A DNA stretch of 64,000 bases from a virus. This document shows, piece after piece, positions 1 through 64,000 of this stretch. Positions within the stretch are counted from its first letter, which is position 1, and each line of letters starts with the position of its first letter. Under the pieces are notes generated by a model, which searched no databases, had not been told where the DNA came from, and saw nothing but the letters and a program-made list of their open reading frames with translations. The stretch spans positions 20,458 through 84,457 of the IMG/VR virus record IMGVR_UViG_3300005253_000186. One strand, given 5' to 3'. The position numbers and the translations under genes are program-made.

Positions 1-135
1 GGCGAACTCGTAGCGCCTCCCTTTTCTCTCGCCAGCGATCCACTCCATGAAGTGCAAGAGCGCCCTGTATTCGGTGTCCTGTTCGCTCAGCCTCGTGGCC
101 ATGGGGTACTTCTTAATGTCTCTAGCTGTCGCCAT
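1..135 (-). CDS. hypothetical protein, partial (runs off the window)
   Basis: The start ATG at 135 follows an AAGGAGC ribosome site. The 45 visible residues begin MATARDIKKYPMATRLSEQD and are charged and probably helical. The 3' end lies outside the window, so no function can be given. It overlaps a possible 25-residue gene upstream. Confidence 0.7.
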   Translation of the reverse strand, partial: MATARDIKKYPMATRLSEQDTEYRALLHFMEWIAGERKGRRYEFA

Positions 136-199
136 CTTTCAGCTCCTTTCTGATGAATTCCTTCAGGCCTTCGAACAACTTTACATCGCCAGTTTTCAC
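122..199 (-). CDS. possible 25-residue peptide, GTG start
   Basis: A GTG codon 4 bases after GAGGGA opens a 25-codon frame, product MKTGDVKLFEGLKEFIRKEL plus KDGDS. It fits between the zinc-ribbon gene and the next ATG and overlaps that gene by 14 bases, as neighbours here often do. It looks like one amphipathic helix. The support is the ribosome site and the spacing only. Confidence 0.4.
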   Translation of the reverse strand: MKTGDVKLFEGLKEFIRKELKDGDS

Positions 200-206
200 G
201 TTTCCC

Positions 207-449
207 TCAACGATCTTTAATCAGCTCGCTCAGCAGGCCATGCTCTTTGAGCACCTCACAACTATCGCAGATCTTGTACACAAAATTACGATGGCCTTCG
301 GGCAGCGTGATGATGTGACCGTCACAGCCTTTGCAGTAGTAGTACATGGAGCTCCCGGCAGGCAACGAGCTGTTGTCTATTCGCTCCTCGTTCCGGTTGG
401 CGAGCTTCCTTCGGACAAACATGCGGCAGCATACCGCCAGATCAGGCAT
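207..449 (-). CDS. small zinc-ribbon protein
   Basis: 80 residues from an ATG preceded by TTGAGGAGATTCGAG. The start overlaps the stop of the NADAR gene (ATGCCTGA), so translation is probably coupled. Two CxxC pairs (CKGC and CDSC, about 25 residues apart in the C-terminal half) form a likely zinc knuckle. There is no enzymatic signature. An earlier in-frame ATG at 470 lacks a good ribosome site and was not used. Confidence 0.75.
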   Translation of the reverse strand: MPDLAVCCRMFVRRKLANRNEERIDNSSLPAGSSMYYYCKGCDGHIITLPEGHRNFVYKICDSCEVLKEHGLLSELIKDR

Positions 450-900
450 CTCGAATCTCCTCAAGTTCAACCCTGACCTTCATCAGGATTCGGCCCAGGT
501 GGTTGTAGCCGGGGTAGTCACACGATGACGAACCACATGTACAGTTACCCCAGAAGTTGTCGTGCCACCGGTTAGTTTCAACTATCTCGGCGTCTTCGGT
601 AGCCAATAGCTTTCTCGTGAGGGATGAGTTTCCGGCGAACTTGGAGTGGACGATCCTGTCCATGATGCCGAGCTTGACCTGGTCCCAATCGTTCCGCAAG
701 GTGATCTTCTTGCCGACCTTCTTGGATGCGCCTGGCGTCAGGCATAGCTGGATCATGGTCTTCTCGTCCTTGTCATGCGTCTTGGCCGCTTGGTACGCAT
801 GCTCAGAGGTTTCCCACGTGACGCCGTCGTATTTGACCCGGTGGCCCGAGAAATTGGACAGGAAGTTGTACTTTCCCCTGAAGTTCTCAATGGTATCCAT
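442..900 (-). CDS. NADAR (YbiA-like) domain protein
   Basis: 152 residues, the whole length of a stand-alone NADAR domain. Visible family blocks are FRGKYNFLSNF near the N-terminus, W-x-TSEHAYQAAK around residue 30-40, the PGASKKVGKK loop, RNDWDQVK, IVxxKF, WHDNFWGNC and the C-terminal NHLGRILMKVR. NADAR proteins are N-glycosidases acting on riboflavin-pathway intermediates or on ADP-ribose attached to nucleic acid. In phages they are discussed as part of NAD/ADP-ribose-based conflict with the host. The Cys-rich insert CTCGSSSC before the last block is unusual. The family assignment rests on motifs; the phage role is inferred. Confidence 0.9.
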   Translation of the reverse strand: MDTIENFRGKYNFLSNFSGHRVKYDGVTWETSEHAYQAAKTHDKDEKTMIQLCLTPGASKKVGKKITLRNDWDQVKLGIMDRIVHSKFAGNSSLTRKLLATEDAEIVETNRWHDNFWGNCTCGSSSCDYPGYNHLGRILMKVRVELEEIRDA

Positions 901-911
901 CTTTCTATCCC

Positions 912-1322
912 TCAGATCGTGTAGGCGGTTGAATAGAACTCCGTGGGCTTCTTGGTCTTGACTCTGATCACGTCGAAGAGCTTGCTCATGATGTTGAGCT
1001 CTGGAAGGAGATTGCTCATTTCTTCGCTGTAATAGATCTGACGTGTGATGATGATGCCTTCTTTCTCGTTTCCGTAATACTCGTCGGAATCACACGCCCA
1101 GCAGTAGTTGAAGACGACTTCTTCAATCAAGATTTGCCCTTGACAGCGTTCGGGAAGGGGGCCGCCCTTGGTATTGAAGGTTATTATCCCTTCCATCTCG
1201 CCAGGTGTGACGATGATACCAGAGGCCTTCAATTCATCTTTTACCCTAGAAATCCAGTCCTTGGCGTACTCCTCGTCGCACTGGATCTCGATGTTGAAAC
1301 AGGGCCCTATGCCCATTATCAT
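912..1322 (-). CDS. hypothetical protein
   Basis: 136 residues. The start sits in AAGGAGGGTATGATAATG: either ATG (1322 or 1316) is possible, and the first overlaps the stop of the gene upstream. Mixed alpha/beta composition, a CWACDSDEYYG segment but no paired CxxC, no membrane segment. Not recognised. Confidence 0.8.
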   Translation of the reverse strand: MIMGIGPCFNIEIQCDEEYAKDWISRVKDELKASGIIVTPGEMEGIITFNTKGGPLPERCQGQILIEEVVFNYCWACDSDEYYGNEKEGIIITRQIYYSEEMSNLLPELNIMSKLFDVIRVKTKKPTEFYSTAYTI

Positions 1323-1984
1323 ACCCTCCTTAGGTTCAGCGTCGGTCTCGAATCGTACCCCTCGATCTTCAGCTCAAGATTGGAAATTTCCTTTCCCGAC
1401 AAGAACATAGAGATGACCCTCGTGGCCTCGGCAGGGCGGCCATTAAACAAGAAACTCATGCTGACCCTGGTCTTCTCGGGTTCCATCTCGGAGGCATCGT
1501 CATTATCATCCTTCTTTGCCATCGGAAACTCCTTGTCAATCGATCTCTTCGCGCCATCCAGAGAGTCCCATGCGCGGACATTTTTGCGCGTCTTTGTCCT
1601 GAGAGAGGTCCAGTTATCCTTCTTCCCGCCGACGTTCTCCTTGGCGTAGAATTTCTTTACCTTCGCCGCTCCGCATCGCTGAATGATGAAGCGATCATCG
1701 GATCGTATCCAGGTTAGTTTTAGAAAAGCATCTTCTTTCCAGTGGTCTTCCTGTCCCATCGGAAACTCCTTGTCGATTGCCTTCATGGCGTTGTGATGGG
1801 TCATCCATCTCCGCCGGACGCCAGGCTGCCCTTTCACGTCTAGGCTTGCCATCGGAGTATTTCCCTTAATTCTCCTCCTGGCTTTAGCCACCTTTAGGTC
1901 GCCACCCGTGTCTACCCATTCGACGAAGAATTCTTTATCCTTCCTTATCCATCCGCCGATGATCGGTTTCCAGTCAGCCTTCAT
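1319..1984 (-). CDS. hypothetical protein with an internal duplication
   Basis: 221 residues. Two blocks, around residues 67-76 and 147-156, repeat the pattern A-[MK]-[KR]-[AS]-IDKEFPM. Each is preceded by a basic stretch with a Trp and Ser/Thr-Leu-Arg, so the protein looks like two copies of a domain of about 80 residues. The start overlaps the stop of the next upstream gene by 4 bases. Function unknown. Confidence 0.75.
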   Translation of the reverse strand: MKADWKPIIGGWIRKDKEFFVEWVDTGGDLKVAKARRRIKGNTPMASLDVKGQPGVRRRWMTHHNAMKAIDKEFPMGQEDHWKEDAFLKLTWIRSDDRFIIQRCGAAKVKKFYAKENVGGKKDNWTSLRTKTRKNVRAWDSLDGAKRSIDKEFPMAKKDDNDDASEMEPEKTRVSMSFLFNGRPAEATRVISMFLSGKEISNLELKIEGYDSRPTLNLRRV

Positions 1985-2349
1985 CGCGCCCTCCTAGTTT
2001 GCTCCACGAGCTCGTCTCGGCACTGCCGGCAGAGGCGCCACTCAAGAGATTGTCCGAGGTGAATGACCCAAACGTACCGGACCCTTCGGCTACAGCCATT
2101 GCACCCGCCTGCTTGAATGGCGTCGGACTCGATTGCGACCATCCGGCGCCCTTCCTCGTCTGCACCAGGACGGATTGGGCCGGCCGTCTCGTTCCATGAC
2201 TCGATCGCTCCCTCCTTGGTCTTGCGGGACGGCCCATGCGCCCAGCAATCACGGCACCACACCTGGTACTCATTCTTGCCCTCGAGGTTGGTACAGGCCA
2301 CAGATATATCTCCGCCACCAGGACAATGCGGACACAGTTCGATCTTCAT
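1981..2349 (-). CDS. Lar-like zinc-ribbon protein
   Basis: 122 residues. The N-terminal half matches the Lar restriction-alleviation zinc-ribbon pattern: CPHCPGGG, then WCRDCWAHGP, then EGAIESWN. A second ribbon follows (CNGC and CRQC). Lar-type ribbons are common in phages; the founding member modulates type I restriction, but most have no known role. It lies in a tightly overlapping operon (stop/start overlap with both neighbours). Confidence 0.75.
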   Translation of the reverse strand: MKIELCPHCPGGGDISVACTNLEGKNEYQVWCRDCWAHGPSRKTKEGAIESWNETAGPIRPGADEEGRRMVAIESDAIQAGGCNGCSRRVRYVWVIHLGQSLEWRLCRQCRDELVEQTRRAR

Positions 2350-2999
2350 TTCTTCCTCCTTGGAGACTTTTTGGCGGCTTTACGCAAGCTGTCAGCGTAG
2401 AGCTGGCTGTCCATCGGAATCATGGCGCCCAGTTTCAGTTCCCTCATCCTTTCATATACCTCAATAGAGTGACCATCGAGATGCTTAGGTGAGATGTGGG
2501 CGACGTAGTGAAGCTCCATCGGAGTCATGTGCGTGCAGATGCGAGAATCATCAAACAGTTCAGAGAGGAATAGAGGAAGCCACGGAGTTTCCCAGTCCAA
2601 GAATATAAGCTTTTCGTTCTCCCTTTTGGGCTGTTCGATTTTGAATATGGGATCTTCCAGCATCTTCCAACTGCCTTCATCGTACTCGTCTGAATCCGCC
2701 GGTCCGCTCCACATATGCGGCTTCTTATCTTCAAAGACCCACCGAGTCGGATCAAAGATTGTGCCCTTGTACTCGACCCAGCCATGCCGATGGAACAAGA
2801 TATTGGGGCGCTCCACGTTGGAACCGTGGTATTTGCCGTAAACGGCTCTTGCGCCATTGCCGATCATCTTCGCCATAAGTACGGATACAACGTAGCACTT
2901 TCCCATCATAGTGGCGTAGACCTGCCTCCTCTTTGGAATATTTCTCTTCTCGCAGTACTCGGTGAGCACCTCTCTAAGGGTTGGGATCTTTACTGGCAC
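2346..2999 (-). CDS. putative transglutaminase/cysteine-peptidase-fold protein
   Basis: 217 residues. A candidate Cys-His-Asp triad is visible: Cys35 in MGKCYVVSV at the start of a helix, His72 in RHGWVEYKG, Asp83 in IFDPTRW. The spacing and the H-G-W-V-E / F-D-P-T blocks resemble transglutaminase-like cysteine hydrolases. The C-terminal third is basic and lysine-rich. The substrate is unknown. Overlaps the 3' end of the upstream gene by 26 bases. The fold call is inference from motif order. Confidence 0.6.
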   Translation of the reverse strand: MPVKIPTLREVLTEYCEKRNIPKRRQVYATMMGKCYVVSVLMAKMIGNGARAVYGKYHGSNVERPNILFHRHGWVEYKGTIFDPTRWVFEDKKPHMWSGPADSDEYDEGSWKMLEDPIFKIEQPKRENEKLIFLDWETPWLPLFLSELFDDSRICTHMTPMELHYVAHISPKHLDGHSIEVYERMRELKLGAMIPMDSQLYADSLRKAAKKSPRRKK

Positions 3000-3186
3000 G
3001 TTCTTCCTCCCTTTTCTTCATCTCCATCTCGGCCAGAGCATTGCCGAGCGACCACGCCTGCTTGGCGATCTTCTTCTCTGGCTCTGCGTAGTTGATGTAC
3101 GGACTCTTGTCCCCCAGGGTTCCGGTGATGATTGCCTTGATGAACTCAACCCGCATCTGCCTCTTGGTCAAATCTTCGTGCGCCAT
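2974..3186 (-). CDS. hypothetical small protein
   Basis: 70 residues with start context GAGAGATCATG. Charged, probably two helices with a lysine/glutamate-rich tail (MEMKKREEERA). It is the first gene after an intrinsic terminator. Not recognised. Confidence 0.7.
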   Translation of the reverse strand: MAHEDLTKRQMRVEFIKAIITGTLGDKSPYINYAEPEKKIAKQAWSLGNALAEMEMKKREEERASKDPNP

Positions 3187-3199
3187 GATCTCTCCATGT

Positions 3200-3227
3200 A
3201 AAAAGACGGGCCGTGATTAAGCCCGCC
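3200..3227 (-). terminator. intrinsic terminator
   Basis: On the minus strand a 7-bp stem, GGCGGGC paired with GCCCGTC across an 8-base loop, is followed by TTTTT. It ends transcription from the HTH/zinc-ribbon gene just upstream. Confidence 0.8.
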
Positions 3228-3243
3228 TAAGGAACTTGTCCGA

Positions 3244-3666
3244 TCAGCCATCCAGGACCGCAGGAGAACGTACATTCATGCCCTTCCTGCGCCTCTCCAT
3301 GTACCCATTTTGGCACGAATGGCATCTCGTTGGAAAATTCAGGAGCTTCCTGTCGAACCACTCCATATATTCTGGATATTCCGGTTCTGGCGGCAGTAGG
3401 CCCCCACATTCTTTGCAGGGCAGAGACCCGACAAATTTCGCGATCAGCTTCCTGACTCTCACCTGTAGCCTCCGGACCTTGTAATTTCCCATCCGGTATA
3501 TGGTCGAGCGGGATACCCCAATCCTCTCAGCCATGGAGATCGCGTTGACTCCACTGTCTTCCCGATACTTCTTGATCAGTTGACACAAATACCATACATG
3601 ATTCGAGACTTGCTTCTCTCCGCTTTCTTTCGCACTTCTCCTGTATCGATCATATTTCGTTTTCAT
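3244..3666 (-). CDS. helix-turn-helix plus zinc-ribbon DNA-binding protein
   Basis: 140 residues from the ATG after CAGGAGATCATC. A helix-turn-helix lies at about residues 42-64 (AISMAERIGVSRSTIYRMG). It is followed by a zinc ribbon with C84/C87 (CKEC) and C115/C118 (CHSC). This is probably a transcriptional regulator or DNA-binding accessory. It is followed by a terminator, so it forms its own 3' transcript end. The 230-base region upstream may be its regulated leader. Confidence 0.8.
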   Translation of the reverse strand: MKTKYDRYRRSAKESGEKQVSNHVWYLCQLIKKYREDSGVNAISMAERIGVSRSTIYRMGNYKVRRLQVRVRKLIAKFVGSLPCKECGGLLPPEPEYPEYMEWFDRKLLNFPTRCHSCQNGYMERRRKGMNVRSPAVLDG

Positions 3667-3896
3667 GATGATCTCCTGGACTATAGGAACTGACAGGCGG
3701 CCGGATTCCACCACCCGGACCGAAGAGGGCTTACAGGTGCAATGGTCGACAGACCGCCCATGCCCCATCTACCAACGCCACATCCTCCACCTGGGGTGGT
3801 GTGGACTTGGGCCAGCTTTCGCTGGACGCCAGAGGTCCACCCCGTGATTCCCCATGCCCAACCTACGCGCTGCCGCGCCGCGCCTGTCAGTGCCTG
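3667..3896 (-). other. 230-bp non-coding region upstream of the HTH gene
   Basis: No convincing reading frame. It holds a tandem ACTGACAGGC repeat next to a GCGCGGC run just downstream of the XRE-type gene stop, and several GC-rich short hairpins. It is probably a leader or intergenic regulatory segment. No promoter could be assigned. Confidence 0.4.
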
Positions 3897-4274
3897 TCAG
3901 TCCACTTCAATGGTGATGCTCATCCTTCCGAATGACAGTTTGAGCGGCGGAGTGGTCGAGCTGCCCGTGTCCAGACCCAGGGCCTCCTCGACCTCTCTCA
4001 TGTTGGGCAACTCCACGGGCTCCGGCGATCTTGCCTGTCGGCGGACCGGCTTCCTGGGCGCACTGCTGCCGTTGCCGCCGAGCAACTTGAGTAGCTTCTT
4101 GTGCGTCCTGTCATGGAGGCGCTTCGACTTGTTCTTTTCCAGATTGACGATGACTCCGCCAGAGATGCCCATCTTCTCTGACAGTTCATTGACGCTCATG
4201 CCCTTGTTCTCGCGGAGCTTCCTTAGGCGAACGCCTATGTCCCGAAGTTCCGACTTGACTGATGTTCCCTTCAT
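3897..4274 (-). CDS. XRE-family HTH regulator
   Basis: 125 residues. Residues 8-65 form a Cro/CI-type helix-turn-helix (IGVRLRKLRENKGMSVNEL, then MGISGGVIVNLEKNK), with a proline-rich linker and a short hydrophobic/acidic C-terminus. It has a GGTATAAG promoter 48 bases upstream and a GGAGGGAAGAACC ribosome site, so it begins a transcript. It probably regulates phage early or middle genes. Confidence 0.85.
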   Translation of the reverse strand: MKGTSVKSELRDIGVRLRKLRENKGMSVNELSEKMGISGGVIVNLEKNKSKRLHDRTHKKLLKLLGGNGSSAPRKPVRRQARSPEPVELPNMREVEEALGLDTGSSTTPPLKLSFGRMSITIEVD

Positions 4275-4321
4275 GGTTCTTCCCTCCTGGTGGGTGAGAA
4301 ATACGAAACAACTCTAGTCTT

Positions 4322-4329
4322 CTTATACC
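4322..4329 (-). promoter_or_regulatory. GGTATAAG promoter motif
   Basis: GGTATAAG directly follows an intrinsic terminator and lies 48 bases upstream of the XRE gene start. TTTTAGCTTT precedes it, as at 25455. It belongs to a motif strongly enriched in minus-strand intergenic gaps. Confidence 0.7.
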
Positions 4330-4337
4330 GTAAAGCT

Positions 4338-4365
4338 AAAAGGGAGAGGCAGACGACCCTCTCCC
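4338..4365 (-). terminator. intrinsic terminator
   Basis: GGGAGAGG and CCTCTCCC pair across an 8-base loop, followed by TTTTAG on the minus strand. It closes the lysine-rich-tail gene at 4463 and sits back to back with the next promoter. Confidence 0.85.
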
Positions 4366-4462
4366 CCAGCCGGCTAAGCCGACTTCTTAAAGAAGCGGGA
4401 GGGGCGTATGCACGGCTGCCGGCCCCAGGTGGTCGGCAGAAATGATCGCCTCCCCCCGCCCT

Positions 4463-5044
4463 TTACGTTCTGCGGTTAGGCGTCACGATGTGATGCTTTT
4501 TGATGGTTGCCCTTAAGGCAGACATGTGCCGATAGACGGCCAGGAAGTACAGCTTGGATTCCTGGAACGCTCTCTGCTTCACGAGCTTGGCCATCCTGTT
4601 GCCCTCGAACATCGCGGGCTTGGTCCTGCGGAGGATGGTCATGATGGCCCTGTAGTTCGACAGGCACCATCTGTAGAGTTCGTGAAACGTCGGGTTCAGC
4701 GTGTAACAGCGTTTCTCCCAAACCCAGACGATCACGAAGTTTCGATCTCGGAGATCGGCCATGGCGGGGCCATAGATCTCGTTATGGTACCCCTCCTTCT
4801 TGACGGCCCTTCTGAGATCGTCAGGATGGACGTACCGCTTCTTCCTCAGTGCTTTGAGGACAACATCACTCAGGGCCGTCTGCTGACTCCCTGGTGGCGA
4901 CGACTTCTTCCTGGCTTTCCCGGGAGTCGCCTTTTTGTTCGTTCTTACGTGCCTGAGACTCTTCCCCTTCTTTTTAGACTTCGGCGGGGTCTTCTTCGTA
5001 GTACGTGTTGACGGCCTGCTCCTTGCTGCTTTCGTCTTCGCCAA
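4463..5044 (-). CDS. lysine-tail (histone H1-like) protein
   Basis: 193 residues from a TTG start after GAGGAGGTAGTTTCAA; no ATG fits. The first 55 residues are a Lys/Arg/Ser/Thr/Pro tail resembling histone H1, then an alpha-helical, probably winged-helix region (SDVVLKALRKKRYVHPDD, DLRDRNFVIVWVW) and a basic C-terminus. Likely DNA-binding or nucleoid-associated. Overlaps the upstream gene by 71 bases. Two other proteins with such tails flank the CCAGCC array. Confidence 0.7.
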   Translation of the reverse strand: MAKTKAARSRPSTRTTKKTPPKSKKKGKSLRHVRTNKKATPGKARKKSSPPGSQQTALSDVVLKALRKKRYVHPDDLRRAVKKEGYHNEIYGPAMADLRDRNFVIVWVWEKRCYTLNPTFHELYRWCLSNYRAIMTILRRTKPAMFEGNRMAKLVKQRAFQESKLYFLAVYRHMSALRATIKKHHIVTPNRRT

Positions 5045-5285
5045 TTGAAACTACCTCCTCTTTCTCGGTTCCCTGTGGATCTTCCTGGTCCACCCTGGGC
5101 GCGCCTGGCCCCTGCCTGAGATCATCGTCCTCGATGGCCCGTCTCAGCTTGGTGTTTAAGAGATCCACCATGATCCCCTGCATGCCCTTGTCCTGACACT
5201 GAGTACGGAATACAATATCATCATCGTGTTCATGTAGACGGATGCGACACTCCACGTCTCCGTTGACCTCGAACCATATACGCAT
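4974..5285 (-). CDS. acidic hypothetical protein
   Basis: 103 residues. The N-terminal half is beta-rich (MRIWFEVNGDVECRIRLHEH) and the C-terminus is strongly acidic. A GGTATAAG promoter is 25 bases upstream and AAAAGGAGGTG is the ribosome site. Its 3' end overlaps the lysine-tail gene; an acidic protein coupled to a very basic one could form a complex (inference). Confidence 0.75.
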   Translation of the reverse strand: MRIWFEVNGDVECRIRLHEHDDDIVFRTQCQDKGMQGIMVDLLNTKLRRAIEDDDLRQGPGAPRVDQEDPQGTEKEEVVSIGEDESSKEQAVNTYYEEDPAEV

Positions 5286-5309
5286 GCATACACCTCCTTT
5301 TCGGCTGAT

Positions 5310-5317
5310 CTTATACC
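5310..5317 (-). promoter_or_regulatory. GGTATAAG promoter motif
   Basis: GGTATAAG 25 bases upstream of the start of the acidic protein gene, with AAGGAGG between the two. Same motif as in other minus-strand gaps. Confidence 0.65.
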
Positions 5318-5326
5318 AGCTATTTT

Positions 5327-5902
5327 CTATCGGTTTCGCCTCGCAGCATTCCTGGCTTTACCGATACCTTTTCCCGTAAGGGCGTACTTCTCCCCAGACT
5401 TCTTGAGCTCCCCGCTCGCCACCATGGAATCCAGGATGAAGGCCAGATTCCCGCTCTTCTTATCCATCCACGGGTCAATGTCCATGGCAGAATCAGACCC
5501 TCGGCCGCACCAGATCCCCGCGGCGCGGATACGCCTGGCGATCTTGCGGACCCTGTCTCGCTCGTATCCAGTGAACTTCGTGATTCGGTCGGCGTTAGGG
5601 CCTACGGACATGCACGACAAAAGAACGACAGCGGACTGGAAGAAATACTGATCATCCTGAGACTTGCATTCAAGTACTTCTTCGACGATCCTTTTTACTT
5701 CTTCCAGGTCTGGATGAAGGCATGAGCTCTTCGTCGACCTCTTTGGCGAGTCTAGCCTCGTAGTAGTCTTCGGGTTCGTCGGTGTGAACCCAAGCCTCTC
5801 CCTCTGGTTCTTCCTTGGCCTGGCCGAGATCAGGCTCGTTGACCGGAATGGAATCGGAGCTGGTATCGCTGATAATGAATGCCAGTGCTGCGTCTTCGCC
5901 AT
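5327..5902 (-). CDS. hypothetical winged-helix-like protein, start uncertain
   Basis: The frame is open for 191 codons, but the first ~65 residues lie antiphase inside the upstream gene and look like shadow sequence. The credible core starts about residue 66 (PDLEEVKRIVEEVLECKSQ) and includes PNADRITKFTGYERDRVRKIARRIRAAGIW, a helix-turn-helix-like segment, then a basic C-terminus. No ATG, GTG or TTG lies near the core. An ATG at 5902 has GGAG upstream. A +1 frameshift from the upstream gene or a rare start are alternatives. Confidence 0.5.
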   Translation of the reverse strand: MAKTQHWHSLSAIPAPIPFRSTSLISARPRKNQRERLGFTPTNPKTTTRLDSPKRSTKSSCLHPDLEEVKRIVEEVLECKSQDDQYFFQSAVVLLSCMSVGPNADRITKFTGYERDRVRKIARRIRAAGIWCGRGSDSAMDIDPWMDKKSGNLAFILDSMVASGELKKSGEKYALTGKGIGKARNAARRNR

Positions 5903-6221
5903 AGTTCTGCTCCACTTGTTCAGCCTGAACCACGGACCGTCGGATCGCGATCTCCTCAGGCTCCTTTGCCAATTTCCTGATCGCCCGGGCTGTCTCGTCG
6001 GACGACCGGTCTTCGCACATCATTGCACAGACCTCGAAAGCCTCTCGCAGACTCTTTCCTTCATGAATGCACGCTGCGCACACGAAGTCCGGGGCCCAGT
6101 CCACGATGCCCAGCCCTATGGCGTTTTCTACGAAGTGCCCGCACGGCAACTTCGGCCTTTCCTCCATTTCCTTCTTCAAGATGTTGCGGTCCTCCGTGGT
6201 TAAAGTAGATTTGATAAACAT
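5670..6221 (-). CDS. zinc-binding hypothetical protein
   Basis: 183 residues from the ATG after CAGGGAGTATCTC, preferred over an ATG at 6254 that lies only a few bases after the promoter motif and lacks a ribosome site. Contains CGHF and CAAC, a likely zinc site, then an acidic C-terminal half. Function unknown. Its last ~230 bases overlap the next open frame. Confidence 0.7.
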   Translation of the reverse strand: MFIKSTLTTEDRNILKKEMEERPKLPCGHFVENAIGLGIVDWAPDFVCAACIHEGKSLREAFEVCAMMCEDRSSDETARAIRKLAKEPEEIAIRRSVVQAEQVEQNYGEDAALAFIISDTSSDSIPVNEPDLGQAKEEPEGEAWVHTDEPEDYYEARLAKEVDEELMPSSRPGRSKKDRRRST

Positions 6222-6260
6222 GAGATACTCCCTGGTGGCATGGTTTATGTTCATATTTTT

Positions 6261-6268
6261 CTTATACC
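6261..6268 (-). promoter_or_regulatory. GGTATAAG promoter motif
   Basis: GGTATAAG followed by AAAAATATG, 40 bases before the chosen start of the gene at 6221. It decides against the upstream ATG at 6254, which would be almost leaderless. Confidence 0.65.
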
Positions 6269-6272
6269 TGAA

Positions 6273-7142
6273 TCAATAGCCAGCGAGGAACTTCTCGAAG
6301 TTTTGCCTAAAGATCGCATCCGCCACGCAGATCACAGGGTGGAACCCGTTCCTTGTTCTGGACCATAGGTGTCTGCGACCAGCATCCCGGTAGTAGGAAT
6401 CGGTATGGCAGATGTTTAAGGTGATGCTGCCACTGTTGCCGTTAACCGAACGATTCAGGTGCAGGTGACACAGGGTGATCTTGCCTCTCTTGGTCTTTTT
6501 CGACTTCTCGATCACCACATTCCGCACAATGTATGTCCTATCAAAGCCCCCTTCCTCCGCGAGGATAATGGTTTCTCCTCTGAAGCTCCTAATGAAGTTC
6601 ACGGTCTGATTGCCGCGGAGCCTGACAAACTGCCTGCGCAGGAAGTGATACATAACCAGGTTGCTGACCATGATGGACAGATTGAACCCGCCCTGCGACT
6701 CGCATGTTCTCACGTATGCGGTTGCAAGTTTACTGGTGTCGTTGTCTAAGAACGCATCCCCCATATTGGCTTCTATGGCGAAGTACCCCGCCCTGGTTCT
6801 GTCTGAATTGGGGATGTGTGTAAATCCAGGCCTCTCCATAACCACTGAGATCTTATCCGAGACGACGCTGCAATTGGCCTTGGGGCTCACCCCGTATATT
6901 CTCGGGGTCTGCGCGTCGTTCCGGACCATGTAGTCGATCACCTCTACGAAGTTGTCGATCTCCCTGCGAACCCCCTCGACGTAGACTCTCTTCCGCATGA
7001 TTTCTTTGGTGTACTTAACCTTCGCCCTCATGATGAGGTCAGTGGCTTCCCTCTGGGTCTGCTCGATCTCCTCCTTGAGATGCCTGATCGTCTGCTTGAA
7101 ATCCGTCGCCAACGCCTTCAGGAGGCGCTTTTCTGTCCACAT
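6273..7142 (-). CDS. hypothetical protein with N-terminal coiled coil
   Basis: 289 residues from the ATG after GGAAGGAAGGGGGCACAG. Residues 1-75 are a coiled coil (repeated Leu/Ile with Lys/Glu). The rest is beta-rich and contains FRGETIILAEEGGFDRTYIV and a His/Cys-rich stretch near KITLCHLHLN. No known motif. Longer upstream codons in frame lack a ribosome site. Confidence 0.75.
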   Translation of the reverse strand: MWTEKRLLKALATDFKQTIRHLKEEIEQTQREATDLIMRAKVKYTKEIMRKRVYVEGVRREIDNFVEVIDYMVRNDAQTPRIYGVSPKANCSVVSDKISVVMERPGFTHIPNSDRTRAGYFAIEANMGDAFLDNDTSKLATAYVRTCESQGGFNLSIMVSNLVMYHFLRRQFVRLRGNQTVNFIRSFRGETIILAEEGGFDRTYIVRNVVIEKSKKTKRGKITLCHLHLNRSVNGNSGSITLNICHTDSYYRDAGRRHLWSRTRNGFHPVICVADAIFRQNFEKFLAGY

Positions 7143-7164
7143 CTGTGCCCCCTTCCTTCCGGAT

Positions 7165-7527
7165 TCACGGGTAATATGGGTCTCTCTTGTAGCCGCTCTT
7201 TCGCCTCTTGACAGGTGCGCCAGAAAGACTATTTGTATGAACCCAAATGGCATACCAGCTCTGCTTATAGAATTTGTAACCGGACTTGAACGATCGCAGA
7301 TAGTTTCGAATTGTTTTTCGCTTACGGAAGTCCCTCTCGTGGGCCTCCATGATCGTATGTTCATTATTCACCGCGATTCGGCCGAGTGTCCACACTGGGC
7401 GACTTACCCCCTGACACAACGTCCAGATCCGACCTTGAAATACAACTTCATCGCCAAGGTTGTAATCAGGTATCCATCGAAGGGAGACCCACACCATGAA
7501 CAGCCACCATTTTATTTTGATCATCAT
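7165..7527 (-). CDS. hypothetical basic protein
   Basis: 120 residues, start ATGATG after AAAGGAG. Aromatic-rich N-terminus (WWLFMVWVSLRW), an SH3-like segment (LGDEVVFQGRIW) and a basic C-terminus. Preceded by an intrinsic terminator. Not recognised. Confidence 0.7.
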   Translation of the reverse strand: MMIKIKWWLFMVWVSLRWIPDYNLGDEVVFQGRIWTLCQGVSRPVWTLGRIAVNNEHTIMEAHERDFRKRKTIRNYLRSFKSGYKFYKQSWYAIWVHTNSLSGAPVKRRKSGYKRDPYYP

Positions 7528-7541
7528 TTCTCCTTTCGGCT

Positions 7542-7561
7542 AAAAAGAGCCCGAAGGCCCT
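7542..7561 (-). terminator. intrinsic terminator
   Basis: AGGGCC-TTCG-GGCTCT hairpin with a UUCG tetraloop followed by TTTTT on the minus strand. It overlaps the stop of the upstream gene. Confidence 0.85.
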
Positions 7562-7786
7562 TTATTTCCTCATCTTCCTGGCCTCGTACATGTTCTTCGG
7601 AGCCTTATCTGGATGGAAGATGTTCATGAAGGCCATGAGCTCTTTGTCCTTCCGCTCTTCCTGTTCCGGGCCGTCATACGGGTCCGGTACGCCGAATAGC
7701 TGATCCTGAAGCATAGCGACGCCACGAACCTTCTGGATCAGCTCGTCACCGTCCCGCTCCTTCCGTTTCTTCCTTTTCTTTGCCAT
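7562..7786 (-). CDS. hypothetical small charged protein
   Basis: 74 residues; starts MAKKRKKRKERDG, a strongly basic N-terminus, with an acidic middle. GGAG precedes the start. It is bounded by terminators on both sides and so may form a monocistronic unit. Unknown. Confidence 0.7.
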   Translation of the reverse strand: MAKKRKKRKERDGDELIQKVRGVAMLQDQLFGVPDPYDGPEQEERKDKELMAFMNIFHPDKAPKNMYEARKMRK

Positions 7787-7801
7787 GATTTGTCTCCGGA
7801 T

Positions 7802-7821
7802 AAAAAAGGAGCCGAAGCTCC
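7802..7821 (-). terminator. intrinsic terminator
   Basis: GGAGC-TTCG-GCTCC hairpin followed by TTTTTTA on the minus strand. Confidence 0.9.
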
Positions 7822-7832
7822 AATTTTGGTTG

Positions 7833-8078
7833 TTAGATTTCCAGCATTGCGTCTAAGAGAGTATCGGCGTCGTTCTTCTCTCCTTGTGTTGCCCTCTTCG
7901 CACCGCGCTGTTCGAGGTCCTCGAAGATCTCGCAGGCGATCCGCATGGACCTCAGGTTAACGCGGCGCGGGTAACACGGGTTGCCGCTGTTGCGCTTCAG
8001 GTGCTCATTAACGACTTCCCTGGCCTTCTTCGCCAACGCGATTGTGTCCGAACTGATGCGTCCGAAGAATCCGGTCAT
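7833..8078 (-). CDS. hypothetical small protein
   Basis: 81 residues, helical, with AAAGGAGCGCGTC before the ATG. No recognisable domain. Last gene before a terminator. Confidence 0.7.
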   Translation of the reverse strand: MTGFFGRISSDTIALAKKAREVVNEHLKRNSGNPCYPRRVNLRSMRIACEIFEDLEQRGAKRATQGEKNDADTLLDAMLEI

Positions 8079-8094
8079 GACGCGCTCCTTTCCC

Positions 8095-8313
8095 TTAGAG
8101 ATGATTCAGGATGAAGCGGGCGTGCTCCCCGCGCCACCTGACAACCTTTTTGAGAGGGGCCATCGGGAGATTTGTGAAGTTGGTCTTGATATACTCAAGC
8201 TCATCTCCATCTGCCTGGATCTCATCGACCTGCTCCAGGTTCACACCTGGACGGCCCTCCCTCACGTGCCATTCAAAGATCTTGTCCGAGCGTATGAATT
8301 TGATACATAGCAT
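8095..8313 (-). CDS. hypothetical small protein
   Basis: 72 residues from the ATG after GAGAAGGAGGAAAGCC. Contains CIKFIRSDKIFEWHVREG, probably a small beta/alpha fold. A longer frame upstream is a shadow of the polyasparagine/serine region of the next gene and has no start signal. Confidence 0.7.
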   Translation of the reverse strand: MLCIKFIRSDKIFEWHVREGRPGVNLEQVDEIQADGDELEYIKTNFTNLPMAPLKKVVRWRGEHARFILNHL

Positions 8314-8327
8314 GGCTTTCCTCCTTC

Positions 8328-8627
8328 TCATTTGATATGGACTTGCACCTTGAGTTCGATCTCGGCTAGCGCGGTCGACCTGAATGCAACGAACTTGTTG
8401 TTGCTGTTGCTGTTGCTGTTGCCAAGAGAGAGTCTCGTGATCTCCTTCTTCCACTCTTCTTGATCCTCGGTGACGAGGTACTGGATATATGGATCGTCAT
8501 GAGCTGCGTACCCATGGCCAGGATTTTCCTTGGACCTCTCGTCAGCAGGGATGTGCCTGCTCCTGAACTTCAGGATTGCGTAGTGCGAACCCTTGGGCAT
8601 GTCTTCCGGATTCAGTACCGTTTTCAT
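8328..8627 (-). CDS. hypothetical protein with Asn-Ser repeat
   Basis: 99 residues from the ATG after AAGGAGGTGCACC. A microsatellite-like run of alternating Asn/Ser codons (about 8400-8424) encodes a flexible NSNSNSNN loop between two structured halves. The tract could vary in length between relatives. Overlaps the upstream gene by 4 bases. Confidence 0.75.
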   Translation of the reverse strand: MKTVLNPEDMPKGSHYAILKFRSRHIPADERSKENPGHGYAAHDDPYIQYLVTEDQEEWKKEITRLSLGNSNSNSNNKFVAFRSTALAEIELKVQVHIK

Positions 8628-8908
8628 GGTGCACCTCCTTTTTTCAGGTAAGCCTTCATGGTTATGGCGATGCCGGACGTGAAGCCGGCTATCCAGACAT
8701 GCGCGCCTTCTATATTGGTTTCTGGAGTCCACTCGTCCTGATCCCCTATCTTGAAGCTGTATCTGACGCCAACCTTCTTCAAGGTGATCCTAGGAAGCCT
8801 TGCTGCGACCATGACAACGTTGGCCCCAGAAATATATTCTTCCAGCGTCCTGGATTTGGGGTCTCCAGGGAACAGGGACCCGATCATCTCATCCATGAAG
8901 TCGCTCAT
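8624..8908 (-). CDS. hypothetical protein
   Basis: 94 residues after GGAGGCCAC; first gene of a transcript starting at the GGTATAAG motif 35 bases upstream. Includes a hydrophobic beta segment and GAHVWIAGFTSGIAITM. No known family. Confidence 0.75.
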   Translation of the reverse strand: MSDFMDEMIGSLFPGDPKSRTLEEYISGANVVMVAARLPRITLKKVGVRYSFKIGDQDEWTPETNIEGAHVWIAGFTSGIAITMKAYLKKGGAP

Positions 8909-8942
8909 GTGGCCTCCGATCTAAGATAATGTCTTCACTCTT

Positions 8943-8950
8943 CTTATACC
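8943..8950 (-). promoter_or_regulatory. GGTATAAG promoter motif
   Basis: Lies directly after an intrinsic terminator and 35 bases upstream of the gene at 8908. Confidence 0.75.
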
Positions 8951-8951
8951 T

Positions 8952-8990
8952 AAAAAAGAGGGCCGAGACCTCCGAAGAAGTCCCGGCCTG
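8952..8990 (-). terminator. intrinsic terminator
   Basis: GGCCGGGACTTC and GAGGTCTCGGCC form a long stem with a TTCGG loop, followed by CTCTTTTTT on the minus strand, downstream of tRNA-Ser(GCT). Confidence 0.9.
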
Positions 8991-9009
8991 AACATAACTG
9001 TAGAAGAAA

Positions 9010-9101
9010 TGGCAGAGGACAAGAGAATCGAACTCTCAGACCGTATTTCAGGCCAATTGCTTAGCAAGCAATCCCAGCGAACCAGTATCTGGCTATCCTC
9101 T
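9010..9101 (-). tRNA. tRNA-Ser(GCT)
   Basis: Class II tRNA with long variable arm. Acceptor AGAGGAT pairs with GTCCTCT; anticodon loop TTGCTAA; encoded CCA. Reads AGC/AGT. Followed by a terminator. Confidence 0.95.
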
Positions 9102-9106
9102 CTTCA

Positions 9107-9433
9107 TTATCTCCAGGTCCTGAGCGGGTAAAGCGCGTCGATCTTTTTGCGAGCTCTTCTGTGCGACTTGAAGCGTTCGACCTCGGCAGGCTTCTGGCCG
9201 TGCTGAAGGAGAAGCTTTCCCCCGCCTCTCGACATAAGACCTCCTCTCGAGTACTCAATCGGCGTCTTGGCGACCCAGTCATCCCCCTCCTTGTAGATCA
9301 GGGCGCCATCGAATCTCACATACATGTTCTTGCTGATGCGCTCCCAGTCTTTCCTGGGCTTGTGACCGACCTTCTTTTCGAGTAGAGACTTCCTACCTCC
9401 TCTTGCCCATGGCGGCATAGATAATGAAATCAT
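9107..9433 (-). CDS. hypothetical basic protein
   Basis: 108 residues after AGGGAGGTAAT. Basic, with a segment KNMYVRFDGALIYKEGDDWV that looks like a beta-sandwich strand pair. Ends 5 bases before tRNA-Ser(GCT), so it is co-transcribed with it. Unknown. Confidence 0.7.
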   Translation of the reverse strand: MISLSMPPWARGGRKSLLEKKVGHKPRKDWERISKNMYVRFDGALIYKEGDDWVAKTPIEYSRGGLMSRGGGKLLLQHGQKPAEVERFKSHRRARKKIDALYPLRTWR

Positions 9434-9434
9434 A

Positions 9435-9878
9435 TTACCTCCCTGTTGAACCGAACCCCGCGTCCCCCCTGGACTCGTTCTCGGGCTTATCTTCGACCTG
9501 TGCGAGGAAAATCTTGTCGAGCTTGAACGGCACCATCTGGGCGATCCTGTCTCCGACCTTATACCGGAAAGGCTGGGTGCCGAAGTTAAGCAGAATCACC
9601 CTGATCTCACCAGTGTAATCCTGGTCAACAGTTCCAGGCGCATTCATGACGAACACGCCTTGCTTGGCAGCAAGTCCGCTCCTGGACCTGATCTGGACCT
9701 CAAACCCAGACTCTATGCCAAGATGAATTCCGGTCGGCACAACTCCCCATGACATGGGGCCAATCGCGCCGCCTTCGCATGCGTACAGGTCAAAACCTGA
9801 ATCCGTCGGATTCGACTTGGTCGGCATCTGCGCATCCTCGTGCGCGAGGTATATCTGCAACGTTGCCGGGTGTTCCAT
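9435..9878 (-). CDS. dut: dUTP diphosphatase
   Basis: 147 residues, full length for a trimeric dUTPase. All five motifs are present: I SGFDLYA (27-33), II RSRSGLA (64-70), III GTVDQDYTGEI (82-92), IV RIAQMV (111-116), V RGDAGFGSTGR (137-147, the P-loop-like tail that closes on the nucleotide). It hydrolyses dUTP to dUMP and PPi, keeping uracil out of phage DNA and supplying dUMP for dTTP. The start ATG follows CAGGAGAAACAG. It lies downstream of tRNA-Ser(GGA). Confidence 0.97.
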   Translation of the reverse strand: MEHPATLQIYLAHEDAQMPTKSNPTDSGFDLYACEGGAIGPMSWGVVPTGIHLGIESGFEVQIRSRSGLAAKQGVFVMNAPGTVDQDYTGEIRVILLNFGTQPFRYKVGDRIAQMVPFKLDKIFLAQVEDKPENESRGDAGFGSTGR

Positions 9879-9894
9879 CTGTTTCTCCTGAAAA

Positions 9895-9980
9895 TGGCGG
9901 AGAGCGGAAGATTCGAACTCCACCCCTCTCGGGGCCACCTGTGTTCCAAACAGGGCCAGCTCCTCGCTGGTTCACTCTCC
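9895..9980 (-). tRNA. tRNA-Ser(GGA)
   Basis: Class II tRNA. Acceptor GGAGAGT; loop TTGGAAC; long GC-rich variable arm; CCA encoded. The stop codon of the upstream 62-residue gene (TGA at 9972-9974) lies inside its 5' end. Confidence 0.95.
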
Positions 9981-10160
9981 ATCTTTGGTGTACAAGTACA
10001 ATAGCAGTCCAGCCCCGAATGATCCAGCGCCCCACTTCTCTGAGAGTATCCGTTTTGTCTCTGACCACGCAATGATTCTAACCACGTAGTTATCTTGCGT
10101 CGTCGCCAGGCCCCAGATCGGGCGGCTGGGCTTGCCCCCGTCAGGATAATATCGGATCAT
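9972..10160 (-). CDS. GAG-motif small protein 1
   Basis: 62 residues. C-terminal motif GSFGAGLLLYLY, shared by five neighbours, the founding pattern [ST]-x-G-x-[G]-[IL]-x-[LI]-[FY]-[LIF]. The stop codon lies at tRNA positions 7-9 of tRNA-Ser(GGA). GTGGAGG precedes the start. One short hydrophobic segment only; function unknown. Confidence 0.7.
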   Translation of the reverse strand: MIRYYPDGGKPSRPIWGLATTQDNYVVRIIAWSETKRILSEKWGAGSFGAGLLLYLYTKDGE

Positions 10161-10690
10161 GGCGCAGCCTCCACGGAGAGAAGGTTCCCCTCATAGTTCC
10201 CCTCATAGTCCCTCTCCGTGGCGTAGAAGTATACCAGGATGCCAGCGCCAACGGAACCATTGTTCCAGGCCTCCCATTTTCTCCAGGCCCATGGGTCTCG
10301 GACTGTGATTATCCCTGAAGCCTCCTTTTCTGCCTTCAAATACTGGCGCGCCTCTTTGAGCATCTTTATATCGGGCTCCCCATCGTCATCCACCACGATC
10401 ATAGGTCGCCCGTCGTAGGAAAGAGCTTCCGTTTGGACGCCATTGCAGGCAGCAAATATCGCCTCTTTGTAGTTGCCCCCGGATCCGTGGAATCCAAAGA
10501 AGACAAGCCCTGCCGTGGCTAGTTTTTCGCGATCTTCATACATCGCGTAGTTGGCCTCTTCGACCGATACCTCTATCCAGGTTTCTTCTTCCTGTTCTAC
10601 TGCATCGTACCAATCCTCACCCATGGCTGAGCAGAATTTTGGTTCATCAGACTTTCGGAATGTTATGTACAGCGAACAACGGTCTCCCAT
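10157..10690 (-). CDS. GAG-motif protein 2, fused to a longer acidic domain
   Basis: 177 residues, the longest of the family. An N-terminal domain of about 130 residues (MGDRCSLYITFRKSD, many Trp/Glu) is followed by the family motif GSVGAGILVYFY near residue 153 and a short tail. CAGGAGG ribosome site. The N-terminal domain resembles small phage proteins of unknown role that begin M-G-x-R-x-x-x-Y-I-x-F. Confidence 0.75.
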   Translation of the reverse strand: MGDRCSLYITFRKSDEPKFCSAMGEDWYDAVEQEEETWIEVSVEEANYAMYEDREKLATAGLVFFGFHGSGGNYKEAIFAACNGVQTEALSYDGRPMIVVDDDGEPDIKMLKEARQYLKAEKEASGIITVRDPWAWRKWEAWNNGSVGAGILVYFYATERDYEGNYEGNLLSVEAAP

Positions 10691-10714
10691 GACTAGGCCT
10701 CCTGTGCTTCATGG

Positions 10715-10849
10715 CTAGGAATACAGATACAACAGAAGTCCAGCTCCGAGAGATCCTTTGTTCCATCTCCGCAAAAGCTTCTTCACCAAATCTCCGTACT
10801 TCATGGACCTGGCCATCGTGAGATAGTCTGCGGTCGGTATTCTGCTCAT
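10715..10849 (-). CDS. GAG-motif small protein 3
   Basis: 44 residues from the ATG after GGGAGGAACGGCT, ending in the motif GSLGAGLLLYLY. A basic amphipathic helix (MKYGDLVKKLLRRW) precedes the motif. Coupled to the upstream paralogue by a 4-base overlap. Confidence 0.7.
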   Translation of the reverse strand: MSRIPTADYLTMARSMKYGDLVKKLLRRWNKGSLGAGLLLYLYS

Positions 10850-11097
10850 AGCCGTTCCTCCCGACCGCAAAGGAATAACATGATCCCATCTCCTAGCGAA
10901 GATTCGTGGTTCCACCTTAGGAGAATTCTCCAGTACAAAAGATCCTGCTTTTCTATCTCGCTTATCGCCCGATACTCGTGCTCTAGCTCGGCCTGGTAGA
11001 CACGAAGCTTTTCCATTTCCTCGACTTCGTCGTAGGCGCCGTCCCACGCGGGCTTTGGCTCTTCTGGCTTACGTGGTAGATCCCAGTCTAGGTCCAT
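10846..11097 (-). CDS. GAG-motif small protein 4
   Basis: 83 residues. Acidic helical N-terminus, then the family motif SSLGDGIMLFLC near the C-terminus. Overlaps both neighbours by 4 bases. Confidence 0.7.
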   Translation of the reverse strand: MDLDWDLPRKPEEPKPAWDGAYDEVEEMEKLRVYQAELEHEYRAISEIEKQDLLYWRILLRWNHESSLGDGIMLFLCGREERL

Positions 11098-11249
11098 CAG
11101 ATCTCACCGTACAAAAACAGAAAAATACCGGCGCCAATAGATCCGTGCCACCACCTGTTCTTCCACAAAGAGACAGTGTTCCCATAGCCGTATGCTTCAC
11201 GCCAAGCGGTGAATTCCTTGCTATCAAGATCAAGCAGCGAGTCTCTCAT
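11097..11249 (-). CDS. GAG-motif small protein 5
   Basis: 50 residues from the ATG after GGAGGAAGGCACT; motif GSIGAGIFLFLY close to the C-terminus. Start overlaps the upstream stop. Confidence 0.7.
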   Translation of the reverse strand: MRDSLLDLDSKEFTAWREAYGYGNTVSLWKNRWWHGSIGAGIFLFLYGEI

Positions 11250-11398
11250 AGTGCCTTCCTCCAGATAAACAGAGCGATTCCGGCCCCTATAGACCTGCTG
11301 CTCCTCCAATGTTGCCGGAGCATTCTTATTTGAAGGCGAACGATAGCGTCGGCCTCTGGATCTGTCATAGAGCGGATCATGTTCATCGTAAGTTCCAT
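11246..11398 (-). CDS. GAG-motif small protein 6
   Basis: 50 residues from the ATG after GCGGAGATTCCA; motif RSIGAGIALFIW at the C-terminus. First member of the cluster downstream of tRNA-Ser(TGA). Confidence 0.7.
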   Translation of the reverse strand: MELTMNMIRSMTDPEADAIVRLQIRMLRQHWRSSRSIGAGIALFIWRKAL

Positions 11399-11413
11399 TG
11401 GAATCTCCGCAGA

Positions 11414-11499
11414 TGGCGGAAGCAGTGGGACTCGAACCCACAAGGCAGTTACGCCCACTTGTTTTCAAGACAAGCCCCTCGTCCAGCCGGTCTACTTCC
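11414..11499 (-). tRNA. tRNA-Ser(TGA)
   Basis: Class II. Acceptor GGAAGTA; loop CTTGAAA; T-arm TTCGAGT; CCA encoded. The last base of the upstream TAG stop is the first base of the tRNA. Confidence 0.95.
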
Positions 11500-11702
11500 T
11501 AGAACTTTCCACTCAGGATATGGTACTGTCCACACTTAAGGCAGCAAGGCTTCCTGACGTTCGGAACCAGCATCATGATATTCTCGCATCTCTTGCAGAT
11601 CATAGCCACTCCTATGCCGTAAGGCGCGTCCATGTGGATGATTGGATACGGCTCATACAACCCGTCTAGGTACCTGCTTATACCGTCTCCCAGGTTCTTC
11701 AT
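11499..11702 (-). CDS. LG-motif zinc-ribbon protein 1
   Basis: 67 residues. N-terminal motif NLGDGISRYLDG, then two CxxC pairs (CKRC, CLKC) forming a zinc ribbon. Its TAG stop shares its last base with tRNA-Ser(TGA). First of 13 tandem paralogues by position. Confidence 0.75.
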   Translation of the reverse strand: MKNLGDGISRYLDGLYEPYPIIHMDAPYGIGVAMICKRCENIMMLVPNVRKPCCLKCGQYHILSGKF

Positions 11703-11708
11703 TCTGGA

Positions 11709-11924
11709 TCATCTCCGCTTCATCGCTGGGACCACAATAGCCAGCTTGCCGCATCCAATGCAAATAAAAGCATGCGGCCCCTTTGAATGCATCCTATGCC
11801 CATTCGGGGCGTTGCATCGTGGACACCTTTGATTCTGACCTTCGATTTCGACGTGCGGATCTTCGTCGTACATCCCCCTCAGGAATACCCAAATCCTGTA
11901 CCCAATTGTCACGTGGTTTGGCAT
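11709..11924 (-). CDS. LG-motif zinc-ribbon protein 2
   Basis: 71 residues; N-terminal TIGYRIWVFLRG, zinc pairs CPRC and CIGC, basic C-terminus. Overlaps the upstream paralogue by one base (TGATG-type junction). Confidence 0.75.
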   Translation of the reverse strand: MPNHVTIGYRIWVFLRGMYDEDPHVEIEGQNQRCPRCNAPNGHRMHSKGPHAFICIGCGKLAIVVPAMKRR

Positions 11925-12190
11925 CAGCGCCTGCCCCCCTTCAGGACGACGGTGTTTACCCCATGGCAGTGGCCGCAGTGTATTTCGGTGCAGATCTTCT
12001 CAAGCCAGGAAGTTGTATTAAGCTCTCGGCAATAGGCGCACAGCCAGTGCCTCCCGCTTGTCCAGGGATTCGTGATTTTCGCGTCAGGATTAACTGCTCG
12101 TACCGCCTCGACCACTGGCCATTCGCCCCATCTCGACAGGAATCGTGAGATTCTGCCCCCGATTGTCCATTTGTAGTCCGTGTGATCCAT
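11924..12190 (-). CDS. LG-motif zinc-ribbon protein 3
   Basis: 88 residues from the ATG at the end of the upstream stop. Motif TIGGRISRFLSR, zinc pairs CAYC and CGHC. The longest ribbon of the cluster, with a proline/asparagine insertion. Confidence 0.7.
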   Translation of the reverse strand: MDHTDYKWTIGGRISRFLSRWGEWPVVEAVRAVNPDAKITNPWTSGRHWLCAYCRELNTTSWLEKICTEIHCGHCHGVNTVVLKGGRR

Positions 12191-12420
12191 CAGTTCCGCT
12201 CTCTCCCGCCTATGCAGACGATGTGTCCAGCGTCGCACTCGTGACAGCTAGTGCGGTACGGGTTCGTATAGGTTACCGCGGCAAGTCCATCCATATGGAG
12301 GAACCCGCAGGATACGCAGCGCCAGGCCCTCCGGTAGTCGAAGACAGTGCGGACGACGTAGCTCTCATTAAAATCTCCTCTACGTCCGATAAAGCTCGTT
12401 ATCCTGAATCCGAGGCTCAT
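12190..12420 (-). CDS. LG-motif zinc-ribbon protein 4
   Basis: 76 residues from the ATG after GAGGAGGCACGGCAA. Motif SLGFRITSFIGR, zinc pairs CVSC and CHEC. Confidence 0.75.
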   Translation of the reverse strand: MSLGFRITSFIGRRGDFNESYVVRTVFDYRRAWRCVSCGFLHMDGLAAVTYTNPYRTSCHECDAGHIVCIGGRERN

Positions 12421-12635
12421 TTGCCGTGCCTCCTCTTGCGCGGTGTCGAGATGTAGGTGAACCCGCACTCAATGTTCGAGCATGAGAGAACAAGCGGCTG
12501 CGGCCTGTGCTTGTGCTCCACTTTGATGGTCCCGCATTGTGGGCACTTGAACAGGCCCCTGTGTTCGATTATGGGACGCTGTCTGTAGGTCCCCCGGTCG
12601 CCCAGGAATAGCTTCATCTTAAGTCCGAGGCTCAT
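12417..12635 (-). CDS. LG-motif zinc-ribbon protein 5
   Basis: 72 residues after GAAGGAGAAGGG. Motif SLGLKMKLFLGD, zinc residues in CPQC and CSNIEC; the second pair has an extra residue. Confidence 0.75.
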   Translation of the reverse strand: MSLGLKMKLFLGDRGTYRQRPIIEHRGLFKCPQCGTIKVEHKHRPQPLVLSCSNIECGFTYISTPRKRRHGK

Positions 12636-12832
12636 CCCTTCTCCTTCAGGCGAATCAGAGAACCGCATTTATCGCACATGTAATTGCCGTCGCGGAACTT
12701 TTCATCAAAGTTGACCAAGGCGTAATCGATTAAACACCGAGGGCATGGCGGATATGCAAACACCATTCCGCTGGTCACTTCAACTATGTACTGGCCCCTC
12801 GTAAAGGCGAAGATAATCCGTCCGATATTCAT
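12632..12832 (-). CDS. LG-motif zinc-ribbon protein 6
   Basis: 66 residues after GCGGAGACGATAGA. Motif NIGRIIFAFTRG, zinc pairs CPRC and CDKC. Confidence 0.75.
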   Translation of the reverse strand: MNIGRIIFAFTRGQYIVEVTSGMVFAYPPCPRCLIDYALVNFDEKFRDGNYMCDKCGSLIRLKEKG

Positions 12833-13044
12833 TCTATCGTCTCCGCGAGTATCACCAGATAAGATTGACCGCAACCGAGACAGAAAAATTCTTTCGGAGT
12901 TTTGGCTGGGAACCTCACATAGACGCCTCCCATTCCCGTGGGACACACAATGCACTCGTATCTAACGGCTTCCAACTTCTCCCTCTTGGTGATCATTGTG
13001 TCTCTCTGCTGGATAAACGCGAACATCCTAATCCCAAGATTCAT
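12829..13044 (-). CDS. LG-motif zinc-ribbon protein 7
   Basis: 71 residues after CAGGAGGCCGGA. Motif NLGIRMFAFIQQ; zinc pairs CIVC and CLGC. Confidence 0.75.
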   Translation of the reverse strand: MNLGIRMFAFIQQRDTMITKREKLEAVRYECIVCPTGMGGVYVRFPAKTPKEFFCLGCGQSYLVILAETIE

Positions 13045-13250
13045 TCCGGCCTCCTGAAAATTAAAATGTACGGTTGCCAGCATCTGTCACACGCGCCTTC
13101 TGCGGTGCGGCCTCCATTCCAGTCTACATTAACTATTCCTTCTACGCATTTCGAGCATTGGTACTTGTCCTCTACAAGTCGATGCTCCTTATTGAGGATC
13201 AGCGTCTCCTTGTCCTGGAGGAATGCGTGGATCATGCCACCAACAGTCAC
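13041..13250 (-). CDS. LG-motif zinc-ribbon protein 8, GTG start
   Basis: 69 residues. The GTG start after AGGTGTCCC restores the family N-terminus TVGGMIHAFLQD, which an internal ATG would lose. Zinc pairs CSKC and CDRC. Confidence 0.7.
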   Translation of the reverse strand: MTVGGMIHAFLQDKETLILNKEHRLVEDKYQCSKCVEGIVNVDWNGGRTAEGACDRCWQPYILIFRRPE

Positions 13251-13471
13251 GGGACACCTGTTACAATATGAGGTTGCCCGCATCCTCGGCAGTGAGCCCT
13301 GACTGTCTTCCCGCCTATCCCTGGCATGGTCCTTTGCCAGTCTACTCGAATCCTCCCGCCGCAATCGTCGCAGTCATAGGTTTTTATATACGGCAGTCCG
13401 ATGTTTTTGAATTTCAACACACTTGGCGTCTTCCTGAGAAGGAAAACGTAGATCATGTATCCAAGAGTCAT
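13247..13471 (-). CDS. LG-motif zinc-ribbon protein 9
   Basis: 74 residues. Motif TLGYMIYVFLLR; zinc pairs CDDC and CRGC; GGGAGACGTAA before the ATG. Confidence 0.75.
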   Translation of the reverse strand: MTLGYMIYVFLLRKTPSVLKFKNIGLPYIKTYDCDDCGGRIRVDWQRTMPGIGGKTVRAHCRGCGQPHIVTGVP

Positions 13472-13693
13472 TTACGTCTCCCTTTCCCTTATTCGGTAGA
13501 CCCGGCGACAGTAGTCGCAGGCACAGTGAATGGGGAAGATTTTGTCCCAATCTACTTCAATCCTCCCTATGGTACAAATGCGGCAAGCGTAAGATTCTCC
13601 CCGAATAAGAGGGGCTATGTGTACATACGGCAATTGTTCGTTTATGAACGCGAATATCTGGTAGCCAAGAGTAATTGGATAGCCAAGAGCCAT
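13472..13693 (-). CDS. LG-motif zinc-ribbon protein 10
   Basis: 73 residues. The N-terminus carries a partial duplication (ALGYP then ITLGYQIFAFIN), so the motif starts at residue 8. Zinc pairs CRIC and CDYC. Confidence 0.75.
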   Translation of the reverse strand: MALGYPITLGYQIFAFINEQLPYVHIAPLIRGESYACRICTIGRIEVDWDKIFPIHCACDYCRRVYRIRERET

Positions 13694-13695
13694 AC

Positions 13696-13908
13696 CTATC
13701 TCCTAGGTCTAAGGAGCTCATGTCTTCTAAACAGGTACCTTTTCCCGCACGTACATGTAGTGTAGTGCGGCATTTCCCTCTGGCGCCCAACTCTCTGGTC
13801 GCAGTAGATGCACTTGGTCCAAGAGGTAGAGGTGAACACGATGACCACGTCCTGGTCAAAGCTGTATATGTTGTACACGAGATCGAAAATCATGTGTCCG
13901 AGGGTCAT
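13696..13908 (-). CDS. LG-motif zinc-ribbon protein 11
   Basis: 70 residues. Motif TLGHMIFDLVYN; zinc residues CIYC and CTC near the C-terminus. Followed by basic RRHELLRPRR. Confidence 0.75.
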   Translation of the reverse strand: MTLGHMIFDLVYNIYSFDQDVVIVFTSTSWTKCIYCDQRVGRQREMPHYTTCTCGKRYLFRRHELLRPRR

Positions 13909-14117
13909 TGTAATCTCCCGGAATCAAGGATGCTAAGGCGCCCCATGATGTATCTCTTTCCGCATTGGCAGGTCAGAAGGTGGGGATTGAGAAACAGGGG
14001 GCGTAGAACATGGGCGCATCTAGCGCAAACGAACTCCCAGGAGCCGGGCATAATCATGGCGTAACTGGATTCACACCTGTAGTAGATGAAATTGAAGATC
14101 GTATCTCCGAGCGTCAT
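13905..14117 (-). CDS. LG-motif zinc-ribbon protein 12
   Basis: 70 residues from the ATG after GGGGGTCAGGGC. Motif TLGDTIFNFIYY; zinc CARC and CQC. Closest to members 11 and 13 in its ending. Confidence 0.75.
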   Translation of the reverse strand: MTLGDTIFNFIYYRCESSYAMIMPGSWEFVCARCAHVLRPLFLNPHLLTCQCGKRYIMGRLSILDSGRLQ

Positions 14118-14356
14118 GCCCTGACCCCCTCTCGTGCGGTGTTCATCCATCGCCTTCTCCTGAACGCGAACCTCTTCCCGCACTCGCATGATGTGAAGTG
14201 GGGAGCGTTTTCTAGGCGTAGAATCTTTTTTCCGCATCGGGGACACGTAGTCCCATGCAGTGCCTCGCGCAGTCCGGAGTGGAATATGATGGTCAAATCT
14301 TCGTCGAAGTCGTACATGTTGTAGATGAGCTGATAGATCATCGTGCCGATGGTCAT
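14114..14356 (-). CDS. LG-motif zinc-ribbon protein 13
   Basis: 80 residues. Motif TIGTMIYQLIYN; zinc CPRC and CEC; basic tail. First gene of the run, just after tRNA-Ser(CGA). Confidence 0.75.
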   Translation of the reverse strand: MTIGTMIYQLIYNMYDFDEDLTIIFHSGLREALHGTTCPRCGKKILRLENAPHFTSCECGKRFAFRRRRWMNTAREGVRA

Positions 14357-14372
14357 GTGAGACTCCTAAGAA

Positions 14373-14460
14373 TGGCGGGGTGTGCGAGACTCGAACTCGC
14401 AAGGCATGTTTCAGCCCACACCGTCTCGAACGGTGATCTTCATCCAGCCAGATACACCCC
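14373..14460 (-). tRNA. tRNA-Ser(CGA)
   Basis: Class II. Acceptor GGGGTGT; stem CACCG/CGGTG with loop TTCGAGA; CCA encoded. With the GCT, GGA and TGA genes it completes the serine set. Confidence 0.95.
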
Positions 14461-14476
14461 TAGATGCCATCTCTAC

Positions 14477-15037
14477 TTATCCCACATATTTGCGCCATAC
14501 AGACCTGCTCTTGACCTTGATCTGGAGCATGGCCATTGGGTCAGGCCTGACTGGCTTCCTGCGCAGTTTCATGCCGGCCTCGCCTGGTGTTTGGTCGGCC
14601 TTGTCAGAATTGCATGGCGAGCAGGACGTGACACAGTTGATCCAGGAGGTCCTTCCGCCCTGGGCCTTGGGCGTCACGTGGTCGATGGTCACGCCTTCCC
14701 GCCCAGGCTGGCTGCCGCAGTACTGGCAGGTGTACTTGTCGCGCTTGAAGATTGAGTACTTGGAGAAGTTCCTGCCCATCTTGGGTATCTCCCCGTACTC
14801 CGTCAGAACGATGGCCTCGGGGACCTGAACGTCATAGCTGGTGGTCTTGACGAACGGCATGCCAGGATCGACTCCGCGCTCAACCCAGGAGCCAAACCTA
14901 TGCGTGCTGTAATCCCTGCCGTCGACGGCCACTGCCTTCCCGCAGTACATCTTCACCATCGCTTCGCTGGCCGGCTCTACGCTAACTGGCCTCCATCCTT
15001 TATTAAGAATGAGCACGGGTTCGTCCAGGGGTCTCAT
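14477..15037 (-). CDS. HNH endonuclease
   Basis: 186 residues. Treble-clef HNH at residues 104-150: C104/C107 (CQYC), D119-H120 (catalytic DH), C139/C142 and N143 (CSPCNSDKAD). The N-terminal 100 residues match the common phage/bacterial HNH type that begins with VLILNKGWRPV and contains YSTHRFGSW. Such free-standing HNH enzymes act as homing or nicking nucleases and often sit beside tRNAs in phages. Ends 16 bases before tRNA-Ser(CGA). Confidence 0.93.
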   Translation of the reverse strand: MRPLDEPVLILNKGWRPVSVEPASEAMVKMYCGKAVAVDGRDYSTHRFGSWVERGVDPGMPFVKTTSYDVQVPEAIVLTEYGEIPKMGRNFSKYSIFKRDKYTCQYCGSQPGREGVTIDHVTPKAQGGRTSWINCVTSCSPCNSDKADQTPGEAGMKLRRKPVRPDPMAMLQIKVKSRSVWRKYVG

Positions 15038-15191
15038 CTTGCCCTCCTTTCTTCGGGTTTATATATAGAGGTCCGTCGAGCCTTTTCTCGCGTCGGCAAA
15101 GCATCGTCCGCGGTCCACGTCCCGGTTCGGGGGCTGCCTTTTTACAGGGCCCGCAGGCTACGTCTTTTTTCAGTTCCGGCCGGACCTCAAT
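15003..15191 (-). CDS. possible small CxxC protein with ATT start
   Basis: An open frame of 62 codons bridges the gap between the zinc-ribbon gene at 15187 and the HNH gene. The only start well placed behind GGAGGAG is ATT at 15189-15191. Product has CGPCKKA and a basic, proline-rich body. It overlaps the HNH start by 35 bases. A non-coding leader for the HNH gene is the alternative. Confidence 0.35.
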   Translation of the reverse strand: MEVRPELKKDVACGPCKKAAPEPGRGPRTMLCRREKRLDGPLYINPKKGGQDETPGRTRAHS

Positions 15192-15462
15192 GTGTCGGTT
15201 CTCCTCCGCAGCCTCCGTCTCCGATGTTCTTGCGATACCACTTGGCAAATTCATCATAGTTGATCCAGTGCACATAATCATGCTTGCACTTGGGGCAGAC
15301 AGTCTGCCCGGGGCCACCTTCCGTAATGTACTCCACGGGATCAGTGTCTGGCTTTGGCAGGATCCGGTAGTCTTCCCATTTGAATTTACAGTCGTAGCAC
15401 TCGTACCAGCAAGGCGGAAATGTCTTCTGGGTCTGCTGTTTCGCCCTCTTTCTCTTAGCCAT
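15187..15462 (-). CDS. zinc-ribbon protein
   Basis: 91 residues from the ATG in a TAATG junction with the upstream gene. Basic N-terminus MAKRKRAKQQ, then CYDC and CPKC, a zinc ribbon, and an aromatic segment (HDYVHWINYDEFAKWY). Probably nucleic-acid or protein binding. Confidence 0.75.
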   Translation of the reverse strand: MAKRKRAKQQTQKTFPPCWYECYDCKFKWEDYRILPKPDTDPVEYITEGGPGQTVCPKCKHDYVHWINYDEFAKWYRKNIGDGGCGGEPTH

Positions 15463-15674
15463 TACTCGGCGTCGTGTATTGGTGCGCCGCCACACGCCAT
15501 GGATATTACTCGCTGGGTCATGACTTGAATATCAATCTTCTCGCTCGAATTTGTCAGATGGTGTTGCAGCAAGTCGTAGATTCTGCCGAACTCGTCTCCT
15601 GGATCATCTTTTGGGGTTCCATGGTCTTCGAATTGAAACATAGTCGTTTTTTCGACAATTACTTCGATCTTCAT
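15462..15674 (-). CDS. hypothetical small protein
   Basis: 70 residues after CAGGGAGATAAT. Beta-strand N-terminus MKIEVIVEKT, acidic middle. Translationally coupled to the next gene (TAATG). Lies just downstream of tRNA-Leu(TAA). Confidence 0.7.
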   Translation of the reverse strand: MKIEVIVEKTTMFQFEDHGTPKDDPGDEFGRIYDLLQHHLTNSSEKIDIQVMTQRVISMACGGAPIHDAE

Positions 15675-15694
15675 ATTATCTCCCTGGACGTGGT

Positions 15695-15779
15695 TGGTGA
15701 GGGCGGTGGGATTCGAACCCACAAGGCCGAAGCCAGCCGGTCTTAAACCGGCCGTGTCTGCCAATTGCACCACGCCCCC
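15695..15779 (-). tRNA. tRNA-Leu(TAA)
   Basis: Class II. Acceptor GGGGGCG; stem GCCGG/CCGGC with loop TTTAAGA; variable arm GGCTTCGGCC; CCA encoded. Confidence 0.95.
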
Positions 15780-15798
15780 AGCGTCTTTGCCTGTTAGA

Positions 15799-15987
15799 CT
15801 ACTGGCCCTTCTTTCCAGTGGCTTCCGTCGTGTGCGTTGTAAACAAGTGAGCCTCAACCGCCGAAATCGCTTGGTGCTGCTCCTTCATCATGTCAATGAG
15901 AGTCTCGTCTCCATCCGTAAGGCTCTCGTCCAGAGCGTTCTCGCGAGCGAGATCCAGGACGACTGCCAAAGCTTCTTCAAAGGTCAT
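15799..15987 (-). CDS. hypothetical small acidic protein
   Basis: 62 residues after AAGGAGATTGCG; helical and acidic (ENALDESLTDGDETLIDMM), with a His-rich end. Between tRNA-Tyr and tRNA-Leu(TAA). Unknown. Confidence 0.65.
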   Translation of the reverse strand: MTFEEALAVVLDLARENALDESLTDGDETLIDMMKEQHQAISAVEAHLFTTHTTEATGKKGQ

Positions 15988-16010
15988 CGCAATCTCCTTA
16001 TGGTTAAAAA

Positions 16011-16094
16011 TGGTGGGGCGAGACGGAGTCGAACCGCCAAAGCCGAAGCGTCTCGTTTACAGCGAGGTGGGCTCTCCACATGCCCAGTCGCCCC
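16011..16094 (-). tRNA. tRNA-Tyr(GTA)
   Basis: Acceptor GGGGCGA; loop CTGTAAA; Tyr-type variable arm GACGCTTCGGC; CCA encoded. Confidence 0.95.
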
Positions 16095-16396
16095 ATGAAG
16101 CCCAGGAGGGTCGTAGCATCTACCCGGCAAGCAAGCCGGTGCACATCACCCCAATACGGGCAGACGAGCTGTAGGCTGCCCCCTGGACTTCGGTTTGGGT
16201 GGCCTCCGGGTCATAGCATCGCTTCCACTGGTTTCCCTCGCCGGGAAGAGCTTCTGCGGCTACCCTTCGGCCATAGTTAATAAGTAACAGTCTCGGGATC
16301 ATGGCATCGCGGCATTGGACCTTTCAAGGATCCAATGTTACCCTGGCTCCACGGGGTACAATTCCCGTTGCCTGGCGGCTCCCCCGAGACTGTATC
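16095..16396 (-). ncRNA. structured non-coding RNA region between two tRNAs
   Basis: 302 bases with no credible reading frame. Outer arms at 16287-16297 and 16383-16393 form a perfect 11-bp stem (CAGTCTCGGG core) enclosing two internal hairpins (CATTGGA/TCCAATG and ACGGG/CCCGT). Downstream the 16100-16286 part holds further hairpins (CCGGC-AAGCAA-GCCGG, GGGCAG/CTGCCC). The element GGGTCRTAGCATC (plus-strand sense) occurs three times, at 16108, 16208 and 16295, about 90-100 bases apart. It is probably transcribed with the flanking tRNAs. Confidence 0.55.
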
Positions 16397-16475
16397 TGGT
16401 GTCCATGGAGGGAGTCGAACCCTCAAAATCTCCTGCCCCTCAAGCAGGCGGCTTTGCCAGTTTGCCCACACGGAC
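16397..16475 (-). tRNA. tRNA-Leu(GAG)
   Basis: Acceptor GTCCGTG pairs CATGGAC; loop TTGAGGG; CCA encoded. The variable region is short, unlike typical bacterial tRNA-Leu. Confidence 0.9.
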
Positions 16476-16504
16476 ATTCTTTCTCCAACTAGACGAAGTG
16501 GCTT

Positions 16505-16957
16505 TTATTCGACCGTGATTGAAAAGACACAAGGGTCGCTTTCATTCCCTTGGCTGTCTATTAAAATGACCGTGACAGAAGGGTCGGCGGCGTGTAGCCA
16601 TGGATCATAGCCATTCTGCACCCAAATTAAATCGCCAGAGTCAATATCAACAGATGGCCAGTTGTCGAACATTGGCACAGTAACGTTCACTATAAATTCA
16701 GTACCACCTTGAATATTTGTGGCCCATCCAGGAATAATATAAACTGGGCTAGTTGCGCTCTGTGCGACTGTAATATCGCCTCCGCAGGTGAATGCTGGAG
16801 TTCCTGGTTCCGGAGTTGGCTCCGGTTCGGGGGCTGGGCCTGGGGCTGAAGGTTTTTGATGTGAATGACTATCCCACGGAGGATGTGCTAAGGGATATTT
16901 CTCACAACCAGTGAGAAGCACAAATCCGATTAACATCGTTAGCGTTTTCATTCTCAT
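16505..16957 (-). CDS. putative lipoprotein with Pro/Glu linker
   Basis: 150 residues. Signal peptide with lipobox LTGC (Cys at residue 18) after MKTLTMLIGFVL, then a PEPEPTPEP spacer and a beta-sandwich-like domain with a Cys pair (FTCGG and DPCVFSITV). Likely lipidated and exposed at the host envelope; phage lipoproteins of this kind can act in superinfection exclusion or host-surface modification (inference). More AT-rich than its neighbours, suggesting recent acquisition. Confidence 0.75.
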   Translation of the reverse strand: MRMKTLTMLIGFVLLTGCEKYPLAHPPWDSHSHQKPSAPGPAPEPEPTPEPGTPAFTCGGDITVAQSATSPVYIIPGWATNIQGGTEFIVNVTVPMFDNWPSVDIDSGDLIWVQNGYDPWLHAADPSVTVILIDSQGNESDPCVFSITVE

Positions 16958-17012
16958 CTTTTTTCCTTAGGCTGGTGGCCAGGCTAATCTAGGGACGGCT
17001 TCGCCACACCCG

Positions 17013-17273
17013 CTACTTATCGTCTTCATCGTCCAGTGCCGCAAATAGTTCTGCCCATGGACCGTCTGCCGGCAGGATCATGATTATCGGGACTTCTGAT
17101 TCACGAAGTGTGCCGTCCGGATCGATACCCTTTGCCTCCGATGTTACCATTTCTTGGGCAACGACCGTGTCTGTGTAAAGGAACTGGTCGTCTGAATCGT
17201 GCCCGCATGGCACGCTGACCTCAAGATCCTGGTCGTACTTTGACAGTAAGCTGATAAGAGCTTTGACTTTCAT
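17013..17273 (-). CDS. hypothetical protein (acidic)
   Basis: 86 residues. N-terminus MKVKALISLLSKYDQDLEV resembles small phage/bacterial proteins that begin KVxxLIxxLxxxxxDxEV, with an acidic tail. GGTATAAG lies 20 bases upstream, and CCAGGAGG precedes the ATG. Confidence 0.75.
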   Translation of the reverse strand: MKVKALISLLSKYDQDLEVSVPCGHDSDDQFLYTDTVVAQEMVTSEAKGIDPDGTLRESEVPIIMILPADGPWAELFAALDDEDDK

Positions 17274-17292
17274 GTGAAATCCTCCTGGTGAT

Positions 17293-17300
17293 CTTATACC
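17293..17300 (-). promoter_or_regulatory. GGTATAAG promoter motif
   Basis: In the 34-base gap between tRNA-Ile(TAT) and the gene at 17273. Confidence 0.65.
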
Positions 17301-17307
17301 AGGAACA

Positions 17308-17383
17308 TGGTCCGGCAGGGTGGAATCGAACCACCGACCTGTCGCTTATAAGACGACCGCTCTTACCCCTGAGCTACTGCCGG
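17308..17383 (-). tRNA. tRNA-Ile(TAT)
   Basis: Acceptor CCGGCAG/CTGCCGG; stem GTCGT/GCGAC with loop CTTATAA; CCA encoded. Reads ATA. The upstream CDS ends inside its D-loop. Confidence 0.9.
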
Positions 17384-17788
17384 ATCCTTTCGAGCCCAAT
17401 GTTGCCACGCCTTGCCATTTAGATCGTCATCCTGAGATGCGATCATCAAGTATCCGACAACATAACTGATAAATGTGTCTGGTTCAATGTACGTCCCCTG
17501 GAATCTTCTTGATGGATATGGGCAGTTGCCCGCACCCACAGGGTGCCCGTCCCAGAGGATATTGGTCCCGCATTCTGGACAATATCGACTGGCGCTAGGG
17601 AGAAAAGGTGTCTTCCCATAGACCAAGTCGCCGGAAGCTCCCTCTAGGCCCCCGTTCCCATTTGGCCTAATGTCTTCAGTGACGATGCATCTTGGCCGGA
17701 GGCATTTTGGACAGAGGACGATGGACCCGGCCGGGATGGAGTTCCTTTTACCATGCTGCAAACCGGCTAGGCTAACCGTCTTGATCAC
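17363..17788 (-). CDS. zinc-binding hypothetical protein
   Basis: 141 residues from a GTG that overlaps the upstream stop (GGGGTGA). Zinc pairs CPKC and CPEC are about 50 residues apart. The C-terminus (ARKDPAVAQG) is encoded by the first 21 bases of tRNA-Ile(TAT). An ATG further upstream (17836) would overlap the previous gene by 52 bases and lacks a ribosome site. Confidence 0.65.
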   Translation of the reverse strand: MIKTVSLAGLQHGKRNSIPAGSIVLCPKCLRPRCIVTEDIRPNGNGGLEGASGDLVYGKTPFLPSASRYCPECGTNILWDGHPVGAGNCPYPSRRFQGTYIEPDTFISYVVGYLMIASQDDDLNGKAWQHWARKDPAVAQG

Positions 17789-18180
17789 CCCAAGTACTTC
17801 GAGTTCGAGGCAGACCAGGCTTCCTTCCAGCCCCACTGATCCTGGACATACTCGCGGAACTGGTTGTCACTGAGCTTGATCTCGTCATCCGATGACATTT
17901 TGAGCATCTGGATGATTCTTTCGTACTCCTCGGTGTGGTCCTCGGGCTCCTCGAACAGGACGTTTGTGATTGCCTGGGTGTGGCGATGGCCATGTCCACG
18001 GTCCGCCTTGACGGTAGTGAGATCGCCCTCTTTTGCGCCCGCCGCTACCTTGTCGGCTTCTTCGGCGACTTCCTTGAGCCATCCCTTGCGGGCCTTCTTG
18101 AAGTCCTCTCCGTGCTTATCGCGGTTCTCGGTCAGCTTTTCAAGAAGATCATACTTCTTGAAGTTCATTGAGAAACTCAT
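17785..18180 (-). CDS. hypothetical charged helical protein
   Basis: 131 residues, almost all helix-forming and charged, with HGHRHTQ in the middle. Could be a structural or regulatory adaptor; not recognised. Overlaps the neighbours by 4 bases. Confidence 0.7.
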   Translation of the reverse strand: MSFSMNFKKYDLLEKLTENRDKHGEDFKKARKGWLKEVAEEADKVAAGAKEGDLTTVKADRGHGHRHTQAITNVLFEEPEDHTEEYERIIQMLKMSSDDEIKLSDNQFREYVQDQWGWKEAWSASNSKYLG

Positions 18181-18377
18181 CTGCTTACTCCCTTTTGTTT
18201 GTATTGGTTTTTGCGGTGGCGCTTCCAGGAGCGATCTTCAATATCGCTGCGCCATTGATCATCCCAGGCCGTCGGTATCATCCTGGGGGTCCTCTTGCCT
18301 CGGACAGGCCAGTCCTGATTTGCCGCTCGTTCCTGATGAGTCCGAGGGTACTTCAGCATATCCTTGATTCTTCCCAT
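18177..18377 (-). CDS. hypothetical basic small protein
   Basis: 66 residues, Arg/Lys/Trp-rich. Its ribosome site AGGAGG lies inside a long hairpin (18382-18412), suggesting translational control. First gene downstream of tRNA-Arg(TCT). Confidence 0.7.
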   Translation of the reverse strand: MGRIKDMLKYPRTHQERAANQDWPVRGKRTPRMIPTAWDDQWRSDIEDRSWKRHRKNQYKQKGVSR

Positions 18378-18381
18378 GGTT

Positions 18382-18412
18382 CATCCTCCTAGTGTGGTCA
18401 CTAGGGAGGATG
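18382..18412 (-). promoter_or_regulatory. hairpin sequestering a ribosome site
   Basis: Minus-strand CATCCTCC-CTAGTG pairs with CACTAG-GAGGATG around an ACCA loop, so the AGGAGG of the gene at 18377 is fully base-paired. No U-run follows, so it is not a terminator. Confidence 0.6.
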
Positions 18413-18443
18413 GGCTGATTCAAACATCACAGTCTCCTTGAGT

Positions 18444-18520
18444 TGGTACTCCCGGCAGGATTCGAACCTGCAATTAACTGCTTTAGAAGAGCAGCGCCTT
18501 TCCTATTAGACCACGGGAGC
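18444..18520 (-). tRNA. tRNA-Arg(TCT)
   Basis: Acceptor GCTCCCG; stem CTGCT/AGCAG with loop CTTCTAA; CCA encoded. Reads AGA. Confidence 0.95.
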
Positions 18521-18533
18521 TACTATTTTTCTA

Positions 18534-18839
18534 TCACGAACAGACGAATCTTATGACCGACACGTCCTCGGGTAGTTGTGTCGTGTCGACCTCGAAACCC
18601 GTCGATTCTTTCTCGCTGTACTTCTTCAGCCATGGCGGGAGCTCTTTTTTCTCCGCACACTGCGACCAGCACCCCGCCTCCACCCCTGATTCGTCGGGTG
18701 GCTCTCTATTGAAGAACTTGTCGACTTCCTTGGGCGGCTCGATTCCGGCCTCTTCACACGAATCCCAGACGGCTTTCATCTTCTTCCACTTCTCGTTGGG
18801 TGGCTTAAACGCCTCAACATGCATCGACATTATTCCCAT
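18534..18839 (-). CDS. hypothetical protein
   Basis: 101 residues, with CEEAG and CWSQCAEKK cysteines and many prolines. Overlaps the AAA+ gene end by one base, so it may be coupled to that ATPase. Unknown. Confidence 0.7.
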   Translation of the reverse strand: MGIMSMHVEAFKPPNEKWKKMKAVWDSCEEAGIEPPKEVDKFFNREPPDESGVEAGCWSQCAEKKELPPWLKKYSEKESTGFEVDTTQLPEDVSVIRFVCS

Positions 18840-19978
18840 CAGCGTCTCCCTCTCGATTCTGTTGGTCTCGCAACAGTGTTTTCTCTGCGCGGGCCGCGGA
18901 GTTGGTTACCGGACTGGAACCCGGTTGTCCGATTGGTTCCGAGATGCTGGGACTCGTTTTTGTCTTCGGCAATATCATAGATCTCGGCGATGCTGAACCT
19001 GTCCCCCCTGAAGTCCCCATCACCCGTCCAGGTCTTCTTGCTGTTTATCTTGGAAGCAAGGTCCATCGCCTGAGCCCGATTCAACTTGACGAACGCCCTG
19101 TTAGCGTAGCACCGCCCAGGACGGATTAGGGCCTCGTCGATCTCGTTCATAGACAGGTTTGTGGTCATGATGATCTTCTTGTCGTCGCAGCGAATGAATC
19201 CATCTGACGCGGACAGGAACTTGTGCATCAGATTATTGCCTTCTTTCCGCGGAGCCAGGAAGGCATCAATATCCTCCAGGATCATGAACTTGTGGTCGCC
19301 AACCATGAACGAGATGAAGAATGACTCCTGGGTCTCTAAAAGATTCATGTCTGACGTGTACATTACGCCTGCTTCACCATCGTTCATCAAGGCGTACTTC
19401 ATGACAATGTATCGGATCAGGCGGCTCTTCCCGGTCCCGGGAGGCCCAGTGAGGATCATGATTGGACTCTTGCTTCTGAAGTATCCGCTTATGAACGCAT
19501 CGAGATCGTCGATCTCGGGATATGCTTCTGGATGGACCTTCTCCTTGATGATCTCCGTCAGTTCGTGTGAGTCCATGCCGTTGCGTCCCATGAAGTACCA
19601 GTAGACCGAGGCCTGGACAATCCCTTCGAGATTAGCGACATGGTCCTTGAACACCTCTCTGACCGACTTCCTGATCCCCTCGCAACTGTCGATATTGCAG
19701 TAGATGGTGAAATAGAGTTCTGTCAGCCCGTCTGTGTGCCTGACACTCGTCTGCATGATGTAGTCTTTGCAGAGCCACTGAAGGTCTTCTCCATCGAATA
19801 CGGGCTCGCCCATTGTTCTGACAATCTTGTCGATGGATTCTGAAGAAATGTTCTTGAGAATAATACTGAAGCTGTCGCTCTGGTTGATCTTGTTTGTCTT
19901 GACGAAATCACCGATCGTCTCGTTCCCGATGTTGCTCATCACATATGCTATGAGCTCGCCCTGGTTCATATTGATCAT
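18839..19978 (-). CDS. AAA+ ATPase
   Basis: 379 residues. The AAA+ core spans about 165-315: Walker A GPPGTGKS (178-185), Walker B FMILEDIDAF (231-240), sensor-1 TTN (272-274) and an arginine motif ALIRPGRC (283-290), typical of the CDC48/BCS1-like classical AAA clade. The first ~150 residues are a separate helical domain, probably for substrate recruitment. The C-terminus is Arg/Ser/Thr-rich and disordered. Likely a remodelling ATPase (protein complexes or nucleoprotein). No protease domain is attached. Ends at the start of the gene at 18839. Confidence 0.92.
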   Translation of the reverse strand: MINMNQGELIAYVMSNIGNETIGDFVKTNKINQSDSFSIILKNISSESIDKIVRTMGEPVFDGEDLQWLCKDYIMQTSVRHTDGLTELYFTIYCNIDSCEGIRKSVREVFKDHVANLEGIVQASVYWYFMGRNGMDSHELTEIIKEKVHPEAYPEIDDLDAFISGYFRSKSPIMILTGPPGTGKSRLIRYIVMKYALMNDGEAGVMYTSDMNLLETQESFFISFMVGDHKFMILEDIDAFLAPRKEGNNLMHKFLSASDGFIRCDDKKIIMTTNLSMNEIDEALIRPGRCYANRAFVKLNRAQAMDLASKINSKKTWTGDGDFRGDRFSIAEIYDIAEDKNESQHLGTNRTTGFQSGNQLRGPRRENTVARPTESRGRR

Positions 19979-20001
19979 ACGTTGCTTTCTCCCTGAAAGA
20001 T

Positions 20002-20078
20002 TGGTGGGCGCGGCGAGATTTGAACTCGCAACATCCTGTTCTTGAAACAGGCGACTCTGCCAGTTGGTCTACGCACCC
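20002..20078 (-). tRNA. tRNA-Leu(CAA), short variable loop
   Basis: Acceptor GGGTGCG/CGCGCCC; stem CCTGT/ACAGG with loop TTCAAGA; CCA encoded. Its five-base variable loop makes it class I, atypical for leucine. The GGTATAAG motif overlaps its first base. Confidence 0.85.
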
Positions 20079-20085
20079 TTATACC
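20078..20085 (-). promoter_or_regulatory. GGTATAAG motif at a tRNA 5' end
   Basis: The last G of GGTATAAG is base 1 of tRNA-Leu(CAA), so it cannot be a normal promoter for that tRNA. The same arrangement occurs at 27743. It could be chance, because the TAA is also the stop of the upstream gene. Confidence 0.3.
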
Positions 20086-20405
20086 GCATGTGCCACGTTT
20101 CTGTTATTGACCTCATCGAGGAGTTCCTTGGCCGACTCTCTGTCCAGGCCGCAGTTCGTTAAGGCGCGGACAACTTCTTGCTCTGGATAATATTCTCTCT
20201 CTTGGCCCGCGAGCATGGCATACCCGCCGAAGATGGCGTTATCCTTGTCGTTGGCCTTGCCCAGGACGCAAGCAATTGGCGCAAGTCCAAACATCATGAG
20301 GTCGAAGCACCACGTGAAGTGAATGATCGGGATCGTGGCGGACACTATATCGTCATCTTCCAATCCAATGAAACTAACCCGGACGGGCTCTATGTCCCTG
20401 AGCAT
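20079..20405 (-). CDS. hypothetical protein
   Basis: 108 residues; hydrophobic central segment (IPIIHFTWCFDLMMFGLAPIACVLG) may be a membrane hairpin, followed by a UBA-like helical C-terminus (EQEVVRALTNCGLDRESAKELL). Its TAA stop immediately precedes tRNA-Leu(CAA). Confidence 0.7.
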   Translation of the reverse strand: MLRDIEPVRVSFIGLEDDDIVSATIPIIHFTWCFDLMMFGLAPIACVLGKANDKDNAIFGGYAMLAGQEREYYPEQEVVRALTNCGLDRESAKELLDEVNNRNVAHAV

Positions 20406-20422
20406 CGCGTCTCCTAAAATAT

Positions 20423-20497
20423 TGGTGGGCCCCCTCGGAGTTGCACCGAGATCAGCTCGATTAAAAGTCGAGAGTAATACTGTTATACTAGAGACCC
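20423..20497 (-). tRNA. tRNA-Lys(TTT)
   Basis: Acceptor GGGTCTC/GGGGCCC; loop CTTTTAA; CCA encoded. The TAG stop of the upstream gene ends on its first base. Confidence 0.93.
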
Positions 20498-20688
20498 TAA
20501 TTGAAGAGGTTTTCGTTGGGTCCTTTCATCTTTTTCCTGGAGCACTTCTGGGAGCAGTAGACCCTTCTGAACCATTCCCTCCCGCCGAGTTTCCTCCCGT
20601 TCTTCATATGGGGCCAGGGGAACTCCCTTTTGCAGGCCGGGCAGATCTTTGTGTCTGGAAGATTGGAGAATGGATTTTCCTTGGCCAT
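20497..20688 (-). CDS. DUF2256-like zinc-finger protein
   Basis: 63 residues. CPAC followed by REFPWPHM, then VYCSQKCSRKK, closely matching the small DUF2256 pattern (K-x-C-x-x-C-x-[RK]-x-F-x-W then YCS-x-x-C). Structural zinc finger of unknown role. Stop codon shares its last base with tRNA-Lys(TTT). Confidence 0.75.
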   Translation of the reverse strand: MAKENPFSNLPDTKICPACKREFPWPHMKNGRKLGGREWFRRVYCSQKCSRKKMKGPNENLFN

Positions 20689-20707
20689 GGCTGCTCCCTG
20701 GAATGAT

Positions 20708-20784
20708 TGGTTGGGCGGCTGAGGATTGAACTCAGGCTTCCAGCTTATCGGACTGGCGTGCAGAAACCACTACACTACCGCCCA
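20708..20784 (-). tRNA. tRNA-Ile(GAT)-like, C33
   Basis: Acceptor TGGGCGG/CCGCCCA; stem CCAGT/GCTGG; loop CCGATAA, giving anticodon GAT with C instead of the conserved T at position 33; CCA encoded. Isotype read from the anticodon only. Confidence 0.75.
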
Positions 20785-21104
20785 GCTTCTTTCATCTTTA
20801 GCTCCACAAGCATTGTAGTGATAGAGACGAGATTTGCAAATTGTTGATCGGCATGCCCGCGAACTTCTTCTCTGATCTCCCGCATGACCGCACGCCACCA
20901 GGACATGCCGTTTCGCCGGCGCCAGCGCTTCTTGATCTTCCACTCCCAGTGGACCCTTTTCCTCTTGAACTGGCGCCTTTGCTGTCCGGGAAGCCTTACG
21001 ACAGGCCCAAGAACCAGTCGAATGGGCCTCTGCACCAGGGCGAACCTGATGAAGTTATTGATCCTCCACTCCAGGATCAGCCTGTCGAACGCCGAGTTCC
21101 TCAT
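20775..21104 (-). CDS. hypothetical highly basic protein
   Basis: 109 residues from the ATG inside the upstream gene's 3' end; a weak ribosome site makes the start uncertain. Arg/Lys/Trp-rich (RWRRRNGMSWWRAVMREIREE). The stop TAG is tRNA bases 8-10 of tRNA-Ile(GAT). Possibly RNA-binding. Confidence 0.6.
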   Translation of the reverse strand: MRNSAFDRLILEWRINNFIRFALVQRPIRLVLGPVVRLPGQQRRQFKRKRVHWEWKIKKRWRRRNGMSWWRAVMREIREEVRGHADQQFANLVSITTMLVELKMKEAGR

Positions 21105-21303
21105 CCATCTGACGCATGGCCTCTCGCATGCTGCCTCCGACTGCCCTGAAGTCATCGCCAATCTCCTCTCCGACTGATTTGCGTCTCTTGAGTTCGTTTT
21201 CGTGTTTCCGCAAGAGGCTTTTCATATTGGCCCTGAGCCCAGCGCCGCCAAAGTCCAGGAGCGAGCCCATGCCATGCAGAATGGCCCTTAATTTGGATCT
21301 CAT
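21055..21303 (-). CDS. hypothetical helical protein
   Basis: 82 residues, charged helix with a glycine-rich N-terminal loop. Start overlaps the upstream stop (ATGA). A GGTATAAG motif abuts its start codon. Confidence 0.65.
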   Translation of the reverse strand: MRSKLRAILHGMGSLLDFGGAGLRANMKSLLRKHENELKRRKSVGEEIGDDFRAVGGSMREAMRQMDEELGVRQADPGVEDQ

Positions 21304-21668
21304 CTTATACCCTCATAGTCAACGAAGAATCTCAGTCTGTGCCCAAGACTCGGGTCAAGGCTCCCCTCGCTACATGCGAAATGGGGAGGCATCTCAAAGA
21401 ACACCGCCGTGTTTTGGACGACGTACTTCTCGCACTCTGGGCATGACCAGCATGGCTGACCTTTGACGAGATGTAGCTGGTCTGGCGATCTTCCATCCAG
21501 CGTTGTGATGAACTGCCTCGGTATTCCATGATAGCCGGTGTATGGTTGGAGACTGGCTAAGTCCGCGGTCATCCGCCAAATCGGCATCTCGCAGTGGCCG
21601 CAAATGATGATCGAACCGGCGTAAATGTTAATTCCTCTGTGGATGCGGAACAGGGTTTGCTTCAGCAT
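21300..21668 (-). CDS. zinc-ribbon protein with C-terminal LG motif
   Basis: 122 residues. Zinc pairs CGHC and CPEC, then near the C-terminus SLGHRLRFFV, the same motif as in the other small zinc-ribbon clusters. Begins the third cluster. Just downstream of tRNA-Arg(CCG). Confidence 0.75.
   Translation of the reverse strand: MLKQTLFRIHRGINIYAGSIIICGHCEMPIWRMTADLASLQPYTGYHGIPRQFITTLDGRSPDQLHLVKGQPCWSCPECEKYVVQNTAVFFEMPPHFACSEGSLDPSLGHRLRFFVDYEGIR
21304..21311 (-). promoter_or_regulatory. GGTATAAG motif overlapping a CDS end
   Basis: Encodes the last codons (Gly-Ile-Arg) of the zinc-ribbon gene and lies one base before the next ATG. A promoter here would give a leaderless message; it may be incidental. 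Confidence 0.3.
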
Positions 21669-21684
21669 GATCCCTCCATAAAGC

Positions 21685-21761
21685 TGGCGTTCCCGGAAGG
21701 ACTCGAACCTTCAGTCTCTACCTCCGGAGGGTAGCGCCGTATCCAATTAGGCTACGGGAAC
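21685..21761 (-). tRNA. tRNA-Arg(CCG)
   Basis: Acceptor GTTCCCG/CGGGAAC; stem CTACC/GGTAG with loop CTCCGGA; CCA encoded. Only one base separates it from the next tRNA. Confidence 0.95.
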
Positions 21762-21762
21762 G

Positions 21763-21848
21763 TGGTGACCTCGGCAGGACTCGAACCTGCAATGGCTTTC
21801 GCCGCCGGATTAGGAATCCGGTTCCATCTCCTTTAGGATCACGAGGTC
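21763..21848 (-). tRNA. tRNA-Arg(CCT)
   Basis: Acceptor GACCTCG/CGAGGTC; stem CCGGA/TCCGG with loop TTCCTAA; an extended variable arm (CGGCGAAAGCC) unusual for arginine; CCA encoded. Confidence 0.92.
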
Positions 21849-21854
21849 AGAATA

Positions 21855-22295
21855 CTACGAGTACGGCAAACCTTTAGACCTACACTCATCGCGCCATCTT
21901 CGCCTGCGTTTGTTCACGCAGTCATTGCATTCATGCGCATACCCGTACCTCCTAGTGCGATTTCTGGAGAAGATCTTTTTGTCCCTGTAGGTCTTACACC
22001 TGCCGCACCAAAGCTGGTTTCCTTTCGGAGGCTTTGCTACCTCATCTGCTGTCTTCTTCCGATGGCAGATGAGGCACAGGATCTGGCACTTCGCCAGTTC
22101 CTTTCTGCGCTTAGCCTTTGACCAAGACCACACGCCGTGACTGACCTTTGTCACCCGGTCGATGTGATCCACGTTAAGGCCGTCCCAAGACCCGCACTGA
22201 GCGCAAGGACCGTTTTCTTCCAGCCATTCGCGCCGGGCCTTCGCAACCCGCTCGCGTTGGTACTTGCGTTGCTTCTCGGGATCTTTGTACGGCAT
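21855..22295 (-). CDS. HNH endonuclease with extra zinc ribbon
   Basis: 146 residues. HNH core: C31/C34 (CAQC), D43-H44, C74/C77 and H78 (CLICHRKK). A second ribbon follows (C97/C100, C123/C126). The N-terminus DPEKQRKYQRE is typical of phage HNH proteins. Next to two tRNA-Arg genes and a degenerate tRNA, consistent with tRNA-associated mobility. Confidence 0.9.
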   Translation of the reverse strand: MPYKDPEKQRKYQRERVAKARREWLEENGPCAQCGSWDGLNVDHIDRVTKVSHGVWSWSKAKRRKELAKCQILCLICHRKKTADEVAKPPKGNQLWCGRCKTYRDKKIFSRNRTRRYGYAHECNDCVNKRRRRWRDECRSKGLPYS

Positions 22296-22355
22296 GCGGA
22301 TACAGTACCGCGAGGCGTACCATAAGTCAAGTACTATCCGTTACACCATAGGCGC
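22290..22355 (-). pseudogene. degenerate tRNA-like sequence
   Basis: Has a clear D-arm-like stretch (ATGGTGTAACGGATAG) and a T-arm-like hairpin (GCGG/CCGC), but the acceptor does not close and the T-loop is TACTGTA. The anticodon region could be TTGACTT (Val GAC). The stop codon of the upstream gene ends on its first base, as for intact tRNAs here. Probably a decaying tRNA. Confidence 0.35.
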
Positions 22356-22648
22356 TACAGCAAGTTCCAGATTTTGTTCCCGAGGCTACACTCGTACTTG
22401 GCCAAGCACATGGGGCAGCGAAGAATGTCGTCGTGCCTGGTGCCGGGACGAGGGAACGCTATGTCGACTAGATCCGTCGCCACGCCTGATTTCACGGGAG
22501 TATAGGTGGTCTTCACTACAACCTTTCGGAGTGGGTGGAAGACCGACTTGGTGTCGTAGTAGCCACAGATCATGCAGGTGAGATCGGCCTCCATGTACGA
22601 GAGATATGTTTCGATGAACGGGTATTCAATCGTCTTCAGCGGCTGCAT
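22355..22648 (-). CDS. zinc-ribbon protein with C-terminal LG motif
   Basis: 97 residues; zinc pairs CMIC and CPMC, ending in SLGNKIWNLL, the motif at the very C-terminus. Overlaps its upstream neighbour by 23 bases. Confidence 0.75.
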   Translation of the reverse strand: MQPLKTIEYPFIETYLSYMEADLTCMICGYYDTKSVFHPLRKVVVKTTYTPVKSGVATDLVDIAFPRPGTRHDDILRCPMCLAKYECSLGNKIWNLL

Positions 22649-23072
22649 CGAGTCGCGCCTCCCGCTCCTCCATGGCCTCCAGAAGCTCGTCGAAGTTCTC
22701 GCCCTTCGCTGCGGATACTCCGGCCCGTTCTGAGCCGTAAAACTCGAGCACCTTCGCCTTAACCAGGGCTATATCTAACTTCCCGGATAGTTTCGAGGGT
22801 GCCCCAGAAATCGAGTTCGGTCCCGAGAAGATAAAGGAACTGTCGTCTTTCAACAACGGACCTGGATCTAAAAGTGATCTGAAGTTTGTCTTTGGGCATA
22901 TCCGGTCCTCCAAGAAGTTCTTGAGTCTTATACCCAGAGACCCTCCCAGTGATGCGTGGCAGTCCGGGCACTTCTTTCCGTGGCCTTTGTCAAACCTGAT
23001 GTATCCGCAGACATGGCATTCGGCCCAGAAGTGGGCTGGGATCGACATGCCGTTGAGATTGAGTGTTTTCAT
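22626..23072 (-). CDS. zinc-ribbon protein with internal LG motif
   Basis: 148 residues. Zinc CHVC and CPDC, then SLGIRLKNFLED around residue 45-56, followed by an additional C-terminal domain of about 90 residues rich in Ser, Lys and Glu. The motif is therefore not always terminal. Confidence 0.75.
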   Translation of the reverse strand: MKTLNLNGMSIPAHFWAECHVCGYIRFDKGHGKKCPDCHASLGGSLGIRLKNFLEDRICPKTNFRSLLDPGPLLKDDSSFIFSGPNSISGAPSKLSGKLDIALVKAKVLEFYGSERAGVSAAKGENFDELLEAMEEREARLDAAAEDD

Positions 23073-23356
23073 CAGAAGTACCTCGTTTCCATGACGTAAG
23101 CCCCAGCGTCTTCGTAGTGGACCTTACACATGAAGTTCCAGAGAGTTCTTCCGAACGTGCACGGGAAAAGAACCCCGCACGTTGGGCACATGAACTGTCG
23201 GTATTCTCCTACTGTCGGGTCTTCCAGGAACTCAGCAAGTGGCCCATTCCGATCGCAGACCATGCACTTGATCCATCGGCCCAGGGCGCCCGCGGTCCAT
23301 ATCTCGAACGGGTAGATCTCTTTCAGCTCGTCTCTATCCTTACCTTTCTTTCTCAT
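23072..23356 (-). CDS. zinc-ribbon protein with C-terminal LG motif
   Basis: 94 residues. CMVC and CPTC, then TFGRTLWNFMCK. Lysine-rich N-terminus. Shares one base with the downstream gene. Confidence 0.75.
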   Translation of the reverse strand: MRKKGKDRDELKEIYPFEIWTAGALGRWIKCMVCDRNGPLAEFLEDPTVGEYRQFMCPTCGVLFPCTFGRTLWNFMCKVHYEDAGAYVMETRYF

Positions 23357-23585
23357 AGGAATTCCTCGCCAGATAGTTCTGGATCATGCTCCCTACGCCC
23401 CTTTCTTCCACGGCCATACAGCTAGGACAGTCAAGTCTACAATATGGACCGTCGGAAAACGTGGTCCAGCAAACACTACATACGATGTTCATATTCGTAA
23501 TCGTGAAGGGGTATCGCTCTTCATACATTAACTTAGATTCGATCTCATGAAAGTCCATCATCGTACTCGCTATCTTCCGGTTCAT
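23340..23585 (-). CDS. zinc-ribbon protein with C-terminal LG motif
   Basis: 81 residues if started at the ATG after GGGAGCGGCTT; an internal ATG (MDFHEIE) is possible. CSVC and CPSC, then GVGSMIQNYLAR. Confidence 0.7.
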   Translation of the reverse strand: MNRKIASTMMDFHEIESKLMYEERYPFTITNMNIVCSVCWTTFSDGPYCRLDCPSCMAVEERGVGSMIQNYLARNSYEKER

Positions 23586-23808
23586 AAGCCGCTCCCGCCA
23601 TGAAGTTGAACAGCCTTCTCCCGAAGCTCTGGTCTTCGACAGCCCCGCAGTTCGGACACACCATCTCCGAATGCTGATGGACCCAATTTCTTCCGAACTC
23701 CCAGGCGTGTCCGCCCGTCATGCAGGCTAGGCAAATTATGGTCCCCGGCGCGCCGCTCGTGAATGGGAGATTCACATCCGGGTCCGGCCTTGTTCTAGTG
23801 GCAGTCAT
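23545..23808 (-). CDS. zinc-ribbon protein with C-terminal LG motif
   Basis: 87 residues. CLAC and CPNC, then SFGRRLFNFMAG and an acidic tail. Confidence 0.75.
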   Translation of the reverse strand: MTATRTRPDPDVNLPFTSGAPGTIICLACMTGGHAWEFGRNWVHQHSEMVCPNCGAVEDQSFGRRLFNFMAGAAYEPEDSEYDDGLS

Positions 23809-24067
23809 AGGCCATCTCCATCAGGAAGTTCAAGATCCTTCCGCCAAGGCATTTCGGGACGCTGGCTCCACAGGATGGACATTTCATCTTGCCCAGATCT
23901 GCATAGCTGTCCCACCTATAGGTTGGACTCTCCCATCTACTCGACCTCGGAAAGAAATATTGGGAAGGGTGTATGTCGTCGCAAATGCCGCATACGACAT
24001 AAAGCATCTTGGGGCCAGTAGTAGTCTTAAACGGGTGCGGCAACTCGACGTGGATATACGTTGGCAC
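23795..24067 (-). CDS. zinc-ribbon protein with C-terminal LG motif
   Basis: 90 residues. CGIC and CPSC, then CLGGRILNFLME, where Cys replaces Ser/Thr at the first motif position. Confidence 0.75.
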   Translation of the reverse strand: MPTYIHVELPHPFKTTTGPKMLYVVCGICDDIHPSQYFFPRSSRWESPTYRWDSYADLGKMKCPSCGASVPKCLGGRILNFLMEMAYDCH

Positions 24068-24350
24068 GGGCCGACTCCCCTATCATGAAGTTCATAAGTT
24101 TCCTGCCCAAGCTTCTGCTCTTCTTGGCGCCACAGAGCGGGCAGACCATGACCTCGGCCGGATCTTCGAGTCGCGATCCGGGCACCATATGTTTCAGCCA
24201 ATCTGGGCCTGCGCCTGTTAGGCCCTTGCTGGCATCGATTCCGAATATCTCGGAGGCATAACTTACCCGGCCACAGGCCCGGCAGAGGATGAGGTTGCGC
24301 GATCCGCTCGTCGCGAACGGGTACGGAAGCGCTACAGCATAGTCGCTCAC
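24027..24350 (-). CDS. zinc-ribbon protein with C-terminal LG motif, GTG start
   Basis: 107 residues from GTG in a GTGA overlap with the upstream stop, behind GGGAG. CRAC and CPLC, then SLGRKLMNFMIG and a basic tail. A longer upstream frame lacks a ribosome site. Confidence 0.75.
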   Translation of the reverse strand: MSDYAVALPYPFATSGSRNLILCRACGRVSYASEIFGIDASKGLTGAGPDWLKHMVPGSRLEDPAEVMVCPLCGAKKSRSLGRKLMNFMIGESARANVYPRRVAAPV

Positions 24351-24631
24351 AACGGACTCCCGGCCATGAGGTTGATGATCTTGTTCCCGGTGGTCACGTC
24401 GGATTTGGCTCCACACTTCGGACAGAGCATGTCCGCGGCGCTAAATCCGTATCGGTCTGAAACCCTGAGGATCTCGATCAAGTGCGTGGACATGGTAGTA
24501 GATAGGTGGTGGTCATTTAACTTGTCTCCGAAGAACTGAGCTGCGTAGCTCTTTAGGCCGCAGATGTGGCACATGACGATGTTTTTCCACCCATCCTGCC
24601 AGAATGGCTCCGGAATCTCTATTTCAAACAC
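24347..24631 (-). CDS. zinc-ribbon protein with C-terminal LG motif, GTG start
   Basis: 94 residues; GTG after AAGGAGGACGCT. CHIC and CPKC, then TTGNKIINLMAG. First gene of the cluster, just after tRNA-Arg(ACG). Confidence 0.75.
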   Translation of the reverse strand: MFEIEIPEPFWQDGWKNIVMCHICGLKSYAAQFFGDKLNDHHLSTTMSTHLIEILRVSDRYGFSAADMLCPKCGAKSDVTTGNKIINLMAGSPL

Positions 24632-24650
24632 AGCGTCCTCCTTGAAAAGT

Positions 24651-24726
24651 TGGTAGGGCCACCTGGACTCGAACCAGGATTAAGAGATTCGTAATCTCTC
24701 GTGTTCTCCAGTTACACTATGGCCCC
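24651..24726 (-). tRNA. tRNA-Arg(ACG)
   Basis: Acceptor GGGGCCA/TGGCCCT; stem AGAGA/TCTCT with loop TTACGAA; CCA encoded. A34 implies need for the host A-to-I deaminase. The upstream CDS ends within its first 15 bases. Confidence 0.92.
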
Positions 24727-24924
24727 GCGCTTTCGATTCAAAGGCTTGTAGCCGGGCAGGGATTTGAGGTAGAGATAGATGGCCGTGCGGTTGGACTTGC
24801 AAGGGAAGAATCCGGAGATCTTGTCTATGGAGCAACCCTTGGCTCTGAGCTCTTGGATGAACTTTTTGTCGTGATCGTCAAGCGACGTGAAGGAGTTCTT
24901 CTTGGGTTGCTTTCCATCTTTCAT
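24712..24924 (-). CDS. small helix-turn-helix protein
   Basis: 70 residues from the ATG after AAGGGCCGGCACA. DDHDKKFIQELRAKGCSIDK then FFPCKSNRTAIYLYLKSL looks like a homeodomain/Myb-type trihelical DNA-binding fold. Its TAA stop lies in the D-arm of tRNA-Arg(ACG). Confidence 0.65.
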   Translation of the reverse strand: MKDGKQPKKNSFTSLDDHDKKFIQELRAKGCSIDKISGFFPCKSNRTAIYLYLKSLPGYKPLNRKRGAIV

Positions 24925-25138
24925 TGTGCCGGCCCTTGCGATAGAAGACCTTCCCGAAATGGCAGATCTGGCAGCGAGTCTTGCCGCAATCATATGGACT
25001 GTGCGCAGAGAGGCGGCTCCTCTTCTCCAGAAGCTGCTCATACCAGTCATCGTCCTGGGAAAGATCCCTAACAAGTCTCAGCCTGTTCTCGATGACTCTT
25101 TCTTTTTGGTGCCGTCTCCACGCTCTCGTTCTGCCCAT
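24878..25138 (-). CDS. conserved phage-type small protein with CxxC
   Basis: 86 residues. Pattern RRHQKERVIENRLRLVRDL with a later CGKTRCQICHFGK, which matches a widespread type of small phage/bacterial protein with an N-terminal basic helix and a C-terminal Cys cluster. Role unknown. Overlaps the next gene by 47 bases. Confidence 0.7.
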   Translation of the reverse strand: MGRTRAWRRHQKERVIENRLRLVRDLSQDDDWYEQLLEKRSRLSAHSPYDCGKTRCQICHFGKVFYRKGRHNERWKATQEELLHVA

Positions 25139-25151
25139 GGGTTCTCCGAGT

Positions 25152-25226
25152 TAGTTCGCCTGCTTGGATTCGAACCAAGACTAACAGCTCCAAAGGCTGT
25201 TGTGCAACCAATTACACCACAGGCGA
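25152..25226 (-). tRNA. tRNA-Gln(TTG)
   Basis: Acceptor TCGCCTG/CAGGCGA; stem ACAGC/GCTGT with loop CTTTGGA. CCA is not encoded (CTA), so it needs host CCA addition. Confidence 0.92.
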
Positions 25227-25230
25227 TCAG

Positions 25231-25413
25231 CTATTTCTCTTTGACGTGTATGCTGTCTCCCCGGCCTTCGTTATCTCTCTTCGCCGCTTCCAGCTTGCTG
25301 TTGAAGCCCAGGACCGCGCAGTCCGCGGCTCCGCCCATGGTAGCGGCGCTGACCTCGCCGACGTTTATGTTGTCAATATAGACCGTCCACTTCTTTACAG
25401 GATTCCTCGCCAT
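25231..25413 (-). CDS. hypothetical small protein
   Basis: 60 residues. Beta-strand N-terminus KKWTVYIDNINVGEVSAATM, resembling small phage proteins that begin with WxVYIDGxxxG. GGTATAAG 42 bases upstream. Ends 4 bases before tRNA-Gln. Confidence 0.7.
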   Translation of the reverse strand: MARNPVKKWTVYIDNINVGEVSAATMGGAADCAVLGFNSKLEAAKRDNEGRGDSIHVKEK

Positions 25414-25454
25414 ATCAGACCCTCCGGGTTGGAAGTATAGTTTTACACAAGATC

Positions 25455-25462
25455 CTTATACC
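25455..25462 (-). promoter_or_regulatory. GGTATAAG promoter motif
   Basis: Preceded by TTTTTTAGCTTTCA, which is the U-run after tRNA-Cys and is almost identical to the context at 4322. 42 bases before the gene at 25413. Confidence 0.7.
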
Positions 25463-25486
25463 TGAAAGCTAAAAAAGGGAGAGCCG

Positions 25487-25552
25487 AGTGGGATTCGAAC
25501 CCACACATAACGGATTTGCAATCCGTCCCCTTAACCATTTGGGTATCGGCTC
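25487..25552 (-). tRNA. tRNA-Cys(GCA)
   Basis: Acceptor GAGCCGA/TCGGCTC; stem ACGGA/TCCGT with loop TTGCAAA. No encoded CCA (CCC). The 3' acceptor strand runs straight into TTTTTT, so the acceptor stem may double as a terminator stem. Confidence 0.92.
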
Positions 25553-25866
25553 TCAACGCCCTGCTTTTCCTTCCAGAGGTGAAGAAAAGAATGTGAAGAA
25601 ATTAGCGTAGCTAATTTGTTCGCATTGTTTGTTGAACGCTGTCACGGGGGCATTGCCTCCCGTGACATTATCACCAGTATTCATCTCCACGCTGGCGAAG
25701 CGCCAGCTCATTGTACCAGGGCCCTGCTTTTATCTTTATTCCCGCATCGGGTTATCGGGGCATAGTTTCACGGAAACTTATGCCCTCTAACCCGATAGGA
25801 AGATTGCTCGCTCCTATAATATCCGTCCCGGCGAAACGCCGGGTCAATGTACCAGGGCTTAACGCT
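25553..25866 (-). ncRNA. structured non-coding region with duplicated hairpin module
   Basis: 314 bases with no reading frame. Two modules share CCCTGGTACA-[AT]-TGA followed directly by a hairpin whose sequence differs but whose pairing is kept: CCGGCG-TTT-CGCCGG and GCTGGCG-CT-TCGCCAGC. Between them lies a long hairpin (ATCGGGTTA/TAACCCGAT enclosing GGGCATA/TATGCCC), and a third hairpin GTCACGGG/CCCGTGAC follows. TGGTACAAT also resembles an extended -10 promoter, so the modules may be promoter plus 5'-terminal hairpin. Confidence 0.5.
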
Positions 25867-25944
25867 AAGGGCGACCAACCAGATTCGAACTGGCATCTAC
25901 CTGAGCCACAGTCAGGCGCTCTATCCAATTGAGCTATGGCCGCC
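25867..25944 (-). tRNA. tRNA-His(GTG)
   Basis: Extra G(-1) opposite C73, as required for HisRS; stem CCTGA/TCAGG with loop CTGTGGC. CCA not encoded (CTT). Confidence 0.92.
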
Positions 25945-25948
25945 ATAC

Positions 25949-26033
25949 TTCCCCGACAGCCCTTGAACCGCCTACTGGCGTATCAAGCTCACCCCTTTGA
26001 GGGCGCGTGTCGACTCGCACTGTCCACGGGGAA
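25949..26033 (-). ncRNA. tRNA-like 85-nt RNA
   Basis: Closed by TTCCCCG/CGGGGAA, 85 bases apart, with an additional ACAG/CTGT pairing inside. A class II D-arm-like stretch (GTCGACACGCG) and a hairpin CGCC-AGTA-GGCG follow, but there is no proper anticodon or T-arm. Either a decayed tRNA-Leu or a different RNA derived from it. Confidence 0.4.
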
Positions 26034-26039
26034 TTGTAT

Positions 26040-26115
26040 TGGTGCGCCGGGTCGGATTCGAACCGACAGACACAAGATCCTAAATCTTGCGGCTCGCCAG
26101 ATGGCCTACCGACGC
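26040..26115 (-). tRNA. tRNA-Leu(TAG), short variable loop
   Basis: Acceptor GCGTCGG/CCGGCGC; stem CAAGA/TCTTG with loop TTTAGGA; CCA encoded. Class I variable loop, as in the CAA and GAG leucine tRNAs here. Confidence 0.88.
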
Positions 26116-26123
26116 GAATATTT

Positions 26124-26200
26124 GGGCTGGCGGGGTGGGGCTCGAACCCACAAATCTCTCGGTTAACGGCCGAGGGCATGACCAGTTATGCTACCCGCCA
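26124..26200 (-). tRNA. tRNA-Asn(GTT), C33
   Basis: Acceptor TGGCGGG/CCCGCCA; stem CTCGG/CCGAG; loop CCGTTAA with C at position 33. CCA replaced by CCC. Bases 8-10 (TAG) are the stop codon of the upstream HNH gene. Confidence 0.87.
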
Positions 26201-26709
26201 ATCTTTGTTTCTATAGATACGATCGAGTTCTCGGCGATCTTATCCTTTTCCTGTTTGGGAATCTTCACTCCACGCTTGAAGAACTTCCCGATACATATTC
26301 TAGAGCAGAATGTCATCGAGACCTTCCTTTTTCTTACGTGGGTAAGTCTAGCCTCTCGTTCAAACACTTCTCCGCAAAACGGACACTTAATAGTTGCAAC
26401 AAGTCTCCCCCGCTGCGAAGTATGGTATCTCGAATGCTCCTTATGGTCTTGTAGTTCCAGATTTTCGTACCGGTTGTCTCTTTTCTTGCCATTCTTGTGG
26501 TGGATGATTTCCCCGTCGCCCGGGATGGACCCAGTAGTTTCCCACCAAACAAGATGATGCTCGTAACAGTATCGTCCCCGGTACTTCTTTCCCGGGTAGC
26601 CATCAGGAGCCTTGACCAGTTCGTACTCGCCGTTTCTCATGCAGACAGTATAGCCTGCATGATTAACACAGTCAAGAATAATGCGATACCTAAATCTACC
26701 AATGGACAA
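26191..26709 (-). CDS. HNH homing-type endonuclease
   Basis: 172 residues. HNH_3-type core: YCYEHHLVWWE (H51/H52), GDGEIIHHKNGKKRDNRYENL with H70-H71, N73, N79 and N83, then H89/H92. A zinc motif (C109/C112, C135/C139) follows. Possible TTG start after GGGAGAGGA, or ATG at MRNGEYELV. Its stop is within tRNA-Asn, a favourable insertion site for a homing nuclease. Confidence 0.9.
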   Translation of the reverse strand: MSIGRFRYRIILDCVNHAGYTVCMRNGEYELVKAPDGYPGKKYRGRYCYEHHLVWWETTGSIPGDGEIIHHKNGKKRDNRYENLELQDHKEHSRYHTSQRGRLVATIKCPFCGEVFEREARLTHVRKRKVSMTFCSRICIGKFFKRGVKIPKQEKDKIAENSIVSIETKIGG

Positions 26710-26722
26710 TCCTCTCCCCCGA

Positions 26723-27013
26723 TTATGCTCTCTTGATTCTCTTCTCCAGATCCCTGAGGTCCTTTCTGATCTTCCGCTTCTTCTCGAACTTCTCCCAGAC
26801 AGATCCTGGAGTCTTCATCATGAGATCCTCTGCCTGATCGGCCAGATCCTGGAGCGCCCAGAACAGATCCTCCCTTACGGGAATGTGCTGGAACTCCGCG
26901 AACTCAAGGCACTCAAGGTCCTCCTCGGAGATTGTCATGTACGGATCAGCCAGTTTCGCAATTAACTTGTTCAGCGCCACGAACTTGTTGCACATGTTGA
27001 TGAGATGAATCAT
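26723..27013 (-). CDS. MIC-family-like helical protein (end of cluster)
   Basis: 96 residues beginning MIHLINMCNKFVALNKLIAK; helical with a lysine-rich end (FEKKRKIRKDLRDLEKRIKRA). ATGA overlap with the frameshifted member upstream. Distant relative or companion of the MIC family. Confidence 0.7.
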   Translation of the reverse strand: MIHLINMCNKFVALNKLIAKLADPYMTISEEDLECLEFAEFQHIPVREDLFWALQDLADQAEDLMMKTPGSVWEKFEKKRKIRKDLRDLEKRIKRA

Positions 27014-27260
27014 ATTCGGCCCTCGTAGATCATGTCTCTGACCTTGCTCATTACTTCGACCATGCCGCCGAATATTTCGTAGTTGTCGAGATCCGTTACG
27101 GTGATCGTTCCGAGGCGATAGGATGCCCTGGCGATGCGGCCCAGCATAATGCCCTGTCTAGATCTGTCCACATCCGAGATCCCCGTCTTGATCAGATATT
27201 TTTCTATCGACCTGGCGAACAGGTCGTGACCTCTGCTGCTTCGATTAACGTGCAGATCAT
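27010..27260 (-). pseudogene. MIC-family member with a frameshift
   Basis: Begins ATG (27260) MICTLIEAAEV with the family N-terminus but meets TAG after 18 codons. A +2 frame then stays open to 27010 (GHDLFARSIEKYLIK ... SKVRDMIYEGRI) and ends in an ATGA overlap with the next gene, as intact members do. Either decay, a sequence error, or programmed frameshifting. Confidence 0.6.
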
Positions 27261-27514
27261 GGCAGCATCCCCGCGAAGTTGACCCTTTTATTGAAGAAAC
27301 TCTCCACGTCCCATAGATGAGCTTCTATCGCAACGAGCAAGGCAGATATGGCTGGGTCCGGATCGCTGCCACGCATAACCGCAAGGCCGTTCCCAAAGAA
27401 GGTTTCAAGGCATGTATGTTTCAGAGAATTCCCGCGGACGCCATCGATGTACGCATCGATAGCGATCCTGTATCGTTCTACGACACAGATGGCGCTCAAT
27501 AATCTGCATATCAT
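27257..27514 (-). CDS. MIC-family helical protein
   Basis: 85 residues, N-terminus MICRLLSAICVVERYRIAID. Helical. Overlaps the next member by 4 bases. Just downstream of tRNA-Ala(GGC). Confidence 0.75.
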   Translation of the reverse strand: MICRLLSAICVVERYRIAIDAYIDGVRGNSLKHTCLETFFGNGLAVMRGSDPDPAISALLVAIEAHLWDVESFFNKRVNFAGMLP

Positions 27515-27531
27515 GACTTCTCCCTAGGTAT

Positions 27532-27606
27532 TGGTGGAGTCGAGCGGAATCGAACCGCCGTCTCTTGGCTGCCGACCAAGCGTGCTACCATTGTCACCAC
27601 GACCCC
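27532..27606 (-). tRNA. tRNA-Ala(GGC)-like, C33
   Basis: Acceptor GGGGTCG/CGACTCC; stem CTTGG/CCAAG; loop TCGGCAG with C33; CCA encoded. Isotype from the anticodon; lacks the G3-U70 alanine identity pair (G3 faces T in GGGG/CTCC at a neighbouring position), so charging is uncertain. Confidence 0.75.
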
Positions 27607-27667
27607 ATCGCCGATATTTTTTACGCGGCTCGGCCTAGAAGGACTTTCACCTCCACGCCGCAGTATT

Positions 27668-27743
27668 TGGTGGACCCGGCGGGAGTCGAACCCGCGACCT
27701 CCTGCGTGCAAAGCAGGTGCTCTCCCAATTGAGCTACAGGCCC
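27668..27743 (-). tRNA. tRNA-Ala(TGC)
   Basis: Acceptor GGGCCTG/CGGGTCC with a G-U pair; stem CCTGC/GCAGG with loop TTTGCAC; CCA encoded. Bases 8-10 (TAG) are the stop codon of the upstream gene. Confidence 0.92.
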
Positions 27744-27991
27744 TTATACCGGATATACCTCCGCTCGAAGTGCCACTGGATCTCTTTGGCCCAGTTGTAG
27801 CACCCATGATATGTCTGAATGATTTGCTCTGAGTTGGGCAGGCCACTATTATACAGCCATCTGACCTGATGGGCGTGCAGATTACACGCCTTTTTATTGA
27901 GGGCGGAGCCGGCCATGTCAGCGCTCAAATCCATATTTGCAATCTCGTAGAGAATGTCTGAACATCTCATCAGGGCCCCAATCATGATCAC
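27734..27991 (-). CDS. MIC-cluster helical protein
   Basis: 85 residues; divergent member (MIMIGALMRCSDILYEIANMD). Last codons lie in tRNA-Ala(TGC) and contain GGTATAAG. Helical, His/Trp-rich C-terminus. Confidence 0.7.
   Translation of the reverse strand: MIMIGALMRCSDILYEIANMDLSADMAGSALNKKACNLHAHQVRWLYNSGLPNSEQIIQTYHGCYNWAKEIQWHFERRYIRYKGL
27743..27750 (-). promoter_or_regulatory. GGTATAAG motif at a tRNA 5' end
   Basis: Last G is base 1 of tRNA-Ala(TGC), and the motif is inside the upstream CDS, as at 20078. Function doubtful. Confidence 0.3.
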
Positions 27992-28314
27992 ACTCCCGAC
28001 TTGATCTGCGCCTCGTAGTCCTTGTCGTAGATCGTGTTCATCTGGGTCTCCTCGATCATTTTCTTCCTCTTACTGAAGTGGGTCGACAGGCGCCTCAGTA
28101 TAATAAGGCTTTCGCGAAGGTCTGACATTAGATCGGGATCTGAATGCTTCCGTTGCATCCCGCGGAGATGATAGAGATCTCTCTGCCATAAGTAAATCTC
28201 GTCGACACGGAAGCGGCAGTAGTCGAAGTCTAGACTTTCCTTGTCGAACTGTATGACCCGGTGAAGGGCGTTCGCCTCAGAGATCATGGTTCCAATCATC
28301 CGAACTTCTTCCAT
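27988..28314 (-). CDS. MIC-cluster helical protein
   Basis: 108 residues from the ATG after TGGAGGCCGGGACA. Long charged helices (RRLSTHFSKRKKMIEETQ). Overlaps the upstream member by 19 bases. Confidence 0.7.
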   Translation of the reverse strand: MEEVRMIGTMISEANALHRVIQFDKESLDFDYCRFRVDEIYLWQRDLYHLRGMQRKHSDPDLMSDLRESLIILRRLSTHFSKRKKMIEETQMNTIYDKDYEAQIKSGV

Positions 28315-28526
28315 TGTCCCGGCCTCCATCTCCTTCTTGCCTTCCGCTCCATGATTGCGAGCCGATACATGATCGATGAGGACTCGTGGTCTCCGAGCAC
28401 AGAGAGATCCGACCCAGCCGACTCGAATACGTCCACCCTGTACGACCAGTTGTAATCACCCCTGCCGGACATGATAAAGTTGACATGGTCCAGGACGGAG
28501 ATGATCTTCAGCAGTCTCAAGATCAT
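28296..28526 (-). CDS. MIC-family helical protein
   Basis: 76 residues: MILRLLKIISVLDHVNFIMS, then the shared LGDHESS block found also at 28523 and 29043 (LGDRES, FGDRES). Basic C-terminus. Confidence 0.75.
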   Translation of the reverse strand: MILRLLKIISVLDHVNFIMSGRGDYNWSYRVDVFESAGSDLSVLGDHESSSIMYRLAIMERKARRRWRPGQWKKFG

Positions 28527-28771
28527 TGCATCATCCTCCCGAGCTCATCTTCGGCGTCGAGGTTGTGGATCGCCTGCATTGGAAGTCCAAGGGCCCTGCC
28601 CGCCGCCCTCGCTGCAACATCTCCAGACTCGCGGTCGCCAAGCATATCGAGCTCGGCTGAGATTCTCGTTAGGCTTCCGGCCATCGATCCACTGTGCCAC
28701 TTGGGCCAGGCGCTTAGGAAATTCTGGAGATCGTCCAGATGGCCTATGATTTCCAGCAATGAGCAGATCAT
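28523..28771 (-). CDS. MIC-family helical protein
   Basis: 82 residues: MICSLLEIIGHLDDLQNFLS, then MLGDRESGDVAARAAGRAL. The clearest family archetype. Confidence 0.78.
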   Translation of the reverse strand: MICSLLEIIGHLDDLQNFLSAWPKWHSGSMAGSLTRISAELDMLGDRESGDVAARAAGRALGLPMQAIHNLDAEDELGRMMQ

Positions 28772-29046
28772 GGCACGACCAGAACGGTCTTCAGACTGCC
28801 CAGATAGGGCACGCTGTAGACGACGTTCGGCCCCATGGTCTCCCTTCCCTTAAAAGGGAGCATGATAGACATGCTCCTTGCCCTGCCGGCGATGCTAGCG
28901 GAGTCGTAGTCTTCCCGCGCTATAAGCTCGTCTTCAACCCGGCCAAAGGCGTGGTATCTTTTCTGCGTGTTGCAGTGAGTCCAGTTGTCGATCCAGTACT
29001 GGAGTTCGTCCAGCAGCTCAATGGTCCTGAGAAGATTGCAGATCAT
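28768..29046 (-). CDS. MIC-family helical protein
   Basis: 92 residues: MICNLLRTIELLDELQYWID, then REDYDSASIAGRARSMSIML and a beta-strand tail. Confidence 0.78.
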   Translation of the reverse strand: MICNLLRTIELLDELQYWIDNWTHCNTQKRYHAFGRVEDELIAREDYDSASIAGRARSMSIMLPFKGRETMGPNVVYSVPYLGSLKTVLVVP

Positions 29047-29303
29047 CCTCTCGTCCTCCTCTCGTAGAGCGCCTCTCCAATGATCGACAGGCGCAGCAAG
29101 ACTATTCTCGACTCCCGATCTCCGAAGCCCCGTATCGATCGTACCATATTGGTGAGCCTATGATGCATGGTCGTGATGTATGCCTCGAATCTGTCCATGG
29201 CGAATCGGGCATCACCCCTGTACAGAAGGATCTCCAAGCGAACCGGAATGTCTTCCGAGAGTTTTTCGAGAAATCTTGCTTCGGCCATGTGTGCGCAGAT
29301 CAT
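29043..29303 (-). CDS. MIC-family helical protein
   Basis: 86 residues from the ATG after AGGAGCGGCAATACG: MICAHMAEARFLEKLSEDIP, then FGDRESRIVLLRLSIIGEAL. Confidence 0.75.
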   Translation of the reverse strand: MICAHMAEARFLEKLSEDIPVRLEILLYRGDARFAMDRFEAYITTMHHRLTNMVRSIRGFGDRESRIVLLRLSIIGEALYERRTRG

Positions 29304-29545
29304 CGTATTGCCGCTCCTGCCTGATGAAGAATTGCTAGCGCGTGGGCGGAGACCGTCTTGCCAGACTCTTTGAATCCAGGTTTCCTTGACATTTCTTCTC
29401 CCTTCAACCACTTCGCCATGAGCGTATCTGCCGTCCACCGGGACAACCACGCCCCTTCTCTCTTCTGACAGGAGTAGGCGATGAAGTCCGCGATTATTTC
29501 CAGCTCGTTGACTTGCTCTATCTCTTCCAGTAGCGGGCAGATCAT
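29300..29545 (-). CDS. MIC-family helical protein
   Basis: 81 residues: MICPLLEEIEQVNELEIIAD, with a Trp-containing basic middle and an Ala-rich last helix. Confidence 0.77.
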   Translation of the reverse strand: MICPLLEEIEQVNELEIIADFIAYSCQKREGAWLSRWTADTLMAKWLKGEEMSRKPGFKESGKTVSAHALAILHQAGAAIR

Positions 29546-29842
29546 TTAGACTCCTCCTCCGACAATCTGTCCTAGTTCGCTGTACGTCGCATTCGCCTTG
29601 AGATCTCTTACGCGCCGGAAGGTCTCCAAAATGAACCTCGCCATTTCAGTGATGGCACGGTAGGAGTTTGAGTCGCATACAACCGTGCACTCGCATCGCG
29701 TTATTAGATCGGCCAGCGCATCTTCGGCCTCGTGGAGGTCAATGCTGCTCATATTTGGGCATTCGAGTGACAGCCGGTTCATCGCATCGCTTACTCGTTC
29801 TAGGCAGTCTGAAGTATCCAGCAGATTGACTAGGAGAATCAT
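29546..29842 (-). CDS. MIC-family helical protein
   Basis: 98 residues from the ATG after AAGGAGCACGAC: MILLVNLLDTSDCLERVSDA, later RCECTVVCDSNSY. One of the more divergent members. Confidence 0.75.
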   Translation of the reverse strand: MILLVNLLDTSDCLERVSDAMNRLSLECPNMSSIDLHEAEDALADLITRCECTVVCDSNSYRAITEMARFILETFRRVRDLKANATYSELGQIVGGGV

Positions 29843-29871
29843 GTCGTGCTCCTTAACCAAGTTACCGCCAT

Positions 29872-30144
29872 CTAGATCTCCCGATTTCTCCAAAAAATTG
29901 CGACGATGTTATCCATCGAGCTCTCGGCGCGCCTGATGAATTCTTTGGTTTCGTTAAAGACCACATAGTCTGCCCTGTCCTTGCATGTCATTCTATGTAT
30001 ACTCCAGAACGATTCATTGAAGAAGTCCCGCATTTCGTCGACCAGCCCCATGTGGCTTCTGGCGCGCCAGCGGACTATGAAGTAGCTCATCTTCGCAGTT
30101 ATGTCGTCGACGATCTCAATCGACTCAAGGATAGGGCAGATCAT
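29872..30144 (-). CDS. MIC-family helical protein
   Basis: 90 residues from the ATG after AGAGGGGGATCCAT: MICPILESIEIVDDITAKMS, ending in a helical ESSMDNIVAIFWRN. Confidence 0.77.
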   Translation of the reverse strand: MICPILESIEIVDDITAKMSYFIVRWRARSHMGLVDEMRDFFNESFWSIHRMTCKDRADYVVFNETKEFIRRAESSMDNIVAIFWRNREI

Positions 30145-30475
30145 ATGGATCCCCCTCTTGTGTCGTAGACGAAAATGATTCGATCGACACGGCACAGCCG
30201 ATCTCCTCCAGCGTCGTGCAGTCGTGCCGCGGATGCAGAAAGTGAGCCTCTTCGATCTTTCGGCTCCCGCATATCTTGAACAACCTCTGGGCGTCCTGGG
30301 TCAGGTCGAAGGCATCGTCGAAATCGTTATTCCAGACCCCCTGCGCACCAAAGCTTTGGTGTCGCTTGAAGAGTTCTGTTCTGATAGTTTTCAGATTGAT
30401 TAGGTCCCCCATTAAGAACATCTCGGTTATTCTACTGAAAATGTCGGCCGTTTCAAGCAGTAGGCGTAGTCCCAT
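30125..30475 (-). CDS. MIC-cluster helical protein
   Basis: 116 residues: MGLRLLLETADIFSRITEMF, similar hydrophobic spacing but without IC. Overlaps the downstream member by 20 bases. Confidence 0.7.
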   Translation of the reverse strand: MGLRLLLETADIFSRITEMFLMGDLINLKTIRTELFKRHQSFGAQGVWNNDFDDAFDLTQDAQRLFKICGSRKIEEAHFLHPRHDCTTLEEIGCAVSIESFSSTTQEGDPYDLPYP

Positions 30476-30695
30476 GCGCCCTCCTGACCTTGTCTCCTCC
30501 GTGGTTCATTACCGCGGCGACCAGGCGAACCGACATGGCGTAGGTCTCTATCAGCTCCCTGGTCTGGTGCTTCGATACCTGAATACCTAGGCCGGTCGAA
30601 ATAGCGCTTAAGTCGACGAAGTTTCCCATGGAAAATAGGTTGCGCATATTTTCGGTGATGGCCGCCATCCTGAGGCAGTGGCAAAAGGGTGACAT
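30453..30695 (-). CDS. MIC-cluster helical protein, first in operon
   Basis: 80 residues: MSPFCHCLRMAAITENMRNL, followed by a helical body. First gene after tRNA-Phe. Related by gene order and helix pattern rather than clear sequence. Confidence 0.65.
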   Translation of the reverse strand: MSPFCHCLRMAAITENMRNLFSMGNFVDLSAISTGLGIQVSKHQTRELIETYAMSVRLVAAVMNHGGDKVRRAHGTTPTA

Positions 30696-30715
30696 GGTTT
30701 GCTCCTAAAAGAAAA

Positions 30716-30791
30716 TGGTGTCGGGAGCCGGCACTGCCCCGGCGACCTCCTGTGCTTCAAACAGGCGCTCTACTATCTGAGCTATCCCGAC
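30716..30791 (-). tRNA. tRNA-Phe(GAA)
   Basis: Acceptor GTCGGGA/TCCCGAC; stem CCTGT/ACAGG with loop TTGAAGC; CCA encoded. T-loop GGCAGTG departs from TTCRANY. Confidence 0.88.
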
Positions 30792-30842
30792 ACCTATAAT
30801 CGGCGTGCCGCCGGCAGGGAGTGACCGACGACACACCGTCAC

Positions 30843-30848
30843 ATTATA
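30843..30848 (-). promoter_or_regulatory. possible -10 box upstream of tRNA-Phe
   Basis: Perfect TATAAT on the minus strand, 52 bases before tRNA-Phe, in an AT-rich stretch. No -35 at proper spacing; the nearby TTGACA is 22 bases away and belongs to the boxA-like site. Confidence 0.35.
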
Positions 30849-30870
30849 GGAGATTTTATCTATATTCGGT

Positions 30871-30882
30871 TGTCAAAGAGCA
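30871..30882 (-). promoter_or_regulatory. boxA-like antitermination site
   Basis: TGCTCTTTGACA, differing from the rRNA boxA TGCTCTTTAACA by one base. Located directly after the terminator and upstream of tRNA-Phe and the MIC operon. Similar sites at 31144, 34499 and 36625. Confidence 0.45.
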
Positions 30883-30883
30883 C

Positions 30884-30936
30884 AAAAAAACCCCGCCCTG
30901 ACTGGTCTCAGGAGCGGGGTGAAGTCGAGACCAGTC
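30884..30936 (-). terminator. terminator with competing antiterminator stem (possible attenuator)
   Basis: Minus-strand terminator: ACCCCGC-T-CCTGA pairs with TCAGG-GCGGGGT around a GACCAG loop, then TTTTTTT. Just upstream GACTGGTCTC (30927-30936) is perfectly complementary to GAGACCAGTC (30900-30909), which includes the terminator loop and part of its 3' arm. The two structures are mutually exclusive. Confidence 0.65.
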
Positions 30937-31066
30937 GAAGTTACGCAGGCGAATTCAGGTAGGCCAACGCCCGCGAGGACGCAATTCGGCATGCGCTAAA
31001 GCGCTGATGCCGTAATTGTTTGGCTGACCTGAGTATCACCGGTTTAGCTCCGACCGGAAGAGTTTT
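30937..31066 (-). ncRNA. structured leader-like RNA between tRNA-Met and attenuator
   Basis: 130 bases, no reading frame. A long nested stem: TCAGGTCAGCCAAAC pairs with GTTGGCCTACCTGA, enclosing CAATTACGGCAT/ATGCCGAATTG and GCGCT/AGCGC. A second hairpin CCGGT/ACCGG precedes it. Its position directly 5' of a terminator/antiterminator pair suggests a sensor domain. Confidence 0.5.
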
Positions 31067-31141
31067 TGGTAGCAGGAGAGGGACTCGAACCCTCGATCTC
31101 TACGTTATGAGCGTAGCGAGATACCGCTTCTCCATCCTGCG
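31067..31141 (-). tRNA. tRNA-Met(CAT), initiator-like
   Basis: Starts CGCAGGATGGAG, like bacterial tRNA-fMet; C1 faces T72 (unpaired end, an initiator hallmark) and A11 faces T24. Stem CTACG/CGTAG with loop CTCATAA; CCA encoded. The three G-C pairs of the initiator anticodon stem are absent, so initiator function is not certain. Confidence 0.85.
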
Positions 31142-31143
31142 AT

Positions 31144-31155
31144 CGTCAAAGGGCA
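31144..31155 (-). promoter_or_regulatory. boxA-like site
   Basis: TGCCCTTTGACG, three bases upstream of the initiator-like tRNA; two differences from the 30871 site. Confidence 0.3.
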
Positions 31156-31170
31156 CACTACTCTATCTTT

Positions 31171-31178
31171 CTTATACC
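31171..31178 (-). promoter_or_regulatory. GGTATAAG promoter motif
   Basis: 30 bases upstream of the initiator-like tRNA; would start a transcript of tRNA-Met, the leader-like RNA and, if terminated sequence is read through, tRNA-Phe and the MIC genes. Confidence 0.6.
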
Positions 31179-31203
31179 GTCAAGTAGGTAGTTCCGGAAT
31201 TTT

Positions 31204-31279
31204 TGGAAGCCACGGTGGGAATCGAACCCACTAGAAGGACCCTTATGAGAGGTCCCGAGGTGCCAACCTCCTCGTGGCT
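31204..31279 (-). tRNA. tRNA-Met(CAT) elongator or Ile2
   Basis: Acceptor AGCCACG/CGTGGCT; loop CTCATAA; CCA encoded. Cannot tell elongator Met from lysidine-modified Ile by sequence here. The stop TAG of the small membrane protein overlaps its first two bases. Confidence 0.88.
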
Positions 31280-31385
31280 ATAGCCCTGTGTACTCCAGGA
31301 AGATCATGACTGCCACAAGGTAAATGGCCATTCCGATCCAGAGAATCCAGAACTTCCACCGTGGTGTGGGTTCGAAATCCTCCAT
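31278..31385 (-). CDS. 35-residue single-pass membrane protein
   Basis: ATG after TTGAGGTGACC. Product begins MEDFEPTPRWKFWILWIGMA and continues with a hydrophobic stretch to FLEYTGL: one transmembrane helix (about residues 12-31) with a Pro/Arg/Trp-containing cytoplasmic start. Fits exactly between tRNA-Pro and tRNA-Met. A spanin, holin-like or host-inhibitor peptide is possible; no specific evidence. Confidence 0.65.
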   Translation of the reverse strand: MEDFEPTPRWKFWILWIGMAIYLVAVMIFLEYTGL

Positions 31386-31404
31386 GGTCACCTCAAGGTA
31401 AAAA

Positions 31405-31481
31405 TGGTCGGGGCAGTGGGCTCCGCCCCCACGACCTCCTGCTCCCAAAGCAGGCGCGCTACTAAGCTGCGCTATGCCCCG
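31405..31481 (-). tRNA. tRNA-Pro(TGG)
   Basis: Acceptor CGGGGCA/TGCCCCG; stem CCTGC/GCAGG with loop TTTGGGA; CCA encoded. T-loop is GGCGGAG rather than TTCRANY. Confidence 0.9.
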
Positions 31482-31487
31482 ACCTTC

Positions 31488-31739
31488 CTACATGCAGTAG
31501 GGATTACACTTTGGACACGGACAAGAGATCGCGCAGGCCTTCGAGCGCTGTCCGATTGGCTTCTTCGCCTCGTTCTTGAAGAACCGATCGACCATACAGG
31601 GCATGGTCTCTCTGCTGAGAATCGGCTGGATCACCTCGTTGAGCTTTTTCCAGAAATCATCCGGGGCTGCCGAAAACGGATCGATCCGTTCGTTAAGTTG
31701 ATCTGAGTCAATCGTTTGTAGTCTTGCGCTGTCTACCAT
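31488..31739 (-). CDS. hypothetical protein with C-terminal Cys cluster
   Basis: 83 residues from the ATG after GAGGAGCGGAAA. C-terminus ACAISCPCPKCNPYC has five cysteines in 15 residues, a likely metal site. Ends 6 bases before tRNA-Pro. Confidence 0.7.
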   Translation of the reverse strand: MVDSARLQTIDSDQLNERIDPFSAAPDDFWKKLNEVIQPILSRETMPCMVDRFFKNEAKKPIGQRSKACAISCPCPKCNPYCM

Positions 31740-31749
31740 TTTCCGCTCC

Positions 31750-31944
31750 TCACTCTGGGCTTCGCAGGATTTCGATCCCAACGACATTCCCGCCCTTGTC
31801 ATAGTCGATATTGATCTCGCTGTTGATCTCAATCGTCTGTTCAATATCACGATCACGGAGTCTAAGATACGCCGCGTCTGTCTTCGGGTCCACTGATAAG
31901 ATGAATATTTTCCCACCAAATCCCGGCAACTTTGTGCTAGCCAC
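31750..31944 (-). CDS. DUF2283 family protein
   Basis: 64 residues matching the small DUF2283 fold: VDPKTDAAYLRL, then a beta strand, INIDYDKGGNVVGIEIL. Widespread in bacteria and phages, biochemical role unknown. Overlaps the upstream gene by 8 bases. Confidence 0.85.
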   Translation of the reverse strand: MASTKLPGFGGKIFILSVDPKTDAAYLRLRDRDIEQTIEINSEINIDYDKGGNVVGIEILRSPE

Positions 31945-32185
31945 GATTGTCGTCCCTCAGCTCTTCGATGGTCCGCAGGCCCATGCGCCACATGGCGCCC
32001 TGGATGAACCCGAGCCAGCGCATGGCTTCCTCGGTCTTCCCTGACTTCATGAGATCGATCGCTTTCAGGCACGTTTTCTTGAGATGATCCGTGAAACTGC
32101 GCTCGAATGGCACGCAGTCTACCAGATTCTGGACGAGAGTGTACTCGTAATTTTCGAGGATCTCCACAAATTGGTCCTGGGTCAT
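31937..32185 (-). CDS. hypothetical helical protein
   Basis: 82 residues; helical, contains EEAMRWLGFIQGAMWRMGLRTIEEL, resembling the C-terminal helix of many small phage proteins of this size that end with WLGFIQGxLW. Function unknown. Confidence 0.75.
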   Translation of the reverse strand: MTQDQFVEILENYEYTLVQNLVDCVPFERSFTDHLKKTCLKAIDLMKSGKTEEAMRWLGFIQGAMWRMGLRTIEELRDDNRG

Positions 32186-32577
32186 AGTTCGTTCTCGATA
32201 AAGAAGGCTATATCGGTGAAGTTCTCGCCCTTGTCGTTCATCTCGATCAAAGTAGTCTCGTCGTCATGGTCTAGGCCAGACCAACTCGCCACTTCTTTTG
32301 GGGTCTCTTCACCGCTCCCCAGATAAGATAGCTCCTTGGACATGATCTTCTTGACTTTTCCTTTGCTCCCGACGAACTTGGACTTGGACTTGTAATTTCT
32401 ACTTTCCTCCCAGCCACCGCCACTGCTCTCTTCCGCATGGATGTTGCAGAGCACGCCCAGGCAGCAGAATCCGGTCCTGCCACTACTGGTGGTCTCCGCA
32501 CACAGGGTTCCCTGGATCTGGTCATACTGGCCGCTGCGGAGCGCCGTGATCCACTTCTTTTTGACCTTCTTGTTCAT
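32182..32577 (-). CDS. conserved phage protein (CCLGVLCN type)
   Basis: 131 residues from the ATG after AAGGAGGGGAAG. Pattern KKKWITALRSGQYDQIQGTL followed by GFCCLGVLCNIH is typical of a widespread but uncharacterised phage family. Several later Trp/Gly blocks. Confidence 0.8.
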   Translation of the reverse strand: MNKKVKKKWITALRSGQYDQIQGTLCAETTSSGRTGFCCLGVLCNIHAEESSGGGWEESRNYKSKSKFVGSKGKVKKIMSKELSYLGSGEETPKEVASWSGLDHDDETTLIEMNDKGENFTDIAFFIENEL

Positions 32578-32590
32578 CTTCCCCTCCTTG

Positions 32591-33037
32591 CTATTCAGAT
32601 GCCATCTTATCAATGGATCCCCAGGCCACCTCATCGTCTTGAAGCGGCTCATGTTCGGCGGCCATCTTCTCGATGATAGGAATTATATCCTGCCGGTCCG
32701 AGCGGTAGGCTCGAATTACGCACGTATCAACGTCGGCCTCAATGACTTTCCAGATTGTCGTCCACTGACCGTCGATCCATGCGTCGCGTCGTTTCCGCGT
32801 GTTGTTGGTGGCGTCGAGGATGACGACCTTGTGTCCGGCGTGGAACAGGGCGCGGACCATTGTCTTTGCGATTGCCCATACATGTGGCTCGGCCTCAGGT
32901 GCGAATCTCTGTCCGTGCAGGGCCAGGCGGATTGCGTCAGGACATACGATGGGACCTCCGTGCGCCTGGGCGAACGTGGACTTTCCACTCCGCGGGAGTC
33001 CGACCGTTCCAATCAGTACCAGTTTTATGTCGTCCAT
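32591..33037 (-). CDS. P-loop kinase (polynucleotide kinase-like)
   Basis: 148 residues from the ATG after GGAGTTGAAAAG. Walker A GLPRSGKST (13-21); CPDAIRLAL after strand 2; a Walker-B-like VVILDATNNTRKRRDAW (about 78-94), characteristic of AAA_33/T4-PNK-like kinases; lid arginines (IRAYRSDR). Likely phosphorylates a nucleic-acid end or small molecule. No phosphatase domain. In a tRNA-rich phage a tRNA-repair role is attractive, but no RNA ligase is seen in the window. Confidence 0.85.
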   Translation of the reverse strand: MDDIKLVLIGTVGLPRSGKSTFAQAHGGPIVCPDAIRLALHGQRFAPEAEPHVWAIAKTMVRALFHAGHKVVILDATNNTRKRRDAWIDGQWTTIWKVIEADVDTCVIRAYRSDRQDIIPIIEKMAAEHEPLQDDEVAWGSIDKMASE

Positions 33038-33127
33038 CTTTTCAACTCCGTGTCCGCCTTCAGATAGAGCGGGTGTCTGGGGTGCCCATCTTTGGTGAGG
33101 CCGAGCTGCCCGCTCCAATTCATACAA

Positions 33128-33349
33128 TCACAGTTTTTTCCCTGGAGCAATTGGCGCTCGCAGTTCAGTGCAGCCAACTTCAGCCATCGGATGCGAGTAA
33201 CTCATACCCATCGGAACACCCTTGAAGTGGAAATCCAGGCCGCAATCCGCACACTTGATCTTGATTTCTGCCATGAACTCCATCACGTCTTCGATCCTGG
33301 CGACATTAACATTCGCTTCGAAGTTGCGATGATCACATATCCCATCCAT
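33128..33349 (-). CDS. hypothetical zinc-binding protein
   Basis: 73 residues: CADCG after an EIKIKC strand, plus a CDH at the N-terminus and a later Cys. Overlaps the next gene by one base. Confidence 0.65.
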   Translation of the reverse strand: MDGICDHRNFEANVNVARIEDVMEFMAEIKIKCADCGLDFHFKGVPMGMSYSHPMAEVGCTELRAPIAPGKKL

Positions 33350-33612
33350 CAGGCGCTCCCTCCCCCTTCTGTTTTACTGGTATGTTGTTGGTAGTCGACA
33401 AGCCTCGCGAAGACGTGGAATCCGCATTCTTCTGGGCAGACCAGGCTTGGATTTAGTGTCCCGTCGTCGGCGACGGTATGATCGAGATTGCCAAAAGCTC
33501 CGCAGTCAGGGCAGGAGACCTTCACGTACTTGCCGGCGAAGATCGTCCACGTGCCCTTCGTGGGTTTCCATCTTGATTCCCAATCTGCATACGGAATATC
33601 GTAGATTGCCAT
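33349..33612 (-). CDS. hypothetical zinc-ribbon protein
   Basis: 87 residues from ATG; the ribosome site is weak and a GTG further upstream is possible. VSCPDCGAFGN and VCPEECGFHVF form a zinc site. Followed at distance by the gene at 33349; downstream of tmRNA. Confidence 0.6.
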   Translation of the reverse strand: MAIYDIPYADWESRWKPTKGTWTIFAGKYVKVSCPDCGAFGNLDHTVADDGTLNPSLVCPEECGFHVFARLVDYQQHTSKTEGGGSA

Positions 33613-33711
33613 CAGCCGGTTTCCCCATTTTGTCCGGCCCGCTCTCAAAGCCAGCCTCACTCCACAACCACCTTTAGCTCGGCCCACACCTTGATGGCAA
33701 ACGTAATAAGT

Positions 33712-34071
33712 TGGTGGAGGTGCCCGGATTCGAACCGGGGTCTTGAAATGCATCCAAATGCGCGTTTACGTGCGTAGAAGGTTCTGATCGCCTTCGGCCT
33801 TTGGTCAACAGATTCCAGCAAGATCGCCTAGGCCTACACGGCGAATTATGTCTCAATCACCTGAACGCCGAACGCAGATGATCCAGTCGTAGTTCGTCCG
33901 ATCTCCAGCTACGACGACAACCTCGCCGGGATCGGGACTACCTATTCCTAGGCAGCCATGCGGTAGCCGTTGTCGGCACCTAATTTGTCATCGGATTTTT
34001 ACGTGGCCTTCCGATGAACCACGGCACGAAGCAACATTCTTCCTCATCCAATCGATTCCTATATCACCCCC
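33712..34071 (-). ncRNA. ssrA: tmRNA (transfer-messenger RNA), tag ADNGYRMAA
   Basis: 360 bases. 5' end GGGGGTG pairs with CACCTCC before the encoded A-CCA. The D-loop stretch TAGGAATCGATTGGATG and the T-arm CCGG-TTCGAAT-CCGG are tmRNA-like. PK1 is clear: CGTGG/CCACG with TCATCGGA/TCCGATGA. After ACAAATTAGGT the tag frame reads GCC GAC AAC GGC TAC CGC ATG GCT GCC TAG (33948-33977). It rescues stalled ribosomes and adds a degradation tag ending in Ala-Ala. Other pseudoknot arms (GTCGTAG/CTACGAC) follow. Phage-borne tmRNAs are rare. Confidence 0.95.
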
Positions 34072-34142
34072 ATATTCGTTGAGTGTGACTTCCTAGACTG
34101 CTCGTTCTTTCAGGTCCCCCGTGAGGTTCCCGTCCGGCACGA

Positions 34143-34430
34143 TCAGGTCTGCGCTGGCGCCTTGTACGGGATCGGTTCTTCATCGGCGAAACGCCAATAG
34201 TAACCGTGTGCTCCCGCACTGGACTTATGGCCCACAGACGACGCATGCTCAATCTGTCGTCCGCCCGAATCCCGACGATTCTTGTCAGGGGATACGAACG
34301 TCAAATTGATGCATGGGATATAGTCGCTGTCCCATTCGCCGTGGACACAATTCACCAACGCATTCAGCGGACGGCCCTTCGTATCGTGAAAGATACAGGG
34401 ATCGCCCACCTCCAGGGTACGCTTACCCAT
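34143..34430 (-). CDS. hypothetical SH3-like protein
   Basis: 95 residues after AGAGGAGGTGAAGCAGG. N-terminus LEVGDPCIFHDTKGRPLNAL is typical of small beta-barrel (KOW/SH3-like) phage proteins; the rest is Ser/Gly/His-rich. Directly upstream of tmRNA and probably co-transcribed. Confidence 0.75.
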   Translation of the reverse strand: MGKRTLEVGDPCIFHDTKGRPLNALVNCVHGEWDSDYIPCINLTFVSPDKNRRDSGGRQIEHASSVGHKSSAGAHGYYWRFADEEPIPYKAPAQT

Positions 34431-34498
34431 CCTGCTTCACCTCCTCTCAAGAGAAAGGGTTGCAAAATAGACAGGCCCATCGCCCGTCACACTCAGAT

Positions 34499-34510
34499 TG
34501 TCAAAGAACA
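34499..34510 (-). promoter_or_regulatory. boxA-like site upstream of tmRNA unit
   Basis: TGTTCTTTGACA, one base from the 30871 site, lying between tRNA-Thr(TGT) and the gene preceding tmRNA. Confidence 0.4.
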
Positions 34511-34555
34511 TAATGCGGTCGATCCCCGTAGGGACTACAGCGACCGGGGTTTTAA

Positions 34556-34630
34556 TGGAGCTACCACTCGGATTTGCACCGAGACCTCTAGGGTACAGGC
34601 CTAGCGTGCTGCTGTTATCACTATGGCAGC
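34556..34630 (-). tRNA. tRNA-Thr(TGT), C33
   Basis: Acceptor GCTGCCA/TGGTAGC; stem CTAGG/CCTAG; loop CCTGTAC with C33; T-loop TGCAAAT; CCA encoded. The upstream TAG stop ends on base 1. Confidence 0.82.
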
Positions 34631-35004
34631 TAGTTGAGCTTCTTTGCTCTCTGCGGCCACCAGAAGTGGCCGGCCACGAATCCCCCGACGAACACGATCA
34701 GGGGCACCCACAAGTCTATCGCCAACTCGTTGTGCAGCGCAACAAGATTCGCCGCAATTAAAACAACAGAGCTGATGATCATGGCGAGTACATTCCACTT
34801 TCCTCCATCCTTCTTATTCCAGAAAAGATGGCCCATTATGCCCCCGATACTCCAGGGGAGCAGCCAGAGCCGGTAGCTGGTATCTCTGGCAATCTCGGAG
34901 ATCGTATCTCCCCGCATATCGTTGGCGGCGACGATAATGTCCCAGATTAGCAGGATGATCCCTATCACAATCAGTATCCAGGTGGTGGTTTTTCGATTGT
35001 CCAT
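34630..35004 (-). CDS. integral membrane protein
   Basis: 124 residues with four predicted transmembrane helices (about 8-28, 48-63, 72-90, 97-116). MDNRKTTTWILIVIG start, positive-inside pattern. Extended -10 motif TGGTACAAT lies 31 bases upstream. The stop codon ends on the first base of tRNA-Thr(TGT). Function unknown; a holin or superinfection-exclusion role cannot be excluded. Confidence 0.8.
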   Translation of the reverse strand: MDNRKTTTWILIVIGIILLIWDIIVAANDMRGDTISEIARDTSYRLWLLPWSIGGIMGHLFWNKKDGGKWNVLAMIISSVVLIAANLVALHNELAIDLWVPLIVFVGGFVAGHFWWPQRAKKLN

Positions 35005-35033
35005 CGTTACGCCCTCCGTGAAGTTGCCGACTA

Positions 35034-35043
35034 TTGTACCAGA
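35034..35043 (-). promoter_or_regulatory. extended -10 promoter (TGGTACAAT)
   Basis: TGGTACAAT on the minus strand, matching TGnTAnAAT, 31 bases upstream of the membrane-protein start. The same string occurs in the structured region 25553-25866. Confidence 0.5.
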
Positions 35044-35128
35044 GGATGTTGAAAGAGTCCAGGCGACTGGGGTCGAGGTGGTGTCCTAATTTGATTCTCG
35101 GGTTTGGTGATGGCCGCGTGGGCAGAGG

Positions 35129-35596
35129 CTATGTGCGAAAGTGCTTTAGGAGCGCGGCGAGAGCTATACTCACGTAGTAGATGATGATGGCAGATAGAGC
35201 CGCGACCTTTGCGATTTTTATTGAGTTGCGCACGAGCGCTCGCGCCTCGACCGGGTCGTAGGGCGTGATGATTGACGATAGGCGGTGGAATATCCCTCCC
35301 GACGCGCTCGAAACAAATGTCAGCAGACACCCCGCCAAAGAAATGAGAAGTATCTCATCCCAGAGCCTGCTGCCGTTGATCCGTGGCGATCCGCGACATT
35401 TGCCCTTACGCCAGTCCATCTGCGTCGGGCTTGGGGATCTGAGCACAAACGAGCGCCCCACCGAGACGCTCTTCCAACCATGCGAATAATTTTTCAGTGA
35501 CTTGTAGGACGCCTTCCACGGCGGGAAAAGGAAGAGTAGCACCACAATGCTCGCAAACACTCCTGAGATCACCCGCTGTTCCTTCTCGAATTTCAT
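35129..35596 (-). CDS. integral membrane protein
   Basis: 155 residues with three predicted transmembrane helices (about 12-30, 80-105, 128-150) and a basic Arg/Ser-rich segment between the first two. Start overlaps the stop of a possible 22-residue leader peptide, behind GGGGAGGTCC. No homology recognised. Confidence 0.75.
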   Translation of the reverse strand: MKFEKEQRVISGVFASIVVLLFLFPPWKASYKSLKNYSHGWKSVSVGRSFVLRSPSPTQMDWRKGKCRGSPRINGSRLWDEILLISLAGCLLTFVSSASGGIFHRLSSIITPYDPVEARALVRNSIKIAKVAALSAIIIYYVSIALAALLKHFRT

Positions 35597-35661
35597 GGAC
35601 CTCCCCTCTCCTCATTGTAAGTGTGCTTGTGCAAATCAATCCTCTGGCCCGGGTAGTTCAT
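35593..35661 (-). CDS. possible 22-residue leader peptide
   Basis: ATG after TTGGAGAAAGGCAGTG; MNYPGQRIDLHKHTYNEERG plus GP, ending in an ATGA overlap with the membrane-protein gene, so it may couple translation. Could equally be untranslated leader. Confidence 0.35.
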   Translation of the reverse strand: MNYPGQRIDLHKHTYNEERGGP

Positions 35662-35800
35662 CACTGCCTTTCTCCAAGCGGCGACACGACCACTAAGCAG
35701 GGGCGTTGCTGAAGTCGCCGGGTGTTTCCACGAAGTTTCCCTAGGCTCCTCCGTGGCCCGTTCACGGCATGTCCATCCACGCTGCACGCATTCTCAATGC

Positions 35801-35896
35801 TCACGACACGCGGCCGACTCGAACGGCCTGAGTGGGTCTTCCGCCCACTAGCGTTGGCGCCGACGCTTGTGCATTCCCGCGCACTTCGCACGTGCC
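35801..35896 (-). pseudogene. class II tRNA-like sequence of uncertain identity
   Basis: GGCACGT and GCGTGTC close a 7-bp acceptor; D-stem GTGC/GCAC; a stem AGCGT/ACGCT with an 8-base loop where the anticodon should be; a long variable arm GTGGG/CCCAC; a perfect T-arm GGCCG-TTCGAGT-CGGCC. The 8-base loop gives no normal anticodon. No CCA encoded. A decayed or modified class II tRNA. Confidence 0.45.
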
Positions 35897-35904
35897 GTAG
35901 AGTT

Positions 35905-35981
35905 TGGTGGGCCCAGCAGGACTTGAACCTGCATGACTCCTGCTTGTAAGGCAGGCGCTTGGCCAATTAAGCTATGGGCCC
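35905..35981 (-). tRNA. tRNA-Val(TAC)
   Basis: Acceptor GGGCCCA/TGGGCCC; stem CCTGC/GCAGG with loop CTTACAA; CCA encoded. First of five tRNAs within 400 bases. Confidence 0.95.
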
Positions 35982-35984
35982 ACC

Positions 35985-36060
35985 TGGTAGGCCGCCTCGG
36001 AATCGAACCGAGATCTTCCTGATTAAGAATCAGGAGCATTCCCTGTTATGCTAACGACCC
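35985..36060 (-). tRNA. tRNA-Lys(CTT)
   Basis: Acceptor GGGTCGT/GCGGCCT; stem CCTGA/TCAGG with loop TTCTTAA; CCA encoded. Confidence 0.94.
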
Positions 36061-36068
36061 ATTGGTCT

Positions 36069-36142
36069 TGGCACTCCCGACGAGGTTTGAACTCGCTCTA
36101 GCAGATCGAAAGTCTGCTGTGCTTCCATTACACTACGGGAGC
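36069..36142 (-). tRNA. tRNA-Glu(TTC)
   Basis: Acceptor GCTCCCG/CGGGAGT; stem GCAGA/TCTGC with loop CTTTCGA; CCA encoded. Confidence 0.94.
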
Positions 36143-36143
36143 G

Positions 36144-36218
36144 TGGAGCTACCGGGCAGAATCGAACTGCCGTCTCATCCGTACCAGGGATGCGTGTTCC
36201 CATTAGCACCACGGTAGC
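36144..36218 (-). tRNA. tRNA-Thr(GGT)
   Basis: Acceptor GCTACCG/CGGTAGC; stem CATCC/GGATG with loop CTGGTAC; CCA encoded. One base from tRNA-Glu. Confidence 0.94.
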
Positions 36219-36219
36219 T

Positions 36220-36295
36220 TGGTGCAGGTGACGGGGATCGAACCCGCTAGTTCCAGCTTGGAAGGCTGGCGTCATCCCATTATGACTTCACCTGC
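36220..36295 (-). tRNA. tRNA-Gly(TCC)
   Basis: Acceptor GCAGGTG/CACCTGC; stem CCAGC/GCTGG with loop CTTCCAA; CCA encoded. Confidence 0.95.
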
Positions 36296-36351
36296 GATTC
36301 TGCGATGGCACTACTTTTCCTTCTTGGGCTCCTTCCTCTTCGCTTGGGCTA

Positions 36352-36606
36352 CTATCCGTGATGCCACCACGACAGGAACGCAGAGACCACCGTGACTCCA
36401 AGTCCCAACACGAAGAATGACCCCGAAATGAACGCTGCCCACCCAGCCATCTTGCCCCACTCGTCGTAAGCATAGGGCATCCAGAGCGGAAGGATCATAC
36501 ACATCATTAGGCCAAGGCCGATAAGCATTCCCGCTTTGTACTTCTTCCGGTCATTCAGCCTGACCCTAGTTTCCTTATCTCCTTCTCTAACGTCTGCACG
36601 TTTCAT
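36352..36606 (-). CDS. two-helix membrane protein
   Basis: 84 residues: charged N-terminus (MKRADVREGDKETRVRLNDR), transmembrane helices at about 27-46 and 54-78, short WWHHG tail. Topology with both ends in the cytoplasm. A boxA-like site lies 18 bases upstream. Holin-like architecture, but no lysis gene is nearby. Confidence 0.75.
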   Translation of the reverse strand: MKRADVREGDKETRVRLNDRKKYKAGMLIGLGLMMCMILPLWMPYAYDEWGKMAGWAAFISGSFFVLGLGVTVVSAFLSWWHHG

Positions 36607-36624
36607 GCTTTCCCCCTATTCAGT

Positions 36625-36636
36625 TGTCAAAGATCT
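36625..36636 (-). promoter_or_regulatory. boxA-like site
   Basis: Contains TCTTTGACA followed by ACTGAATAG, between the tRNA-like sequence at 36637 and the membrane-protein gene. Confidence 0.35.
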
Positions 36637-36779
36637 TGGTGTGCCTACTCGGAATTGAACCGAGATCTCCGCTTTCGGATGTTGGCTCATGCAGCCGGTC
36701 CCCCAACCAACTGTAATCCTAGCATCAACACCGCCGAGACAACCGGCGTCGGTATCCTGCCATTAGACGACAGGCCCAC
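36637..36779 (-). pseudogene. oversized composite tRNA-like sequence
   Basis: 143 bases. Begins with a tRNA-like D-arm (GTCTAATGGCAGGATAC) and a stem-loop GCCG-GTTGTCT-CGGC. Ends with variable hairpin TCCG-AAAG-CGGA, a T-arm CTCGG-TTCAATT-CCGAG, and CAC-A-CCA. In between lies a stem (GTTG/CAAC, ATGC/GCAT) containing TTGATGCTAGGAT. Acceptor halves GTGGGCCT and AGGCAC match only with a bulge. Either two fused tRNA halves or a tRNA with an insert. Confidence 0.4.
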
Positions 36780-36783
36780 CATT

Positions 36784-36858
36784 TGGAGGCCCTGCTCGGA
36801 ATCGAACCGAGATCACTTCGTTACGAGCGAAGTATGTTCCCATTAGCACCACAGGGCC
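36784..36858 (-). tRNA. tRNA-Thr(CGT)
   Basis: Acceptor GGCCCTG/CAGGGCC; stem CTTCG/CGAAG with loop CTCGTAA; CCA encoded. Confidence 0.95.
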
Positions 36859-36865
36859 GAATTCT

Positions 36866-36985
36866 TGGATCTCGCGCCCGGTTACGATCCGGACCTTCCA
36901 GGCAAAATAGCGGCTCCCTGGAGTCTCAGCTACTAGGGTAGTAGCATCGCTAAAGCCTGGCGTGCAGCCACTACACCACACGAGA
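36866..36985 (-). ncRNA. tRNA-like gene with ~50-nt insert in the anticodon loop
   Basis: Acceptor TCTCGTG/CGCGAGA with T-CCA encoded; D-arm GTGTAGTGGCTGCAC; anticodon stem CCAGG/CCTGG (extendable to CCAGGC/GCCTGG); T-arm TCCGG/CCGGG. The anticodon loop is replaced by 54 bases, themselves folded: TAGCG/CGCTA enclosing GCTACTA-CCC-TAGTAGC and CTCC-AG-GGAG. No anticodon can be read with confidence. It could be an intron-like insertion, a decayed gene or a new RNA on a tRNA scaffold. Confidence 0.5.
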
Positions 36986-36991
36986 TTGTAC

Positions 36992-37067
36992 TGGCGGGCC
37001 AGAAGGGATTCGAACCCTCGATCTTCGCCTCGACAGGGCGCTGCATTGGCCGCTATGCTACTGGCCC
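36992..37067 (-). tRNA. tRNA-Asp(GTC)
   Basis: Acceptor GGGCCAG/CTGGCCC; stem CGCC/GGCG with loop CTGTCGA; CCA encoded. Confidence 0.92.
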
Positions 37068-37077
37068 AATATGCTAT

Positions 37078-37299
37078 AGCCGCTTAGGGGATCGAACCCA
37101 CACCCGTCCTGAGGAGGTAGCGAGGGCACCTAACCGAAGTTCCAGTGCGGGAGTCGAACCCGCTCCTTTCGCATCTCCAGGCAGGATGGTAGCGCCAGCT
37201 CCGGCCATTGTTTTCGGCGCCCAGGGCGGAATCGAACCTGCCATAGCCGCGGCTCAAGCTTTAGCCGTCGTAGCATCGCCGCCACACACCAGTCCGGGC
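37078..37299 (-). pseudogene. three degenerate tRNA-like fragments
   Basis: 37215-37299: acceptor GCCCGGA/CCTGGGC and T-loop TTCGATT, but D- and anticodon arms are replaced by a GATGCTACGACGGC-type stretch. 37140-37207: perfect T-arm GCGGG-TTCGACT-CCCGC and an arm with TGCC, but no matching 5' acceptor. 37078-37135: a short form closed by GGTTAGG/CCTAAGC with T-loop TTCGATC and no D-arm. They lie head to tail between tRNA-Trp and tRNA-Asp. Confidence 0.45.
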
Positions 37300-37303
37300 A
37301 TCT

Positions 37304-37375
37304 TGGCAGGTCGTGAGAGTGCTGCCCTCTCAAGTCCGGGATTTGGAATCCCAGATCCAGGCTGCTGGACGACCT
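37304..37375 (-). tRNA. tRNA-Trp(CCA)
   Basis: Acceptor AGGTCGT/ACGACCT; D-arm CCAG/CTGG; stem GGGAT/ATCCC with loop TTCCAAA; T-arm GAGAG/CTCTC with an unusual loop GGCAGCA; CCA encoded. The upstream TAG stop overlaps bases 1-2. Confidence 0.88.
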
Positions 37376-37553
37376 ATAGTCTTGACAATTCGTTCTGACG
37401 GGCCCACAGAAGACGGACTCTCTGCAAACGAGTCCTGGGCTTGAACTCTGCGTCAAGAGCAGGTTGCAGCACTTTCTTTCGCTTCTTCTTTGGCTCCCAC
37501 GGTTTCCAGTTTCTGTTCTGGTTCAGCGGGTGCGTCGGATCACAATCTATCAT
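37374..37553 (-). CDS. hypothetical small basic protein
   Basis: 59 residues from the ATG after GGGGTGATCGCG. WKPWEPKKKRKK motif, basic. Follows an intrinsic terminator and ends on tRNA-Trp. Confidence 0.6.
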   Translation of the reverse strand: MIDCDPTHPLNQNRNWKPWEPKKKRKKVLQPALDAEFKPRTRLQRVRLLWARQNELSRL

Positions 37554-37567
37554 CGCGATCACCCCAC

Positions 37568-37605
37568 AAAAAAACCCTGCGCGCCGGTTGTCCGGCAGCA
37601 GGGTT
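37568..37605 (-). terminator. intrinsic terminator
   Basis: AACCCTGC pairs with GCAGGGTT, with an inner GCCGG/CCGGC hairpin, followed by TTTTTTT on the minus strand. Confidence 0.92.
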
Positions 37606-37628
37606 GCTTTCGGTCAACCGCAAGGGGA

Positions 37629-37706
37629 TTAGAGATCCCAACCCCCGACAAAACCTACTTCGGGCTTGGTCTCGGCCATCTGTGGTCGTGTCGTCTTGCG
37701 GTACAT
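37629..37706 (-). CDS. 25-residue peptide, near-leaderless
   Basis: ATG only about ten bases after the -10 box of a good promoter; product MYRKTTRPQMAETKPEVGFV plus GGWDL, then a strong terminator. The promoter-ATG-terminator arrangement suggests a dedicated transcript; it may equally be a small RNA. Confidence 0.4.
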   Translation of the reverse strand: MYRKTTRPQMAETKPEVGFVGGWDL

Positions 37707-37715
37707 AGTTCTAGC

Positions 37716-37745
37716 ACTGTACGACATGGCGGGAAGGGCTGTCAA
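37716..37745 (-). promoter_or_regulatory. sigma70-type promoter
   Basis: TTGACA, 18-base spacer, TACAGT on the minus strand, between the DUF4262 gene and the short peptide/terminator unit. Confidence 0.65.
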
Positions 37746-37759
37746 GACGCAATTTGAGA

Positions 37760-38269
37760 TTAGTTCAGGCACAATCTGAAAAGATCGGCCCCGGGAAGGC
37801 TGGGCGGGCCATCCCACTGCGTATTGAACGGTTTATCCATCTTCTCGCGATCGAGTTCCCCCCTGGTGTCTGGCAGGACCATCCTTAACACGGTCCTTCC
37901 GCTCTCTTGTGCTTCTATTAGCGCAACATCCATGTTCTTAATTATATCGGAGAGCCTGTCTCCCGCCTTGAATTTCTCTCCCGATTTGATCTTCTCGATG
38001 GCGAGACCGAACAGATTGTGCGCCAAGACCGGAGGCATGGGAGCAACAATCTGAAGATCAGGATGGCCGAAACTTTCGAGGCATCCATGAGTATGATAAT
38101 TGACTCCCGTGGGCGTCTGATCGTCACCACCGCCAATCGCGTGGCAGTACCATCCGTGGTCCTCGATATTTTTCTTCTGCTTTTCCTCTATCTCCTGAAT
38201 GGACTTCTCTTTTGTTTCGTCATCGAGATTACACAGGCCGCAATTGCAACCCCTAGCGTGGACTCTCAT
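37760..38269 (-). CDS. DUF4262 family protein
   Basis: 169 residues from the ATG after CAGGAGGCTACAGAC. N-terminal CNCGLC (possible metal site), then the DUF4262 signature DHGWYCHAI, YHTHG, FGHPDLQIVAP and a conserved LxxAIEKIKSGEKF. Family of unknown activity, frequent in actinobacteria and phages. Confidence 0.85.
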   Translation of the reverse strand: MRVHARGCNCGLCNLDDETKEKSIQEIEEKQKKNIEDHGWYCHAIGGGDDQTPTGVNYHTHGCLESFGHPDLQIVAPMPPVLAHNLFGLAIEKIKSGEKFKAGDRLSDIIKNMDVALIEAQESGRTVLRMVLPDTRGELDREKMDKPFNTQWDGPPSLPGADLFRLCLN

Positions 38270-38306
38270 GTCTGTAGCCTCCTGCGGCTCATCAATAACC
38301 GATGGC

Positions 38307-38510
38307 TCACCATGTTCTCCTATCCAGTCTGCGCTGAATCGTAATCGAAGCGTCCCGCATAGCCTTGATGCCAACCTCTATGATCGTTCTGTCGTGCGGT
38401 TCCGCTGTCTTCAATCTACGTTCTGCGTCAGCTATCTGAATATTGAGAAGCCTGATCTTCTTTTCAAGCTTATCCTCCCGGTTTTTCGATCGATGAATCG
38501 CTCGAAACAT
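38307..38510 (-). CDS. coiled-coil small protein
   Basis: 67 residues, one long charged helix (KLEKKIRLLNIQIADAERRL). Overlaps the upstream gene by 79 bases, unusually much, so the start may be internal. Confidence 0.55.
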   Translation of the reverse strand: MFRAIHRSKNREDKLEKKIRLLNIQIADAERRLKTAEPHDRTIIEVGIKAMRDASITIQRRLDRRTW

Positions 38511-38701
38511 TCATACCACCCCGACTTCTCAGACAAGAAGCGCTCCTTGCCATTGATAATACCGATAGACGGCCCAGGGGGAAAGGGTTTAATCGGAAGT
38601 CCGTCGGGCGAGATACCATCGTTCAGCAACTGCTCATACTTTCTCCACTTCAAGATCTCCGGGCCGTCGAAAGTTCGTTTCCTCTTTTTCTTCTTCGCCA
38701 T
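38432..38701 (-). CDS. hypothetical basic protein
   Basis: 89 residues beginning MAKKKKRKRTFDGPEILKWR. Basic N-terminus, Gly/Pro middle. Ribosome site GGAGG upstream, directly after a terminator. Confidence 0.7.
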   Translation of the reverse strand: MAKKKKRKRTFDGPEILKWRKYEQLLNDGISPDGLPIKPFPPGPSIGIINGKERFLSEKSGWYECFERFIDRKTGRISLKRRSGFSIFR

Positions 38702-38714
38702 GAAGCCTCCTGGT

Positions 38715-38765
38715 AAAAAAAGTGGGGAGGTGGAGGAACACGGCCTAGGCCGGCCCTCCCCACTT
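38715..38765 (-). terminator. intrinsic terminator
   Basis: AAGTGGGGAGG pairs with CCTCCCCACTT around a folded GGCCTAGGCC loop, then TTTTT on the minus strand, at the stop of the gene at 38772. Confidence 0.9.
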
Positions 38766-38771
38766 GGTACC

Positions 38772-39413
38772 TTATGCTCGTATCTCTACGAGCTCGAAAG
38801 CTCCGAACTTGCCGCCCCTTTCGGGGCGCCACTCGCCAATGCCGACAGAGCGACCGGCCCTGTCGACTATTGATGCGAGGTCATCCGGCCGCAGAAGATC
38901 TTGGTCAATATCTGCCTTGACGACCATCTCCCAGCCTTTCGGAAAAATGGCTCTGGTCTTCTCGATCATCTTTCTTCCGCTACCGCGTGTGGCGATGTTA
39001 ACTTCCGCCGTATACGGCTTCGGAACAACCTTCGTGACTGGGATAACATCTTCGGGAACATGAACCGCTGCACGAATCAAGTCTCGAAGATCCCAGTCTT
39101 TCACCTCATGGGCCATTCTAGTGCATGCCAGCTTCACGTAGTATCCCGGCATGCCGTACTTCCCATGCTTTCTTTCACTCCACTTCTCCCGACCATCAAC
39201 AGGGCAGAGCGCCTGCTTGAACTGCTCGTCGGGAGTCATCTTCCCGAACACCTTCGGGTCGATTCGGCAGTTACGGATTTCTCCGTGTTTTGTCCGCCAG
39301 TTGCTGCACAGAAGATCTGAGATCCCTCGGATGACGATCTCGATGCTGGTCATCACCATCTTCGGGATATAGACTCTTCCGCCTTGTTGCATCGTTGCCT
39401 GTTCCATGATCAT
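38772..39413 (-). CDS. paralogue B of the VGIGEWRPE pair
   Basis: 213 residues. Shares with the gene at 39495 the blocks REKW...KHGKYGMPGYYVKLAC, the strand-rich FPKGWEMVVKADID, and IVDRAGRSVGIGEWRPERGG-KFGAFE at the C-terminus. The family is common in large phages but uncharacterised; the last block may bind a ligand or partner. A 12-bp hairpin separates the two genes. Confidence 0.75.
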   Translation of the reverse strand: MIMEQATMQQGGRVYIPKMVMTSIEIVIRGISDLLCSNWRTKHGEIRNCRIDPKVFGKMTPDEQFKQALCPVDGREKWSERKHGKYGMPGYYVKLACTRMAHEVKDWDLRDLIRAAVHVPEDVIPVTKVVPKPYTAEVNIATRGSGRKMIEKTRAIFPKGWEMVVKADIDQDLLRPDDLASIVDRAGRSVGIGEWRPERGGKFGAFELVEIRA

Positions 39414-39427
39414 CCCTCCAGAGAAAG

Positions 39428-39471
39428 CGGGAGGAGAGGATTCCCGCGGGGGCGAGTTAGTCCTCTCCTCC
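39428..39471 (-). terminator. terminator-like hairpin between paralogues
   Basis: GGGAGGAGAGGA pairs perfectly with TCCTCTCCTCCC; followed by GCTTTCTC, a weak U-tract. Might terminate partially or stabilise the upstream message. Confidence 0.55.
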
Positions 39472-39494
39472 CAGACAGCACGGAAGAACGCCAG

Positions 39495-40265
39495 CTACTT
39501 CCGTCCGCTGCCCTTTTTGTAGATGATGGGGAAGGCCTCATTCCGGGAGAACAATCTCTTCTTGGGGGCCTTCGTATGCTTCATGGAGACGGGCTCGAAC
39601 CGGCCCATCATCCCATTGCAGGACGGCCTCCAGTCCCCGACACCGACACTCATCCCGGCGCGATATAGAAGATTGAACACCGAGATCTCGTCGATGATCG
39701 ACTTGTCGATGCTCATTACGATGTTCGCCTCCCATTCTGCGGGGAAGCACCCGCGGAAGCGAATGTCCGCGCTCTTGCTTGACGGGAGACGGACCACGTC
39801 TTGCCGATTGTAGGGCGTCATGTTCTCGATCCCCACCACATCGTCTTCCACGAAGAAGCAACCGCGAGCATACGTCATGTTGAGCCCTTCAACGTATCTG
39901 GCAGCTCCGACGCATGCCTGCTTGAAGGCGTGGCCGGCAAGACCGAACTTTCCGGGCTTGTTATCCTTCCACTTCTCCCGCCCGGGCACGACGTAGAGGG
40001 ACTCCATGTACTCCTGGATGGGTTCCCGCAATCCTCTCTTCGGACGAGAGACGTTCATCTGGTTGTCGAGGATTTTCCTTTGGGCCGCAGCCCCGAACCG
40101 ATGCGTGATCAAGGGCGACAGGCCGATGATGTGGATGATGTAGTAAACCCAATCCGGCTTGATGATCTCGATCGTCTTGTTCTCGGCATCCTTGCCGGTC
40201 TTCTTTGCGACCTTCTTGGTCGTCTTCTTTTTCGTGCTCTTCTTTCTCGCTGTCTGTACAGCCAT
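39495..40265 (-). CDS. paralogue A of the VGVGDWRP pair, with lysine tail
   Basis: 256 residues. The first ~28 residues (ARKKSTKKKTTKKVAKKTGK) form an H1-like basic tail absent from paralogue B. The conserved body contains HRFGAAAQ, REKWKDNKPGKFGLAGHAFK and AGMSVGVGDWRPSCNGMMG-RFEP. It lies immediately beside the CCAGCC array, with a 240-base leader that includes the first array units if the promoter at 40510 is used. DNA binding by the tail is inferred. Confidence 0.78.
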   Translation of the reverse strand: MAVQTARKKSTKKKTTKKVAKKTGKDAENKTIEIIKPDWVYYIIHIIGLSPLITHRFGAAAQRKILDNQMNVSRPKRGLREPIQEYMESLYVVPGREKWKDNKPGKFGLAGHAFKQACVGAARYVEGLNMTYARGCFFVEDDVVGIENMTPYNRQDVVRLPSSKSADIRFRGCFPAEWEANIVMSIDKSIIDEISVFNLLYRAGMSVGVGDWRPSCNGMMGRFEPVSMKHTKAPKKRLFSRNEAFPIIYKKGSGRK

Positions 40266-40379
40266 GTCAAAGACTCCTTCTGGGGTGTGGGACCTTTCGG
40301 CCTCCGGTGATTCATAACTTTATAGATTCTCCGAGTCCTCCGCCTCGGTAATTTGTGTTGGTGAGCAAAATGAACTGAT

Positions 40380-42147
40380 CCAGCCGTAACCTAGCATACC
40401 TGATCGCGCCAAGACGGGCGATGACCTGCCTCCCAGCCACGCCCCGCCGAAGATGGCTTTGACAGCCACCTATGTAAGAGAGGATGTGGGCCCAGAGTCC
40501 TCTGAATTTCTTATACCGTATTTCCAGCCCGGACAAAACGTGCCCTACCGTTCCACACCGCTCCGTGCCAAGCCTACCAGCCTTAACCCGCCTGAACGTG
40601 CGCGACCCTCCCCGACGAGACTTGCACTCCAGCCGTACCCTAGCCCGCCAATTCATAACGCGCAGCAACAGGCTCCGCCCAACAGCGACCTGCCTTCCAG
40701 CCATGCCCCGACGAACATAACGGATCCCCGACCCGACCTGGCGAGCCGAGCCTAGCCGTCCAGCCATACCCTGCCACAACGAAACGGACCTTTCCAGACA
40801 CCTCCGTGCCATCCAGCCGTAACCCGCCGAACCTACCCTAGCCTAACCGATCCGTGCCACAACGTGCCGAACCATACCATCCAGCCGCACCATGCAATTC
40901 CGGACCCAGCAATGCCACTCCGGGCAGAGCCGAGCCTTCCAGCCGTACCTCTACGGGACGTGCCTAGCACTGCCGATCAGCACCATCCACGCCTTCCAGC
41001 CTCAACACAACGTCCCAGGACTAACCTCGCCAAGACCAACCTTCCAGCCTCGCTTCGCTAGCCTTGACGAGCCGTACCGGTCAGCGACGAGCCCGTCCCA
41101 AACTTACCCTCCAGCCGCAACCCACAATAACAGGCCAAGGCCCGACAGGCGGCACCTGACCGCACCTACCAGCCATAACGCGCAGCGCCTAGCCCAACGG
41201 CACCCTGACGCACTTCGCCAGTCCTCCCAGCCAAACCCGAACAGAATAAAACGGATCATACAGAACACTTCCGTGCCGTGCCGTGCAGAACCTAGCCCTC
41301 CAGCCATACCGCACCGAGCCTGTCCGGGTCACGCGGGAACAAGACACACGATGCCATCCAGCCGTACAGGAACACGCCGTGCCGAGCGCGAACCAAACGC
41401 AACCTACGCGGACCAACCACCCAGCCGTAACATGACCCTCGGCAACCAACAGTGACGTGACCAACCCGAACGCACCCAACCATCCAGCCTAGACACAACC
41501 GATCTCGACTTTCCAAGCCAAGCCGAGCCTGACCCTCCAGCCACAACTAGACAAAACAATCCGCCCAAACGGCAACCCCGCCTAATCACGCCATCCAGCC
41601 ATGAGATAACGAGCGCGGCCATGCCGGAACGTGCCCGGACGAACCTAGCCCAACCGGTCCGAACCTTCCAGCCCCACATGAACCCACAGGGCCTAGCCCC
41701 GACGCGCCAGATCCAGACGAGCCTAGACACACCGACCAGCCGTAACTTACCATGCCATTGCGCGCCTAACGCAACGGGCCTCATCCTGCCATCCAGCCAC
41801 ACCCGGATAAATCCGGACAAACCTAACCCGGAGCCGCCCTTCCAACCAGCCGTACCGGGACAAAACAATCCGGGACGGGACGAGCCTTGCCTATCCACGC
41901 CCCTCCAGCCATAACCCGCTCAGACGAACCCGGACTCGCATGACCCTCCTCGCCTCTCCGTCCAGCCGTGCCAAACAACGCCGCAACACAACCCAGCACA
42001 ACACGCAAGGCCTGGCCTGGCCTACCAGCCGTAACATCCCCTCCATGACAGACGGTGACGTACCCATCCAGGGCGCACCATGCCATCTCCAGCCATACCC
42101 CGCCGTACACTGACGAACCCAAACGTTCCAGAACGTGCCAGCCAGCC
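40380..42147. repeat. array of about 31 CCAGCC-centred units
   Basis: About 31 copies of a degenerate motif, in plus sense [GC]CC-[TA]-T-CCAGCC-[GA]-TA-A-CC, spaced irregularly at about 45-75 bases with non-repeated C/A-rich intervening sequence. The whole region is strand-asymmetric (C-rich plus strand, G/T-rich minus strand) and has no consistent reading frame. Both flanking genes encode proteins with H1-like lysine tails. Candidate protein-binding array (partition/centromere-like, origin or packaging-related) or a repeated RNA. Confidence 0.75.
40510..40517 (-). promoter_or_regulatory. GGTATAAG promoter motif inside the array
   Basis: CGGTATAAGAAATTC on the minus strand, 245 bases upstream of the gene at 40265. 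The only such motif in the array. Confidence 0.5.
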
Positions 42148-42849
42148 TTAATCGCCACCCGCTGAGTCGCGGTGACGAGAAAGATAGATCTTCCTCGGGC
42201 GCTTCTGGTGCTTCCGCTCCTTGTTGATGCCGGACAGGATCGAATCGCACTTGCCCCTGATGGTATTGCACAGCTTCGCGAGAACCTTCATGTACTGATA
42301 CTTATCGGCGATATGACGGAGATCATTCGCGGCGTTAATTAGCGCCTGCTGGCGCATGTCCGGATCAGACATGACCTCGAAGGTCGGAAAGTAACGCCGA
42401 TCCGTCTGACGATCTCCGGTCTGGATGGAGATCATAATCGGTGACTCGATCATCTGCCCTCTTGCGTCCGTGTCGATCACGATGATCGAACGGCAGAGAT
42501 ACTTGGCCTGTTCAATGCGCCACTTGTCCGCTGCGACCTTGTTGACCCAATCAAAATAAGGGTTGAGCGGAGAGGATCCTTGGGACGCCGCGCTAACGAT
42601 GTTCTCCGGCGTGCAGTCAACGCCACTGGATGCCAGGTCATACAGGGCGGCGCCATACGTCTTGGCCTCCACCTTGTTCAGGCGTGCTCCTGGACCAGGC
42701 TTGAAATCTCGATTATCAATGTGGACGGATCCGTTGACCCATACGACTTCGTGCGGACCCTTGGCCTTCGGTGGCTTTCTGGCCGATTTCCTCTTAGAGG
42801 ACTTCTTCTTGTCTTTCGCCTTCTTTACTGTCTTCTTCTTCTTTGCCAA
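42148..42849 (-). CDS. lysine-tail protein flanking the array
   Basis: 233 residues. The first 32 residues are almost pure Lys/Ser/Arg/Pro/Ala, as in histone H1; the body is a mixed fold with SPIMISIQTGDRQTDRRYFPTF and a helical C-terminus, ending Lys/Arg/His-rich (KERKHQKRPRKI). GGTATAAG is 48 bases upstream. No terminator separates it from the CCAGCC array. Probably DNA-binding. Confidence 0.78.
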   Translation of the reverse strand: MAKKKKTVKKAKDKKKSSKRKSARKPPKAKGPHEVVWVNGSVHIDNRDFKPGPGARLNKVEAKTYGAALYDLASSGVDCTPENIVSAASQGSSPLNPYFDWVNKVAADKWRIEQAKYLCRSIIVIDTDARGQMIESPIMISIQTGDRQTDRRYFPTFEVMSDPDMRQQALINAANDLRHIADKYQYMKVLAKLCNTIRGKCDSILSGINKERKHQKRPRKIYLSRHRDSAGGD

Positions 42850-42896
42850 CTTCGGTCTCCTGTTCTGAGGGGATCAAAAGAAAACGCTACAGTCTT

Positions 42897-42904
42897 CTTA
42901 TACC
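42897..42904 (-). promoter_or_regulatory. GGTATAAG promoter motif
   Basis: CCGGTATAAGAAGACTG, nearly identical to the 4322 context (AAGACT), 48 bases before the lysine-tail gene. Confidence 0.72.
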
Positions 42905-42908
42905 GGAA

Positions 42909-43256
42909 TCAGGTAGCGCCAATCGCCTGCTTCATTGCGTAGGCCATTTTAATGAACACGCCCTCGAACATCTTCTCGATGATCTTGTCGGCGTGCTCAG
43001 CAACAACTTCCTTGAACAGACCAGCAGGATCTCCCCAGGTGGATCCCCAGTAATCCATATCGGAAACCTGAGTCCGGATCATCTCCTTGATGCGCTTGTC
43101 GAGCGCCTCTTTGATCCAATTCTCAAGTTCGCGTTTTCTGCTCCCGGTGACGAGCTCGTAGATCTGGCCCCGGACCATCTTGTCCCATTCTTCTTCGGGA
43201 ATTGCCTCTGTGATATAGTGGGCGACCTTCTGCGCGACGATCGCCTGGATATTCAT
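42909..43256 (-). CDS. hypothetical helical protein
   Basis: 115 residues from the ATG after GGGTGAG, two bases past the Nudix stop. Long helices with charged faces, Trp-rich middle (DYWGSTWGD). Unknown. Confidence 0.7.
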   Translation of the reverse strand: MNIQAIVAQKVAHYITEAIPEEEWDKMVRGQIYELVTGSRKRELENWIKEALDKRIKEMIRTQVSDMDYWGSTWGDPAGLFKEVVAEHADKIIEKMFEGVFIKMAYAMKQAIGAT

Positions 43257-43257
43257 C

Positions 43258-43746
43258 TCACCCGCGTCCATCCTTTGCCTTTCCGATCTCCGCGTATTCG
43301 CCTGGGTACCAGGGATACTCGGTTGGATCTCTATGGTAGACGCCGCCCGTTGCCGTTTGGTCGAACATGGCATACGCCTTGAGCCTAGGAAGGGCATCTG
43401 AAGATATTTCCTCCTTGAGCTCCCGGGCTGTCACCCATCTGTATTCGGTGTGCTCGGAGTTTATCGTAACCTCTGGGTCGATGACCATCGTAGCCTTGAA
43501 AATAACGAAGACGAATGTCCCCCCGTTATCCGTCCCGTTCGAGAACACCATCGCGATCTTCGTCGGTCGGATCTCGAACCCGGTCTCCTCAAGAACCTCT
43601 CTTGCTGCTGCCTGCTCCAGGTTTTCGGGTGGTTCAACCTTGCCTCCAGGAAAGTTCCACTTCCCGTTATCCGACCTCCTGAGGACCAGGACTCTGCGAT
43701 CGCGCATTCTTTGGATTACTGTCGATACGGCTACTTTAGGCTCCAT
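43258..43746 (-). CDS. Nudix hydrolase
   Basis: 162 residues. Nudix box GGKVEPPENLEQAAAREVLE-ETG (35-57) fits G-x5-E-x7-R-E-x-x-E-E-x-G. Substrate-binding region KWNFPGG. MutT-like hydrolysis of a nucleoside diphosphate linked to another group. In a genome that also carries a NADAR protein, an ADP-ribose or NAD-related substrate is one possibility; others are oxidised dNTPs or RNA caps. Confidence 0.93.
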   Translation of the reverse strand: MEPKVAVSTVIQRMRDRRVLVLRRSDNGKWNFPGGKVEPPENLEQAAAREVLEETGFEIRPTKIAMVFSNGTDNGGTFVFVIFKATMVIDPEVTINSEHTEYRWVTARELKEEISSDALPRLKAYAMFDQTATGGVYHRDPTEYPWYPGEYAEIGKAKDGRG

Positions 43747-44053
43747 GTTTGGTCTTCCCTTTGCTAGTGGTCACGCGGTTGAACCTGATTGCCACTTTCG
43801 CATCGTCTGGGGAATGCACTTCGCAGTCATGAAGCTGGCACCCTATCACCTTGCCCTTATCCATAATATGGACAATGCAGTCCTCAAGATTACAGTCCTT
43901 GAGGCGCGACTTCTCCCGAACCTCGACTACGCAGTCACGGAACGAACACGACTTTACATCGCAATTGTCAAAGATCGCAATGCGTCCAGACCTGAATGCC
44001 TGCGAGAAAAGGCTTGTACGAACGTTCACTGTTGGGCGATGGCTAGGCCTCAT
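43736..44053 (-). CDS. pentapeptide-like beta-helix protein
   Basis: 105 residues. From residue 25 to 80 a repeat of about 10 residues places Cys at regular steps (FDNCDV, CSFRDCVV, LKDCNLEDCIV, VIGCQLHDCEV), as in right-handed beta-helix or pentapeptide-repeat proteins. Such proteins can mimic DNA; too short to say. Basic ends. Confidence 0.7.
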   Translation of the reverse strand: MRPSHRPTVNVRTSLFSQAFRSGRIAIFDNCDVKSCSFRDCVVEVREKSRLKDCNLEDCIVHIMDKGKVIGCQLHDCEVHSPDDAKVAIRFNRVTTSKGKTKHGA

Positions 44054-44462
44054 CTGTCTTCTCCTCGTCTACGGGCCGAATTTTCTCGACTTCTCTGAAT
44101 CGACCTTTCCCGAGCGCCTCCCCGATGAGCGCGCCGATGTGTTCGTCGTAATATCCGGACTCGACCTGATCCACAGCCTCTTTCCTGGTTTTGACACCTT
44201 CGACGATGAAACGGATGCCGCACTTGATTTCAACCTCGTATTTGTCTCTGTCCTGGTCCGGAACGTCTTCGGTAATATTGGCATGGATACTTGAGATCAC
44301 GTGATGCATGAGCGACGTGTGCGTCCGAAGCGAAGAGACTGCGCCACCCATGTGGTCAGGGAAATCCGCCATGTTGCTCTTCAACCTGCTCATCAATATG
44401 CCTCCGATGTTTCGGTAGGCCCTGATGAGATCGTCTATTTCTTTTGTTTCAGTTTTGTCCAT
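44043..44462 (-). CDS. hypothetical protein
   Basis: 139 residues from the ATG after TTTGGAGAATCTG; helical N-terminus, then a His-containing stretch (LMHHVISSIHANI), acidic C-terminus. Start overlaps the upstream stop. Confidence 0.7.
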   Translation of the reverse strand: MDKTETKEIDDLIRAYRNIGGILMSRLKSNMADFPDHMGGAVSSLRTHTSLMHHVISSIHANITEDVPDQDRDKYEVEIKCGIRFIVEGVKTRKEAVDQVESGYYDEHIGALIGEALGKGRFREVEKIRPVDEEKTDEA

Positions 44463-44815
44463 CAGATTCTCCAAATAGAGTGAAGCGCCTGCATCAGGCT
44501 GATCGTCCCGGGAAACGGGACAAAGAACATTATTAGAGTGCCGTATGCAAATACTTCGTGGAAGCACTCTGGGCAAAGGTTCCTCCTGTTGTGTCGATGC
44601 AGCGGTCCGGGCGCGATAAGGCAGAATTTATCAATGCACCTTGTCCACTGAAAGTCCGGCATGAAAACTTCCATCGAGTTAAAGTTGCAAACCGAATAGT
44701 AGACGGGAGCTCTGCACATCCGGCACAAGATTATGGAATTTGCAGGGACAGGAGGCCCCTTCAGGACAATCTTTCCCATCAGGGACATTTTCGTGTCCGC
44801 CTCCAAAATGCTCAT
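44462..44815 (-). CDS. zinc-binding protein with hydrophobic tail
   Basis: 117 residues. CRMC and CPEC pairs plus CIDKFC; the last 30 residues (AYGTLIMFFVPFPGTISLM) are hydrophobic and may insert in a membrane. Overlaps both neighbours by 4 bases or less. Confidence 0.7.
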   Translation of the reverse strand: MSILEADTKMSLMGKIVLKGPPVPANSIILCRMCRAPVYYSVCNFNSMEVFMPDFQWTRCIDKFCLIAPGPLHRHNRRNLCPECFHEVFAYGTLIMFFVPFPGTISLMQALHSIWRI

Positions 44816-45483
44816 TCTTCCTCCTCGTCCTCCTCGTCCTCGTCGATCTTAAGCAGGCTCTCGTCAAACGACCCGTCCTGTTCGACCTTGATGACGCCGT
44901 TCTTCCAGCCCTCGACGAGCGGGTAGAAATCCTCCTCCTTACAGATTTCAAACCCTTTCTTCTCGACTTCCTCCGCGAGCTCGCTGGTGATTTGGTAGAC
45001 GGGCTTGCCGAGAGCTCCATCAATATCGTTCACGAGGATCTTGGCAACATCTTGAAGGGATGCCTTGTTCGGCGCCGCGGGCGACGGCTGCGGTTGAGAT
45101 CCCGGTGCTGGCGCCGTCTGGGCCCCGCCTTGCTGTTGCGCCTGCTGCTGTGTCTGCTGCTGTGCGGCTTGGTTGCTCTGGACGTTTGCGACCGCCTCGT
45201 CGAGCTCTTCCTGTGTGGACCGTCCGAGATATACGTCGGCCTGGATGTTGTAGATGCTGTAGCACATCTCGAACTCGCCTTCTGTCAGGACTACTTCTCC
45301 AGATAGTTTCTGGCCGGACTTGAGAATTTCCATCGTAACGCCTGGGTACTGCTTCACGGCATAGGAGTGGCTGCTTCCGCCCTCGATGATCGTAAACGTG
45401 TCCCTGTGCAGCATCCCCTCGGACGGATGCCCGCGGTTCTCAGGTTTGTACTTTTCAGAATCGAGTTTATCGAGAAGTGACAT
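44812..45483 (-). CDS. hypothetical protein with Gln-rich linker and acidic tail
   Basis: 223 residues: folded N-terminal domain (to ~95), a Q/A/P linker (QQQTQQQAQQQ), a second helical/beta domain, and a C-terminal run of Asp/Glu like those of ssDNA-binding proteins. Size and tail recall SSB-type proteins, but no OB-fold motif could be verified. GGTATAAG 28 bases upstream. Confidence 0.7.
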   Translation of the reverse strand: MSLLDKLDSEKYKPENRGHPSEGMLHRDTFTIIEGGSSHSYAVKQYPGVTMEILKSGQKLSGEVVLTEGEFEMCYSIYNIQADVYLGRSTQEELDEAVANVQSNQAAQQQTQQQAQQQGGAQTAPAPGSQPQPSPAAPNKASLQDVAKILVNDIDGALGKPVYQITSELAEEVEKKGFEICKEEDFYPLVEGWKNGVIKVEQDGSFDESLLKIDEDEEDEEEE

Positions 45484-45510
45484 GAGTAGTCTCCACCGGT
45501 AGGTAGTTCC

Positions 45511-45518
45511 CTTATACC
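45511..45518 (-). promoter_or_regulatory. GGTATAAG promoter motif
   Basis: 28 bases before the gene at 45483; the next upstream gene ends at 45520. Confidence 0.68.
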
Positions 45519-45519
45519 A

Positions 45520-45903
45520 TCATTGGACTGTTTCTATTTGGTCCCAATTGCCGACGATCGCTCTCGCCAGCTCTTCGTCCGCATCAAGCGCGGCAATAAT
45601 TACACAGATCGCGACGGACTCCTGCGCAACATCCATGGACAGCAACTTCGTAACGGTCACGTAGACGCCCGAGGGCAAGTAGATCCTTCTCCTCCCATAT
45701 TTATCAACGAGAATGTGGAATGTATGACCGCAACATGGGCAGATACCAGACTTCTCGATTTGATGCCTATGCTCGTTCCAATAAACCCTGGTCTTGAGAT
45801 GTTCGTGATCTTTCCACTTCTTGATGTTCAATCGATACTTGATTGCGAAGTAGATCCACGGTACAAATAGTATCACCGCGAAAACTACAACTGTTCCGTA
45901 CAT
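45520..45903 (-). CDS. membrane-anchored zinc protein
   Basis: 127 residues from the ATG after AAGGAGGCACTCT. N-terminal transmembrane helix (residues 3-22), then a soluble part with CPCCGHTF and a hydrophobic C-terminal stretch (VAICVIIAALDADEEL). Confidence 0.7.
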   Translation of the reverse strand: MYGTVVVFAVILFVPWIYFAIKYRLNIKKWKDHEHLKTRVYWNEHRHQIEKSGICPCCGHTFHILVDKYGRRRIYLPSGVYVTVTKLLSMDVAQESVAICVIIAALDADEELARAIVGNWDQIETVQ

Positions 45904-45914
45904 AGAGTGCCTCC

Positions 45915-46298
45915 TTGCCAAGAAAACGACCAGATCCCAGAGCCAGCATAATCGACGGCTCTCAAGAGATACCCTTCGAGGTTGGGTATCGTCTGGACCT
46001 GCTACAGTCTATGCGAGATTACTTCGCCGAGATTTACGGCAATAAGGAACTGTTTTTTGACGTTGAGACCGTAGAGGACGAAACGCTGTGCGAATGGTGC
46101 TCCCGTCACACAGAATTTTACAACGAAGCATGCCGGCTTGTCAATGACTGTGCAGTCAGGGGACACTTTTTCGATCCTAGAGAGATTGCAAAGCTCAAGA
46201 ACTATCACCTGGAAAAGGCGCAGATGATTAGCGCCGTCCTAGTGGGGCGGGCAAATAGGAGGGCTAAAGGCACGGGCGCCGAAGCGCCCGTGCAATAG
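45915..46298 (+). CDS. isolated plus-strand hypothetical protein
   Basis: 127 residues if the TTG at 45915 is used, 95 from the ATG at residue 33; neither has a good ribosome site. Contains LCEWCSRHTEFYNEACRL, a possible zinc-binding Cys/His set. It ends in a perfect 10-bp hairpin (GCACGGGCGC/GCGCCCGTGC). The only plus-strand gene before 48.4 kb; the alternative is that the region is non-coding. Confidence 0.55.
   Translation: MPRKRPDPRASIIDGSQEIPFEVGYRLDLLQSMRDYFAEIYGNKELFFDVETVEDETLCEWCSRHTEFYNEACRLVNDCAVRGHFFDPREIAKLKNYHLEKAQMISAVLVGRANRRAKGTGAEAPVQ
46269..46292. terminator. bidirectional-type hairpin
   Basis: GCACGGGCGC-CGAA-GCGCCCGTGC at the end of the lone plus-strand gene. No clear U-run on either strand, so termination is uncertain. 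Confidence 0.4.
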
Positions 46299-46391
46299 CA
46301 GACAATCACCTATAGTCGGGCTCCGCCAGATTGCCCAACGGGCTGGGGAGGGGATGTGTGCTGTGGGGGTGACGGTCGCATGGTTTCCTTT

Positions 46392-47384
46392 CTACGGCTG
46401 GGGGGCCGCGATCAACTTCTGTACTTCCTTGGGGAGTTGTCCAGTCACCTGTGCGATCTTCGGAACACGCTCCAGGCACTTCTTGATGGACGACGGCAGG
46501 TGTTCTGACCACATGCTGTCGATCTCCTGTTCGCGCTGAAGATCAAGATCTCGAAGTAAGGTCAGCCGCTGGGCTTCGAGATTTGCTTGGGCCTCCGTGA
46601 ATCTAGCGCGCACATTGGCCTCGTGCTGCTCTTCGACTTCAACCAGCTCCTTTGTGAGGCTGGCCTCTGCGTCCTTGTGCGCCCAGTCCTCTTTGTCGAT
46701 GACCCCGACCTCGACTTTGAGATCGTTCGTTTTCTCGGAGGATTCCGCCTTGATTTTGGCGATCTTTTCGTTGGCCCTTCCCACGCTCGATTCTATCCTG
46801 GAGCTGAGGTCGACCTTCTTTCTCTCGATCGCCAACCGCTTTTCGCGGATCTCGGCCAAGCTCTCCTCGATCTCGCCCATCTTTTTTACCACGGGCCCGT
46901 TGCTGCTTTTGATGGCTTCGAGGATCTGCTGATTCAAGTGGACTTCTCCGGCCGCGAATCGCTTCTCAATGTCTCTGCGCAGGGACATGAATCTGCTATC
47001 GAGAAGCCGCTCTCCCAACTTGATTGTGTCTTTACTGTGCTTGAGATGGCCGTTGCTGTGCGGAGCCTTTACTGGTGTTCCTGGAAGCTCTGCTGGCTCG
47101 GGAAGATTGGGGGTGCCGATCTCGTGGTAATAGATCAGGATCACCTCCCAAAACATCTGCAACACATCGGGCATGGCCTTCCGCCACGTTTTGCGGAGAT
47201 CCTCAACCTTCTTCACGATAGGGTTCAACCAGGGATTCTCGCTCCGCTTTAGGCTCCAGAAGCTTCCTCGGCCACGGTACAGCTCCTGGACGGTATTTTC
47301 CTCCATGCCGTCGGATACCAAGGTGCCCCAGATTCCCTGGAGCCAATCGTAGATCTGCTGTTTTCTTCCTGTCATCTTTGCCAC
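46392..47384 (-). CDS. large coiled-coil protein
   Basis: 330 residues from a GTG after GGAGGATATTTCT. N-terminal globular part to ~100 (Trp-rich), a short proline-rich linker, then a coiled coil of about 170 residues (RRDIEKRF ... LRDLDLQREQEIDSMW). Could be a scaffold, filament or partitioning-like protein. Unknown family. Confidence 0.78.
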   Translation of the reverse strand: MAKMTGRKQQIYDWLQGIWGTLVSDGMEENTVQELYRGRGSFWSLKRSENPWLNPIVKKVEDLRKTWRKAMPDVLQMFWEVILIYYHEIGTPNLPEPAELPGTPVKAPHSNGHLKHSKDTIKLGERLLDSRFMSLRRDIEKRFAAGEVHLNQQILEAIKSSNGPVVKKMGEIEESLAEIREKRLAIERKKVDLSSRIESSVGRANEKIAKIKAESSEKTNDLKVEVGVIDKEDWAHKDAEASLTKELVEVEEQHEANVRARFTEAQANLEAQRLTLLRDLDLQREQEIDSMWSEHLPSSIKKCLERVPKIAQVTGQLPKEVQKLIAAPQP

Positions 47385-47478
47385 AGAAATATCCTCCAGG
47401 TTATCGGCTTGTGTTCGAGTTAGAAATGTCCCGGACAAGGGGATCTCGCGAGCTGTCCTCCTTATCCGGGACGAAGAC

Positions 47479-48048
47479 TTATTGGCCTACCTCGACCGCG
47501 GCTTCGACTGGTGCTGGCTCCTCGGTCTCGTGGGGGGAAGCATCTTCTACTTTAATCCCGACACTCCGAAGCTTCTCGGCAAGTGTGCGTGTGTCGGGCA
47601 GAAGCTCTTCCTTCTCGGCCTGTTCCAGATCTTCCTCCTCTTCTTCGGGACAAAGGAAGGCATTGAGCTTCAGGGACGCGATGAGTTCTGCCCCTGACGT
47701 GAAGAGACGATCCAGGTCCTTGAACGTGGTGAGATCTTGAATCGGCCTGCCAACTAGGTTTTTATGCTCCGCCTCAAATGTCTCGGCAGCATCCTGTAGC
47801 AGTTGCAGCAAGCCAGCGTCGAAGGTCACACTCGTCATTAGGGGGGTTGGATCGAGATATTCCGGTGAGTTACCGGGATTTTTGTCTGGTGCCCTTTTTT
47901 TCTTGTTCCGCTTGTCCAGGCACTTCTGGCACCTAGCGGGCAAAAATAGACCTTTTTTAACGTACCACTGGACGTGTTCAGCCTGGATACTGAACAAGGT
48001 CTTGCAATCACGGCATTTCTTTACCGCCTCTCTCTCGCCTGCTGTCAC
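47479..48048 (-). CDS. zinc-ribbon (zf-trcl-like) protein
   Basis: 189 residues from a GTG after AAAAGGAGAGAAG. Probable zinc-ribbon CRDCKTLFS ... FLPARCQKCLDKRNKKK matching the small treble-clef pattern (C-x2-C then C-x2-C with a basic tail). Helical middle, acidic end. First gene of the minus-strand half next to the divergent region; promoter 52 bases upstream. Confidence 0.75.
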   Translation of the reverse strand: MTAGEREAVKKCRDCKTLFSIQAEHVQWYVKKGLFLPARCQKCLDKRNKKKRAPDKNPGNSPEYLDPTPLMTSVTFDAGLLQLLQDAAETFEAEHKNLVGRPIQDLTTFKDLDRLFTSGAELIASLKLNAFLCPEEEEEDLEQAEKEELLPDTRTLAEKLRSVGIKVEDASPHETEEPAPVEAAVEVGQ

Positions 48049-48099
48049 CTTCTCTCCTTTTGGGCTTGGGCCGATATGAATAACCGTCTCTTCAATTAT

Positions 48100-48107
48100 C
48101 TTATACC
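48100..48107 (-). promoter_or_regulatory. GGTATAAG promoter motif
   Basis: 52 bases upstream of the GTG start at 48048; argues for that start rather than the ATG at 48156. Confidence 0.7.
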
Positions 48108-48343
48108 CAAAAACTTGCCCCATAATTTTCGATGATGATTCGAAATATTTGAGCATTCGGTGTTAGGGTAAAGCCATAAGTCTTGATTGGCAAAGGATTT
48201 TCCGTATCCCCTTATAGCAACTAGGGTTGCGATGGAGTAAGAAGTGTAAGTAGGGTAAATAGTGGAAGTGTCTTTACCTGCTTGTAAGTACAAATGTAGT
48301 GCACATAAATATGGTGATGGTAAGTAGTTATACAAAAAAGCCA

Positions 48344-48371
48344 TTGACCTACGCATTGTGCGTCCTATAAT
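48344..48371 (+). promoter_or_regulatory. sigma70-type promoter for the virion block
   Basis: TTGACC, 16-base spacer, TATAAT. About 67 bases upstream of the first plus-strand gene. Near-consensus for host sigma70 RNA polymerase. Confidence 0.8.
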
Positions 48372-48437
48372 CGTCATCATCATGATGTGGTCTACTGGGA
48401 GTGCCGTGCTAGATGATGTGCTCCGGAGGACTCTAGG

Positions 48438-49508
48438 GTGTCAAAATTCGACGCGATAAAATATGCTGAGTGGGCCCAGGATGCGGTCTCGGATTACTTG
48501 GAGAACGGAATGTCTCTGAACGATTCCATCTCCAAGATTGCGAGCGAAAACAGCCTCACGCCCGCGCAGGTCCGCCAAGTGTGCCAGCAGGCAAATGTCG
48601 GCGCCTACGAGCACATCTTCAATCAGTCGGAAGATAAGATCGATGCAGTGTTTGATCTTGCAGACGCGAAAACCATCGCCTCCTCCATCTCTGAAAATGA
48701 GAAGGTCGCAAACGACAATCGTTCGCACTCCGACTATTTCCTTGAGCCGCCAAGGCCGAAACTCAACATCGACATTAACGCGGAGTTCGGCGTAGAGCAG
48801 ATCTCCAACGAGCATGAAGTTGCTGCGCACGTTAATGATCTCGAACAGTTCATCGAGAATGCCAAACTTGCTTGCGATGAGATCCGCGCAAAGCAGCATG
48901 ATAACCAGATGGCCATGGTCGATACGAGACGCTCATTGCAGCACGAGGTTGAGCAGGCGATCCTCGTCTCGGACAATCCAGACCGAATGGGCATGATTCG
49001 CAAAGTGGCTCACGCTGTAGGCCTGGGGGTTGAAGAGGCCAGCCAGGAAGTCGCATTCAGCGAGATCGCGAAGATCACAGAGACCCTGGTCAAGAAAGGC
49101 GTGTTTGGCGCCCTGGCCCAATTCCAGGCCGAACAAGAAGGAACCGCGCACATCCGCACGAAGATCGCAGAGTTCTCTAAGCAGGCAGAGGCGGTTCAGT
49201 CCGATCTGATCTCGGACACGCAATTGACCGGATCCGAAGGATCACTGGCAAAGGTCAAAGTCGTCAACGGGAATCATCCAATCCTCGTCAGTATAAATCA
49301 ACTTGTCGACCAGGTCTCTGAGGAAGATCGTCTTAAGAGGGGACTGCTTCTTCTCGAAGACAAGGCGAGCTATGCGATCCGGCGGATCAACGACCTGAAC
49401 ACGTCTGCCCTGACAGATAAGTACGTCCAGCAGGAAACAATGGGCAAGCAGCCGGATATTAAGCCAAACCCAGATCCGGCTCTGCGCAGGTTTGCGAATG
49501 CAGGATGA
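48438..49508 (+). CDS. virion-block protein, helical
   Basis: 356 residues from a GTG after CGGAGGACTCTAGG. Largely helical with coiled-coil parts. First gene of the plus-strand block; position before the prohead protease suggests a head or scaffold role. No motif recognised. Confidence 0.78.
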   Translation: MSKFDAIKYAEWAQDAVSDYLENGMSLNDSISKIASENSLTPAQVRQVCQQANVGAYEHIFNQSEDKIDAVFDLADAKTIASSISENEKVANDNRSHSDYFLEPPRPKLNIDINAEFGVEQISNEHEVAAHVNDLEQFIENAKLACDEIRAKQHDNQMAMVDTRRSLQHEVEQAILVSDNPDRMGMIRKVAHAVGLGVEEASQEVAFSEIAKITETLVKKGVFGALAQFQAEQEGTAHIRTKIAEFSKQAEAVQSDLISDTQLTGSEGSLAKVKVVNGNHPILVSINQLVDQVSEEDRLKRGLLLLEDKASYAIRRINDLNTSALTDKYVQQETMGKQPDIKPNPDPALRRFANAG

Positions 49509-49797
49509 AGGGGTCAATGTGCTCATACGCTGCTTCATCGGCGAAGGGTCCGGTGACGACCTCGAAAAGGTCGCAGTCGTTGGCTCTTTGTTCAAGTTCA
49601 TTGGAGGCAAGGCGCTCAAGTCTGGCGGCAAACTGCTGGGCTGGTCGGTAAAGAATCCAGGGAAGGCTGCCACGGGCGGCCTCTTCATGATTCCGATGGC
49701 GGGAGCGGCTTACAGCAAGGGCAGGAGCGCGGCAATAAGGCCGGCGGGATACAATCCGAGCGCCGCATATTATCTGCCTCAGTCGAGAATGGTGTAA
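49492..49797 (+). CDS. small virion-block protein
   Basis: 101 residues (TTG or ATG start; either is possible). Contains DLEKVAVVGS near residue 24, the recurrent [LIVE]-x-K-[LIVT]-A site, followed by a Gly/Ala-rich hydrophobic stretch. Probably virion-associated. Confidence 0.65.
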   Translation: MRMQDEGVNVLIRCFIGEGSGDDLEKVAVVGSLFKFIGGKALKSGGKLLGWSVKNPGKAATGGLFMIPMAGAAYSKGRSAAIRPAGYNPSAAYYLPQSRMV

Positions 49798-50024
49798 TGA
49801 ACTGGAGCCAGAGCTCATTTCGAATACAGAAATCTCCTCGGGAGATGCAGGCTGAAGCAGAAAAATATCTGCGCCGCCACCGGAACTTCGTTCCTCCGAA
49901 GATCGATTTTGGTTCCCTAGAGGCAGGCCCGGAGCCCGTGAAGATGCCTGAATTTCAGGAAGATCGTCCTTCGCACGCCCCCATTCTGCCGGAGAGCAAA
50001 GAATGCCACTCCCAGAAGAAGTAA
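49797..50024 (+). CDS. small virion-block protein
   Basis: 75 residues starting in a TAATGA overlap. Basic and proline-rich. Unknown. Confidence 0.65.
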   Translation: MNWSQSSFRIQKSPREMQAEAEKYLRRHRNFVPPKIDFGSLEAGPEPVKMPEFQEDRPSHAPILPESKECHSQKK

Positions 50025-50797
50025 TCGCACTCAGGGACTCTGGAGTGCTGTCGGAAGACGACATGGCGAAGATCGCAGAGATGCGCGCCAATCTCATCGA
50101 GTCTTCTTCCGAGGACATGGGCGTATTCCTAAGCTCGATCGCTGACTCATTAAGATCCGTCTCGTTTTCCCCTGAAGACTTTGAGAAGGCCGCCCTACTT
50201 CTTAATGAAGAAGACGGCGATGAATACGAGAAGCTCGCCAAGGTCGATTGGGTATCCAAGATGGGGACGCTTAGCGGCGCCATGGCAGGGTTTGGCAAAT
50301 TCATCTCGAAGCACAAGAGCAAGATAACCCCGGCGTTCCTGGTTGGAATGGGACTCGCTCTTGGCGGCGGAGAGATCGTGGCGACCAGGGCGCAGGCCAA
50401 GGCGCTGACTTCGTCCTTGGGTCAGATAAAAGAGCAGTATCCAGAACTAAAGAAAGACAAGATGACAGACCAGCATTTTGAGGCCCTGTCAGCTTTCTCG
50501 CCTACCGTGGCCAAGAATCCCGTCGTTGCATCCAGTCTGCTCCTGAAGATGAAGCAGTGGGGATCGATCGATCACAAGACGATCCAGGATCTGATCTCTA
50601 TGGAGAGAGGCTTGCGAGACATGGGTCCTCGCGGCGGCGGCGTCGGAGACCTCTTGCAGTCTGCGGCTGCCGTACAGCAGCTCGTGGCGCCTGGCGAGGG
50701 CATCTTCGGTGGCGGAAGGCCGGCAAAAGCACAGTTCAATATTGGCGACCAGATCAGGATTGAGAACGTCGAGAGTATGAGCGTTCCGGGAGCATGA
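50003..50797 (+). CDS. virion-block protein
   Basis: 264 residues. Acidic helical N-terminus, EKLAKVDWVSK around 76-86 (candidate processing site), then a Gly/Ala hydrophobic segment (AFLVGMGLALGGGEIVATRA) and helical remainder. Possibly an internal head or membrane-interacting protein. Confidence 0.72.
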   Translation: MPLPEEVIALRDSGVLSEDDMAKIAEMRANLIESSSEDMGVFLSSIADSLRSVSFSPEDFEKAALLLNEEDGDEYEKLAKVDWVSKMGTLSGAMAGFGKFISKHKSKITPAFLVGMGLALGGGEIVATRAQAKALTSSLGQIKEQYPELKKDKMTDQHFEALSAFSPTVAKNPVVASSLLLKMKQWGSIDHKTIQDLISMERGLRDMGPRGGGVGDLLQSAAAVQQLVAPGEGIFGGGRPAKAQFNIGDQIRIENVESMSVPGA

Positions 50798-51141
50798 AGC
50801 TCGCGGTCTACAGAAGTAGATCGATGGGAACTGCTGACGTAGTTGGTAACGTCGTGGTGGACAAAGAAGGGGTTAAGATAACATCGGACACCAAGGAGCT
50901 CCTGAAGATAATCAGGATTTCTCTGAAGTCTCCGGCCAAGGTCAAGAGGATAAGAGGGAGATCGGCGACGAAACGAAAGCCCAGGGATGTGGCTGAGCAC
51001 GTTTCCAATTCTCTAAGACTCAGAATCTCAAGTCCTTACTGGATTGGTCCCAGGTTCATGGAGTTGGAACAACCCAAGTACGTGGAAGTGGTAGGACCAG
51101 CGGAACTAGAATATGCCGTCAATCCTATCGAAGTTGGCTAA
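50794..51141 (+). CDS. hypothetical virion-block protein
   Basis: 115 residues; beta-rich start then a basic middle (KVKRIRGRSATKRKPRD). Overlaps both neighbours. Confidence 0.7.
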   Translation: MKLAVYRSRSMGTADVVGNVVVDKEGVKITSDTKELLKIIRISLKSPAKVKRIRGRSATKRKPRDVAEHVSNSLRLRISSPYWIGPRFMELEQPKYVEVVGPAELEYAVNPIEVG

Positions 51142-51787
51142 CTATGACGAGTTCGACACGGCGGCTGGCGGTGGAACGAAGACGTACTGGAGAGGCTTTG
51201 AAAAGATCGTGCCGGCAGGAAAAGACGACATGGTCGGCAATCCAGACGGTCTCGGAGGCAACCGCACCAGGCCGCTGCCAGGAAAGTTGCAGAAAGACTC
51301 GTTCAAGAAGAAGGGCAAGAAGACAGAGTACTCGATGAAGAAGGTGGCCATCAAATTCTCGGCAGGTACGGTCGCCGGTCCGAAGAACACGATCAAGCAG
51401 ATGGGGAAAGTCACGTCTGGGTTCCCCATGAGCAAGATCTTCAAGACGACGCAGACGAAGCCAATTTCGGGAAGCGCACAACAGATGGTCAAAACTTCTG
51501 GAGACAATCAGATGGACTCATTTCTCATCAAGGGGTTTGCCGACGAGCTTCAGAAAGAAGCTGGAATCGGCCGCATGATCAAAGGTGTCGGGAAGTTGTG
51601 GAAACGAGTCGCGAAACCCATCGCTGGCCCAGGACTCACCGGGGCAAAGACCCGGAGAGAGCTGGCCGGCGAAGCGATTAAGGGCACCGTCGGCGCAACC
51701 AAGCAGATCATCAAGAAACATCCAGGAAAAGCTGGCCTGGCCGCTGGCGCCGGTGCTGGGTACATGCTGACGGGCAACAAAGAGTAG
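51113..51787 (+). CDS. basic virion-block protein
   Basis: 224 residues. N-terminus MPSILSKLANYDEF carries the K-L-A site; a second site is LQKEAG at ~150. Lys/Gly-rich, C-terminal Gly/Ala-rich segment (AGLAAGAGAGYMLTG). Confidence 0.72.
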   Translation: MPSILSKLANYDEFDTAAGGGTKTYWRGFEKIVPAGKDDMVGNPDGLGGNRTRPLPGKLQKDSFKKKGKKTEYSMKKVAIKFSAGTVAGPKNTIKQMGKVTSGFPMSKIFKTTQTKPISGSAQQMVKTSGDNQMDSFLIKGFADELQKEAGIGRMIKGVGKLWKRVAKPIAGPGLTGAKTRRELAGEAIKGTVGATKQIIKKHPGKAGLAAGAGAGYMLTGNKE

Positions 51788-51790
51788 AGA

Positions 51791-53788
51791 ATGTCACTCA
51801 CTAAATATATCCAGATCGACAGCCATCTTCCGGACGGAACTCCGGCGATCGAGCCGTTGCATTCGAGTCGTCTCATCAAGACGGCCTCGGTGACGAACTC
51901 GTTGATAAAGCAGGCTGCCGACGCTCTTCCCCAACGGGAAGATGGAATTTGGGTGCTTCTCAACGCCCTGGGCGCAGGCGAGTACTGGGGCAGCAATTCT
52001 AATGGCGACTATTTCCCTGAGGAATCGCTCAAGTATGCCTGTGACCTGTCGTATGATTGCCCCAAAGTTTACGACTACGGATTCAAGACCTTTGAGAAAT
52101 ATGCCTTCCCATATCGCCACCACGTCAACAAGGATCCCCGGAAGAGCGTCGGGGAGCGGGTGAAGCTGGCGGTCTGGAACGAAAACATGAAGCGGGTGGA
52201 GCTGATCCACTTCCTCCGCCGCTCATCCGAATTCGACGACTTTGGCGACATTATCAAGGTTGGCGCCCCGGATCTCGTCGAGCAGATTGAGAATGGCGAA
52301 ATCTGTTCGGTTAGCATGGGCTGCAAAGTTCCGTTCGACGTATGCAGCGTCTGCGGGAACCAGGCCAAAAACATTGCATCGTATTGCGATCATCTCAAAT
52401 ATGCGATGAACCAGGTCCTCGACAACGGCATTAAAGTTGCCGCGCACAATACGAGGCCCCGGTTCTTCGACATATCGTATGTCGAGAAAGGAGCCGAGAA
52501 GACGGCCAAGGTGCTCAAGAAGCTCGCTGCGTGTAAGGAGGAGGCTCAGCGACTGGGCAACCGGACTGTTATCTGGGTTGCAGAAGGCATCACTAGGGCA
52601 GAATCGAATCAGCAGGATTACTCTCTTCCTTCAGCTTTTTATGCGGAGCTCGTGAAGTCTGCCCAGCGCAAGAAAGAAGCGCAGGAAGAGCCGAAGAAGG
52701 CGGAAGAGAAGGCTGGAACGATCTCCAAAGTAGTGCCTTCTAACGTCGGGGCGGAGAGCGCTAATGGGCTCGCCGCCATCAACAAGGAAGTGGGCGCTCC
52801 GTTACTCAAAGCTATTGAGCCGGACATGCCCGAAGCTGTGATGAAGGTTCTGTCTCGCAGCCCACTTGGGGATGTATGCTCAACGATGACTGCCATGGGC
52901 ATGGCTCTCAAGCCGCACGAGATGCGACGAATCGTCATCATGAAGATCAAGGGCGGCAAGAGTCCTGATCAAATCGGGACCCCAGAGATCTCGGTTAATC
53001 GGGTTCGCCCCTCTCTTGCACGTCTACTGCATTCCCAGTTGGAGAAAAGATCAAGCCTGAGGGAGCCGATGCGCCGCCGTGTCCTGGATCTTCTGGCCAT
53101 GTCGCCAGATCAGATCATGGATAAAATCGCCGCAAACGATGAGGCCGCAAATCAAGAAGCTCTCATGCTTCAGGAATCTTCTCTGCTGGAGAAAGCAATC
53201 CCGCTGACGGCGTTGGCCGCGGCATTGTTCGCCCTCTACCGGAAGGGTGTAAAGGGAGCGAAAGTCCCGAAGTTCATTGAGAGTGCCTTTGCTAATCACC
53301 CAGAACTCCCGGCAGCAGTCGTGGGAGCGGGTATTGGTGGAGCATTTGGTCCTCTCGGCCGGATGATGGTCCGGAGTCTCGGCCAGGAAAAAACGGCAGG
53401 GAGGGCTCGCGAAGCCGCCCTGGTCGGCGGAGCGCTGTTGGCCCCTTATCTTTACTCTGGACACATTCAGGCGAAAGCCCTGAGAGGTGAACGGGTAACG
53501 AGGGGAGAGGTTGCTGCGGCCCGTAGTCCTGGGAAGATCGGACTGACTGCCGCTGGCTTGGTTGCCTACCGTAAACGTCTCGGTTCAAAGGCAAAACAGC
53601 TTGCGAAGGGACTGTTCAAGAAAGCTGAATCCAACTCCGGGTTGGATAACTTGTTCGAGAAGAGATCAAGCGCGCCGGTTCCAATTGAGGATTTCCTTCG
53701 ATATGGTTCCGACCCCGAGTTGGTCGATCTGGCGATCGCCGAGGGACTGCGCAAGGTTTCTGCTCGGTTGGAAACACTTGTAAGCTAA
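51791..53788 (+). CDS. prohead protease (S78-like) with zinc module and long C-terminal region
   Basis: 665 residues. Blocks match capsid-maturation proteases of the herpesvirus-assemblin/HK97 type: HHVNKDPRKSVGERV (His110/111, as in NHDPSRPIGRV) and ICSVSMGCKV (Ser173/175, as in SGLSIGF). EYWGSNSNGDYFP precedes. A zinc module follows (C185, C188, C199, H201). Residues ~270-665 may be scaffold; this part holds many K-[TILV]-A sites (EKTAKVLKKLAA, KTAG, KKAES), so the protein may process itself. It should cleave capsid and internal proteins during head maturation. Confidence 0.82.
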   Translation: MSLTKYIQIDSHLPDGTPAIEPLHSSRLIKTASVTNSLIKQAADALPQREDGIWVLLNALGAGEYWGSNSNGDYFPEESLKYACDLSYDCPKVYDYGFKTFEKYAFPYRHHVNKDPRKSVGERVKLAVWNENMKRVELIHFLRRSSEFDDFGDIIKVGAPDLVEQIENGEICSVSMGCKVPFDVCSVCGNQAKNIASYCDHLKYAMNQVLDNGIKVAAHNTRPRFFDISYVEKGAEKTAKVLKKLAACKEEAQRLGNRTVIWVAEGITRAESNQQDYSLPSAFYAELVKSAQRKKEAQEEPKKAEEKAGTISKVVPSNVGAESANGLAAINKEVGAPLLKAIEPDMPEAVMKVLSRSPLGDVCSTMTAMGMALKPHEMRRIVIMKIKGGKSPDQIGTPEISVNRVRPSLARLLHSQLEKRSSLREPMRRRVLDLLAMSPDQIMDKIAANDEAANQEALMLQESSLLEKAIPLTALAAALFALYRKGVKGAKVPKFIESAFANHPELPAAVVGAGIGGAFGPLGRMMVRSLGQEKTAGRAREAALVGGALLAPYLYSGHIQAKALRGERVTRGEVAAARSPGKIGLTAAGLVAYRKRLGSKAKQLAKGLFKKAESNSGLDNLFEKRSSAPVPIEDFLRYGSDPELVDLAIAEGLRKVSARLETLVS

Positions 53789-53809
53789 ACATTGTAAAGG
53801 AGAAGTCAG

Positions 53810-54445
53810 ATGCGCATGGACGAAATTCTTGCCCAATTGATGGGGGAGGATGAGACCGAAAAAAATGCCTCTGAGCAGGCCACTTCAGAAGACAGCGTGA
53901 TCGCAACGATTGCGTCGGCGCTGAGCGATGAAGAGGTTGCAGAGGTAGAGAAGATCGCGTCCAGTCTTGAGCAGGAGAAGCTTGCTGAAGATTACGTGAC
54001 GCTCGGTCGATTCCTGGCCCGTGGATTCCACGACGAGCTTGGCAAGATCGCTGGCAGCGAGAAGAATGCTGCGGGCGGAGCCGTCACGGGATTCGGTGGA
54101 ACAGCCGGCGGCCCTGATGGCATGAAGGGTATGACCGGAACGGCCTACACGTCTCCCGGCGCCCCGGGCAACAAAACGATCGCCGCGGGTGGCGACACGT
54201 CTCCGGGTGCAAATAGCGCCGAGCCTGGCCCCAAGGCACCGAATGCAGAAGGCCAGAGTTACACGACGCCACAGGACGGCTCGAACGTCCTCGCCAAGAT
54301 CAAGGCGACGGTCGATCAGGTTCACCAGCCAATGAGCGCCACCAAAAAGCAGGATGCAATGGGCATGCTGCACAAGATCGTGGATGCGGCGAAGCAACAG
54401 AAGCGCAAGCAGCATCCAGCAGAGGTCCCAAGCAACCTGACGTAG
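53810..54445 (+). CDS. scaffold-like/internal head protein
   Basis: 211 residues after AAAGGAGAAGTCAG. Acidic helical N-terminus with VEKIASS, EKLAEDY and LGKIAGSEKN sites, a Gly/Pro/Ser/Thr-rich middle and a helical basic end. Position between protease and capsid protein and the number of candidate cleavage sites suggest a scaffold or internal protein. Confidence 0.7.
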   Translation: MRMDEILAQLMGEDETEKNASEQATSEDSVIATIASALSDEEVAEVEKIASSLEQEKLAEDYVTLGRFLARGFHDELGKIAGSEKNAAGGAVTGFGGTAGGPDGMKGMTGTAYTSPGAPGNKTIAAGGDTSPGANSAEPGPKAPNAEGQSYTTPQDGSNVLAKIKATVDQVHQPMSATKKQDAMGMLHKIVDAAKQQKRKQHPAEVPSNLT

Positions 54446-54481
54446 TCGAGATTCAATCAGGTTCCAAATAGGAGACTAAAG

Positions 54482-54895
54482 ATGAGCCTGCAAGACATTT
54501 ACAACGCTACCTACGCGGGTGGCGAAAGCGCAAGCGGAGAGTCCGAGAAGACCGCCGACGACAAAGCGGTTGAAGAGGCTCTTGCCAAGTTCGACGAAGA
54601 CCAGTGCGCCAAGTTGGCGGCGACCGCCACCTTGATGGACACCTTCGGCATGGAGTTTAAGTCTGGCGCCGAGAAAATCGCTGCTGCCTGCAACCTCATC
54701 GATCACCTCTCAGAGGACGATGGTGAGACGGCAACGTCTGAGAAGACGGCAAGCGACGACGAGGCCCAGGCGAAAGAACTGGACGCCGCTGGCCGCATCA
54801 TGGCCCAGGGGTTCATGGCCGAGCTCGACGATGCAGAGAAGACTGCGTCTGAAAAGCCGCCTGCCGGTTCGTTCGCGACGATCTTAGGCTCGTAG
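54482..54895 (+). CDS. acidic internal/scaffold-like protein
   Basis: 137 residues after AGGAGACTAAAG. Very acidic; five K-[TI]-A sites (SEKTADD, AEKIAAA, SEKTASD, AEKTASE and CAKLAAT). Composition like a degradable scaffold core. Confidence 0.72.
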   Translation: MSLQDIYNATYAGGESASGESEKTADDKAVEEALAKFDEDQCAKLAATATLMDTFGMEFKSGAEKIAAACNLIDHLSEDDGETATSEKTASDDEAQAKELDAAGRIMAQGFMAELDDAEKTASEKPPAGSFATILGS

Positions 54896-54907
54896 TTCCT
54901 GGAATCC

Positions 54908-54942
54908 GGGGAGGTGGAGTCCAAGCTCCGCCTCCCCGGGAC
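54908..54942 (+). other. strong intergenic RNA hairpin
   Basis: CCGGGGAGG-GGAG pairs with CTCC-CCTCCCCGG around TCCAAG. No U-run, so more likely message stabilisation or processing than termination. Confidence 0.55.
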
Positions 54943-54954
54943 GAGGAAGAAAAG

Positions 54955-55239
54955 ATGGCTATAGCGAAACTCAAAAAAGCGATTCCCTACGCAGCAGCAG
55001 TCCTCGGCGGCGCAGGGCTTGGCGGCGCCCTCGGTTACGGAAAGGGCAAGAAGAGTGGAACTAAGAGGGGACGTGAACAGGGCGCCATTGCTGCTGCTCG
55101 CCATTTTCGTAGAGGGGCGAACATCAGAAATAGGGCCTTGCAGGTATTTTCGGTTCGGAACCAGCAACTCTCCAGGCAGAACCGAGCGCTGAGGAACCGA
55201 ATCGGTGAGTTGGCCTCGGAAAGGAAACGGGCGACATGA
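54955..55239 (+). CDS. basic Gly/Ala-rich virion-block protein
   Basis: 94 residues: AAAVLGGAGLGGALGYGKGKK hydrophobic-glycine segment, then Arg-rich helix. Resembles other small basic proteins in the block. Confidence 0.7.
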   Translation: MAIAKLKKAIPYAAAVLGGAGLGGALGYGKGKKSGTKRGREQGAIAAARHFRRGANIRNRALQVFSVRNQQLSRQNRALRNRIGELASERKRAT

Positions 55240-55631
55240 TCAGCAAAGTCCCAACAGTTGAGCAACTTGTCCAGGCCGCAATCGGCGATGCTGACTCGTT
55301 CGAGGTTGGCGAACCGCCAGTCGAGAAAATCGCGTCTACCAAAGCGGCGGGGAACGATGACGGCCTCGATCTGTTTGAGAAGACGGCCAGAGAACTTGAG
55401 TCCTGGGCCGATCAGGCTGAGTCCAATCAAGAAGAATTCGAGAAAGTAGCTTCTGCGAAAAAGGAGCAGGACACACACGACGCCATCTTGAAGTTGGCGA
55501 TGGCGAGCACAGTGCTGCACACTCTCCACGAATTGGATGAACATGGCCAGCTAGGTCGGCTCGTGGAGAAAAATGAATGTTCGAATCAGCTAACTGGCCG
55601 TGAGCGCGTACTGCAACTTCTGGGGCAGTAG
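55236..55631 (+). CDS. acidic virion-block protein
   Basis: 131 residues with three candidate processing sites (VEKIASTK, FEKTAREL, FEKVASAK). Helical. Confidence 0.7.
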   Translation: MISKVPTVEQLVQAAIGDADSFEVGEPPVEKIASTKAAGNDDGLDLFEKTARELESWADQAESNQEEFEKVASAKKEQDTHDAILKLAMASTVLHTLHELDEHGQLGRLVEKNECSNQLTGRERVLQLLGQ

Positions 55632-55653
55632 CCGGCTAAGGAGATCGATTACG

Positions 55654-56037
55654 ATGAGCGATAAAAATAACATGGGTCCCGAGCTCGCCAGAAAGGTCTC
55701 AACTTGTTTGCGGAAATACGCTGATCTCCAGTCGGAGAACAAGCGTCTTACAGACAACCAGGAAAAGCTCGCTGGTGAGCGAGACAACGCAAGAAAGGAG
55801 GTAGAGGCGTGCATAGCGGTCCTTGATGGGATTCGGGACGGCGTCATTGACCCGGAGGACTATGAGGAGAAGGTGGCGGAACTCAAAGACCTGCCGGGCT
55901 CCTCCGTTAAGACGGCGTCTCCAACTGGACAGACGCCCGTGGTACATGCTGGAATCGGCAAGGTCCATACCAAGTTGGCTTCGAGCGAAGCCGGGGAACT
56001 GGACCCGCTTTCAGCGTTTCTACTTGGTGCTGAATAG
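55654..56037 (+). CDS. coiled-coil virion-block protein
   Basis: 127 residues from the ATG after AAGGAGATCGATTACG. Coiled coil (about 20-60), then a linker with VKTASPT and TKLASSE sites. Possibly scaffold. Confidence 0.7.
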   Translation: MSDKNNMGPELARKVSTCLRKYADLQSENKRLTDNQEKLAGERDNARKEVEACIAVLDGIRDGVIDPEDYEEKVAELKDLPGSSVKTASPTGQTPVVHAGIGKVHTKLASSEAGELDPLSAFLLGAE

Positions 56038-56071
56038 CCGGAACGGCCGGCTGAGATAAAGGAGAATCATC

Positions 56072-56524
56072 ATGGCAAGCAGCGGAGCTCTCTTCTTGAA
56101 GACGAAGCTAGAGGGTCTCGTCCGCCTGAACCTGCCGGTCGCTGCCGGCGAAAGCATTGTTGAGGGTGAGTGGTTTACCCGCAATGCAGGTGGTGAGGCG
56201 GTCAAGACGACTGGTCCTGTGAACATCGCGTATGTGACGTTTGCTGGAACGGATCGTCCGGACTCTCGCAACACGCAGGACGACCCGATTGAGGGTCTCG
56301 GCTCTCCAGTCGAGATCTCGACCGGTGGCGTCACGGGCCTCCAGGGCGACTATCGGGCCGACGTAAGCAACGTTGGCTTCGATGACGGCCAATCCTACAC
56401 CCAGGACGATGCTCTGATGGTGACGAGCGGCAAGCTCACGCCACAGACTTCAACCAACCCGACCAAGGCTTTTGTGGAAATTGCCGTCGGGGCAGACAAC
56501 CGACTTCACTTCACCACGGCTTAG
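56072..56524 (+). CDS. head decoration-like protein
   Basis: 150 residues immediately upstream of the capsid gene. Beta-rich, with VAAGESIVEGEWFTR and a Gly/Asp-rich middle, the usual pattern of capsid decoration/stabilisation proteins. No K-[LIVT]-A site, consistent with an exterior protein that escapes processing. Confidence 0.72.
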   Translation: MASSGALFLKTKLEGLVRLNLPVAAGESIVEGEWFTRNAGGEAVKTTGPVNIAYVTFAGTDRPDSRNTQDDPIEGLGSPVEISTGGVTGLQGDYRADVSNVGFDDGQSYTQDDALMVTSGKLTPQTSTNPTKAFVEIAVGADNRLHFTTA

Positions 56525-56559
56525 GTCGAGGCTGAAACCAGTCAGGAAGGAGAACAGTA

Positions 56560-57468
56560 ATGTCAGATGGTGCAAATGCGATGGCTGCGAACGCCTCGAC
56601 GATTAACGCACTGTTCGGTGAAGCACTGAACGATCCCAGTGAGATCGTCAAGCTTGCCGCAGCAGGTGGTGCGTTCATTCGTGCCCGGCTCCGTGAGTTG
56701 TCGTTCCTGCGGAAGATCATCCCGCCTGTGATGGTCACCAAGCAAGACACTCAGCGCTCGACGCTGCATGACGGTCTGGTCAAGATCGTGGACATTGAGC
56801 CTGAGTCGAAGGCCATGCCCATCACGTGGCGCGGCGAGCCGGATGCCAGGTATGTTACTGGTCCTCGGTATCAAGTGAACTTCTTCAGTATTTCCAGTGA
56901 GAAGTTCGAGAAGACGGAGCAGGAGCTCCTGTCCTACGAGTCTCCGATCACGAAGATCATTGAGGAGAACTCGGTCAAGGACATTCAAGAGGAAGAGGAT
57001 CGCACCTTCCTCGCGCACGTCGATGCCGCAATTGGCATCTCGGGCAACAGCTCCGGCGTGACCGATACGCGGGTTACCCGGAACGCGCTCACCCAGCTCA
57101 TCAAGATCATCACGGGCAAAAAGCTCAAGGTTGATCTGTTCCTGATGACGCAGGAAGACTTCGCGGACGTGCTGGCCTTCGAGGCCACGGACGTTGGTGA
57201 TCGTGTCGCGTCCGAGATCACGGTCGACGGCTACAAGTACAATACCCTCCTGGGGTACAAGCTTGTGACCACGATCAAGAACGACATTGTTCTTCCCAAG
57301 AACCTCTACGGGTTCGCGGCGCCGCAGTTCCTCGGGAACTTCTTCATTTTGAATCAGACGAAGTTCTGGATCAACAAGCGTGCGAATCTGGTCGAGTGGC
57401 AGAGCTGGGAAGACATTGCTGTTGGCATCGCCAACGTCAATGGCGTGGCAAGGATCACTTTGTCGTAG
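56560..57468 (+). CDS. major capsid protein
   Basis: 302 residues after AAGGAGAACAGTA. HK97-like composition: helical N-terminal ~35 residues, then RELSFLRKIIPPVMVTKQDT, PITWRGEPDARYVTGPRYQV, a central VDLFLMTQEDFADVLAF helix, and NVNGVARITLS end. At residues 28-33 it has EIVKLA followed by AAGG, which fits the proposed prohead-protease site and would remove a delta-like N-terminus. Forms the icosahedral shell. Confidence 0.88.
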   Translation: MSDGANAMAANASTINALFGEALNDPSEIVKLAAAGGAFIRARLRELSFLRKIIPPVMVTKQDTQRSTLHDGLVKIVDIEPESKAMPITWRGEPDARYVTGPRYQVNFFSISSEKFEKTEQELLSYESPITKIIEENSVKDIQEEEDRTFLAHVDAAIGISGNSSGVTDTRVTRNALTQLIKIITGKKLKVDLFLMTQEDFADVLAFEATDVGDRVASEITVDGYKYNTLLGYKLVTTIKNDIVLPKNLYGFAAPQFLGNFFILNQTKFWINKRANLVEWQSWEDIAVGIANVNGVARITLS

Positions 57469-57626
57469 TTCACCACGGTGCCACGCGGTCCCCCACGCGG
57501 ATAGGCGCCGGGATGGTGGGGAGGGGAGTAAAATCCTTCCCCACCTTCCGAACTACACGCGACTTCTGGCAATCGGGGTCTCCCGACGGTCGCTTGTAGT
57601 CCACCACGGGAAGGAGGCGAAGAAGA
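57469..57626 (+). other. 158-bp leader/intergenic region after the capsid gene
   Basis: No gene. Contains hairpin GGTGGGGA/TTCCCCACC (57513-57544) and a second CCACGCGG repeat pair. Lacks a U-run. May limit read-through or stabilise capsid mRNA. Confidence 0.5.
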
Positions 57627-58316
57627 ATGGCGATTAGCGGAAGCAGGGTCAGGGTCACGAATATTTCCGATGAGCATATCGGACTATCCCGTCCATCATC
57701 AGCCTTCCTGAGAAGGAAGGGGTATAAGCCAGCCAATTTGACCTGGGCAACATTCCCGGCGGAATGGGTTGATGATGCGATGCGCGCCCTTGAAGTCCAG
57801 GGCAGGATCTTAATTCACAACCTAGATGAGAAGGGAAGGGTCGTCCGCGAGGAGAAGCCTCAGGCAGACCCGGAAGGGGACCAGGACAAGGCCCCGGAAG
57901 ACACCGTCGTTGCACTCAAGGAAAGCGAAGACGACGAGCCCGGCGACGACAATCCTGATGGGTCCGAGGTTATTGTCGAAGACGAGGCTCCGAAAGTTTC
58001 CGACAGCGCGGTCGTCAATCTAACGCCTGAGCCGAAAGATGCGACCGTCCCCACGGTATCGTCCGGTCTTGACGGCGATCCGGTGAGCGAGAATATCCCA
58101 GACGGGTCGGACGGCGACCTCCCTCCCGCAGATACAGAAAAAAGTAGCCCTGAAGACGGCGATGACGAAGCGGTAAAATACACAAAGAGCGCCCTCAGGA
58201 AGATGAACCTGCGCGGACTCCGAGAAGTCCTGGAGGACCGCGAGATCAACATCGACAGCACACGCAAGGACCCGATCATCGAGGCCATTCTGGATCACCA
58301 GAACCTGGGAGCATAG
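57627..58316 (+). CDS. acidic protein with C-terminal SAP-like motif
   Basis: 229 residues. Structured N-terminus to ~75, a long Asp/Glu/Pro/Ser linker, and a C-terminal helix-extended-helix (SALRKMNLRGLREVLEDREI ... DPIIEAILDHQN) like SAP/Rho-N domains found near capsid genes in many phages. Probably a head-completion or DNA-contacting protein. Confidence 0.72.
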   Translation: MAISGSRVRVTNISDEHIGLSRPSSAFLRRKGYKPANLTWATFPAEWVDDAMRALEVQGRILIHNLDEKGRVVREEKPQADPEGDQDKAPEDTVVALKESEDDEPGDDNPDGSEVIVEDEAPKVSDSAVVNLTPEPKDATVPTVSSGLDGDPVSENIPDGSDGDLPPADTEKSSPEDGDDEAVKYTKSALRKMNLRGLREVLEDREINIDSTRKDPIIEAILDHQNLGA

Positions 58317-58320
58317 GTAA

Positions 58321-58836
58321 ATGCCTATCCCGCAGGAAACAGTCGGGATCAAGATCGGAGATCCCGGTAAGAACGAGAAGAAGGGTGCCGTCCTGGTCAG
58401 GAGACTCCGGGCGTACATTCGAGATGATCCGGTCATCAATGAGTTAATCGAAGGCAAGGAATCCGGGGACGGACAACTCAAAGAGGCCATCCTGGATGCG
58501 ATCGAGGATTGGAACGACACGCAGCCGCCTCTGGCGCGGATCAATATCCTGACCCATCCTTCGGATCGGCTCCTGATCCGCGGCGCCGCTATCGAGGTCC
58601 TGCACTCGGCAGGAATCTTGCAGTCCAGGAACCGGCTGGACTACAATGATGGCGGCATCGTTGTGCGGGACAAGGACAAGGCCCCGGACTACCAGGCCTG
58701 GATCAGCCATCTGGTCCGGGACTACGAGACCAAGAAGATCAACCTGAAGAAGAGCCTGAACATTTCGCTCGGATTCGGGTCAGTCCCGTCTGAGTACAGC
58801 GGGAATAACAGGAACGACGACGACAATTTCTTCTAG
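58321..58836 (+). CDS. head-completion-like protein
   Basis: 171 residues. Helical start, LARINILTHPSDRLLIRGAA and LDYNDGGIVVRDKDKAPDYQ. The latter is the usual wording of head-proximal structural proteins that lie just after the capsid gene. Role inferred from position. Confidence 0.68.
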   Translation: MPIPQETVGIKIGDPGKNEKKGAVLVRRLRAYIRDDPVINELIEGKESGDGQLKEAILDAIEDWNDTQPPLARINILTHPSDRLLIRGAAIEVLHSAGILQSRNRLDYNDGGIVVRDKDKAPDYQAWISHLVRDYETKKINLKKSLNISLGFGSVPSEYSGNNRNDDDNFF

Positions 58837-58845
58837 GAGAGATCC

Positions 58846-59115
58846 ATGAATCTGATTGAGAAACTCGCAGCGAAAAATGGTCCAGATAAGAAACTCAGCA
58901 CATACATCCGCGGCGCGCACACCGGTGTGAGTGGCGCTTATGGAGCGGCAGGCGGAGGTTTTATCGGGCATTTACTCGGCAAAGGCGCGAAAACCAAGGC
59001 CGGTCGAATCGCGGCGACAGCGGCTGGAGTCCTGGGCGGCGGTGCTGCTGGAGTAGGTCTGGCAAAATCTCACCGCCGCATTGGGCGAGCTCTATACGAG
59101 AAGCCAGGTAAGTAA
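58846..59115 (+). CDS. IEKLA-leader protein 1
   Basis: 89 residues starting MNLIEKLAAKNG, then a Gly/Ala-rich hydrophobic body and a basic end. First of seven proteins with the M-x(1-4)-IEK-[LIV]-A start. Preceded by AGGAGAGATCC. Confidence 0.75.
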   Translation: MNLIEKLAAKNGPDKKLSTYIRGAHTGVSGAYGAAGGGFIGHLLGKGAKTKAGRIAATAAGVLGGGAAGVGLAKSHRRIGRALYEKPGK

Positions 59116-59118
59116 CAA

Positions 59119-59916
59119 ATGGTTGCGACGGGACTACTAGAATTCGAACAGATCACGGTCAAGACGGTATCGCTTGACTTCCTGCTGGTTGAGTGGGTCG
59201 TTAAGCCGACGAACCGTCCGATCGACGACTTCGATTTCGTGGTCCTCAGAAGCCAATCTCCCAAGGGCCCATTCTCTGTGGTGTCGGAGGAGCTGGAGTC
59301 TATTTTCGCCTTTGCAGATGTTCATGCATCTCAGAAGGCAAGATGGCGCCAATGGCACTACAAAGTCCGGGTTATCGAACGGGACACGGAGAAGTTTTCC
59401 GAGTCCGAGATTGTTACAAACAGCGAAAAGCCGGACCGGATCGCTCTTGCGATCATCCGGAGAAACAATCTGCTTCTGAGGGTCAAAAACGGGATCGACG
59501 CCTTCGCCTTCATTGAGCGGACATTTGGGCAGAAGTGCACCTGCATGGACCCGGTGAAGTCAAGGAAGCGCCGCAGTGACTGTCCAATCTGTCTGGGAAC
59601 AACATTCGTCGGCGGGTTCCTCGACCCGATTCAGATCAAGATCAATGTTAGCCCGTCCCCGAAAGTCAGCCAGTTCGCAAACATGGGAGAGCTCCAGCCG
59701 AATCAGACGGCCGCATGGATGAGCAACTTCCCGGAGATCAAGCAGCGCGACGTGATCGTAGAGGCCGTCGCGAACGGAACCCGGTGGCGCGTGACCAGGA
59801 TGACCCCGACGAGGAAGAACAGGGCCCTGGTCCACCAGAACCTACTCCTGACCGAAATCAACCGGTCGGACATTGAATGGAAACTTGAGCTGCCAACTCT
59901 GGAGAAAGCATCATGA
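59119..59916 (+). CDS. virion protein with fibronectin-like and zinc modules
   Basis: 265 residues. Residues 15-95 look like a fibronectin-III domain (FLLVEWVVKPTNRPIDDFDF ... WRQWHYKVRVIE), followed by a helical segment, a zinc knuckle (CTCMD and CPICLG), and a beta-rich C-terminus ending TLEKAS. Similar proteins occur at head-tail junctions of myoviruses. Not certain. Confidence 0.7.
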   Translation: MVATGLLEFEQITVKTVSLDFLLVEWVVKPTNRPIDDFDFVVLRSQSPKGPFSVVSEELESIFAFADVHASQKARWRQWHYKVRVIERDTEKFSESEIVTNSEKPDRIALAIIRRNNLLLRVKNGIDAFAFIERTFGQKCTCMDPVKSRKRRSDCPICLGTTFVGGFLDPIQIKINVSPSPKVSQFANMGELQPNQTAAWMSNFPEIKQRDVIVEAVANGTRWRVTRMTPTRKNRALVHQNLLLTEINRSDIEWKLELPTLEKAS

Positions 59917-60062
59917 AACTTATCGAAAAGATTGCCGCGGGACCCTATATGCACAAGGGCAAAGGCAAGGGAAAGTCGATGATCAAAGCCTACATGGGCA
60001 AGAAGATGGGCAAAGACTACAAGCACAAGATGAAAATGGGCAAGGGCGGGATGACCTACTAA
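59913..60062 (+). CDS. IEKIA-leader protein 2, 49 residues
   Basis: ATG in an ATGA overlap. MKLIEKIAAGPYMHKGKGKG, then a Lys/Gly/Met-rich tail ending GGMTY. If the leader is cut at A, a basic 40-residue peptide remains, suited to neutralising DNA inside the capsid. Confidence 0.72.
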   Translation: MKLIEKIAAGPYMHKGKGKGKSMIKAYMGKKMGKDYKHKMKMGKGGMTY

Positions 60063-60397
60063 TGAAAACGATCGAGAAACTCGCCGTCCGCGGTGGACCG
60101 AAGCATCTCTTCGGGATGTGGAAGCGCGTCTTCAAGCCCAAGTTTAGAGTCCAGAGGACCACGGCTGCGACCGGAAAGCCGTTAGAGTCGTACATGGCAA
60201 CAGGAGTGACCGAGTCCAAAAGAAGAGCGGCCCAGAAGGCCCTTAAGGCTACCGCAAGACAAGCCAAAAGAGGAGCGAAAGCGGTTGGCAAGGCATTCCC
60301 CGCTGAAGCCATACCGGCAGCAGCCATCGGTGCCGCTGGACTTGGCGCTGGGTATGCACTCAGCAGGCGTCGCGGGAAGAAAAAAGAGCAGAAGTAG
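60062..60397 (+). CDS. IEKLA-leader protein 3
   Basis: 111 residues: MKTIEKLAVRGGPKH, strongly basic middle (RRAAQKALKATARQAKRGAK) and an AIGAAGLGAGYAL segment. Start is within the previous stop (TAATG). Confidence 0.75.
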   Translation: MKTIEKLAVRGGPKHLFGMWKRVFKPKFRVQRTTAATGKPLESYMATGVTESKRRAAQKALKATARQAKRGAKAVGKAFPAEAIPAAAIGAAGLGAGYALSRRRGKKKEQK

Positions 60398-60643
60398 ATG
60401 ATGCTGATCGAGAAGCTCGCTGTAGGCAACCCGCAGGTCCCGAGTAAGAGAGACAAGAAGCAGAGGATTGCGCGGCGCTGGCTCACTCGCGGTGAGGATA
60501 AAGATAAGGACGTTGCCCCGGACGGACGAAGCAAGAGGCAATTCGAAGGCAAGGGTGGCGGATTCGGCGAGAGCATGGGCGAGAACACTGGCGGAATAAC
60601 ATTTTCCGGCCAGGGCGAAGGATACCGAAGGTCAGTGATGTGA
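60398..60643 (+). CDS. IEKLA-leader protein 4
   Basis: 81 residues: MMLIEKLAVGNPQ, then basic, then Gly-rich. Follows directly on the previous stop. Confidence 0.72.
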   Translation: MMLIEKLAVGNPQVPSKRDKKQRIARRWLTRGEDKDKDVAPDGRSKRQFEGKGGGFGESMGENTGGITFSGQGEGYRRSVM

Positions 60644-61026
60644 GAAAGAAGGCCTTCTACAATGAAGATGCGGCCCCGAAGGCAGACACGAAAAGCGGAT
60701 ACGGGATCTATGATCACTCTGGATTGAATCCAGGGAAAGTCCCCCTTCCGGCGACGAACGAAGAGGCAAGCACGGCATCTGCGGTCGGCAAGAAGAAGCC
60801 CAGAAAGGCGACGGATAAGATGAAAAAAGAAGCCTCTGACGGCCTGTCAAAAGGATTCTCCGAGGAGATGCAGAAGCTTGGCTTCGGAATGATGCGGGGC
60901 GTGGGCACTTCTCCAATGGCGGTACCGCCGGCGATGGGCAAAGGCGGCGTAGTGGCCTCCAAGAGCAAGAAGGGTATGGGTCCGAAGATCAAGATTGTCT
61001 CGTCCAAGTCGAGAAAGACGTACTGA
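60640..61026 (+). CDS. basic virion-block protein, GTG start
   Basis: 128 residues; Lys/Gly/Ser-rich with MKKEASDG and QKLGFGM segments. No IEKLA leader at its N-terminus. Confidence 0.68.
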   Translation: MRKKAFYNEDAAPKADTKSGYGIYDHSGLNPGKVPLPATNEEASTASAVGKKKPRKATDKMKKEASDGLSKGFSEEMQKLGFGMMRGVGTSPMAVPPAMGKGGVVASKSKKGMGPKIKIVSSKSRKTY

Positions 61027-61490
61027 TGATGGTGATTGAGAAGCTAGCCGAAGCCTCGATGCACGCCCAATCATTCCTGGCCCACAACCCAGGGACGGAT
61101 GCGCATGGTCAATACGGCGTTGGCGGAGTTGTTAAAGGGCCGGTCAACGCCGTCATCGGAGAGAGAGGGCCGGAAGTAGTCGTACCGCTCAAGAAGAAGT
61201 TCATGAACAAGAAAGTCAAGGATATGGTACGATACTTCAAGGGCCAGGAACTCAAGAAGCAGGCCGTCAAGAAGAGGATGAAGATCGGAAAGATTGCCAA
61301 GAAGCCTCATCAGCACGGCGGATACGAGGAAAAGAAGGACGGGACACTGGTTCCCAACAGCGACCTTGGCAGCAGGCAAGCAACATCCGATGCAGCTCTA
61401 CATGGATCCCAGATGGGAAGCCTGTTCTCAAGCGGGTGGCTACAGAGCCAATCCGTCAGGAGTGGTGGTCAACCGAATCTTCGAGGGTAA
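61026..61490 (+). CDS. IEKLA-leader protein 5 with tape-measure-like GERGPE motif
   Basis: 154 residues: MMVIEKLAEASMH, then NAVIGERGPEVVVPLKKK at about 40-57, a motif normally found near the C-terminus of tail tape-measure proteins. Basic remainder. Here it stands alone on a small protein. Confidence 0.75.
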   Translation: MMVIEKLAEASMHAQSFLAHNPGTDAHGQYGVGGVVKGPVNAVIGERGPEVVVPLKKKFMNKKVKDMVRYFKGQELKKQAVKKRMKIGKIAKKPHQHGGYEEKKDGTLVPNSDLGSRQATSDAALHGSQMGSLFSSGWLQSQSVRSGGQPNLRG

Positions 61491-61496
61491 AGCAGC

Positions 61497-61856
61497 ATGC
61501 CAACGCTAATCGAGAAGATTGCCCAGTACGGCTCCGTCGAGGTAAAAGCCCGCCGGGCTCGGGCAGTTCGGGAAATCGTACAGGGCGCGACGACCGGGAC
61601 GTTCCTGGGCGGAGTATTCGGAAGGAGCACAAAGGCCGCCCTTATTGGATCGGGACTGGGAGCGCTGTATGGTGCCGCATCCGAGGTGATGACAAGGTCT
61701 GTCGAAGATGAGCAGAAGCGCCAGATTTCCAAATGGCAAGGGCGCTCCGACCCAAAGAGGAGTAGGATAAAGCCGTTCAAAGACGCAGAGTTCGGAAGCT
61801 CTGTTAGGGGGCATGCACGAGCCAAGGCCATGAAGATCATGAGGAGCACGGCATGA
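61497..61856 (+). CDS. IEKIA-leader protein 6
   Basis: 119 residues: MPTLIEKIAQYGSV, then a Gly/Ala hydrophobic segment (TGTFLGGVFGRS ... GSGLGALYGAA) and basic C-terminus. Confidence 0.72.
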   Translation: MPTLIEKIAQYGSVEVKARRARAVREIVQGATTGTFLGGVFGRSTKAALIGSGLGALYGAASEVMTRSVEDEQKRQISKWQGRSDPKRSRIKPFKDAEFGSSVRGHARAKAMKIMRSTA

Positions 61857-62059
61857 GCAGAGAAGATAGACCAGATCGCAAGATGGACATTCGCGAGTAC
61901 AAGGAATACTGCAAGGGCAAGCACGGGGAGAAGTCTGTCAACGATAGCCTCCTGAAGAACATAAACCGGGCGACAGGCGGAAGAACTCTGAGTCGGTCTG
62001 AGTTCGACAAGGTCCATGCGAAGATCAAGATTGGCCAAGAGCTCAAGAAGGAACAGTAG
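61853..62059 (+). CDS. small basic virion-block protein
   Basis: 68 residues, charged, no leader motif. Overlaps the previous gene by 4 bases. Confidence 0.65.
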   Translation: MSREDRPDRKMDIREYKEYCKGKHGEKSVNDSLLKNINRATGGRTLSRSEFDKVHAKIKIGQELKKEQ

Positions 62060-62061
62060 TC

Positions 62062-62406
62062 ATGATGATGATCGAGAAGGTCGCGAAGCTTTCTAAGGAG
62101 GAGCTTGACGAGCTCAATGAGTATGACCGGAAGAACGTCCCGCACTTCAGAAGAATGGCTAGTAGGCCGCAAGCAGCCCTCGGGTCTCAGCGTGCCCAGG
62201 CAGCTCTTGGGGCAATGAGCGGCGGAACACTTGCGAATCTCCTCGCTCGCGGCAGCAAGTACACAAGAAAGTACAAGGGACTGGCAACCCTGGCCGGAGT
62301 GGTTGGAGGAGCCGCGGCGGCGGGCGGAGCCGGGATGATGGCCCAAAAAAGCAAGAGGGAAGCGGCCAAGATGTTTCCCTATGAGGGAAGGAAGGCGAAG
62401 AAGTAG
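62062..62406 (+). CDS. IEKVA-leader protein 7
   Basis: 114 residues: MMMIEKVAKLSKEEL, acidic segment, then Gly/Ala-rich hydrophobic and basic end, like proteins 1, 3 and 6. Confidence 0.72.
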   Translation: MMMIEKVAKLSKEELDELNEYDRKNVPHFRRMASRPQAALGSQRAQAALGAMSGGTLANLLARGSKYTRKYKGLATLAGVVGGAAAAGGAGMMAQKSKREAAKMFPYEGRKAKK

Positions 62407-62880
62407 ATGCTCCGGATCTTGGACATAAACCGCAATGATGGCGAGCCAGTTCCCTTCTGGGAGATGAGCCGCGTCAAAGAGGGCGTAATCTCCTCGATCA
62501 AGGAGGTTCTGTACTCCGGCGTCATGAAGCACCCGACCGGGATCCTGGCCAATAGCATCCAGGGGTATGTGACCGGGCAGTCAATTTACATCATCTCCGA
62601 GCAGCCCCACGCCGACGCGCAGGACAAGGGGATGGCGAGCCACGTGATGTGGGCCTTGCTTGGGAAGACGATCCCGATCAGGATCTTTGAAGGAGGACAG
62701 ACGCGAGTGATCTTCAGGAAGGCTACGCTTAAGAGCTTCTTGAATGGTGGATGGGTCCATCCCGGGATCACTGCCAAGGAGTTTGTTTCCCGCGGAGTCG
62801 GTGCGGCCATGACGGGAATGTCCGGAATGAACTGGACGCTCAGGTCGCCCATGGGAGTTCCTAGGACGGCGGCGGCATGA
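62407..62880 (+). CDS. neck/tail-completion-like protein
   Basis: 157 residues. Mid-part GILANSIQGYVTGQSIYIIS-EQPHAD and GWVHPGITAKEFV resembles HK97-gp10-type neck/tail-completion proteins, which clamp the head-tail junction. Position supports this. Confidence 0.6.
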   Translation: MLRILDINRNDGEPVPFWEMSRVKEGVISSIKEVLYSGVMKHPTGILANSIQGYVTGQSIYIISEQPHADAQDKGMASHVMWALLGKTIPIRIFEGGQTRVIFRKATLKSFLNGGWVHPGITAKEFVSRGVGAAMTGMSGMNWTLRSPMGVPRTAAA

Positions 62881-63248
62881 ACGAGAACGTGATCATAGCG
62901 TTCAGGGACGAGATAGAGAAGACTGCTCAGGTTGGGGGGATCCGGGCCGCTGGTAGGCTCTGGAAGAGCGTCTTCACCGGAGCGAAAGGCCAGAAGGCTG
63001 GCCTGGGAAAAAGGATCGGGAGCGCCATCAAGGGAACAGCGGGGGCTGCGAGGCGCGACCTGAGGACGACTGGCCTCGGCAGAACAGGCAAGATTGCTCT
63101 GACCGGCGCAGCGCTGGTTGGGGCCCCAGCTTTGGCGGCAAGCCATCTGGCTGGTAAACAGACCGCGGCCCAGAAAGCTTACACGAGAAGGTTGACCGGA
63201 AGTTACAGGCCAGGCGCCGGCATGTTGGTGCCGCCGAGATCATACTAG
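62877..63248 (+). CDS. basic virion-block protein with IEKTA site
   Basis: 123 residues: DEIEKTAQVGGIRAAG at 11-26, then Lys/Arg/Gly-rich and AALVGAPALAASHLAG. Confidence 0.7.
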   Translation: MNENVIIAFRDEIEKTAQVGGIRAAGRLWKSVFTGAKGQKAGLGKRIGSAIKGTAGAARRDLRTTGLGRTGKIALTGAALVGAPALAASHLAGKQTAAQKAYTRRLTGSYRPGAGMLVPPRSY

Positions 63249-63257
63249 GGGAACAAG

Positions 63258-63635
63258 ATGAACGTAATCCCGTACACGAAACCACTGGACAGGGACCTTC
63301 TTCTGAAGAAGTTGGCGGCGATCCAGGGGGGACCGGCCCATACGCCGGCAAACCCTCCCCAGGAAGACAAAGTACAGCCGGTTGGTGCGCTGGAGAACAC
63401 ATTCCCGCACAACACGCAGGTCCCAGCAGGATTCGGAGGGAAAGGCGAGACAAACATGCGCGGCGAGGGCAACCAACTCGCTGCGATCCCGAAGGATATT
63501 ACCGCAAAGGTCGGCCCACGGTCGGTCAAGGACACGAACAATCCGACGATCAAAAAGGTCGCCAGCGCAGGCATCGAAGATGCGCTCTTGGCCGGATTCG
63601 TCGATGAGTTCAACAAGATTGCGAGGAAAGAATAA
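63258..63635 (+). CDS. virion-block protein with KLA/KVA/KIA sites
   Basis: 125 residues. LLLKKLAAIQGG at ~15-26, IKKVASAG and FNKIARKE near the C-terminus; Pro/Gly-rich middle. Candidate processed virion protein. Confidence 0.7.
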   Translation: MNVIPYTKPLDRDLLLKKLAAIQGGPAHTPANPPQEDKVQPVGALENTFPHNTQVPAGFGGKGETNMRGEGNQLAAIPKDITAKVGPRSVKDTNNPTIKKVASAGIEDALLAGFVDEFNKIARKE

Positions 63636-64000
63636 TGGCCGTTGCAATCGTTTACTCATCGTTCAGCCTGCACGAAGCAGGGAAATCTGCCAGTGATGCT
63701 TCCCGTGATTCTGTAGTCGCAGACAATCGTGGGAGCACCAATACTGGTGTGAAGACCTTCACGGACCCCAACAGGGACTTCGACGCCGAGGGCATCGACA
63801 GCACCTTCCGGCTTGAGATCCTGGAAGGGGTGGATGCAGGGGATGTTGGCGTCGTCTCCGTGTCAACAGACACGATCACGACGGATGCGGGCAGCAACTT
63901 CACTGGATCAGACGGTGTTCTCTACCGGCTCTACAAGCCGCCGAGCGCCACCGAGATCCTCACCGATCAGACTAAGCGTGGGCGCGGGATTGCTGGATAC
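63635..64000 (+). CDS. virion protein, partial (runs off the window)
   Basis: 122 visible residues from an ATG in a TAATG junction: MAVAIVYSSFSLHEAGKSAS, then a beta-rich Asp/Thr/Gly sequence. Possibly a tail or adhesin-like structural protein. C-terminus outside the window. Confidence 0.65.
   Translation, partial: MAVAIVYSSFSLHEAGKSASDASRDSVVADNRGSTNTGVKTFTDPNRDFDAEGIDSTFRLEILEGVDAGDVGVVSVSTDTITTDAGSNFTGSDGVLYRLYKPPSATEILTDQTKRGRGIAGY

Follow-up and report, generated by a model that had tools for sequence, protein, structure and literature searches.

Phage T4 encodes its head protease, gp21, beside the scaffold and capsid genes, and the short degenerate site of this enzyme, I/L-x-E, is found in the scaffold, the capsid protein, the protease itself, and small internal proteins (PMC9026906). 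The internal proteins, which are otherwise unrelated, carry N-terminal capsid-targeting sequences of about 10 residues (PMC9026906). The proteases gp245 of phage SPN3US and gp175 of phiKZ read a three-residue motif at P3 and P1, cut after A-x-E or S/A-x-E, and make multiple propeptide cuts, in systems that also package enzymes (PMC10052503, PMC9026906); SPN3US gp245 prefers Ser at P1' (PMC10052503). In phage P1, an N-terminal signal within 30 residues of a single protein, DarB, sends it into the head (PMC9024508).

We analyzed a window of 64,000 nucleotides from a viral record of IMG/VR (IMGVR_UViG_3300005253_000186, positions 20,458 to 84,457). All features given below are on its plus strand. 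A preliminary description of this DNA had proposed that the phage uses the logic of T4 with a different motif, [LIVE]-x-K-[LIVT]-A. Invariance of the motif in the protease and the capsid protein and its enrichment in the head blocks of relatives support this proposal, and from these patterns we judge it probable that head maturation and capsid targeting work as in T4, with a specificity for Lys-x-Ala. As in T4, a putative head protease gene adjoins scaffold and capsid genes, and one short motif recurs in all these proteins and in small leader-bearing ones. As in SPN3US and phiKZ, the motif would be read at P3 and P1. Unlike in these systems, Lys is at P3 and the motif ends in Ala; unlike in T4, the protease is not recognized by Pfam and many more genes bear leaders; and unlike the signal of DarB, the leader is a short tag on many genes.

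In the proposed scheme, the product of the gene at 51791 would act as a prohead protease in the manner of gp21, recognizing Lys(P3)-x(P2)-Ala(P1), with a hydrophobic residue, Thr, or Gln at P2 and preferably Ser at P1', and cutting after the Ala. It would probably release its own core at K30-T-A32, shorten the capsid protein by about 33 residues, and break down the acidic scaffold proteins wherever the site recurs in them. A leader at the N terminus, specific to the lineage and with K-x-A as its end, would bring small basic Gly/Ala-rich proteins into the prohead and, in relatives, enzymes as well. The protease would then remove the leader inside the prohead, and the loaded cargo would be ejected together with the DNA.

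The Lys-x-Ala motif in the virion block

The virion block holds 48 copies of K-[LIVT]-A in 30 proteins, where within-protein shuffles give 10.4 ± 3.3, and 24 copies of EK[LIVT]A against 0.6 expected. The permuted motifs [LIVT]KA and KA[LIVT] and the control R[LIVT]A were all at expectation in the block, and K[LIVT]A showed no excess across the remainder of the 84-kb record (15 versus 17.4 expected). The longer pattern, said to occur in at least 17 plus-strand proteins at 49492-64000, was found in 17, with 23 sites; the gene at 48438-49508 begins just upstream of that interval, so that 16 of the 17 start inside it. Only Lys is enriched at P3 and only Ala at P1, with no enrichment for Arg at P3 or for other residues at P1. 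In the window group P2 is T, V, I, L, or Q, and Ser is preferred at P1', as it is by SPN3US gp245. The residues before the Lys show a preference only ([LMFI] at -2, Glu at -1), and the flanks are rich in Glu and hydrophobic residues. This refines the longer pattern to a predicted recognition core, K-x-A.

At the upstream edge of the motif-rich block, the 356-residue protein at 48438-49508 has five K-h-A sites (h = L, I, V, M, or T), and the 264-residue protein at 50003-50797 has two. The repetition of the motif noted earlier in acidic scaffold-like proteins was borne out, with three sites at 53810-54445 (scaffold-like, pI 4.9), five, three of them EKTA, at 54482-54895 (scaffold-like, pI 4.1), and four each at 55236-55631 (pI 4.6) and 55654-56037 (pI 5.0). 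The decoration-like protein (56072-56524), which had been named as the exception, does lack it. A composition artifact or shared ancestry, in which Lys/Ala-rich paralogues carry K-x-A by descent or chance, would suit the Gly/Ala-rich, basic small proteins. The effect vanishes, however, in within-protein shuffles and permuted motifs, which refutes this reading for the enrichment as a whole, and the motif is also found in unrelated acidic, capsid, and protease proteins; we consider it scarcely credible.

The protease and the capsid protein

The gene at 51791-53788 encodes a 665-residue protein with a core at about residues 37 to 245 that matches phrog_2774, phrog_16951, and phrog_18299 (a head maturation protease family, E 0.009) and the capsid maturation protease of Gordonia phage Stormageddon (E 1e-6). 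Its homologues include phage G gp19 and Arash gp222, and its gene adjoins those for the scaffold and the capsid protein. By homology and gene position, it is a predicted head maturation protease in the broad sense. The candidate catalytic residues H110, H111, and S175 are invariant in 36 homologous proteases, as are K30 and A32 (window numbering). The invariance of K30 and A32 and an AlphaFold model point to K30-T-A32 (51878-51886) as a candidate self-processing site at the boundary between the pro-region and the protease core; residues 28 to 32 have a pLDDT of <50, and the linker is modeled as disordered. As the preliminary description said, the protease has copies of the motif. Some of them, such as K125 and K215, lie inside the protease fold, where cutting is unlikely.

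A Pfam scan of the protease returned no family, Peptidase_S77 (PF03420) included, and a PF03420 search of the genome gave no match, but the controls were equally silent. Cleavage after L/I-x-E, as by gp21-type proteases, does not agree with the deduced motif, whose third position is Ala. With Foldseek, the top three PDB matches of the protease model were all T4 gp21 (5jbl), weak and below significance (E 0.07, TM 0.45), and a PDB profile search with the protease alignment gave spurious matches only. Herpesvirus assemblin cleaves both itself and the scaffold at Ala-Ser bonds, and a common fold with phage prohead proteases has been proposed. It differs from the window system in having no Lys rule at P3, and the match to its fold was not significant (1at3 at rank 39, E 2.2).

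The major capsid protein (56560-57468, 302 residues) has the HK97 fold by both sequence and structure, with matches to phrog_2522 (E 7e-19), to phage G gp27 (6WKK), and, for its model in Foldseek, to HK97 (1ohg; E 4e-9, probability 1.0). The motif EIVKLA reported at residues 28 to 33 was confirmed, and K31-L-A33 (56650-56658) is the proposed propeptide site. All 28 capsid homologues compared have K31 and A33, and the K-x-[AS] column is kept in almost all of 79 capsid sequences; the phage G capsid protein is without the Lys.

The invariance of K31 and A33 could be structural, since the site is within a confidently predicted helix (residues 26 to 47). The helix would also suit a model in which K-x-A is left uncut and serves as a short docking motif in amphipathic helices, holding head proteins to the scaffold or to one another, the leaders being docking tags only; the Glu-rich and hydrophobic flanks fit this as well. 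Against docking, the protease's own copy of the motif does not vary and falls in a linker of low model confidence, and the P1' Ser preference and the strict Lys and Ala resemble protease subsites. Together with the evidence from relatives given below, this makes docking alone distinctly improbable.

Relatives and the P2 shift

Among 400 X-h-Z classes, K-h-A was the most enriched in almost every related IMG/VR locus, and its peaks in relatives are mainly at the head block. As a blind control, the same method applied to T4 head genes returned I/L-x-E, the known T4 site, and this recovery of a true protease site speaks against docking. The preliminary description had named as counterevidence a motif lost from relatives that still have the protease. 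The outcome did not refute the proposal: the Lys and Ala are invariant in the 36 proteases and 28 capsid proteins, and the head-block enrichment persists in nearly all relatives examined. Salmonella phage Arash, Vibrio phage D69, and Bacillus phage G have a homologous protease and capsid protein and K-x-A enriched in head proteins; in the literature searched, none of the three was described as having the motif. A genome-contig scan for the host gave three metagenome-assembled contigs only (Deltaproteobacteria, Acidobacteriota, and one unnamed), too weak to name one.

Unlike the window, Arash and D69, which belong to a monophyletic group (clade B), favor Q/E at P2, a result reproduced in a larger sample. 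An earlier reading, that Arash and D69 are without the motif, came from limiting the middle residue to L, I, V, M, or T and was dropped when a scan of all tripeptides gave K[EQ]A. On the opposing side, the shift at P2 happened only once in evolution. The protease substitutions V174T, G177A, V180T, and L56H are fixed in all 14 clade B proteases and rare or absent in clades with a hydrophobic P2. They include substitutions beside the protease's serine. A P2 shift accompanied by changes beside the catalytic serine is a further point against docking.

More distant homologues do not all use K-x-A, as the Bxz1-type mycobacteriophage I3, a distant protease relative, has no clear motif and in Stormageddon I-x-E ranked first.

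Published mass spectrometry data allowed us to look at the virion of Arash (PMC10585845). In non-tail virion proteins with at least 5 peptides, K[QE]A occurred 30 times versus 10.1 expected, compared with 4 versus 3.9 in tail proteins and 7 versus 5.9 in undetected proteins. Against the proposed scheme, the virions still contain detectable amounts of the scaffold-like Gp223 (PMC10585845). Coverage of the capsid protein was 86.64% (41 of 307 residues missing), which is compatible with propeptide loss and is not evidence for it; the coverage values are too odd for such a reading (one of them is 100% on the basis of two unique peptides).

N-terminal leaders and their proposed cargo

In eight window proteins, the Lys of K[LIVT]A falls at residues 5 to 8 (observed, 6 and 7), against a shuffle mean of 0.27 (maximum of 3 in 2,000). 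The seven leaders named earlier were correct: MNLIEKLA (58846-58869; basic Gly/Ala-rich protein, 58846-59115), MKLIEKIA (59913-59936; protein, 59913-60062), MKTIEKLA (60062-60085; 60062-60397), MMLIEKLA (60398-60421; 60398-60643), MMVIEKLA (61026-61049; 61026-61490, with a tape-measure-type segment, phrog_1535, E 7e-4), MPTLIEKIA (61497-61523; 61497-61856), and MMMIEKVA (62062-62085; 62062-62406). We add an eighth, MPSILSKLA (51113-51139), on the basic protein at 51113-51787. The leader codons differ synonymously between genes, which indicates conservation at the protein level and rules out an origin in the DNA or in a translation signal. Pairwise matches among the small proteins are mostly confined to the leader, a further point against shared ancestry; a few are weakly alike outside it (51113 versus 62877, E 3e-7), which is what descent would give. 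A short, motif-ended leader common to otherwise unrelated proteins corresponds to a predicted capsid-targeting sequence of the T4 type.

Each lineage has its own stereotyped leader: LIEK[LIV]A in the window (and a stereotyped leader in related locus L006), NKYLEKIA in another clade, where 68 of 74 occurrences lie 3 to 5 residues past a Met, and MKRLIKK[AS] in phage G, which differs from the window in this and in its capsid site. The phage G leader is on 25 proteins (shuffle mean, 0.5), whose genes are scattered genome-wide, and ends mostly in K-x-[AS]. The candidate cargo includes glycine-rich basic proteins, ADP-ribosyltransferase-like proteins in relatives, as with T4 Alt, and possibly a helicase.

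Such conservation beyond the cut motif (NKYLEKIA, LIEKLA, MKRLIKKS) also fits docking, and it favors a mixed model in which K-x-A is cut in the scaffold, protease, and capsid protein while the leaders are retained as targeting or membrane-contact tags. Clade B leaders keep K-[IV]-A while clade B sites elsewhere favor Q/E; the leader may thus be conserved less for cutting than for targeting, a departure that suits both alternatives. Against the mixed model, the leaders still terminate in K-x-A, the T4 precedent is cleaved (PMC9026906), and one leader copy sits between fused LigD_N and helicase domains, which a cut there would part. We take this model seriously but hold it unlikely.

We lean slightly toward a general form of the cleaved-leader reading. 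In a family of phages with large genomes, many genes would carry an N-terminal tag, specific to the lineage and made of two parts (targeting segment plus K-x-A cut site), that marks head-loaded, host-delivered proteins, with protease specificity and cut sites drifting together. It would provide a rule, applicable from sequence, that predicts head-located and probably host-delivered proteins in a wide group of uncultured phages, and ejected effectors such as ADP-ribosyltransferase-like proteins, the helicase, and glycine-zipper membrane proteins could be listed. For phage G, it predicts about 25 tagged proteins in the virion, including most of its ADP-ribosyltransferase-like ones. It would also describe a head protease specific for Lys-x-Ala, not x-Glu, whose specificity has shifted in nature, and short capsid-targeting tags that lend themselves to trials of protein loading into phage heads.

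Two further window proteins have the motif later, with sites at residues 15 and 18. The basic protein at 62877-63248 has a longer leader, with EIEKTA ending at residue 17, and the protein at 63258-63635 has KKLA near residue 18, KKVAS near residue 100, and a C-terminal NKIA.

A recurring K-x-A site in the head genes

A plus-strand block of about 30 genes extends from 48438 to the end of the window. It encodes a protease (51791-53788, +), an HK97-fold major capsid protein matched by both sequence and fold (56560-57468, +), four acidic scaffold-like proteins, one decoration-like protein, and a series of small basic proteins interspersed with probable head-tail connector genes. The preliminary description pointed to a K-[LIVT]-A site recurring in these proteins, and counting confirmed it, with 48 occurrences in the block against 10.4 ± 3.3 expected from within-protein shuffles, and 24 against 0.6 for EK[LIVT]A. 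Permuted motifs and an Arg version showed no excess in the block in the same shuffle control, and K-[LIVT]-A was at expectation in the remainder of the IMG/VR virus record (84,457 bases long, the window being its bases 20458-84457). The Lys is at residue 6 or 7 in eight block proteins (shuffle mean, 0.27; maximum, 3). The window's leader genes, encoding short N-terminal peptides ending in the motif, differ from each other in synonymous codons, so it is the peptide that is under selection. On the minus strand, the window also carries a complete phage tmRNA (33712-34071; tag ADNGYRMAA) and 32 tRNA genes (9010-37067).

As a method control, the enrichment scan was applied without a prior to seven T4 head genes. 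I-x-E ranked first and L-x-E within the top three ([LI].E, 55 observed versus 28.8 expected), which is the published specificity of T4 gp21 (PMC9026906); composition-corrected enrichment can thus read prohead protease specificity from sequence. Searching with the capsid and protease proteins yielded 103 IMG/VR loci, to which a clade-B capsid alignment added 80; gene calling at these loci followed a simple longest-ORF criterion. Among cultured phages, the relatives are Salmonella phage Arash, Vibrio phage D69, and Bacillus phage G. Of 400 X-h-Z classes, K-h-A (h = L, I, V, M, or T) ranks top in almost every clade-A locus and likewise in the head region of phage G. In 972 distinct clade-A proteins, pooled although related sequences are not independent and with near-duplicates filtered by matching ends only, P3 is exclusively Lys and P1 exclusively Ala, and P2 is enriched for T (5.1-fold), V (4.1-fold), I (3.8-fold), L (3.2-fold), and Q (2.9-fold). 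The profile over 1578 sites approximates [DE]-E-[LMF]-E-K-[TVIL]-A/S-A, with the slash marking the presumed cut. In the head region of Gordonia phage Stormageddon, I-x-E is the top X-x-Z class, which suggests a T4-like specificity in this distant homologue of the window protease.

Protease and capsid sites

Evolution and proteomics both lend good support to the reading of the motif as a prohead-protease site and capsid-targeting leader, also proposed at the outset, and we infer that proteins are cut after Ala, that leaders have a targeting role, and that cargo is ejected. Among 36 proteases 37-65% identical to that of the window, K30 and A32 are invariant, as are H110, H111, and S175, and the residue between K30 and A32 varies. 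Residues 28-32 fall within a low-confidence linker from pro-region to core in an AlphaFold model (mean pLDDT, 79). T4 gp21 takes Foldseek ranks 1-3 among 350,542 PDB chains, below significance (E = 0.07). The system appears to work like T4 head maturation and capsid targeting; we do not file the protease in the S77 family, because it does not match that profile and its deduced specificity is not for Glu. Apparent inteins split two related head maturation proteases at a conserved G-S/C-N-x-N-G-D motif (L055:3356-6163 and L008:3599-6556), and several other long homologues (L016, L037, L041, and L064) may be split likewise.

Of the proposed cuts, that in the capsid protein is the least certain. 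All 28 capsid proteins compared share K31 and A33; the stretch is modelled as a helix and phage G has A-L-A at the corresponding site, both of which count against cleavage there.

Clade B comprises Arash, D69, and related contigs (monophyly support, 0.998). Its capsid site reads K-E-A, and its protease site is K-Q-A or K-A-A in most cases. Enrichment at its P2 is for Q and E (6.1- and 2.9-fold in 26 loci; 7.9- and 4.2-fold in 18 loci), and clade C keeps T/V/I/L and adds E. All 14 distinct clade-B proteases have T174, A177, T180, and H56, where V, G, V/I, and L predominate in clades A and C; three of the four flank S175, the candidate nucleophile. As this is one evolutionary event, the apparent association of the P2 shift with these substitutions amounts to a correlation rather than a replicated test.

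Confinement to the head and Arash virion proteins

In six mapped genomes or long contigs, the principal motif peak falls on the head block, and some have smaller secondary peaks. In one contig (L065; loci L174-L183), K-h-A also peaks away from the main head block, at about 88 kb (10 versus 3.3) and 104 kb (11 versus 3.0), possibly representing further packaged proteins.

We combined the published LC-MS/MS list of Arash virion proteins (PMC10585845) with GenBank gene coordinates and assigned the tail set ourselves from annotation and gene position. Non-tail virion proteins with at least 5 unique peptides contain 30 K[QE]A sites against 10.1 expected. No excess was seen in tail, baseplate, and fibre proteins (4 versus 3.9) or weakly detected proteins (4 versus 4.0), and undetected proteins had 7 versus 5.9. 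Seven Arash proteins carry K[QE]A among their first 60 residues, and six of them appear in the virion list.

Leaders and candidate cargo

In L006, the nearest relative, seven proteins have an IEK[LIV]A leader, and, as in the window, their genes all follow the capsid gene. Clade B1 has the leader M(S)N[KI]YLEK[IV]A; of its 74 distinct occurrences, 68 are located 3-5 residues past a Met. Position P2 of this leader holds I or V, whereas other sites in that clade have Q/E, an argument for part of the leader being retained for a role besides cutting. This matches the T4 IPIII leader, in which targeting and processing residues are separable (PMC9026906). An internal leader-like NVYLEKIA lies at the junction of a LigD_N 3'-phosphoesterase and a SNF2-type helicase in a fused protein (L280:10982-12913, −), where a cut would separate the two.

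In phage G, an RL..K.[AS] leader occurs in the first 16 residues of 25 proteins (shuffle mean, 0.5; maximum, 3) and five times in all other windows, and the proteins are dispersed across the 497-kb genome. MKRLIKK[AS]-type leaders start four of five HGT[ST]-type, ADP-ribosyltransferase-like proteins (record coordinates 35181, 178671, 245985, 401788, and 402412), two of which match Pfam PARP under the curated cut-off. Another leader protein is nucleoside deoxyribosyltransferase-like, and a clade-B leader protein has a sub-threshold PARP match. T4 Alt, an ADP-ribosyltransferase of the head whose propeptide is cleaved, is a close parallel to these ADP-ribosyltransferase-like proteins, whose assignments are weak. 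In the window leader protein at 61026-61490, the segment GGVVKGPVNAVIGERGPEVVVPL resembles a tape-measure protein C-terminus (phrog_1535, E = 7e-4); a close homologue is present in L006.
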